Source: a virus
Virus record (IMG/VR): IMGVR_UViG_3300006810_000538
Span: 1 to 20,453 of that record
Direction: 5' to 3' (one strand)
Length of the DNA stretch: 20,453 nucleotides
In this document: positions 1 through 20,453 of the stretch, piece after piece
Layout of the letters: every line of letters starts with the position of its first letter
Position numbering within the stretch: position 1 is the first letter of the stretch
Program-made: the position numbers and the translations under genes
The notes under the pieces: model-generated
The model's database searches: none
Told to the model about the DNA's origin: nothing
What the model saw: the letters and a program-made list of their open reading frames with translations, nothing else

Positions 1-415
1 TCTTTGCCCAAATACTTTGGTTAAACTCCTCGCTGTACTGTAACAAGTTCGTCCTACTCTCCTCAATCAACAACCCCAAGCTTTCACCGGTCACGGGGTC
101 ATGGTCAAAGCGTGGTGCGTCAGCTACAGCGGTCTTAATCAACCCATCACTGCCAACATAAGTGCCACTACTGGCACGGCTGAAGGTGACTAGGTTGTTG
201 CCACTGACGTCATCCACCAGGCTAAGGTTCTCGGCGAAATTCAGATCAAGACTGGCATCCAAGAACAGCCCCCCGCCACCACCAAGTCCAGGAACCAGCG
301 TCTCCCCAAGGACAAAGTCCCCATCATAGATATGGTAAAACTGTTGGTTCCCTGCAGGCACAAGATGCTCGCTGAGCACGAAACGCCCAGTCACATAGTC
401 TAGATGGGTTGTCAT
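1..415 (-). CDS. Phage spike/fibre-like structural protein, N-terminal part (runs off left edge)
   Basis: I translated this edge ORF by hand: ATG at 415, 138 codons open to base 1 with no stop. After a short beta-rich head (about residues 1-45) and a Gly-rich stretch come the blocks LDLNFAEN, FSRASSGTYVG, PRFDHDP and LLIEESRTNLL. I recognise this series from a widespread phage head-spike/tail-fibre family with a concanavalin-like fold, common in cyanophages; no search was done. Such proteins are exposed on the virion and may contact the host surface. The start lies 5 bases after the stop of the 60-residue gene, with GGAGC upstream as a weak ribosome site, so the two are probably translationally coupled. 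It follows the capsid terminator, so its own promoter or terminator leakage would be needed. The C-terminal, receptor-facing part is outside the window. Confidence 0.75.
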   Translation of the reverse strand, partial: MTTHLDYVTGRFVLSEHLVPAGNQQFYHIYDGDFVLGETLVPGLGGGGGLFLDASLDLNFAENLSLVDDVSGNNLVTFSRASSGTYVGSDGLIKTAVADAPRFDHDPVTGESLGLLIEESRTNLLQYSEEFNQSIWAK

Positions 416-420
416 TTATC

Positions 421-603
421 TCAGCTCCGTACGATTGAAGTGCAGTTGCCGTCGCCATCGTATGTGAAAGTCAGAGTCGCAACAGTGTCAGCGCCTCTCT
501 TGTAAGTAATTGTTGCAGGGTTACCATTAGCATCATGACCAGCTGGTTCGATCGTGTCATGAGCGGGAAGATTGATTCCCCTAGTTGCGAGAGTAGTACC
601 CAT
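421..603 (-). CDS. Small beta-rich phage protein (60 aa), function unknown
   Basis: A 60-residue protein whose second half (Thr/Val alternation ending in FTYDGDGNCTSIVRS) resembles small conserved proteins found next to fibre genes in cyanophages; the function is unknown. It has one of the best ribosome sites in the window, AAGGAGG five bases before the ATG, unlike the weakly initiated genes elsewhere. It begins about 58 bases after the capsid terminator and ends 5 bases before the spike/fibre gene. Its position suggests a fibre accessory or decoration role, which is inference only. Confidence 0.7.
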   Translation of the reverse strand: MGTTLATRGINLPAHDTIEPAGHDANGNPATITYKRGADTVATLTFTYDGDGNCTSIVRS

Positions 604-660
604 AGCGCCCTCCTTCGGCGTGGTTAAGTTGCACTAGGTTTCCTATCATGGCAAGGCATT

Positions 661-683
661 AAAAAAGGACCCCGAAGGGTCCT
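661..683 (-). terminator. Intrinsic terminator after major capsid gene
   Basis: Read on the minus strand: a 7-bp stem AGGACCC/GGGTCCT closed by a TTCG tetraloop (the very stable C(UUCG)G type), followed at once by a T run. It starts 22 bases after the capsid stop codon. This is a strong rho-independent terminator for minus-strand transcription and would isolate capsid mRNA from the 60-aa and fibre genes. Confidence 0.9.
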
Positions 684-704
684 AAGAAGTCAGTGGTAGA
701 CTGA

Positions 705-1595
705 TCAGACGGAAGCAGTGGCATCGACGCCAGCTAAACGAGCAGCTGCGCGACCGTTAATCAGAGCTAAGCCGCAATACCATTCGACGCGAGTGATAAG
801 CTGAGGCTGGCTGAAGGATTCGCCCAGTTCACGGACGGAAACGCCGCCGTTCTGGATTCCGGTCAGAAGGTCCTGGCCGAAGGAAACCACGTAGATGTCC
901 TGTGCGGAAGGGGTGCTGTCAAGGATAGCAACGTTCTTGTGGTCACGATCCAGTTCAAGGACGCGAACACCGCCGTAGGAGAGCTGCTGGTAGCCGAACT
1001 CGTTACGTGAGATCTCGATCTGGCCGTTAGCGCGAGCGTGCTTGCTCAGGTGACGACGTGCAGACTTCGACATGACCAGATACTTGCTACCGCCGTTAGC
1101 GTCGCAGGAGTCGATGGCCTCGTCAAGCTTGCCCAGGTCAAGAGCACCACCGCCGTTAGCGAAGTACTGTGAGGAACCGTTCTGGATACGAGCAGCCAGG
1201 CCGTCGAACTCAGAAGGGGACTGGTTGGAGTCGCCATTAATGAACAGAGCTTCCCAAGCCAAACGCATAGCGCGAACGCGGCTCTGGACCTGGTAAGCCT
1301 TAGCAGATGAGCCCTCCATGTCGATGATGGCACGGTCAACCTTGATGTCGCCACCAAAGAGCTTAAGACTTTCGGACTGCTGGCTTACTTCAGCATAGCT
1401 CTCAGCAAGAGAACCATTGTAGTTACGGAAGCCCACATCAGGAAGGCTCTCTTCGCGCTTCCAGAAAAGACCGTTGCCTTCGATGTTGCGGAAAGGGAGT
1501 GCAGACAGGAGAGGACCAGCAGCAAGTTCGGTTACAACTGCCAGCTCCTGAGGGGTGGAAGCGTGCTTTTGAGCTTCCAGAAGTGTCAATGACAT
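705..1595 (-). CDS. Major capsid protein (HK97 fold)
   Basis: A 296-residue protein that follows the scaffold gene (with an HNH gene between). The sequence reads as a compact HK97-fold capsid protein of the kind lacking a long N-terminal delta domain: N-terminal helix (EAQKHASTPQE), an extended arm with LPFRNIEGNGLFWKR, a long helix around residues 98-116 (KAYQVQSRVRAMRLAWEAL), and a C-terminal P-domain-like end (VEWYCGLALINGRAAARLAG). The length fits the family. No protease gene is visible nearby and there is no obvious cleaved propeptide, so maturation may not need cleavage. ATG at 1595 has AAAGG about 8 bases upstream. A 140-base leader precedes it, holding a stem-loop at 1645-1663, and a terminator follows, so the gene is set up as its own high-yield transcription unit. 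Function is confident by family resemblance and context; no search was run. Confidence 0.88.
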   Translation of the reverse strand: MSLTLLEAQKHASTPQELAVVTELAAGPLLSALPFRNIEGNGLFWKREESLPDVGFRNYNGSLAESYAEVSQQSESLKLFGGDIKVDRAIIDMEGSSAKAYQVQSRVRAMRLAWEALFINGDSNQSPSEFDGLAARIQNGSSQYFANGGGALDLGKLDEAIDSCDANGGSKYLVMSKSARRHLSKHARANGQIEISRNEFGYQQLSYGGVRVLELDRDHKNVAILDSTPSAQDIYVVSFGQDLLTGIQNGGVSVRELGESFSQPQLITRVEWYCGLALINGRAAARLAGVDATASV

Positions 1596-1644
1596 GATAA
1601 TACCTTTAGATAGAAATGAACAAAGAATTGGGTGTTAGCGCATT

Positions 1645-1663
1645 AACGATTGTCACAACCGTT
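1645..1663 (-). promoter_or_regulatory. Stem-loop in the capsid gene leader
   Basis: On the minus strand AACGGTTG-TGA-CAATCGTT forms an 8-bp stem (one G-U pair) with a 3-nt TGA loop, 49 bases before the capsid ATG. The loop with its closing pair reads GTGAC, the same as in the stem-loop before the scaffold gene (3083-3097). It lacks a T run, so it is not a terminator. It may protect the mRNA 5' end or bind a regulator; this is inference. Confidence 0.5.
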
Positions 1664-1736
1664 TAGCAATCGCACCCTTCCAGTCCACTCCATCTCAGAG
1701 TTTCCCTTCTGGGTAGCTACTCCTATTCTACCTAAA

Positions 1737-2261
1737 CTAGACTTTCGCGCCTTTGGATAGGTTTTCGTCTTTGGTAATGACCTGCAGGTTCCACGGAAGA
1801 TGCGGCCCGCCCTTTGCTAACGGAATAATATGGTCGACATGATACTTGACCCCAGTCTCTCGCGACAGCCGACGAGCATCCTGGTAGCGATACTTGATCA
1901 TAAGCTTCTCTACCTCGGAGCAAGGCCAATCCCTCATGCCACGCCTACGCCTGTCTGTCTTCGCTGCGTAGTACTCTGGATTCTTGTCGTAGTGCTTCCT
2001 GTATCCGTTTCTGTTGCACTCCTTGACCACTTCTGGGTTAGCATCCCTCCATTTCTTGTGCCACCGAGCTTTGGCTTCGGGATTCCTTTTCCCCCACTTC
2101 CTGCGGTGCGCCTCCGCCCTCTCCTTCCCGTCAGCCTTCAACCACCTGTACTGCGTAGTCCTGGCCACTCCGAAGGCTGCTGTGATCTTCCGCTCAGCCG
2201 CTCCGCACGCTGCAGCAACTTCGACCTGGGTTCTTAGTAGTGGTGAGTGCTTGTCGGCCAT
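1737..2261 (-). CDS. HNH endonuclease with N-terminal HTH-like region
   Basis: A 174-residue free-standing HNH nuclease, likely a homing enzyme. The catalytic core is C-terminal: HVDH at residues 141-144, then GG, N158 (PWNLQV) and N167 (KDENLSKG), the usual H-N-N set. It lacks the CxxC zinc pairs of the other HNH protein here. Residues 8-42 look like a helix-turn-helix (AAACGAAERKITAAFGVARTTQYRWL), followed by Arg/Lys-rich repeats each with a 'NP(E)' turn (NPEAKARW, NPEVVKEC, NPEYYAAK), a DNA-contacting pattern known in phage HNH proteins. It sits between scaffold and capsid genes, which normally adjoin, so it is probably an insertion. It begins 17 bases after a terminator and lacks a clear ribosome site, suggesting low expression. 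Confidence 0.85.
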   Translation of the reverse strand: MADKHSPLLRTQVEVAAACGAAERKITAAFGVARTTQYRWLKADGKERAEAHRRKWGKRNPEAKARWHKKWRDANPEVVKECNRNGYRKHYDKNPEYYAAKTDRRRRGMRDWPCSEVEKLMIKYRYQDARRLSRETGVKYHVDHIIPLAKGGPHLPWNLQVITKDENLSKGAKV

Positions 2262-2267
2262 GTCTAC

Positions 2268-2276
2268 ATTGTACCA
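2268..2276 (-). promoter_or_regulatory. Possible extended -10 promoter upstream of HNH/capsid
   Basis: On the minus strand TGGTACAAT matches an extended -10 element (TGnTATAAT) with one mismatch, just past the scaffold terminator. A start site 6-7 bases on would fall at the HNH ATG, giving a leaderless HNH transcript, or serve mainly the capsid gene. There is no good -35. It is weak evidence, but some promoter is needed after the terminator. Confidence 0.25.
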
Positions 2277-2277
2277 T

Positions 2278-2303
2278 AAAAAAGCCCCCTGAGGAAGGGG
2301 GGC
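2278..2303 (-). terminator. Intrinsic terminator after scaffold gene
   Basis: On the minus strand a 6-bp all-GC stem GCCCCC/GGGGGC with an 8-nt loop is followed by six or seven T. It lies 53 bases past the scaffold stop and before the HNH gene. It is oriented only for minus-strand transcripts. Confidence 0.9.
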
Positions 2304-2355
2304 CGTTAGAGCGATCAGATTCCGTGCCTTTTACTAACAAGTTGACAAGGTTTAT

Positions 2356-3075
2356 TTACTTGAAGGCTTCTTGGAACATCTGGTCAGGGGTAAGAGACGA
2401 GAAGTCCTGACTCACTACGCCGTTGGCATCGGTTCCACCGTAGCCAATTCCAGCACCTGCACCCTTAGAGCCCTTAAAGAAAGTGCCGTAGATAGGGTGA
2501 GACTTGTAGGCCGAGATGTAGTCATCTACGGAAATACGCTTACCAGACTCTTTGTCAAGAACAGGGTCACCGCCTGCGTCAACGACAGTCAAGGAACCAT
2601 CAGGCTCTTGGCGGAAGTTGCCACCGATCTGCTGTGCCATCATGTCAAAGAACGACACGCCGTCAGCTGCGTCAGTACGACCACCAGCAGAATAAAACAC
2701 CTTCTCAAGAGCATACTTCTTCTGGTAGTCCTGCAAGGCAGACTTAGCTGCAGCCGCTTCCCGTGCAGCCTCTTCAGCTTGGCGAGAGTATTTCTGCTCA
2801 ATAAGCTCACGCTGCTCCCCGAACTGGGCTTGGACCTTAGCAGCTTCTGCAGCTTCAGCCTGCAGCTTAGTATACTCCTCAGGGTTAATCTCAGAGAAGC
2901 GCTCCAGTTGACCTTTTGTTTCCTTAAGGTCACGCTCGTACTGCTTCCGTGCTTCCCGTTCAGCCTTAAGAGCCTTCAGGAGATTCTCCGCTTCAGAACG
3001 AGGCATCATGTCGTCGCCTGTTGAAACGGGTGAGGCATTAACTTCCGTCTCGGGAGTCATGTTCTCTTCAGTCAT
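2356..3075 (-). CDS. Capsid assembly scaffold protein
   Basis: A 239-residue protein with classic scaffold features: an acidic disordered N-terminus, then a long charged Ala/Glu/Lys/Gln-rich coiled coil from about residue 28 to 125, then a Gly-rich tail ending in a short helix (LTPDQMFQEAFK) typical of capsid-binding ends. It guides assembly of the capsid protein inside the prohead. It precedes the capsid gene with only the HNH gene between. The ATG has no Shine-Dalgarno sequence; instead a perfect stem-loop (3083-3097) ends 7 bases before it. A terminator follows, so scaffold and capsid are transcriptionally separable. No serine-protease motif was seen, so it is not an obvious protease-scaffold fusion. 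Confidence 0.82.
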   Translation of the reverse strand: MTEENMTPETEVNASPVSTGDDMMPRSEAENLLKALKAEREARKQYERDLKETKGQLERFSEINPEEYTKLQAEAAEAAKVQAQFGEQRELIEQKYSRQAEEAAREAAAAKSALQDYQKKYALEKVFYSAGGRTDAADGVSFFDMMAQQIGGNFRQEPDGSLTVVDAGGDPVLDKESGKRISVDDYISAYKSHPIYGTFFKGSKGAGAGIGYGGTDANGVVSQDFSSLTPDQMFQEAFK

Positions 3076-3082
3076 GTTAAAT

Positions 3083-3097
3083 CAGGCGTCACGCCTG
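3083..3097 (-). promoter_or_regulatory. Stem-loop 7 nt before the scaffold start
   Basis: CAGGCG-TGA-CGCCTG, a perfect 6-bp stem with 3-nt loop, extendable by AAA/TTT past one bulged A. The spacer to the ATG is ATTTAAC and holds no Shine-Dalgarno sequence. It is one of a series of such hairpins ending 7-8 nt before start codons in this window. Confidence 0.6.
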
Positions 3098-3124
3098 TTT
3101 GAATGTTACGCGGTAGTATGCCAA

Positions 3125-3829
3125 TCAGTCCTGAGGGCCAGGATAGTCAGGGGTAGGATCGTCAAGGTTAGCTGTTCGCCAGAACTCATTGACGACGACG
3201 TCGTAGTAGTCAGTGATTTGCCCAGGACCGATAAACGAAAAGTCAAAGGTCTGAGTGGCTGGATTATTACCGGCGCAGTCCGCTAGTATGGTTTGGGGTC
3301 CCATGGAGTAACCAAACTGACCCAGTCTTGTTCCGTTATAAACGCGCCTAAGGCTGACGGCTCCAGAACCAGTACCACCATAATAAACCGGGTTCTGGTC
3401 GCAGACGCTGGCCTTAACGCTAACAGTCCTGTCTACGACGGTTGGCCAGTATGCACAAGTCGACCCGTCAAAACTACAGAGAGGACCAGTGCCATCACCC
3501 CCAGGGACAACATTCTCAATAGCGACGTCGGGGTTGAGTGGCTCAGGGTCCCGATACTGGATGATTTGTGTTGTCACGACATCGCCGTCTTCCAGGTACG
3601 GCTCCAATATCTCATAAGCGATATAATCTACGCCTGTTGTACTTGGGCGCGCAACAGTACTGATCGTGGCTACCCAGACTCCAACCCCGATACAGTCGCA
3701 AATCGATGCATTAAACACCCCTTGCCCACAACAGGGATCTTCAGGGTTGTAGGCCTCGCCCTCATTAGGGCCGAACAAGCACTTCTTCTTCTTCTTGCAA
3801 TCATCCATATTAGCGGCACAGATAGCCAT
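3125..3829 (-). CDS. Virion-associated protein with Cys-rich N-terminus, unknown
   Basis: A 234-residue protein of unknown function. Residues 1-46 hold seven Cys (C4, C11, C17, C33-C34, C44, C46) around a Lys run (CKKKKKC) and a CCGQG motif that recurs in the cysteine-rich protein at 5618-6802. The rest is beta-rich with aromatic and Pro/Asp turns and ends DYPGPQD, with four further Cys. No transmembrane segment or signal peptide is apparent. Its ATG abuts the TAG of the preceding zinc-ribbon gene (TAGATG), so the two are coupled; GGAG 7-8 bases upstream can act as ribosome site. It lies between the fibre and scaffold genes, so a structural or assembly role is likely but unproven. Confidence 0.75.
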   Translation of the reverse strand: MAICAANMDDCKKKKKCLFGPNEGEAYNPEDPCCGQGVFNASICDCIGVGVWVATISTVARPSTTGVDYIAYEILEPYLEDGDVVTTQIIQYRDPEPLNPDVAIENVVPGGDGTGPLCSFDGSTCAYWPTVVDRTVSVKASVCDQNPVYYGGTGSGAVSLRRVYNGTRLGQFGYSMGPQTILADCAGNNPATQTFDFSFIGPGQITDYYDVVVNEFWRTANLDDPTPDYPGPQD

Positions 3830-4183
3830 CTAGCGACTCCACTTCTTCTGAGGGCACAGCATGTTGGGGTCACCTCCAACCCACGTCTTCGCTTCCATAA
3901 AGCAACCACAATCGGAACAGCGCTTGCTCTCTGCATTGAAGAAGGGGCACTCTTTGCATGTGTTATACCTTTCTTCTCTGATCTCCGACGACACTTTCCC
4001 GTGCCTAACAGCTTGCATCCCTGTTTTCACTAAGCCGCTAGCCATCTTACCTATCCCGGCCTTGACCGCCTTAGGCTTGCCGCTATGTTTGACTATAATC
4101 TCATCGTGACGCTCCTTGGGCCAAGCAGAGACAGGACCAATAGGAGCGACCCCGTCGCAACTGAGTTCTTCTATGATGCTCAT
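3830..4183 (-). CDS. Zinc-ribbon-like cyanophage protein (DUF6171-type)
   Basis: About 117 residues from ATG at 4183; a TTG at 4192 would add three residues but would lie against a stem-loop. The C-terminal third carries CKECPFFN, then CSDCGCFM, then a final LCPQKKW: a CxxC-x10-CxxCxC arrangement expected to bind zinc or iron. I recognise it as a small conserved family of T4-like and other cyanophages with ERY..C..C at the start of the motif (family name from memory). Its role is unknown. A 6-bp stem-loop (4192-4206) ends exactly 8 nt before the ATG, which supports that start. The stop TAG is followed at once by the next ATG. Confidence 0.75.
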   Translation of the reverse strand: MSIIEELSCDGVAPIGPVSAWPKERHDEIIVKHSGKPKAVKAGIGKMASGLVKTGMQAVRHGKVSSEIREERYNTCKECPFFNAESKRCSDCGCFMEAKTWVGGDPNMLCPQKKWSR

Positions 4184-4191
4184 TCTGACCA

Positions 4192-4206
4192 ACTAGCTGG
4201 GCTAGT
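4192..4206 (-). promoter_or_regulatory. Stem-loop 8 nt before the zinc-ribbon gene start
   Basis: On the minus strand ACTAGC-CCA-GCTAGT, a perfect 6-bp stem with a 3-nt loop, begins 7 nt after the fibre stop codon. The spacer TGGTCAGA (8 nt) has no Shine-Dalgarno sequence. Confidence 0.55.
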
Positions 4207-4213
4207 ATGCCTA

Positions 4214-5563
4214 TCAGGACTTGAGGCGATAATCGCTGGAAGTCGTATTGTAGTACATAGCCCCAGAGGCCACTCCGCCGGTTCCAGCGGCTGCGTCGTC
4301 GACATATTCGCCAATGCCAAGAAGGGCTCTAGTCGCAGCTGAGGTGGTAGTTTGATTTCCATAGGCTACGATTGTCACTTCTGAGTTGACATCAGCCCCT
4401 GCTTGATCTCTGACAGCAGCATAGATGGCTTCCGTAACAGAAGTATCATTATTGAAATACGTGGTACCTGGAGTAGCCAGGACAGTAGTGCCCGCTGTAA
4501 TGTAGAACTCGGCTAAGACTCCTGAACCCGAAGCGGGGTCAGTATTGTAAGCCCTGCCATTGTCAGCCGTTCTGCTGGCTGCAGAGTCGTACAAGACGAT
4601 CCAGGCATCCAGGGAAGAGGTGACCTCCACAAGTGTCCCAGAGTGCCCGATCCCCACAAATGTAGTAATTCCGCTAGCTGCTGTCTGAGCCTCGGTCAAT
4701 CTCGCGGCAGAGGAACCACCACCACCGCCACTCGACGGTGAACCGGAAGCCAGCATCTCGATACTGATCATGCCGTGATTCGGATCGTCCCCAGTGCCGG
4801 TTGAGGCATGTGTTGAGACGACCTCCCGACTTGCACTAACGTGACCCCCGGATATCCGAGCATTGGTCATCGGCGAGTCTGTTATCTCTGTTAGGTCGTT
4901 TGCTGTTTGACTGTAGGCCTCGGTTCCAGAGCTCGCAGAATAGATCCAAGTTGCAGCAGTTAAACTTAGTGCACCAGCACCAGTACTGATAGAAGCTGTT
5001 TCAGCGTTACCGTAGGCCTCCGTAATGGTCGAAATGCCGTCGGTTCCATTAACAGCAGCTACCCAACCACAGATCCTGCCGGAGGCTGCTTGCGTCCAGG
5101 TATAAGTTCCCGGCTCTGATGATGTAACTCTTCTGGTGAAGACACTTATCGTTTGCAAGTCTCCGGAAAATGATATAGAAGAGAGATAGGACCCGTACAA
5201 AGTGAAGCCGGTTGGAGGTGTCAGAACGCCCCCACTCTGGCGATTCATGATACATGCTACTAGTAGGTCGCCCTCGGCGCTAGTTGGAGAGGTTAACGTG
5301 AACGATGTATCGGGATCGGAATCGCTGTCTATAGTCCAGCCAGTGACTGTAGGCAGAGGATTGTCATCTCCCCCAGACCCGCTAATGGTAACGATGTCAC
5401 CTAAAGCGTCTTTTGTATATAACGTCGCTGCTCCGTCAGACAGTCCTAGGACAATCTCCCCTTGAGTGATGGCGCTGACTCCACCAGTTTCGATCTCGGC
5501 AATAATGGTAGCCTCGTCGTCGGTTGAGTTTTTAAGGACAATACGATCAGGAAAGACTGCCAC
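4214..5563 (-). CDS. Tail fibre-like protein
   Basis: A 449-residue, Thr/Ser/Ala/Gly-rich beta protein with a GTG start; the frame is closed by TAG ten codons upstream and no ATG is available. The N-terminus (RIVLKNSTDDEATI, then QGEIVLGLSDGAATLYTKDA) is a motif I know from cyanophage fibre and structural proteins, probably the virion-attachment end. Residues about 70-270 form a beta-sandwich-like module (GDLLVA, SEPGTYTWT, GWVAAVNGTDGI). After a Gly-rich linker (GSPSSGGGGGSS), residues about 285-405 form a second module that I also recall from cyanophages, and the C-terminus (GGVASGAMYYNTTSSDYRLKS) resembles fibre ends. Probable role: host-contact fibre. It lies after the Cys-rich gene with a 54-base gap holding an inverted repeat near the start. 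Confidence 0.75.
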   Translation of the reverse strand: MAVFPDRIVLKNSTDDEATIIAEIETGGVSAITQGEIVLGLSDGAATLYTKDALGDIVTISGSGGDDNPLPTVTGWTIDSDSDPDTSFTLTSPTSAEGDLLVACIMNRQSGGVLTPPTGFTLYGSYLSSISFSGDLQTISVFTRRVTSSEPGTYTWTQAASGRICGWVAAVNGTDGISTITEAYGNAETASISTGAGALSLTAATWIYSASSGTEAYSQTANDLTEITDSPMTNARISGGHVSASREVVSTHASTGTGDDPNHGMISIEMLASGSPSSGGGGGSSAARLTEAQTAASGITTFVGIGHSGTLVEVTSSLDAWIVLYDSAASRTADNGRAYNTDPASGSGVLAEFYITAGTTVLATPGTTYFNNDTSVTEAIYAAVRDQAGADVNSEVTIVAYGNQTTTSAATRALLGIGEYVDDAAAGTGGVASGAMYYNTTSSDYRLKS

Positions 5564-5566
5564 AAC

Positions 5567-5591
5567 GGAACCAGAGCTAGGCTAGGGTTCC
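5567..5591 (-). promoter_or_regulatory. Inverted repeat just before the fibre GTG start
   Basis: On the minus strand GGAACC pairs with GGTTCC across a 13-nt loop and ends 3 nt before the GTG start. The stem is longer-looped and nearer the start than in the 7-8 nt set, so membership in the same class is uncertain. Confidence 0.4.
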
Positions 5592-5617
5592 CATACGCCA
5601 ATGACATGGTATCATTT

Positions 5618-6802
5618 CTATTCACATCTAGGATCAGGTTCGCATGCGCACCCGCTACTGCAAACAAAGCAGTCAGGGCAGTCGTTGTCGCAATTACAGT
5701 CGCACTCCTTGCAGGACTCGGGAGCATTACTCTTATCGCAGACCGTCCTGATATAACAGGTTCCGCCGCCTGCGGTGATAGATCCATTATCAGTACAAGA
5801 AGCACCGTCAGGACAAGGAGGTGGCGGGCCGTCACAGAAGGTTTGCCCATAGCAAGCGCCTGCGCAAGGGTCTCCTTGATCTGGGCACTTGTAGCTGTCC
5901 CGACAGGTGCTAAAGCCGCTAGTCACGTCACATGCGGAGTAGCAGCATTCGAGCTTGACCGGACCGCTGTCGCAATACTTGTACGTCGTATAGCAGGTTT
6001 GACAGTTTTCGCAATCAGTGGTGCAAGCGCCGTCATCGCCACACTTGTCGCACTTGTATGGGCAGCCTTTGTTTTCGCACCAGCAAGGAGCCCCACTGAT
6101 CTTTCCCTTGCAGGCCGTGCCTCTGAAGTCACCAAGGTCGGCGCAATAGGAGCATTCGTCACAGCTGTTGTCGTCGGTACATCCAACGCCTAGCTTTCCG
6201 TTAGCTGCCAAGTAAGAGGTGCAGAACTTGCTGCACCTTTCCGGAGGTGGCGGACAGTTTCCACAGTAGCACTGTACATAACTTCCCATCCTGCAGCACC
6301 TGCCCTGCCCACAACAGACATCGTTGGTACCTTTGCTAGTACTGGTGCCGCTACAGCCTGTCTTGAGGCATTTGCCGTTAAGACTTACCCCGATTAGCCC
6401 GTTTCCTACAGTGCCACCATTCAGCCCTTCCTCAAGGAGGACGTCACCAGGCCTCAGATTGTTTACCGCTTCTTCGTAGACCTCTGCCAGCTCCTCGTCC
6501 ATCAAGAGATAATTAACGGGACCAGATCCGCATTCACCTGGTACTCCACCTACTCCGCTTCCTCCGCTTCCTCCGTTTCCACAACCAGACATATTGCCTG
6601 ACCCGCTAGGCGAGGAGCCCGAGGTCTCTTGTACGCAGATTCCTCCAACGCAGGCCCACCCTGAAGCACAATCAGTGCTATCTTGACAGCCTGTACTATT
6701 GCTTCCTACCACGTTTAGTGGGTTGTAGTTAAGGTTGCCAGATGACAGGAAGTTCTGGGCTTGAGTCTGCTGCTTTTTTAAAAAACCGCTATATCCAGAC
6801 AC
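5618..6802 (-). CDS. Extremely cysteine-rich virion-region protein (394 aa, 54 Cys)
   Basis: Function not recognised. By my count 54 of 394 residues are Cys, 46 of them after about residue 145. The N-terminal 35 residues are ordinary (GTG start, Gln/Asn-rich). A first small Cys module (CQDSTDCASGWACVGGICV) resembles the 'DC..G..CV.G.CV' motif of EGF/knottin-like modules. A Gly/Ser linker and an acidic helical stretch (LLMDEELAEVYEEAVNNL) follow, then dense CxxC, CC and CxC clusters with Pro runs to the end. No signal peptide or membrane segment is apparent. Many close pairs could form disulfides in the extracellular virion or bind metal in the cell. It lies between small tail-tip proteins and the fibre, so a disulfide-laced tip or adhesin is a plausible guess. 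The frame is uninterrupted over 1.2 kb, so it is not spurious. Confidence 0.8.
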   Translation of the reverse strand: MSGYSGFLKKQQTQAQNFLSSGNLNYNPLNVVGSNSTGCQDSTDCASGWACVGGICVQETSGSSPSGSGNMSGCGNGGSGGSGVGGVPGECGSGPVNYLLMDEELAEVYEEAVNNLRPGDVLLEEGLNGGTVGNGLIGVSLNGKCLKTGCSGTSTSKGTNDVCCGQGRCCRMGSYVQCYCGNCPPPPERCSKFCTSYLAANGKLGVGCTDDNSCDECSYCADLGDFRGTACKGKISGAPCWCENKGCPYKCDKCGDDGACTTDCENCQTCYTTYKYCDSGPVKLECCYSACDVTSGFSTCRDSYKCPDQGDPCAGACYGQTFCDGPPPPCPDGASCTDNGSITAGGGTCYIRTVCDKSNAPESCKECDCNCDNDCPDCFVCSSGCACEPDPRCE

Positions 6803-6807
6803 TGTTT

Positions 6808-6834
6808 CTTGGCTAACTGCGTTAGGATGCCAAG
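6808..6834 (-). promoter_or_regulatory. Interrupted stem-loop before the Cys-rich gene start
   Basis: On the minus strand CTTGG...CCAAG encloses CTAAC-GCA-GTTAG, two 5-bp stems with a 4-nt one-sided bulge, ending 5 nt before the GTG start. It overlaps the stop of the upstream 116-residue gene. There is no Shine-Dalgarno sequence in the spacer AAACA. Confidence 0.45.
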
Positions 6835-7172
6835 GTTGAGTAAAATTCCAGATTCGGATCTTTTCCCAGTCCTGTCCTCGGGTCTTGGACGAAACCCCAG
6901 TTCTCGACCGCTCGCCACTCTAAGCTAACCTGGCCATTTCCAACGTTCGCGTACACAGTAACGTACATCGTAACAAAAAGCTCATTTCCATTGCGGTAGA
7001 AGAGAATTTGACCCTCTTTAGTTGCGCTTTGACTTACAGTAGTCACCTGGCCATCGACAACGAAAACTCTGGCCCCCGGTGGCGCTGTTGAGGTTATCGT
7101 GCCTACGACAGTTTTAGCGTCAGCCCTTGTTGTGACGGGAGCTCCAGCTATAACAGGATTGTTAATAGACAT
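6822..7172 (-). CDS. Small beta-rich tail-region protein (116 aa), unknown
   Basis: A 116-residue protein with alternating hydrophobic/polar strands (VVGTITSTAPPGARVFVVDGQ, ILFYRNGNELFVTMYVTVY) and an aromatic C-terminal part. I do not recognise the family. Its ATG overlaps the TAA of the preceding gene (TAATG), so translation is coupled. It belongs to a run of three small genes after the 245-residue protein, all in the tail-tip/fibre stretch, hence probably minor virion proteins or fibre connectors. Confidence 0.7.
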   Translation of the reverse strand: MSINNPVIAGAPVTTRADAKTVVGTITSTAPPGARVFVVDGQVTTVSQSATKEGQILFYRNGNELFVTMYVTVYANVGNGQVSLEWRAVENWGFVQDPRTGLGKDPNLEFYSTLAS

Positions 7173-7381
7173 TACAGAGCAAGCAGCCGAAGTCCAGAGT
7201 TATCAACAATATATAACCTTACCGTATCGGAGTTTCCATCGTAATACCCAATCAGTTTGTTAGGTACTTCCGGTGGGTCAAGGAGAACTCCCGCAGGAGG
7301 CTCCACGTACCGAACTTCAATCACTACGTCCGTGTTTTCTTTGATTGACTGCGAGGTCATCGAAACGGGATTAATAGCCAT
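7172..7381 (-). CDS. Small tail-region protein (69 aa), unknown
   Basis: A 69-residue protein beginning MAINPVSMTSQSIKENTDVV, with beta strands (VVIEVRYVEPP, LIGYYDGNSDTVRLYIVDN). The motif 'YYDGNSDTVRLYIVD' reads like a short beta hairpin of a virion surface protein. The family is unknown. The start lies 2 nt after the upstream TGA and the TAA overlaps the next ATG, so it sits in a tightly coupled string. Its small size makes it easy to miss, but coupling at both ends supports it. Confidence 0.65.
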   Translation of the reverse strand: MAINPVSMTSQSIKENTDVVIEVRYVEPPAGVLLDPPEVPNKLIGYYDGNSDTVRLYIVDNSGLRLLAL

Positions 7382-7383
7382 GA

Positions 7384-7644
7384 TCAGAACTTGCTGTAGT
7401 AAACACCATTGGCGTAGCTCAGCTCCACTTCTGTGCCCGCTGGAATAGAGACAAAGCCGATAGGCTTGGTTGCATATTGCTTATTGTTATAGCTTACAAT
7501 CCCCTCGCCCCGGCTCCCTAACTTCACCCATTTTCCCGTAACACTGCCAACAAAATCTCCCTGAATAGTCGTATCCGAAGCCCTGAACTCCAGATCCACG
7601 AGTCTGTTAGCGACGCTTGTTTGCAATAATGTGTTCAAGATCAT
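7384..7644 (-). CDS. Small beta-rich tail-region protein (86 aa), unknown
   Basis: ATG at 7644 lies 2 nt after the TGA of the 245-residue gene; a GTG at 7650 overlapping that TGA would add two residues and cannot be excluded. The protein has a short hydrophobic N-terminus (MILNTLLQTSVANRLV) and a beta-rich body with Gly-Lys-Trp and SYNNKQYATKPIGFVSIPAG, suggesting a barrel-like domain that I cannot name. It is the first of three coupled small genes. It is likely structural by position. Confidence 0.65.
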   Translation of the reverse strand: MILNTLLQTSVANRLVDLEFRASDTTIQGDFVGSVTGKWVKLGSRGEGIVSYNNKQYATKPIGFVSIPAGTEVELSYANGVYYSKF

Positions 7645-7646
7645 GG

Positions 7647-8384
7647 TCACACACTGTAGTAGCCGAACTGCTTCAGGTTCCAGTAGAAGACGGCTTCATT
7701 GCCACCAGAAAGTACAACACTTGAGGTTGTCTGTGCTACTGAAAGGATCTCTCCAGCGTTTGACGGGGTATTTACCGTATCAATCGTCACGGCAAGGTTG
7801 CCAGCGCCAGCGGAGACGATGCCTAGGCCTGCAAGGGTGCCCTCCAGGAATACAATTCCGTCAGTTGCGGCATAGTCGTAACCAGCGCTTACGATCGAAA
7901 CCGCGTAATCGGTAGAGGCAGCTCCAGAGTTAGTAACAGTCAGGTCAACCGTCATGCCGGCTCCGCTTCCTGTAGTTGTGTCTACAGGGATATTAGTGTA
8001 AGTGCCGTCAACAGCTGCACTGGGGGCCGTTGTAACCGCGCCCAGGGCCGATGCATTCCCGGTACTCCATACTAAAGCCACATGAGAAAAGTCAGTAGTA
8101 GTACCTCCCCCATCATGAGCAAAGATAGTTGCTTTTGTCGTTAGCGCAACACCGTCATCAGTGTAGGTAGAAACGTCCCCAGGACTGTAGCTAATTACTT
8201 GACGCCGATAACCACCAGTACCGAGGGGAACCTCAAAGGTCAGGAAGGATGCGTCGTTGGTGGTGCCCGGCTCGTAAGTGGTCCCAGTGGCATCGATCAG
8301 GCGGGCCTCGAACGAGTTACCTACAAATCTATTGGTAATCTGAGCCGTCAGCTCAGAGCTTGAAATTTTAGCCGCGATAGCCAT
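7647..8384 (-). CDS. Beta-rich structural protein of the tail-tip region (245 aa)
   Basis: A 245-residue Thr/Ala/Gly/Val-rich protein without Cys. Residues about 1-110 look like one beta domain (FLTFEVPLGTGGYRRQVISY), and residues about 115-245 hold repeats of the phage structural type 'T..GSGAGMTVDLTVT...V.IVSAGYDYAATDGIVFLEG'. The same strand-turn pattern appears in the putative tail-tube extension at 14985-15272. It ends FYWNLKQFGYYSV. AAGG/GGCGAG lies just before the ATG as a ribosome site. It follows the tail hub gene after a 32-base gap, so it is likely a tip or fibre-attachment protein. Confidence 0.72.
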   Translation of the reverse strand: MAIAAKISSSELTAQITNRFVGNSFEARLIDATGTTYEPGTTNDASFLTFEVPLGTGGYRRQVISYSPGDVSTYTDDGVALTTKATIFAHDGGGTTTDFSHVALVWSTGNASALGAVTTAPSAAVDGTYTNIPVDTTTGSGAGMTVDLTVTNSGAASTDYAVSIVSAGYDYAATDGIVFLEGTLAGLGIVSAGAGNLAVTIDTVNTPSNAGEILSVAQTTSSVVLSGGNEAVFYWNLKQFGYYSV

Positions 8385-8416
8385 CTCGCCTTAATCGAAT
8401 CGTCGTAGTCTTCCTA

Positions 8417-10675
8417 TCAAGAAAACAGGTCAGCATTGACGACCGTAGCGTCTGCTACAATCAAGGAACCAGCAAGGTCAAGAGGAATGCTTCCCCCAGA
8501 GGTAGTGGCAAGCAGATCTCCAGGAGCGACTATTGCCCCAGCGGCAAAAACGGTGAAAGTCTGTTGTGTTTCGACTGTCTCGTCTCCCATTGGAGGAGGC
8601 AGTACTCCATCATTGCCGTAGACAACAATGTTTGAGTTAGTTCCTATAAAGACATCAACATTCCAGGCGAATGAACCACTGTCAACGCTTGACTCATTGT
8701 CAACAGATGGAGGCACCACGTCAGAAGGAGGTGAGCCACCGCTCCCCATGTTCGGCTTGGAGTTACCAAGGACGTTGTCGGGAATCGTTATAGTTCCGTT
8801 GGAATACCCTATCCACATCCCGTTGGTGACAAAAGCCGATTCCGTCGGACTGACGCCCCAGCTAGTTGCATCCATTCTAAAGGCTAGCACCTTGCCCTTT
8901 TTAGGGTCGCTGTAGCGAAAAGGCATGCCAGGGAACCAGCCAGTAGCCACCTCTGGTCGCATTGCTTCCGCTATCTGAAGCCCGAAAGCATCGCCCTTCA
9001 CGAACCTGGTGATATAGTTTTCGTAGCTTGCTACCGCCGAATTTATCTCCGATTGGTTGTCAAACAGTAAAGGTACAGGGACTTGCTCTTCCAAAATGTA
9101 AGGGCCAACCTCCTCCGGCTGCGCTTTGTATCTGCCAGTAAACAATACAATTTGTGTAGCCTTTTCAGTTGTGTCGGTTGTCGAAGAGTTAATGATATCC
9201 GGAGTGACGTCAACCGTAGTGTTGGTTGAAGACCTCCTAATGGTCACTGTTTTGATTCCTTCGAGAGCATCAAGTTTGCCTCCAAGACCAACTCCTCTGC
9301 TGGCAAGACTGGTAAAGGTGGTGGCTTTTTGTACATTCGCGTTCCCTTCTTGATAGTACTCTGTATCAATTCTCGAGGACCTGAACATCTCGGTTGTCGA
9401 AAGGTTCTGATTAAAATCTTGAGGAGCTCCGTTTGCAATACCAGAGCGCCAGTCGCTTGGCTGGGCTGCCGACAAGGTTGGGCTATAAACATCTTGCACT
9501 GTCCTTACGAGCTCATTAGCATTTCCGTAGTAGTTCAAGGTTTCAGTGTGGCCAAGTTCTATCTCGTCCATTCCCTCGAATGGGCAGCTGCCGTTAGGGT
9601 TGCATCTCGTAGCCCAAGTGTTTCGACAGTACGCGAACTTGTCAGCGTAGTACTGAGCGTTGGCCTCAATAGCTGGCCCTCTGACAAAGGTGCTGCGAAG
9701 AGATATCTGACCGCCTGGACCATCATAATAGGACTTATTCACTTCGCGCCTAAAGGCAGGAAGGAAAAGCGCCTGATTGGTTAGTTCGTAGCCTTCGTTG
9801 CAGGACGCTGGGACCGTGGCTCCTTCTGGAGCGGCTGGACTGTTCCCGCAAGGACTACTGTTAGGGGAAGAGGCTGGAACCGTAGACGTGTTGCCAATGT
9901 TCCCAATAGTTCCGTTTGGATTACTTGGAGTGGCGTCGCTGTTCTTTCTTACATACACAGTTGCTGGATAGTTTGTGAAATAGTAAGAATCCGTTTCTGT
10001 CGTTTCAATAAGCCCTTTGTTGTCCTCTGAGAGGCCTCCTGACGGCACTTGATAAGAAAGCGAAATCTCGTCAGGGATAGCTCCACCCCCTTGAAGCGGG
10101 TTTGCTGAAACAGTTGTTACGCCAAGCACCGAAACCCAATCACCTGGAGTGACCCCGCTATAACCGTCACCTTGGAAGAAAGTCCCAGTCTGCAAAGCTC
10201 CCGTATTGTCTTGATAGATATACTGCCCCATAGAAGCGAAAGCGGCGGAGCAATTAGAAAAGGTCGTCTGAGCGATATCCAGAGTAACCGGAACCAGGGC
10301 GACCAGGTCGTCAATCTCTTCTGTCAGCGCCATCATAGTAAGCCTGCACCCAAGCTCGACTACTAACTGCTCTGATTCGATTTGGTAGGAGGTGCTTACC
10401 ACGTAAAGGAGACCTCTCGGGTGGCGGTACTGAGCTCCCCCTGGCTCCACGAGTTCCAGAATTACCTGCGTTCCTCTCTTAAAGTTATCTCTGTCATAGT
10501 CTTCGATCAAAGGTCCTCCGGAATAACTACCTAGAGTCAGGTTCCCAGTAGTCTGGATACAGCCATTCTTGTAGGCACTTGAGTCGGATGCAACCCATTC
10601 TTTGAAAGCAGAGGTGTAGTCTACCCCGCCAATTTGCAGCGAAGCTACCCTAGTCTTGTTAGCGATGTAAGCCAT
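8417..10675 (-). CDS. Tail tip/hub protein (752 aa)
   Basis: A large beta-rich protein in the position of the tail hub/tail-associated protein, after the tape measure and two small genes. The N-terminal 130 residues (RVASLQIGGVDYTSAFKEW, RGTQVILELVEPGG, GLLYVVSTSYQIESEQLVVELGCRL) resemble the beta-barrel start of hub proteins. A low-complexity Asn/Ser/Pro stretch lies at about 255-295, with Cys pairs near it (SSPCGNSP, VPASCNEGY) and in a CxxxxxxxCxxxxxC segment (CRNTWATRCNPNGSC). The last 110 residues are Gly/Pro-linked with a beta end. No lysozyme or peptidase motif was spotted. The start is 1 nt after the upstream TAA (TAAGATG) with AGAGG upstream. The hub role is inferred from size, fold impression and position. 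Confidence 0.75.
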   Translation of the reverse strand: MAYIANKTRVASLQIGGVDYTSAFKEWVASDSSAYKNGCIQTTGNLTLGSYSGGPLIEDYDRDNFKRGTQVILELVEPGGAQYRHPRGLLYVVSTSYQIESEQLVVELGCRLTMMALTEEIDDLVALVPVTLDIAQTTFSNCSAAFASMGQYIYQDNTGALQTGTFFQGDGYSGVTPGDWVSVLGVTTVSANPLQGGGAIPDEISLSYQVPSGGLSEDNKGLIETTETDSYYFTNYPATVYVRKNSDATPSNPNGTIGNIGNTSTVPASSPNSSPCGNSPAAPEGATVPASCNEGYELTNQALFLPAFRREVNKSYYDGPGGQISLRSTFVRGPAIEANAQYYADKFAYCRNTWATRCNPNGSCPFEGMDEIELGHTETLNYYGNANELVRTVQDVYSPTLSAAQPSDWRSGIANGAPQDFNQNLSTTEMFRSSRIDTEYYQEGNANVQKATTFTSLASRGVGLGGKLDALEGIKTVTIRRSSTNTTVDVTPDIINSSTTDTTEKATQIVLFTGRYKAQPEEVGPYILEEQVPVPLLFDNQSEINSAVASYENYITRFVKGDAFGLQIAEAMRPEVATGWFPGMPFRYSDPKKGKVLAFRMDATSWGVSPTESAFVTNGMWIGYSNGTITIPDNVLGNSKPNMGSGGSPPSDVVPPSVDNESSVDSGSFAWNVDVFIGTNSNIVVYGNDGVLPPPMGDETVETQQTFTVFAAGAIVAPGDLLATTSGGSIPLDLAGSLIVADATVVNADLFS

Positions 10676-10676
10676 C

Positions 10677-11078
10677 TTATACCTCTGTTAATCCGAAAGA
10701 AACCATGGTCAACCTTGGACCCATCCGAACATAGGTAGGAGGGGTTGAGAACACCGCACTACCATTAACCGTGGCACCAAAAGTTTCGTCAACAACTCCG
10801 CAGGCAACAGGAAGTCCGTTCGACCTGTCCGTGTCCCAAGCCTGGAACATTTGGTCGATCTGCACGGCCTGGGCCGTAGGGACAATCGAGGAGATAACCC
10901 AGATGTACTTCTGCCTGTAGGCAGGGCCATCTAGAAGAGTCGTGCCATTAGCAGATTGAGAAAAAGAAGCCTCTGACTGATAGTTTCGAGGCATTGCATT
11001 ATCCCCAAAGTTATCAAACACAAAACTGTAAACGGGAGAACCCCCTGAAGGCGTAAACGATACTCCGATCTGCGACAT
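10677..11078 (-). CDS. Minor tail protein, distal-tail-like (133 aa)
   Basis: A 133-residue beta protein of a kind I have seen downstream of tape measures in cyanophages: MSQIGVSFTPSGGSP, YRQKYIWVISSIVPTAQAVQIDQMFQAW and the ending RMGPRLTMVSFGLTEV. It probably joins tube and hub at the tail tip, by analogy with distal tail or gpM-like proteins; the analogy is positional. A 6-bp stem-loop (11087-11102) ends exactly 8 nt before the ATG; CTGAG in the spacer is at best a weak ribosome site. The next gene starts 1 nt after its stop. Confidence 0.72.
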   Translation of the reverse strand: MSQIGVSFTPSGGSPVYSFVFDNFGDNAMPRNYQSEASFSQSANGTTLLDGPAYRQKYIWVISSIVPTAQAVQIDQMFQAWDTDRSNGLPVACGVVDETFGATVNGSAVFSTPPTYVRMGPRLTMVSFGLTEV

Positions 11079-11086
11079 CTCAGGGG

Positions 11087-11102
11087 CCTAGCTGGTGCTA
11101 GG
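11087..11102 (-). promoter_or_regulatory. Stem-loop 8 nt before the minor tail gene start
   Basis: On the minus strand CCTAGC-ACCA-GCTAGG, a perfect 6-bp stem with 4-nt loop, starts 9 nt after the upstream TGA and ends 8 nt (CCCCTGAG) before the ATG. Confidence 0.55.
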
Positions 11103-11111
11103 ATTCCGAAG

Positions 11112-11453
11112 TCAAAGACCAGCGAGTTGCTTGTACTTTTGAACATTTTCAGAGGTGTTGCCCGTTGCAGGGAAATGCTTGTTAGCTCGCACCATCTCTC
11201 TAAAGCTGTCACACCCTTCTGCAAGGAGCTGGAAGACCCCATCGTACTCGTTTACAAGTATTTCCACCACTTCGTCTGCCAGGCCGTTGTGCAGGGCGTC
11301 TCCGATGGCAATATGCAAATAAGCAAGCACGTTCCGTAAGTCCTGCTCCTCAAGCTCGTCATAAGGAGCAAAGGGGATCTCGGGGCCAGCTGCGCTCAAA
11401 GCATACTCCCATGAAAGCTTGGCGGTATCTAAGGGGCTCCCGAAATCAAACAT
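11112..11453 (-). CDS. Small helical protein after tape measure (113 aa), unknown
   Basis: A 113-residue, acidic, mostly helical protein (LEEQDLRNVLAYLHIAIGDALHNGL, LADEVVEILVNEYDGVFQLLAEG). I do not recognise it. It starts 18 bases after the tape-measure stop and precedes the minor tail gene. In many phages a chaperone or tip-assembly factor lies here; a soluble assembly helper is a reasonable guess, since the chaperone pair itself is placed elsewhere (16916-18075). Confidence 0.68.
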   Translation of the reverse strand: MFDFGSPLDTAKLSWEYALSAAGPEIPFAPYDELEEQDLRNVLAYLHIAIGDALHNGLADEVVEILVNEYDGVFQLLAEGCDSFREMVRANKHFPATGNTSENVQKYKQLAGL

Positions 11454-11471
11454 CAGACAAATCGCTTACAG

Positions 11472-14400
11472 TTAATTGTACCGAAGGCGCTTGATCTTGG
11501 CAAGTTGAACCATTATGTCACTAGCGGCCTGCGTGGGATTAATAGCTTGAATGGTTACAGAGTTTTGGACGTGATCACCTGTACTATTGTTGATTGTACT
11601 GATGGCACGAGCGACTGCATTTCCAGGGCTGACGCTGCGAGGCATGTTGATCTCAGTGTTTTGACTCGCCTTGATGCCCTTCCAGACATGAGCGGGAATA
11701 ACACTACCGCTGGAAGGAGCCTTCCAGTCCCCGAACGCAGGTGCTTTGATCTCTGACATTCTGCCAGAAGCGCTCAAGAATCCTTCTGTTCCTAGCTCGT
11801 TAACGGTATAGGTGGAACCACCAGAAACAGGGCCACCAGCAAAACGTACACCAGAGTTGCCACCAGTACCACCACCACCAGCGTTTATCTTATCCATCTC
11901 TTGCCTAATCAATTTAACTTTGTTTAGCTGGCGGGTTAAGGCGCCCTTTGTGGTCCTATCAGCGGCAGCCGAGATGTCTCCCTGAGTGTCAACCATTTTC
12001 CTCATTTCCCATTCAATATCTTCAACAGCTTGCTGCTCTTTTTTGTGGGCTTTTTTCAGTTCATCGATCTGCTTCAAGGCGGCTTTAGTGACGCTCTTGC
12101 GCTTCTCTTTTTCTTCGTCAATCATGTCATCATATGCGTTCTGTGCCTCTTTCTTTGCGTCCTGAATTGCCCGAATGTCTTCCTTCTCTTGTTGAGTCGC
12201 CTCTTTCTTTTGATCGACAAGGCCTTGAACGGCACTCGCGATATCTTCAAGGGCTTGCTGTTGTGCCTCTTGCAGTTCCTTAACACGCTCTTTCTCTTCT
12301 GCGTCTAGTCTTTTCTTCTCTTCTGCCTGCTCCTTCTCCTTCTTTGCTTTATCCTCTTCAAGTTTTTTCATCTCTTCAGCGTACTGCTTCTCTAGTTGAG
12401 CCTTCTCCTTGCTGTTTAGGATTGATTCGAGTTGAGCTTTCAGTTCCTGCTTTTTGTACTGATCAGTCTCCGCCGCGATCTGTTTGTTCAGCTCGCGTAT
12501 CTGCATCCTTTCAAGCTTTTGCTTCTGAGGCCCGTTGTCGAGGCTACCAAGTGAAGCGCTATGCCTTTGTTTTGCCTTGGCTATCGCTGCATCTATCTGA
12601 GCCATCTCCTTAGAATGAGCAGCATCCATCTCCGCTTTCACTTTGGAGTAGTAGTCCTTAACCGCTTCTATTCGGTTTGAGTAAAACGCTTTGACTGATT
12701 CTTTTTGAGAATTCAAGGCAGATATTTCTTTGTCAATACTGTTTTTTACTTCTTCTGCTGAGCGTTTAACGGAATCAATTTTCGCGTCGTAGACCCTATC
12801 TGTTGCTTCTTTCTGCCTTTCAAGGCCAGCAATCACGCTATCAATAGCGGCGAGCTCTTGATCCTTGGCCGAATTTATAGTTTCAATCTTGCGGTTCATC
12901 AACTGTTCATCCCGTTCCAGTTGCTTGTTTCTTGCCTCCACCATCTGGCCGAGTTTTTCGTTTTCTATGTCAAGTTCTTTCTGCGCTTGTGCCTGCAAAG
13001 CTGCGGTTCTTCTGGCCATTATTTCTGCTTCTTTCTTGGCATACTCCTCTTGTGTAATTGCGCCTGTTCTTTGCTGTTCAGCTAAGTTTTTTAATTCATC
13101 GTTGTATTTTGCTAATTCCGCCTTAGCTCCAGTTGTTTCGTCGCTTAGCTTAGAAAAAATATCGATAGACTTGTCAAAATTGTTATTTAACGCTTCGCCT
13201 GCTTGTTCTAAGCCCTTCAATATGCCGCCGAGGCCGGGGATATTCTTTAGGGCTTCGTAGAGCTTCATAAGTCCTTGTACGGCAAGGTCGATCGCTTTCA
13301 TGAGCATGCCGAATCCCAGGAGTAGCTTATTAACCGCAACTTTAGCGATAACCCCGAGAACATGGCCCAGACCCTGGAACAAGGCCTGAATACCCGGCAT
13401 TTCCGTGGCAATTTTCGTGAAAACCTGAATAAAAGCCGCGTAAATCTTCATCAGCTCTTTGCCGAGTGGAGCTAAAGCCTTGCCTACTGATTCTAGTCCA
13501 ATAGAGGTTAGTGTCTGCAGCTTAGCATTCAACTGGTTCAGTGTCATTCCACCTTCTGAACCCATCTTAGTAATGGCTTGCTGAGTGTCGCCAATAGAAC
13601 GCAAGAACTTAGTACGAATCTCTTCGTTAATCGCCTCAAATGCTTCAAGGAAAATACCAGAGGTGATTTCGCCGTTTTTCATGGCGGTCTCGAAGTCGGT
13701 AATACCCTTATTTGCGGCAAGCCAATTCTTCAGTTGCCCGCGCAATCCACCATCAAGTTCAGAGAACTGCTGGTTAAGCTCTTCTGACTGAAGCTTGCCT
13801 TTACCCATAACCTGAGCAAATGCTTCGATATATCGACCAGTTTGCTCGGTATTCAAGCCAAGCATTGTGGTTCTAGCTGCAAGAGACTTGATCGCGCCCT
13901 CTGTATCCTTTAAGGTACCACCGGACTCAAGGATAGCAGGGCCCAAACGACGGAAGGCTCCCTCAATCTTGCGAAGAGAAACACCATAGCTTAGTGCAAT
14001 ATTTTTAGCGGATCCTAGGATGGCATTCTGAGCCTGTATGCTTTGTCCTAGGCCGTCAAAGGTCAGCTTAATCGCCTGGATGTCCTTGACACGGCCTGTG
14101 ATCATACCGACAGCGCCAGCAACTGCGGCTAGTCCTGCCACAACAGCGCTGATCCACCCAAAAGCGGCCTGCATGGCCGCCCCTGACGCTTGAATTTTAG
14201 CCCCAAAGCCTTTAGCCGCGTTGCCCGCAGCATTTACTTGCCCGCTAAGTCCTTGAACAACCTTAGACTGTTCAGCCCATTTCTTGTTGACGACTGTTAC
14301 AAGCTGCCCTTGCTTGTTTAGTTCAACATTGTACTGGCTCATCATGGAAAGCTTTTGGCTTTCCTCACGCAGCTGTCCTTTGAGCGACGAAAGAGTACTT

Positions 14401-14891
14401 ACCCGAGTCAATACCCCTTCAAGTCTCTTGACCTCTGCAGTTTGCTCTTTTCGGAGCTGCAGGTTGCGGTTGATAGCCTGCCCGTTCTTGCTCATCGTCA
14501 AGCTTTGCTGCTTTAGCAAGTTGAGCTTATCTTTTTGAGCATTCAACTCCTGTTTGACCTTCAGGGCAGACTCGCCCTGGATAGCGACCATTTTTTTGTA
14601 GTCGGCAATCATTGGGTCCAACGTGGTGGCCGCAAGCCGCCTGACCTCCTTGAACTGACCGGCAGAACTGCTCGTCTCGTAACTAACTTTAACCGTGGCT
14701 TCAGTGTTTTTACCTGACAGCTTGGCCTTCATCTTGGCATCTAGCTGAGCAAGCAGTTTATCATTGCCTGCTGCGACGGCTGCCGCTCCTTGCTGAACCA
14801 GCTTCTGGATATCGGCCTCAGCTTTTGTGGCTGACTGACGGTCTATCGTAGGAACGATAAAAAAGTTCGTACCCTTGGTTACGTCAGCCAT
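11472..14891 (-). CDS. Tape measure protein (1139 aa)
   Basis: The tail-length ruler that fills the tube and is ejected with DNA. Visible in order: an N-terminal coiled region (about 1-230), a hydrophobic stretch (about 240-265, WISAVVAGLAAVAGAVGMI), a conserved tape-measure domain (about 270-470, with LAARTTMLGLNTEQTGRY, QVMGKGKLQSEELNQQ), a second amphipathic hydrophobic part (about 505-560), then a roughly 400-residue Lys/Glu/Gln coiled coil (about 590-990). The end GGPVSGGSTYTVNELGTEGFLSASGR is a motif typical of tape-measure C-termini. No peptidase domain was seen. At the usual 0.15 nm per residue the tail would be about 170 nm (inference). AAGGG about 10 bases before the ATG is the ribosome site. 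It follows the terminator at 14926-14950. Confidence 0.92.
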   Translation of the reverse strand: MADVTKGTNFFIVPTIDRQSATKAEADIQKLVQQGAAAVAAGNDKLLAQLDAKMKAKLSGKNTEATVKVSYETSSSAGQFKEVRRLAATTLDPMIADYKKMVAIQGESALKVKQELNAQKDKLNLLKQQSLTMSKNGQAINRNLQLRKEQTAEVKRLEGVLTRVSTLSSLKGQLREESQKLSMMSQYNVELNKQGQLVTVVNKKWAEQSKVVQGLSGQVNAAGNAAKGFGAKIQASGAAMQAAFGWISAVVAGLAAVAGAVGMITGRVKDIQAIKLTFDGLGQSIQAQNAILGSAKNIALSYGVSLRKIEGAFRRLGPAILESGGTLKDTEGAIKSLAARTTMLGLNTEQTGRYIEAFAQVMGKGKLQSEELNQQFSELDGGLRGQLKNWLAANKGITDFETAMKNGEITSGIFLEAFEAINEEIRTKFLRSIGDTQQAITKMGSEGGMTLNQLNAKLQTLTSIGLESVGKALAPLGKELMKIYAAFIQVFTKIATEMPGIQALFQGLGHVLGVIAKVAVNKLLLGFGMLMKAIDLAVQGLMKLYEALKNIPGLGGILKGLEQAGEALNNNFDKSIDIFSKLSDETTGAKAELAKYNDELKNLAEQQRTGAITQEEYAKKEAEIMARRTAALQAQAQKELDIENEKLGQMVEARNKQLERDEQLMNRKIETINSAKDQELAAIDSVIAGLERQKEATDRVYDAKIDSVKRSAEEVKNSIDKEISALNSQKESVKAFYSNRIEAVKDYYSKVKAEMDAAHSKEMAQIDAAIAKAKQRHSASLGSLDNGPQKQKLERMQIRELNKQIAAETDQYKKQELKAQLESILNSKEKAQLEKQYAEEMKKLEEDKAKKEKEQAEEKKRLDAEEKERVKELQEAQQQALEDIASAVQGLVDQKKEATQQEKEDIRAIQDAKKEAQNAYDDMIDEEKEKRKSVTKAALKQIDELKKAHKKEQQAVEDIEWEMRKMVDTQGDISAAADRTTKGALTRQLNKVKLIRQEMDKINAGGGGTGGNSGVRFAGGPVSGGSTYTVNELGTEGFLSASGRMSEIKAPAFGDWKAPSSGSVIPAHVWKGIKASQNTEINMPRSVSPGNAVARAISTINNSTGDHVQNSVTIQAINPTQAASDIMVQLAKIKRLRYN

Positions 14892-14925
14892 TTACCAAAT
14901 ACCCTTGCTGGCTTTAGCTTTCCAT

Positions 14926-14950
14926 AAAAAAAAGGGCTTGTAAGGCCCTT
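14926..14950 (-). terminator. Intrinsic terminator after the tail tube extension
   Basis: On the minus strand AAGGGC-(7 nt)-GCCCTT, a 6-bp stem, is followed directly by a T run (eight Ts in all, the first two within the stem). It lies 35 nt after the TAA that closes the tube extension frame and 35 nt before the tape-measure ATG. This position separates the high-copy tube from the low-copy tape measure. Confidence 0.88.
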
Positions 14951-14984
14951 GGTGTTTTTTGCCGTAAGTTCTATGGTTACGGAC

Positions 14985-15272
14985 TTAGGAAATGGATTCA
15001 ACTTCACCATTGTAAATTCCTGACCCGCCACCAGTGGTTTCAGTGATAACAACGGACTCACCAACCTCGAAGTTAGTACCCGGGTCGGTAATTGTAACAC
15101 TGCCGGAGATTTCTCCGCCGACAGTATTGACTGTGCCCTGAGCTGTATCACCATTGGTTCCACCTAAGATGGAAACAGGTACTGCCGTTGCGTCAGCGTT
15201 GGCCGGAGAGAAAAACTCTGTTAGGGTAAAGTTGTTCAGGGTGGCGATGCCACCCGTAGAACCTCCAGTCAG
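14985..15272 (-). CDS. In-frame extension of the tail tube (95 codons), probably by UAG readthrough
   Basis: Directly after the tube's UAG (15273-15275) the same frame is open for 95 codons to a TAA. It holds no ATG, GTG or TTG codon at its start, so it is not an ordinary gene. The product is Gly/Thr/Val-rich and beta-like: TGGSTGGIATLNNFTLTEFF, then ISGSVTITDPGTNFEVGES and an ending YNGEVESIS. Its VTITDPGTNFEVGESVVI pattern matches a repeat in the 245-residue protein at 7647-8384. C-terminal Ig-like or beta tube domains made by recoding are known in siphophages (usually by frameshift, for example SPP1 gp17.1*). Here the frame is unchanged, so stop readthrough fits. A less likely alternative is initiation at a rare AUC 12 nt after GGAGGT. 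Confidence 0.6.
   Translation of the reverse strand: MTGGSTGGIATLNNFTLTEFFSPANADATAVPVSILGGTNGDTAQGTVNTVGGEISGSVTITDPGTNFEVGESVVITETTGGGSGIYNGEVESIS
15239..15255 (-). promoter_or_regulatory. Strong stem-loop 17 nt downstream of tail tube UAG
   Basis: On the minus strand GGGTGGC-ATC-GCCACCC, a perfect 7-bp GC-rich stem with 3-nt loop, lies inside the extension frame and has no T run. It is a candidate cis-stimulator of readthrough, or a structure presenting AUC as a start. Confidence 0.55.
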
Positions 15273-15839
15273 CTAACTAGCAAGAGTCAGGTGGTAAGGA
15301 CCGTAACCGGTGAGTGTACATTCCCAGGACACGATGCTCGTAACTTCGTTAGACTCGGTGTAGCCAGTCAAGGTACCGTAACCCTCAACAGTCTCAGTGG
15401 TGCCAGTAGGACCAACACGCTTGAAAGCAACGCGAAGACCGTCAGCCACGGTATTCTGCTCGGTCAGGCGAAGAACCTTGTAAGCAGCGTCGTTGAAGTC
15501 TGCAATACCAGAAAGGGAGATACTGAAGCTCTTGGTGGTAGCTACGGCTTGAGAATAACCTTTGGTCTCGTCGTCGTAGGTGTAGATCTCTTCAGAACCG
15601 GTATCAGTCTCAAGGGCAGCGTTTGTCAAACTGGCCAAACGGATGCCAGCATCAGTGCCGTCCATCGCGTAAGCAACGGAATCTACAGTGAAGATACCAT
15701 TACTATAAGAGACGGTAGCATCGGAAGTAGGAGGGGTGGTGCTGTCGAGCGCTGGGTTGCTCGCAAAGTCGGTGATCAGAGAGTTCTGAACAGGGACAAT
15801 GTAAAAATCGTAGCCAAATGCGGCTGAAAAGTTTGCCAT
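15273..15839 (-). CDS. Major tail tube protein
   Basis: A 188-residue protein with the features of the siphophage tail tube family: N-terminal strand (FSAAFGYDFYIVPV), the core KSFSISLSGIADFNDAAYKVLR, and the C-terminal beta part (RVGPTGTTETVEGYGTLTGY, SIVSWECTLTGYGPYHLTL). Hexamers of it stack around the tape measure. It lies between the tail terminator and the tape measure, as expected. There is no Shine-Dalgarno sequence; a 5-bp stem-loop (15848-15861) ends 8 nt before the ATG. The UAG stop is followed by a 95-codon in-frame open extension, so a minor, longer form of about 284 residues is predicted. Confidence 0.85.
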   Translation of the reverse strand: MANFSAAFGYDFYIVPVQNSLITDFASNPALDSTTPPTSDATVSYSNGIFTVDSVAYAMDGTDAGIRLASLTNAALETDTGSEEIYTYDDETKGYSQAVATTKSFSISLSGIADFNDAAYKVLRLTEQNTVADGLRVAFKRVGPTGTTETVEGYGTLTGYTESNEVTSIVSWECTLTGYGPYHLTLAS

Positions 15840-15847
15840 AGGAGAAA

Positions 15848-15861
15848 CGGGCGAAAGCCCG
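15848..15861 (-). promoter_or_regulatory. Stem-loop 8 nt before the tail tube start
   Basis: On the minus strand CGGGC-TTTC-GCCCG, a 5-bp GC stem plus a possible outer G-U pair, is followed by TTTCTCCT and the ATG. The short T-rich tail makes it also resemble a weak terminator, but it is placed like the other pre-start hairpins. Confidence 0.5.
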
Positions 15862-15914
15862 CACGAAGGTACCTCAGACCCGCATGGGGCCGTTGCCTTA
15901 GATTGCCAAACCCT

Positions 15915-16349
15915 TTACTCTGCCAAAATCGGCATGTCGCCTTTAATTACTAGCATAGTCTGAACCTGTGCTCCAATCCCGTCTGCTACCGCAACAGTTT
16001 CAAAGCTTGTAGAACCCGCAAAGCGCTGCATGGCACGAGCGACCGCAGCAGTTAACTCCAATCCAGTGGCGGGCTCCCAGCAAATAAAGAAGACTTTCCA
16101 GTCAATGTATATGTCGGATCCTGAAGTCAAATAATCGCGGCGCTTTACGTCGGCTGCATCATGAATAACAACTTCGACGCCGCCGATCTTTTTGATAGCA
16201 GGTAAATCTTGTCCTGGGGTGACGACAGATATAGCAGGAGCAGTCTGACCAGCCCGGAAGGAGTATTCTCCGATCAAAAGAGGGAAACTACTGTCAGCCA
16301 CCAAAGTGTCGTAGATAACCTGTGCTGAAGTAGGAAATTGCTGTGCCAC
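15915..16349 (-). CDS. Tail terminator / tail completion protein
   Basis: A 144-residue protein with GTG start (GAG 4-5 bases upstream). The pattern of an N-terminal helix (SAQVIYDTLVADSSFPLLIG), strands with a polar loop (IYIDWKVFFICWEP), a helix (ELTAAVARAMQRFAG) and C-terminal strands fits the alpha/beta fold of tail terminators (lambda gpU-like), which cap the tube and bind the neck. It lies directly before the tube gene, as usual for this role. Assignment is by position and fold impression. The HNH gene is divergent from it, with 121 bases between the two start codons. Confidence 0.68.
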   Translation of the reverse strand: MAQQFPTSAQVIYDTLVADSSFPLLIGEYSFRAGQTAPAISVVTPGQDLPAIKKIGGVEVVIHDAADVKRRDYLTSGSDIYIDWKVFFICWEPATGLELTAAVARAMQRFAGSTSFETVAVADGIGAQVQTMLVIKGDMPILAE

Positions 16350-16424
16350 AGGCTCAAAAATGCTATTTTAGTTTACCTGGCTGGTACCATAGAGATAGAC
16401 ATACCACCCGGAGGCCAAGCGCTG

Positions 16425-16469
16425 ATGAAAGAACATTTCTCCAGTGGTGTCGTCTTTACTAATATCTGA
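16425..16469 (+). CDS. Possible 14-codon leader ORF coupled to the HNH gene
   Basis: ATG at 16425 has the better ribosome site (CCGGAGG about 9 bases upstream) and encodes MKEHFSSGVVFTNI, ending with TGA one base before the HNH ATG at 16471 (TGAGATG). The layout suggests translational coupling that limits nuclease synthesis. It could also be chance. Confidence 0.3.
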   Translation: MKEHFSSGVVFTNI

Positions 16470-16470
16470 G

Positions 16471-16923
16471 ATGCACCGATCCCAGGATTACCTCCCCGTT
16501 TACGAGAGGATTTCAGATTATTTGTACAACATGTCAGCCCTGACACGCCGAGAAGCTCGCCACCAATGGCGCACTGCTATTAAAGAATGCTGGAACAATC
16601 GTTGCGCCTACTGCGGTGCTACACCTATTGTCGACGAATCTCTTACAGACTTGACAATTGATCACGTCAGGCCTAAGAGCAACGGAGGTGAGGACAGGAC
16701 CACGAATTGTATTCCCGCTTGCCAAAAATGCAACCAAGACAAGTCTAGTCAAGAATGGATGGCCTGGTTTCGAATGCAGCCCTTCTACACCATCGAAGCA
16801 GAGTGGCGCATTCAACAATGGCTAAAAGGCGGGATCAACGGCTTTGGCCCGTACTCCGAGGAGGACGTCAAAATCGTTGAAGAATACGCCAATAAGATGA
16901 TTGGAGAGTGGCCCTCTAGCTGA
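16471..16923 (+). CDS. HNH homing-type endonuclease (zinc-bound), opposite strand
   Basis: A 150-residue protein from ATG 16471 (upstream GTG codons at 16444/16447 and an internal ATG at 16531 are alternatives). The core is a Cys-type HNH: CAYCG (C45, C48), DH at 64-65 (LTIDHVRPKSNGG), N79, then CQKCN (C84, C87, N88). The C-terminal part WMAWFRMQPFYT and the preceding RREARHQWRTAIKECW match an HNH family frequent in cyanophages (from memory). Unlike the surrounding operon it is on the plus strand, between the chaperone's second part and the tail terminator, and its 3' end overlaps the chaperone 3' end by 8 bases. These are signs of insertion as a mobile gene. No flanking direct repeats or intron-like boundaries were seen. 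Confidence 0.88.
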   Translation: MHRSQDYLPVYERISDYLYNMSALTRREARHQWRTAIKECWNNRCAYCGATPIVDESLTDLTIDHVRPKSNGGEDRTTNCIPACQKCNQDKSSQEWMAWFRMQPFYTIEAEWRIQQWLKGGINGFGPYSEEDVKIVEEYANKMIGEWPSS

Positions 16924-17530
16924 GGGTTACATCCTCCTCTGCAATGACCTTGGTAGGAATCTCGGGCAACGTCAGGTCGTAGAAGTTACCAGCAGGATCC
17001 GAGAAGGTTCGGACCTCGCCTGACGCCGATTCCAAGGCAATAAGGAACCCCTTGTACCCCGCCTCTGTTTTGCGCGGACCGACAAGGATGGCATCATGCG
17101 CAAAAAGCGCATATTGACCCCCTACTCTGCCTCGGGCAGAAGGAGAAACATCCTTGTAACAGAACAACGCCCAGCCAGGCAGCTCTTTGGCTTTGATCAT
17201 ATGAACATAGCAGGCTGCGTAGTACCCCGCAGGTCCTTGGCCCTCCAAAGGCTTGAACATTGCAAAATCTAACGGGCTTGCAGGTTTCTTGCTGCTTTTA
17301 GGATCTCTTTGACTGTTTGCGTAAACTGCAGTATTAAGAGCCACTGGCAATTCAAGCTCATGCAGCTCTGTACGACGCAGATCCAGCATCTTGTGATAAC
17401 CCCTCAGAACATATTCGTAAGGTAGCTGGTAAAAGCGATCCCAAGAGTACTCAGGGTCTCCTGGGAATGCCTTTTTCATCTTCCAGTAAATGTCCTCCCA
17501 GTCGGGCTCGACACTTTCACCAGCGCCTAC
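16916..17530 (-). CDS. Tail assembly chaperone, second part (T-like), made by -1 frameshift
   Basis: The -1 frame is open from the slippery site (17530) through an in-frame ATG at 17479 to TAG at 16918-16916, about 204 codons. Residues before the ATG (VGAGESVEPDWEDIYWK) continue naturally into MKKAFPGDPEYSWDRFYQLPYEYV. The ATG has no good ribosome site (GGAGG is 14 bases away), which favours expression as a fusion. By analogy with lambda G/GT this part would bind the tape measure while the first part binds tube protein. Its sequence is mixed alpha/beta (YYAACYVHMIKAKELPGWALF) and I recognise no named domain. Fusion length would be about 386 residues. It could alternatively be an independent gene of 187 residues. 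Confidence 0.75.
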   Translation of the reverse strand, partial: VGAGESVEPDWEDIYWKMKKAFPGDPEYSWDRFYQLPYEYVLRGYHKMLDLRRTELHELELPVALNTAVYANSQRDPKSSKKPASPLDFAMFKPLEGQGPAGYYAACYVHMIKAKELPGWALFCYKDVSPSARGRVGGQYALFAHDAILVGPRKTEAGYKGFLIALESASGEVRTFSDPAGNFYDLTLPEIPTKVIAEEDVTLS

Positions 17531-18075
17531 TTTTTTTCGATTTCGCCAAGATCCTCGCTGTCAGGACCCTCTTCGTCGCCTTTGTCGACAAGGCGCTCCA
17601 GGCTCTTCATCTCTTCGTCCCTAAAAAGGCCCGACAAGGCGTCTACAAGGTCTTCGTGGAGGTCGATGACGTCAGTCATCCCAATCTCATCATTGACGCG
17701 ATACAGGAGCATACAGTAGGCAGCCATAAGCTGCTTCTTTTGCTCACTCGCCATCATCGTTGTTGCAAGTTCAGCAATTTCGTCAGCGAACTCGTCGGCA
17801 ATAGGATATTCACACTTTTCGGGCTCACTGACAGCCAGTACGACCTGCTGATAGGCGTCCTGCTGGCCTAGCTCGAACTTAGCGCCAACAGCGCGAGAGA
17901 TCCTCATTACCATTTTCAATACATCGTCCTGAGCGTTGACATTCGCCATGAACGATTTCTCTCCTACAGTTAGGAATCCCTTGCGCTCGATCTCAATTTT
18001 ACCGCTAACATCGCTGCCTAGCGTCTCAATGCGAGAGTTGACCCTAGGTGCGACCACGAAAGGAAGCTTACTCAT
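17527..18075 (-). CDS. Tail assembly chaperone, first part (G-like)
   Basis: A 182-residue acidic protein: a short beta N-terminus (LPFVVAPRVNSRIETLG), strands, then helices (DDVLKMVMRISRAVGAKFELG, ADEFADEIAELATTMMASEQ) and a strongly acidic tail ending in EIEKK. This matches the general make-up of siphophage G-type chaperones. The last codons GAA AAA AAG TAG contain the A AAA AAG slippery heptamer, and the -1 frame continues into the next ORF. It keeps tube or tape-measure protein soluble and sets their joining; it is not expected in the virion. It follows the neck genes and is preceded by a 6-bp stem-loop (18084-18098) ending 8 nt before the ATG, with no Shine-Dalgarno sequence in the spacer. 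Confidence 0.78.
   Translation of the reverse strand: MSKLPFVVAPRVNSRIETLGSDVSGKIEIERKGFLTVGEKSFMANVNAQDDVLKMVMRISRAVGAKFELGQQDAYQQVVLAVSEPEKCEYPIADEFADEIAELATTMMASEQKKQLMAAYCMLLYRVNDEIGMTDVIDLHEDLVDALSGLFRDEEMKSLERLVDKGDEEGPDSEDLGEIEKK
17530..17536 (-). promoter_or_regulatory. Programmed -1 frameshift site (A AAA AAG)
   Basis: In frame GAA AAA AAG TAG gives heptamer A AAA AAG in the exact X XXY YYZ register of E. coli dnaX, immediately before the zero-frame stop. A GAGGA lies about 14 bases upstream, a possible Shine-Dalgarno-like stimulator. Downstream only a short GTCG/CGAC stem is seen. After slippage the next codon is GTA and the -1 frame runs to 16916. Confidence 0.82.
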
Positions 18076-18083
18076 TAGGGATA

Positions 18084-18098
18084 CCAGTTAAAAACTGG
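18084..18098 (-). promoter_or_regulatory. Stem-loop 8 nt before the chaperone start
   Basis: On the minus strand CCAGTT-TTT-AACTGG, a perfect 6-bp stem with 3-nt loop, starts 13 nt after the upstream TAA. The spacer TATCCCTA (8 nt) contains no Shine-Dalgarno sequence. Confidence 0.55.
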
Positions 18099-18111
18099 AC
18101 TAGAGTACCTA

Positions 18112-18636
18112 TTACAGGTTACGCTTAAGAAAATCATCAAAATCAAATTGAGCAACAGGCCCATCCCCGTACAAAACAGAAGATATCCATGGCCGAGGCG
18201 GCAGGTAGATAGGCCTTGCTGATGTGTTACCGTAAGGCTGAATATAGCCGCCATTGTGAACGATATTTGCGTAAGAAGCGCCATAGGACACGCTGATACC
18301 ACCATCTACAACTGCGACCTTCACGGATCTCGCTAGCTCCCCGGTATCGTAGATGTCCCTAGCACCACCCTTCCAGCTCCACACACTAGATTTTAAAGCC
18401 TCAGTGAGAGCAGCTTCAACCTCTTGAGCCAGATTGGACATTACCTCATTAAGTCGCTTCTCTGCTTCAGCTAGCATGCTTTCTTCGTCAATGGCGTCGA
18501 CGACCTTTTCCGTCTTAGCTTTAAAGCCAATAGGGAGACCCATCTTAAGACCTATAACAGGTACCTTCAACTCTCCCAGATACCCCTTACTGTTGCCTAG
18601 AGTTTTTGCTAAGTTATCGGTTGTATTGACTTTCAT
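18112..18636 (-). CDS. Neck protein, HK97 gp10-like
   Basis: A 174-residue protein with the HK97-gp10 signature in its second half: a helix (LAEAEKRLNEVMSNLAQEVEAAL), then DIYDTGELARSVKV, then SYGASYANIVHNGGYI and a closing ARPIYLPPRPWI. The 'TGxLxxSxxV...YAxIVHxGG...PRPWI' pattern is diagnostic of this family. These proteins sit at the head-tail neck and help tail attachment. The ATG overlaps the stop of the preceding stopper-like gene (TAATG), so the two are coupled. The chaperone follows after a 36-base gap. Confidence 0.82.
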   Translation of the reverse strand: MKVNTTDNLAKTLGNSKGYLGELKVPVIGLKMGLPIGFKAKTEKVVDAIDEESMLAEAEKRLNEVMSNLAQEVEAALTEALKSSVWSWKGGARDIYDTGELARSVKVAVVDGGISVSYGASYANIVHNGGYIQPYGNTSARPIYLPPRPWISSVLYGDGPVAQFDFDDFLKRNL

Positions 18637-19169
18637 TAGTTCTGAAGCTCTGTACCAGTAAGCTGGATTTCAACGCCGCCAATCTCGCTATAGATAATCT
18701 GGTCAATCCCTTGGCCGCCGTATCTACCGCTAGACCGCTGAATTTTAGCTGCTGGCATGATCTGGTCATCGCCAAAGCGGAAACGGCACGCAGTACCAGT
18801 GGCCAGCCAATCGTACTGCGTTGTTACCTGGACCCAGGTAAAGCCAGTCTCGTCTCCAACCAATAAGTCGTAGTCAGCAGGAACCGTAGTAAAGTCTAAA
18901 GCATAGCCACGATAATAGAACTGGTCGCCACTTGCTCCAGGCATCATTTGTCCATCGAGCTGGCTAGACAGGGGAATGGGTTTAGATCCTGAAGAGACCC
19001 CACTGTACTGCTGCCTATTGATAAAAAGACGCACAAGGTAAGAATCCCCCGCAGCCTCCACCCAACGGCCATTCACAAGGCTCACAGCGCCCAATGAGGG
19101 CACTAGCAGCCTTCCGTTCTGGTATGGAAGCAACGGAGACGTACTAGCCATGGGATTCTCATAATCCAC
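18636..19169 (-). CDS. Head-tail stopper-like neck protein
   Basis: A 177-residue beta-rich protein (YLVRLFINRQQYSGV, QFYYRGYALDFTTVPADYDLL, FTWVQVTTQYDWLATGTACR, ending GGVEIQLTGTELQN). It occupies the head-completion/stopper slot between the helical adaptor-like gene and the gp10-like gene, and the beta make-up agrees. GTG at 19169 is favoured by GGAAG five bases upstream; an ATG at 19151 would shorten it by six residues. Its stop overlaps the next start. It is assigned by position and fold impression, not by a named motif. Confidence 0.68.
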   Translation of the reverse strand: MDYENPMASTSPLLPYQNGRLLVPSLGAVSLVNGRWVEAAGDSYLVRLFINRQQYSGVSSGSKPIPLSSQLDGQMMPGASGDQFYYRGYALDFTTVPADYDLLVGDETGFTWVQVTTQYDWLATGTACRFRFGDDQIMPAAKIQRSSGRYGGQGIDQIIYSEIGGVEIQLTGTELQN

Positions 19170-19233
19170 CTAGTCTTCCAGTACGCGCCCCGCGCCATTT
19201 TCAGCTTACCTTCGGACTTCGTCCTCGCTACGC

Positions 19234-19407
19234 TTATGTACGACACTTACTACAGAACTCGATTTCACCACTTAAATACTTAGCATAAGCAGCATTCATT
19301 GGTACAAACTCTTCACAGCTCTTGCACCATACTTGAACAATCTCTGCCTTACCGATAGCAGCCATCATCTCATTAACTTCTGGTGAATTTTCAGGATGAC
19401 CAGACAT
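19234..19407 (-). CDS. Small zinc-ribbon protein (57 aa)
   Basis: From ATG 19407 (a TTG at 19419 would give 61 residues). There are two CxxC pairs, WCKSC and FCSKC, about 26 residues apart, a likely zinc ribbon, and an acidic helical N-terminus (SPEVNEMMAAIGKAEIV). It sits between two neck genes, an odd place for a zinc protein, and is followed by a gap of 64 bases with short GC hairpins. A possible extended -10 (TGGTACTAT, 19432-19440) lies upstream. The role is unknown: small regulator or accessory neck factor. Confidence 0.62.
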   Translation of the reverse strand: MSGHPENSPEVNEMMAAIGKAEIVQVWCKSCEEFVPMNAAYAKYLSGEIEFCSKCRT

Positions 19408-19440
19408 AGTGGCTTGCAATAAAGTTGCCTTATAGTACCA

Positions 19441-19857
19441 TCAGGAACGAATCAGACTGGCATGACCTGCATGTCCTCCGCTTCCACCGCCCGGTAAAAC
19501 ACTGCCAAGGCAAGAGCAAAACGCAAAATAACGCGCAATTTCAGCCCGAATGTTGGCTTTTTCCTGGGTTGTGCCTGCTACACCGTTACCGACAACCTCC
19601 CACTCCAATACATCGGCTTTAACCAGTACCTTACCCTCAGTATCACCTAAATTCTGGTTGGATTCTGCCTGATCAGCTGCCTCATACTCATCTAAAAGAG
19701 CCCTTACACGCAAAACCGCAGCGTCAGACATCTCCTGGAGCTGATTCATACAGCTCTGAGTGCAATCAAGTACATAAGTGCCAAATGGTAACATCAAACA
19801 CTCGATAATACGCAGATCATCGCCTGCTACCCAGCTTCCTGAAGTGTCTAAAGCCAT
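19441..19857 (-). CDS. Head-tail adaptor-like protein
   Basis: About 138 residues from ATG 19857 (GTG at 19860 just before is possible). The protein is largely helical: LRIIECLMLPFGTYVLDC, MNQLQEMSDAAVLRVRALLDEYEAADQAE, ANIRAEIARYFAFCSCLG, with a Gly/His-rich tail. Length, helical content and position as first gene of the neck cluster match the connector/adaptor (SPP1 gp15/HK97 gp6) type, which docks under the portal. The family was not recognised directly. A plausible minus-strand promoter (19897-19926) lies about 40 bases upstream, so this may be the first gene of the neck/tail operon. Confidence 0.6.
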   Translation of the reverse strand: MALDTSGSWVAGDDLRIIECLMLPFGTYVLDCTQSCMNQLQEMSDAAVLRVRALLDEYEAADQAESNQNLGDTEGKVLVKADVLEWEVVGNGVAGTTQEKANIRAEIARYFAFCSCLGSVLPGGGSGGHAGHASLIRS

Positions 19858-19895
19858 CACTGGTACTCTATGCGGTCAAAGTTAGTCTGCCAACC

Positions 19896-19904
19896 TGTTA
19901 TAAT
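19896..19904 (+). promoter_or_regulatory. Extended -10 promoter, plus strand
   Basis: TGTTATAAT is a perfect TGnTATAAT element. No clear -35 is present, which extended -10 promoters tolerate. The start site would be near 19911, so the downstream gene should begin at ATG 19927 rather than 19870. Confidence 0.45.
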
Positions 19905-19926
19905 GAAGGAACTAGCTGGTCGACAA
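19897..19926 (-). promoter_or_regulatory. Candidate promoter for the neck/tail operon
   Basis: On the minus strand TTGTCG (19926-19921), an 18-base spacer and TATAAC (19902-19897) match sigma-70 boxes at 4/6 and 5/6. The predicted start is about 30 bases before the adaptor-like ATG. The -10 overlaps the plus-strand -10 at 19896-19904. Confidence 0.4.
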
Positions 19927-20106
19927 ATGGTAATAAACTCCCTAGCTCTCCTCCTAGCAGTACGCTGCCAATCAGTAGATGGCGCAAAACAGCTCTTAGC
20001 CCGCTTCTATCACCAGATGACAGAACAACAGGCTAAAACCTTCATGAATCGCACCATAATGCTTCTGGAACCCAAAGAACGTGATTGGTTGAGAGATCTG
20101 GTATAA
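19927..20106 (+). CDS. Small helical protein on the plus strand (59 aa), unknown
   Basis: Plus-strand ORF divergent from the late operon. ATG 19927 is chosen because the promoter-like TGTTATAAT lies just upstream; upstream in-frame ATGs at 19870 and 19903 would give 78 and 67 residues. The protein is helical and basic (LALLLAVRCQSVDGAKQLLARF, MTEQQAKTFMNRTIMLLEPKERDWLRDLV). It could be a small regulator or early protein, but no family is recognised. AAGGA lies about 16 bases before the ATG, rather far. The second extended -10 (20099-20107) overlaps its stop codon. Confidence 0.42.
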   Translation: MVINSLALLLAVRCQSVDGAKQLLARFYHQMTEQQAKTFMNRTIMLLEPKERDWLRDLV

Positions 20107-20107
20107 T
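20099..20107 (+). promoter_or_regulatory. Second extended -10 promoter, plus strand
   Basis: TGGTATAAT, a perfect TGnTATAAT element, overlaps the stop of the small plus-strand gene. It would transcribe the non-coding stretch that follows. No convincing -35. Confidence 0.4.
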
Positions 20108-20453
20108 CCGCTAAACTCGTTTCAGTTTTGGTGAAAAATTTCTAGAGGGGGCGGTCTTACCGCTGGCCCTGCACAATCGGGGGTGGGGGGTTAGATTGAC
20201 ACAGCTTGGGTCGCGGTTTGTTCTACCCTCTACACATTCGAGTTGTTGTCACTCCATAGAGTGTTGCTGTACTGCTTGTAATTACACATGCATCCCAGCT
20301 GCAGCTACAGTAGTTTTATCGATTTGCTTCGGTCTTGCCTAGTACCCATAGATATCAATTCTTTATTTTAACATTATGCAGAACATATCATGTCCAATCG
20401 TGATCGCGAACGGCCCTCCGGTCATTGATCACGCTCACACTACCACTACCACA
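20107..20453. other. Apparent non-coding stretch at right edge
   Basis: About 350 bases with no convincing complete gene. It holds a small hairpin GCGGT-CTT-ACCGC (20151-20163), G-rich runs around it and at about 20178-20191, and an inverted repeat at 20399-20433. The plus strand is open from ATG 20376 to the edge (26 codons, MQNISCPIVIANGPPVIDHA then HTTTTT). The minus strand is open from the edge to a TGA near 20388 (a possible C-terminus ending AVRDHDWT). I cannot decide between these; one may be a real edge gene. Confidence 0.35.
20399..20433. repeat. Inverted repeat CGTGATC...GATCACG
   Basis: Perfect 7-bp arms CGTGATC (20399-20405) and GATCACG (20427-20433) with a 21-base centre containing a weak CGG/CCG stem. 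It could be an operator, a hairpin in a transcript or chance. It overlaps both possible edge ORFs. Confidence 0.4.

Follow-up and report, generated by a model that had tools for sequence, protein, structure and literature searches.

Short perfect hairpins stand just before the start codons of several structural genes in the viral DNA analysed here (IMGVR_UViG_3300006810_000538, 20,453 nt, referred to as the window), all of them on the minus strand, and the question that they raise is whether they represent one general leader design or elements of different kinds. An initial annotation had favoured the former, describing five genes with the same layout, in which a hairpin at a fixed distance from the start replaces the Shine-Dalgarno (SD) site. 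Megablast comparison of the window with known phages gave no match, and in the open-licence literature we found no description of these leaders, of the hairpins or of the sequence motif that accompanies them.

Hairpins before start codons and their fate in relatives

All five minus-strand hairpins are present exactly as written. Counting perfect stems of at least 5 bp with loops of 3-4 nt that end 3-9 nt before a start, we found such a hairpin at 5 of the 26 starts in the window, whereas random positions on the minus strand predict 0.41 (Poisson P ~7e-5, post hoc and before correction). This count takes in a weak hairpin, AAAATAGCATTTT, before 16349; the zinc-ribbon case comes on top, and five to six hairpins lie at 7-8 nt from the start. 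The proposed enrichment therefore holds in the window, whereas annotated relatives show a small overall excess (observed/expected 3/2.2, 2/2.2, 5/2.6, 8/2.9 and 5/2.2, with loops of up to 8 nt).

Counts by gene family, made on about 160 IMG/VR loci together with S-CBS2, S-CRES2, S-CRES3 and PSS2, show that only the scaffold and tail-tube hairpins are kept in relatives. Besides the window, only a few close relatives (5 of 56, 1.5 expected) have the chaperone-position hairpin CCAGTT-TTT-AACTGG (18,084-18,098, minus strand, 8 nt before the ATG). That of the minor-tail gene, CCTAGC-ACCA-GCTAGG (11,087-11,102, minus strand, 8 nt before the start), occurs in 6 of 42 relatives against 1.6 expected, mostly in near-identical leaders, and the zinc-ribbon hairpin ACTAGC-CCA-GCTAGT (4192-4206, minus strand) in none of 41; its spacing is 8 nt if the start is the ATG at 4183-4181 and not the listed TTG at 4192. 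Three of the five hairpins thus failed the conservation test that had been named beforehand, and the five are not one general leader design. The expectation that structure is kept while sequence changes is borne out strongly by the scaffold hairpin and, with some compensation, by the tube hairpin, but not by these three.

The three lost hairpins adjoin or overlap a DNA motif, TAGGnATnCTA. Copies lie at 18,101-18,109 (GGTACTCTA, chaperone gene 17,527-18,075), at 11,099-11,107 (GGAATCCTA, minor-tail gene 10,677-11,078), where the 5' arm of the hairpin overlaps the motif, and at 4203-4211 (GGCATACTA), all on the minus strand; the zinc-ribbon hairpin is made of the CTA of the motif and a common downstream GCCCAGC. 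These hairpins are by-products of the promoter-like motif. Known arrangements were also considered. In the T4 gene-e type a promoter lies within a hairpin, a geometry that suits the zinc-ribbon and minor-tail cases, but those are not conserved. In the T4 gene 25/38 type a hairpin brings a Shine-Dalgarno sequence close to the start; no SD is seen on the 5' side of the hairpin at the scaffold, chaperone or minor-tail gene. Intrinsic termination was likewise rejected, as the five reported hairpins are absent from the list of a terminator scan and have no T run; a terminator between motif and ATG is present in the leaders of two relatives.

Conserved leaders of the scaffold, capsid and tail-tube genes

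The scaffold hairpin, CAGGCG-TGA-CGCCTG (3083-3097, minus strand), ends 7 nt before the ATG of the scaffold gene (2356-3075). It is kept in 41 of 51 leaders of relatives, where 1.1 would be expected, with double changes at 6 of 7 pairs and a covariation score of 0.474, compared with 0.173 shuffled (0/500) and at most 0.104 when slid. The stems vary freely while the apical G-NGA-Y is constant: among 48 apical loops, GTGAT occurs 33 times, GAGAT 6, GTGAC 5, GAGAC 3 and GCGAT once. Upstream lie a conserved single-stranded GTAACATTC (3101-3109) and a late promoter-like motif, GGCATACTA (3114-3122, 47 nt before the start), and an intrinsic terminator follows 3' of the gene (2283-2304), all on the same strand. 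The pattern of change in relatives is best explained if the hairpin is a cis-acting RNA element and not a generic leader hairpin. An SD-like sequence near the start is found in just 3 of 48 scaffold leaders and in 0 of 44 tube leaders, so that the scaffold hairpins cover no SD and do not act simply by masking one.

The major capsid protein (MCP) gene has a structured leader of about 120 nt (1596-1723, minus strand; z -3.05), which, with both of its hairpins, the initial annotation had missed. Its parts are, in order, a 5' hairpin CCC-AGAA-GGG, hairpin H1, a long-range stem GGGUG/CACCC, hairpin H2 and an SD-like AAAGG. H1 (ACTCTGAGATGGAGT, 1687-1701) has the apical sequence GAGAU, with GWGAY in 53 of 55 relatives; H2 (AACGGTTGTGACAATCGTT, 1645-1663) has GUGAC, with GNGAY in 49 of 55. 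Each shows double changes at 5 of 6 pairs, and the leader as a whole reaches a covariation score of 0.580; shuffling lowers it to 0.264 and sliding to 0.147 or less. In the alignment a motif variant, TAGGTAGAATA (1724-1734), precedes the leader, and 3' of the gene an intrinsic terminator (666-683) is followed by the motif GGAAACCTA (635-643), again on the minus strand. Closing pairs of the G-U type show that it is the RNA of the coding strand that folds. NGA loops are thus common to the scaffold hairpin and both MCP hairpins of the phage group to which the window belongs. In 50 of 55 MCP leaders an SD-like sequence lies beside the conserved hairpins, which speaks against a leader type that stands in for SD sites.

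The two NGA hairpins of the MCP leader, its long-range stem and the alternative ACCC/GGGU pairings possible within it, together with the resemblance of GNGA to GNRA loops, could also mean that the loops do not bind protein but pair with one another or enter tertiary contacts within the leader RNA, in a riboswitch-like or multi-hairpin fold. The scaffold leader, however, usually has a single NGA hairpin and no conserved receptor, and the number and spacing of hairpins differ between lineages; we consider this reading distinctly improbable.

The tail-tube hairpin CGGGC-TTTC-GCCCG (15,848-15,861, minus strand, 8 nt before the ATG of gene 15,273-15,839) closes a conserved 60-nt leader, whose conserved part in the alignment of relatives is a GGCCC..GGGUC stem with a GAGGUACCUUC core (15,862-15,894). 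The motif GGCAATCTA lies at its 5' end (15,899-15,907, 68 nt before the start), and downstream of the gene an intrinsic terminator (14,932-14,950) is followed by the motif GGAAAGCTA (14,915-14,923), all on the minus strand. The hairpin is kept in 23 of 56 relatives (1.3 expected) with some compensation. Sites in IMG/VR that fit the pattern of the leader precede a tube homologue in 38 of 38 cases, and 36 of the 38 have the motif at the 5' end. Judged from the sequences of relatives, the tube hairpin is, like the scaffold one, conserved RNA. Covarying pairs, as expected of a conserved cis-regulatory RNA, are found in the scaffold and MCP leaders and weakly in the tube leader, where the signal is weak partly because MAFFT misplaces one sub-group. 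A stem GAAGGU/ACCUUC, a possible competitor of GGNCC/GGUCC, was rejected, being broken by eye in several relatives.

The TAGGnATnCTA motif and the absence of SD sites

The motif core is present in 92 of 293 leaders, against 6.6 expected. In S-CBS2 it is a late-gene feature (18 of 40 uncoupled late genes, compared with 2 of 26 others), and 10 of 80 motif leaders have an intrinsic terminator at most 60 nt before the motif (0.2 expected), compared with 3 of 213 leaders without it (Fisher P 2e-4). Upstream columns hold at most 0.22 bits, save for three positions adjoining the motif, and sigma-70 promoters (TTGACA/TATAAT pairs) before motif genes are no more frequent than in shuffles (15 sites, 15.4 in shuffles), so that a sigma-70 reading was rejected. 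The motif is best read as a putative single-element late promoter. Like the late promoters of T4, which have one short conserved element without -35 conservation and stand in dozens before late genes (PMC2988020), it is a single element found in dozens of copies; its consensus differs from the T4 TATA box. Relatives encode sigma-like proteins, annotated as rpoD/rpoS in S-CBS2 (gp061/gp077) and as a group 3 sigma in PSS2 (PMC2784084), which are at most candidate counterparts of T4 gp55.

The SD energy of 80 motif leaders is no better than shuffled (mean -2.84 versus -2.96), whereas coupled genes reach -4.13 versus -2.81. The absence of SD sites therefore goes with the motif, with or without a hairpin, and not with the hairpins that were thought to replace them. 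The model in which stem-loops some 8 nt upstream of start codons generally substitute for the SD in this phage is scarcely credible: the clustered 7-8 nt spacings of the window and the motif leaders without an SD above chance speak for it, and against it stand the three hairpins that vanish in relatives, the weak enrichment there, and MCP leaders that carry both hairpins and an SD-like sequence.

The motif (GGNANNCTA) might instead be an RNA processing or ribosome-loading element, as suggested by its fixed distance of about 30 nt from many starts that have no SD. Yet the spacing is longer, at 47, 68 and about 135 nt, where a structured leader intervenes (scaffold, tube and MCP, respectively), and the terminators directly upstream and the link to late genes in S-CBS2 also argue against this alternative, which we regard as unlikely.

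A candidate RNA operator in phages of several hosts

The G-NGA-Y hairpins extend beyond the group of the window. In Yuavirus-like phages, whose MCP is 27% identical to that of the window, they occur in 29 of 54 scaffold leaders (0.8 expected) and 47 of 70 MCP leaders (1.65 expected), counts that, like the others given here, are not independent since many of the sequences are related; roughly one scaffold leader in two and one MCP leader in three have no G-NGA-Y hairpin of 5 bp. Relative to the rest of the same strand, their density in scaffold and MCP leaders is 75-fold in cyanosiphovirus loci and 33-fold in Yuavirus-like loci, and the opposite strand is at background. The spacing is not fixed: in other lineages the hairpins mostly lie 10-46 nt (scaffold) and 33-97 nt (MCP) before the starts. 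Phages of Alphaproteobacteria and Microcystis have GGU or GGG (GGK) triloops instead (22 versus 0.3 expected in ten distant phages), in both leaders in RBC63, RcXuper, CcrSC, Marchewka, DSS3_MAL1 and MD18. In the MCP tree the GGK phages group together as one clade (98/94). NGA and GGK phages alike thus have one loop type on both mRNAs. These types cut across hosts, NGA being found in phages of Synechococcus and Pseudomonas and GGK in those of Microcystis and Caulobacter, which argues for a phage ligand.

A phrog_206 scaffold is encoded by 15 phages with hairpins beside an annotated scaffold gene. Halcyone and Rowa, whose scaffolds belong to different families, lack such hairpins although their MCPs are nearer to that of the window than the Yuavirus-like MCPs are. 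Three phages count against the link: a phrog_206 scaffold goes with neither loop type in Rhizobium V1VFA-S and Brevundimonas Poludnitsa, where repeated hairpins of another kind are visible by eye, and in Xanthomonas DoCa5 the hairpin of the MCP leader is present with no scaffold gene annotated adjacent.

Taken together, these data suggest that the phages probably control capsid building through messenger RNA. Late transcription would begin at TAGGnATnCTA, a single-element promoter before most uncoupled late genes, and in the scaffold, MCP and tail-tube units a conserved structured leader would separate it from the start codon. The loop common to scaffold and MCP mRNAs would be recognized by a single protein of the phage, for which the phrog_206 scaffold protein is the strongest candidate; its binding, whether repressive or stabilizing, would adjust the synthesis of scaffold and capsid protein to the stage that procapsid assembly has reached. 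Of the several roles first suggested for the hairpins, recognition by a phage protein is now the favoured one for the scaffold element, and we give a probability of about 0.5 to the reading that the scaffold and MCP hairpins are an RNA operator for such a protein, probably the scaffold protein. More tentatively, phrog_206 scaffolds may read lineage-specific triloops (G-NGA-Y or GGK) in both mRNAs widely among tailed phages, including those of cyanobacteria, Pseudomonas, Bordetella, Xanthomonas and Alphaproteobacteria, and so link capsid synthesis to procapsid assembly.

The leaders might instead work through host machinery, as an RNase E stabilizer, an RNase III site or the target of a host RNA-binding protein, and raise or time the expression of abundant virion proteins with no phage ligand involved; a host protein common to all these hosts is a candidate reader of the loop. 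The scaffold, MCP and tube are abundant virion or procapsid proteins, their units are closed by intrinsic terminators, structured 5' leaders stabilize bacterial mRNA, and the tube leader is conserved without a G-NGA-Y loop. Nevertheless, a pure stabilizer needs neither an invariant triloop on covarying stems of two genes nor lineage-specific loops that cross hosts, and we judge this explanation rather unlikely.

The proposed operator has familiar counterparts. The coat-protein operators of MS2 and Qbeta are small hairpins with a conserved loop near the start codon, read by the capsid protein; the hairpins described here share this form and have a putative reader from capsid assembly, but belong to dsDNA tailed phages, have an NGA triloop closed by G-Y and lie upstream of the start codon rather than over it. 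In the autogenous leaders of ribosomal-protein and other mRNAs, too, a structured leader carries a conserved recognition loop on the mRNAs of the regulated proteins, as it would on the candidate mRNAs here. Unlike known autogenous leaders, those of the window match no Rfam 15 family; a sub-threshold pemK match lies elsewhere in the window. The gene for the P22 scaffolding protein is autoregulated (Wyckoff and Casjens, 1985, cited in PMC5744158), a precedent for a tailed-phage scaffold gene under its own product. The likeness is one of proposed regulatory logic, and the citing account names no RNA element for P22, whereas here hairpins stand in both scaffold and MCP leaders.

The balance of scaffold and capsid protein in tailed phages is an old question, with its P22 precedent dating from 1985, to which a hairpin with an invariant loop on both mRNAs, across distant phages, brings a defined RNA, a candidate protein and loop-mutant controls. 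Laboratory pairs are at hand in Yuavirus on Pseudomonas aeruginosa PAO1 and the Caulobacter phages on CB15. For one group of marine cyanophages, TAGGnATnCTA is in addition a candidate motif of late promoters.

Hairpins at the start codons of the window

The window, an IMG/VR record of 20,453 bases, holds late genes on the minus strand of a siphovirus related to the Synechococcus phages S-CBS2 and S-CRES1-3, with PHROG annotations for the major capsid protein (MCP), scaffold, tape measure, major tail and neck proteins; its MCP is 83-84% identical to those of S-CBS2 and S-CRES1-3, and 52% identical to that of PSS2. An Endonuclease VII/HNH-like gene lies between scaffold and MCP (1737-2261, minus strand), and an HNH-looking ORF lies amid the tail genes on the opposite strand (16444-16923, plus strand); annotated HNH genes of S-CBS2, S-CRES2 and S-CRES3 occupy places similar to both.

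The hairpins described in the initial annotation before the chaperone, tail tube, minor-tail, zinc-ribbon and scaffold genes were all found at their positions. In the window, 5 of 26 starts lie 3-9 nt downstream of a perfect stem (5 bp or longer, loop of 3-4 nt), against 0.41 expected (P about 7e-5, post hoc). The five include a weak A+U hairpin before 16349; the zinc-ribbon hairpin qualifies only if its gene starts at ATG 4183. The same measure is only slightly raised in annotated relatives. For 22 window genes, hairpins were counted in the leaders of homologues from the relatives' loci and compared with dinucleotide shuffles. The proposed conservation of the stems as structure is borne out for scaffold (41/51 leaders, 1.1 expected) and tube (23/56, 1.3 expected), but not for zinc ribbon (0/41), chaperone (5/56) or minor tail (6/42), which are at or near chance, as are the 16349 hairpin (8/61) and all remaining genes. 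The minor-tail leaders that retain the hairpin are mostly near-identical to each other. Minor-tail leaders of the window (11079-11107, minus strand) and of three related loci (L002, L086 and L135) are identical over about 30 nt while their proteins are only 65-70% identical, which suggests leader exchange by recombination.

A promoter-like motif and the Shine-Dalgarno signal

Side-by-side comparison of the leaders revealed a motif absent from the initial annotation, TAGGnATnCTA, which precedes most uncoupled late genes in the window's cyanosiphovirus group. The sequence GGNANNCTA occurs in 92 of 293 leaders (6.6 expected), at -35 to -26 for 67 of 95 matches. Its consensus reads T.GG[AC]An[AC]CTAG; a weaker GCCCAGCT follows downstream, and the aligned motif leaders show no column resembling a -35 element. 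Minus-strand sites in the window include 1724-1734, 3114-3122, 4203-4211, 11099-11107, 14915-14923, 15899-15907 and 18101-18109, among others. By gene family the motif is nearly all-or-none, and it is mostly missing where genes abut their upstream neighbour. Among uncoupled S-CBS2 genes it is found in 18/40 of the late half versus 2/26 (P 0.001). An intrinsic terminator lies within 60 nt before the motif in 10/80 motif leaders (0.2 expected), versus 3/213 leaders lacking it, and the distance from motif to start increases with the intervening structured leader (scaffold 47 nt, tube 68, MCP about 135). From these patterns we infer that the motif is a candidate single-element late promoter, similar in style, though not in sequence, to T4 late promoters (PMC2988020); our search of open-licence papers found no description of it. 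In two S-CBS2 leaders (L162, 32976 and 33383) and one of S-CRES3 (L165, 30710), a terminator-like hairpin and T run sit between the motif and the ATG, directly before the latter.

The 5' arms of the zinc-ribbon and minor-tail hairpins fall inside the motif, so these hairpins would be incomplete in the mRNA if transcription starts 5-8 nt downstream. The proposed replacement of Shine-Dalgarno sites by hairpins is not supported. Shine-Dalgarno energy does not exceed that of shuffles in motif leaders (-2.84 vs -2.96 kcal/mol) and does so in coupled genes (-4.13 vs -2.81), showing that absence of the site tracks the motif and not the hairpins. Shine-Dalgarno-like sequence is present in 50/55 MCP, 0/44 tube and 3/48 scaffold leaders.

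Conserved leader RNAs

In 48 aligned scaffold leaders, both-side changes are seen at 6/7 pairs of the hairpin, with a covariation of 0.474 (shuffled 0.173, 0/500; slid at most 0.104). The apex is an NGA triloop closed by a G-Y pair (G-NGA-Y) in 48/48, and the closing pair is G-U in 40 and G-C in 8; the G-U pairs place the predicted fold in the coding-strand RNA. About 120 nt upstream of the MCP start form a conserved RNA in 55 leaders, comprising a short 5' hairpin, a hairpin H1, a long-range GGGUG/CACCC stem around a second hairpin H2, and then the Shine-Dalgarno-like sequence (covariation 0.580; shuffled 0.264, 0/500; slid at most 0.147; window fold z = -3.05). H1 (GWGAY, 53/55) and H2 (GNGAY, 49/55) share the apex of the scaffold hairpin.

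The tube leader, of about 60 nt, lacks the NGA loop and combines a near-invariant GAGGUACCUUC core with the terminal hairpin; with so little sequence variation, its covariation signal is weak. Searching IMG/VR with a specific pattern for this leader yields 38 sites; every one immediately precedes a tube homologue, and the motif lies upstream of 36. Some relatives differ: L094, L111, L113, L127, L134, L137 and L142 have a second type, GGTGGG(g)CAAG-CCCGCC...CTTG, resembling an H-type pseudoknot, and S-CBS2 and S-CRES3 a third.

Loop types beyond cyanophages and a putative ligand

G-NGA-Y hairpins also precede both scaffold and MCP in PAE1 and CN1 (Mesyanzhinovviridae), whose MCPs are only 26-27% identical to that of the window. 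In 80 related IMG/VR loci they occur in 29/54 scaffold leaders (0.8 expected) and 47/70 MCP leaders (1.65), NGA being by far the most frequent triloop. Their density in these leaders is 33-fold that of the rest of the locus in Yuavirus-like loci and 75-fold in cyanosiphovirus loci; the opposite strand is at background level. GGU/GGG triloops replace NGA in scaffold leaders and, for most such phages, MCP leaders of phages of Caulobacter, Brevundimonas, Rhodobacter, roseobacters, Erythrobacter, Mesorhizobium and Microcystis (22 vs about 0.3 expected in ten loci, with two further loci besides). In the MCP tree these phages group as a single clade (98/94), and hosts cut across the division of loop types.

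All 15 checked phages with either hairpin beside an annotated scaffold gene encode a scaffold of family phrog_206: the window, PSS2 (scaffold hairpin alone clear), PAE1, CN1, RBC63, CcrSC, Marchewka, Kikimora, RcXuper, DSS3_MAL1 and MD18, together with CcrColossus, Mwe-JY26, Cp1R7A-A1 and XM05, which have a canonical hairpin in one of the two leaders only. The hairpins are absent from Halcyone and Rowa, which have other scaffold families, even though the MCPs of these two (33-37% identical to the window's) are closer than the Yuavirus-like ones. This correlation, over few lineages, points to the scaffold protein as putative ligand of the loop. Two phrog_206 phages, Rhizobium V1VFA-S and Brevundimonas Poludnitsa, have neither loop; their MCP leaders (upstream of 1701 in L213 and 1695 in L214, respectively) each contain another hairpin twice (GTAAGT-AAGT-GCTTAC-like; GGGGGGATACCC), which would fit a repeated loop peculiar to each lineage.

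We propose that late RNA would start at the motif, with the hairpin close to the 5' terminus of the scaffold mRNA, and that a protein, probably free scaffold, would sit on the NGA apex and change ribosome access or decay, in a direction that cannot be read from sequence. The two hairpin copies in the MCP mRNA may act likewise. Autoregulation of the P22 scaffold (Wyckoff and Casjens 1985, as cited in PMC5744158) is the functional precedent for such control.

Follow-up and report, generated by a model that had tools for sequence, protein, structure and literature searches.

Evidence for a programmed −1 ribosomal frameshift joining two putative tail assembly chaperone genes in a family of marine cyanophages

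Do two adjoining reading frames in the tail region of a phage related to marine cyanophages encode two separate proteins, or are they halves of one gene which is read through by a slip of the ribosome? The question is raised by the IMG/VR virus record IMGVR_UViG_3300006810_000538, analysed here over positions 1 to 20,453; this whole stretch of 20,453 bases, probably a fragment, is referred to as the window. The nearest named relatives of its source phage are the Synechococcus phages S-CBS2 and S-CRES1 to 3 and the Prochlorococcus phage P-SS2. An original prediction, made from the letters of the window, had proposed a programmed −1 frameshift in a tail assembly chaperone gene. On comparison with homologous loci it appears very likely that the two frames, termed ORF A and ORF B below, constitute one gene with a programmed −1 ribosomal frameshift and act as a tail assembly chaperone pair. 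Frameshifted tail gene pairs are of a known kind; new are the members in this cyanophage family. In the open literature searched (titles and abstract openings), no description was found of the frameshift in cyanophages of this family, nor of the switching of its heptamer, the position of the pair or the conserved element described below.

The junction of ORF A and ORF B

The elements of the junction in the window are as follows.

18075-17527, minus strand: ORF A, zero-frame product of 182 amino acids, aligned with its relatives; G-like and proposed to be the abundant chaperone
17536-17530, minus strand: slippery heptamer A_AAA_AAG in the register of ORF A, with the zero-frame TAG (17529-17527) directly after it
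17480..17530, minus strand: 17 codons reachable only via a −1 shift, VGAGESVEPDWEDIYWK, among them that of Trp16 of B, which is nearly invariant
16916..17530, minus strand: ORF B, the −1 frame extension of 204 residues past the slip; GT-like when fused to A

On the minus strand, the 3′ end of ORF A reads ATC GAA AAA AAG TAG; the predicted ending of the zero-frame gene, GAA AAA AAG TAG with a dnaX-type heptamer in exact register, is thereby confirmed letter for letter. The same is true of what was said to follow: after a −1 slip GTA is read at 17530, 17 open codons lead up to an ATG at 17479, and the frame stays open until the stop at 16918-16916. We infer from this arrangement that most ribosomes would end A at the TAG and release the 182-residue protein, while in a fraction of them the tRNAs of the P and A sites would shift back by one base from A_AAA_AAG to AAA AAA, after which translation through B would yield an A-B fusion of 386 residues (182 + 204).

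The heptamer A_AAA_AAG is also that of E. coli dnaX, where, as described in PMC5009743, the shift yields a short product; in the window, it is the longer product that arises from the shift, and no codon separates the heptamer from the stop.

Frame and heptamer across the relatives

Relatives of A and B were gathered from IMG/VR and from phage records, and both genes were located by profiles. B was present at 154 places, 152 of which also have A; the other two (L079 and L089) have no A on the contig and were dropped, and in L012 and L155 A is present in part only. Merging of loci with 240 identical nt at the junction left 90 distinct junctions, with the window counted together with L002. The tree of B was calculated with a quick method from 89 rows, L096 being too short for inclusion. 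A scan of bacterial genomes gave a single short match, in Massilia.

The original prediction had suggested to check whether heptamer and frame relation are kept in related phages, and both are: all 90 distinct junctions place B in the −1 frame with respect to A, and in 89 of them the A/B overlap contains a canonical slippery heptamer in the A register. Most frequent is AAAAAAG (53 junctions, one of them also carrying GGGAAAA), followed by GGGAAAG (30, one of them also carrying AAAGGGC); five junctions have GGGAAAA alone and one has AAAAAAA. Four canonical heptamers account for 90 of the 1298 A-register positions within the overlaps; outside them, the counts are 3 of 15260 for the remainder of A and 3 of 14619 for the body of B. 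When the codons at the end of A are shuffled a canonical heptamer is expected in 1.4% of overlaps, against the 89 of 90 observed. The zero-frame stop directly follows the heptamer in 52 of 89 junctions (counting the last heptamer of each junction) and may be as far as 53 codons past it; in P-SS2 the distance is 39 codons. The arrangement is thus a family-wide feature of these phages of ocean cyanobacteria.

Along the tree of B, the heptamer has changed between A-type and G-type at least five times, at least three of these changes being forced by well-supported branches. As the type of heptamer switches while the frame stays, what selection keeps is slippability and not a particular sequence. 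The switching bears on a second way in which a fusion could arise, namely transcriptional slippage on a run of A residues, for which the window itself would be suited, with seven A residues preceding the G. The same place and register are, however, taken by GGGAAAG or GGGAAAA in 36 of the 89 junctions with a heptamer, where most A-runs comprise three or four residues; GGGAAAG, with only three A, argues for slippage of tRNAs on the ribosome and against slippage of a polymerase on an A-run. Further, the site always lies in the register of tRNA slippage, which polymerase slippage would not need. Transcriptional slippage is, of all readings considered here, the one to which we give the least credence. 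Taken with the constancy of frame and heptamer, the repeated switches make a programmed −1 ribosomal frameshift at the A/B junction, as originally predicted, all but certain in our judgment. They also provide a natural series in which a slip site went back and forth between dnaX-type and lambda-type at least five times under a constant frame relation, and which should be useful for testing what phage frameshifts need on cyanobacterial ribosomes.

A single junction departs from the pattern. Loss of the heptamer with both proteins intact, or the two ORFs in unrelated frames, had been named in advance as findings that would speak against the prediction; unrelated frames occur in none of the 90 junctions, but the heptamer is lost in one, that of L032 (identical in L034, near 3001). 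It reads ACG GAA AAG TAA, that is, GGAAAAG, with both ORFs open, and among its closest relatives on the tree the site is GGGAAAG or GGGAAAA. This junction counts against the strict form of the frameshift claim. Since it retains an AAG preceded by A, slippage of a single tRNA is possible there; A_AAG is mentioned in PMC5009743 as being prone to shifting in E. coli.

Homologous pairs with the −1 relation and a heptamer in register are present in S-CBS2 (gp015/gp016), S-CRES1 (gp72/gp73), S-CRES3 (gp79/gp80) and P-SS2 (ORFs 064/065), the heptamer of S-CRES3 and P-SS2 being GGGAAAG rather than AAAAAAG. In P-SS2, ORF 064 corresponds to 34537-35211 and ORF 065 to 35232-35765, a numbering inferred from their place between ORFs 063 and 066. 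All four pairs are annotated as separate genes, with B starting approximately 116 nt past the heptamer in S-CBS2 and S-CRES3, 140 nt in P-SS2 (ACT65627) and 203 nt in S-CRES1.

Could B nevertheless be a gene of its own, whose translation starts at the ATG at 17479 or by re-initiation, with the A-run merely incidental? This ATG is kept in the clade of the window, though not in the family at large, and a GGGAGG is present 14 nt upstream of it, which is too far for an ordinary start. The original prediction, which had B without a ribosome site, was therefore nearly right; a site-like sequence does exist, but its spacing is too long. Against a separate gene stands the conservation of the B protein, which begins at the slip site and thus upstream of the ATG of the window; Trp16, encoded in the stretch reachable only by the shift, is kept in at least 90% of 86 members. 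Moreover, 42 of 89 junctions have no ATG within the first 60 codons past the slip site, and frame and heptamer are kept in 90 and 89, respectively, of the 90 junctions. We consider an independent B very improbable, hardly more credible than transcriptional slippage. If judged by where conserved coding begins, namely at the slip site, the deposited starts of B in S-CBS2, S-CRES1, S-CRES3 and P-SS2 are too late, and truncated gene calls are thereby corrected in at least four deposited genomes.

Candidate stimulators around the slip site

Two further elements of the window, one on either side of the heptamer, come into question as stimulators of the predicted frameshift.

17549..17560, minus strand: Shine-Dalgarno-like stretch, GCGAGGAT and neighbours, 12-16 nt before the heptamer (usual distance in the family, 3-7 nt)
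17461..17523, minus strand: hyperconserved stretch which starts 6 nt past the heptamer; candidate hairpin 17523-17483, or candidate H-type pseudoknot reaching 17461

The dnaX cassette of E. coli has a Shine-Dalgarno-like stimulator upstream of its slip site, and at the level of the family the cyanophage junctions may resemble it in this respect: among 89 junctions, pairing with the anti-Shine-Dalgarno sequence of 16S rRNA 3-7 nt before the heptamer exceeds that of codon shuffles, at approximately −3.5 to −4.4 versus −2.1 to −2.4. In the window the corresponding stretch is farther away, and it is possible that it acts as an upstream stimulator.

On the downstream side, the 66 nt past the slip fold better than synonymous shuffles in the GGGAAAG clusters 13, 15, 16, 17, 20 and 22 (z about −2 to −6.7), and also in the A-type clusters 7, 9 and 32; no such excess was found in the GGGAAAG clusters 1, 2, 19, 23 and 33 or in many A-type clusters. 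The mean z of 33 clusters is −1.07 (standard error 0.29) and falls to about zero beyond 250 nt. Downstream folding is not a family-wide rule. When the folds are read by eye, the stem often starts 6 nt past the heptamer. Stems named by hand in 31 rows, mostly GGGAAAG, show covariation above that of shuffles and of slid controls, the best pair, CG to GC, being one that may reflect a single old change; a consensus fold of the same 31 rows by RNAalifold has zero pairs, because the stems seem to slide between clusters. At 2983-2995 of locus L080 two heptamers overlap, GGGAAAA followed by AAAAAAG, and only the first leaves the 6-nt spacer of the relatives.

The clade of the window is characterized by conservation at the nucleotide level. 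Over the first 20 codons past the slip, the identity of synonymous codons is 0.96 to 1.00, versus approximately 0.5 over most of B, and exact matches to a 24-nt core of the hyperconserved stretch occur in 10 IMG/VR contigs, all of them members of this clade. The hairpin with its 6-nt spacer is nearly unchanged there (7 distinct rows, 99% of cells paired; weaker in L057); because it is so invariant, it provides no evidence of pairing. The energy of the downstream fold in this clade is ordinary and does not differ significantly from that of synonymous shuffles (z −0.3 to −2.2; +1.3 in L057). The pseudoknot considered for the element of the window was matched by 19 of 200 synonymous shuffles and was not retained; in a search for pseudoknots with 25 of the 89 rows, outcomes varied widely, with three rows having none. 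The simplest guess is that the hyperconserved element is a frameshift stimulator.

An overlapping gene on the other strand (ORF 17467-17871, plus strand) was considered as another source of the hyperconservation and rejected, as it is not generally kept: of eight clade members, three have 0 or 1 stops in its frame over this stretch, one stop being expected at its end, whereas five have 2 to 5. Matches to it by tblastn were obtained in 10 of 90 loci.

The tail module and the function of the pair

The genes which surround the pair in the window are the following.

18636-18112, minus strand: neck or tail-completion gene, upstream of A (phrog_5, E 2.9e-8)
16444-16923, plus strand: antisense HNH gene, adjoining the 3′ end of B
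16349-15915: gene downstream of the HNH gene
15839-15273, minus strand: major tail protein gene (phrog_38654 'tail protein', E 4.8e-59, plus several major tail protein families)
14891-11472, minus strand: tape measure gene (PF20155, E 1.5e-17)

The pair therefore sits in a tail module, with a neck-like gene upstream and the genes for the major tail and tape measure proteins downstream. A match to major tail proteins is found downstream of the pair in 79 of 90 loci and starts, among the 40 rows listed, approximately 1.0-1.5 kb past the end of B. This is not the usual place of such a pair, which in lambda and HK97 comes after the major tail protein gene and before the tape measure gene; the cyanophage pair precedes the major tail protein gene.

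The likeness to the tape measure chaperone genes G and GT of lambda, which the original prediction had asserted, is thus partial. It holds for the mechanism, in which a −1 slip close to the 3′ end of one ORF would lead into the next, and for the general place in the tail module, and B has weak T-like matches; it does not hold for gene order. The heptamer of lambda G, G_GGA_AAG, which served as a control, is in register six codons before the stop and is the one seen in 30 of the 90 junctions of this family, whereas the window has A_AAA_AAG with the stop directly after. There is no detectable sequence kinship between lambda G and A, and lambda T has 144 residues compared to the 204 of the B extension. 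HK97 gp13/gp14 is likewise a tail gene pair annotated with a −1 frameshift, different from A/B in gene order and sequence. By analogy to gpG and gpGT of lambda, the short form would coat the tape measure protein and the fusion would recruit the tail tube subunit, the rate of slipping setting the ratio between the two during tail assembly.

Protein comparisons are less telling than the position. ORF A has no significant match to any named family, and NCBIfam gave nothing useful. All 86 members of B belong to phrog_34388, to which no function is assigned. B matches PF06223 (Phage_tail_T) weakly, in 15 of 86 members with a best E of 6.4e-4 and a best score of 20.5 bits, below the cut-off of 25.9, and phrog_5297 ('tail protein') in 6 of 86 with a best value of 1.6e-4. 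Comparison by hhalign was negative for B with seven lambda-T-like proteins (lambda T and six relatives; probability 2%), for B with lambda T, and for A with lambda G and HK97 gp13 (under 1%). In the AlphaFold2 model of A (mean pLDDT 83.8), a helical body is preceded by a beta hairpin at the N-terminus. Among solved structures neither A nor B has a convincing counterpart. A structure search of the PDB with the models of A and B gave no match at E < 0.001; in BFVD, the best match of the A model is F4YCJ6 (E 1e-15, unnamed), further top matches are unnamed proteins as well, and several low-ranking matches labelled as chaperones have E values of 0.4 to 1.2. In VIA-align nothing above Z 3.9 was obtained with the B model; the A model resembled pores of ion channels (Z up to 8.0), a likeness which was set aside since it looks like a common helical arrangement.

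Further information comes from the named relatives. In S-CBS2, gp015 and gp016 are labelled 'hypothetical' amid genes labelled structural. For P-SS2, mass spectrometry of purified particles detected ORFs 061-063 and 066-069, according to Table 2 of PMC2784084, and the homologues of A and B, ORFs 064 and 065, are absent from this table of virion proteins. The table takes only ORFs with database, peptide or metagenome matches, so that absence from it means that no peptides were reported (PMC2784084). This fits a chaperone which leaves before the tail is completed; it is a non-detection in a distant relative (B is 31% identical) and not proof of a chaperone role. In S-CRES1, no gene is annotated between the major tail protein and tape measure genes, so a rival candidate for the chaperone is not annotated there.

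These observations also have to be weighed against the idea that the frameshift is real and the pair serves another function in tail or neck assembly. Such a function would agree with the weak or absent homology to known chaperones, with the location ahead of the major tail protein gene, and with the B extension being longer than lambda T. The T-like matches of B speak for a chaperone instead, as do the chaperone-labelled structure matches of A, all with E above 0.4, the lack of an annotated rival in S-CRES1 and the P-SS2 virion table (PMC2784084). Another assembly function thus seems unlikely, if less so than the two alternatives to the frameshift itself. The chaperone label of the original prediction is likely but less certain than the frameshift; tail-module position, weak T-like matches of B and the non-detection of the homologues in P-SS2 virions favour it, while the lack of a significant family match for A, the negative profile comparisons and the different gene order do not. 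Given the frameshift, we infer with high confidence that the pair functions as tail assembly chaperones, which would assign a likely function to two so far unlabelled gene families in siphoviruses of marine Synechococcus and Prochlorococcus.

An antisense HNH-type gene lies tail to tail with B in 89 of the 89 loci that have at least 500 nt past B (in L016 at about 6674-7030, minus strand); beside B of P-SS2 it is unannotated, though the HNH region is readable. Such a fixed linkage is unlike that of a roaming homing endonuclease. It is conceivable, albeit doubtful, that the pair moved from its usual place and now forms a fixed cassette with the HNH-type gene and, in the clade of the window, with the hyperconserved RNA element, and that the three cooperate. 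If so, the slip rate might, for example, be tuned by the RNA element or by transcripts running from the HNH gene against B, and the HNH protein would be kept as a phage function and not as a homing parasite.

Some minor features of the gene order in the window may be added. A small ORF (14879-15163, minus strand) with a GTG start is located between the major tail protein and tape measure genes, overlapping the start of the latter; of the 90 junction loci, not all of which are long enough to cover this region, 6 have related sequence. In transcription order, the genes for the major head protein (705-1595, minus strand) and the scaffold (2356-3075, minus strand) come after the tail genes, with an endonuclease VII-like gene (1737-2261, minus strand) between the two.
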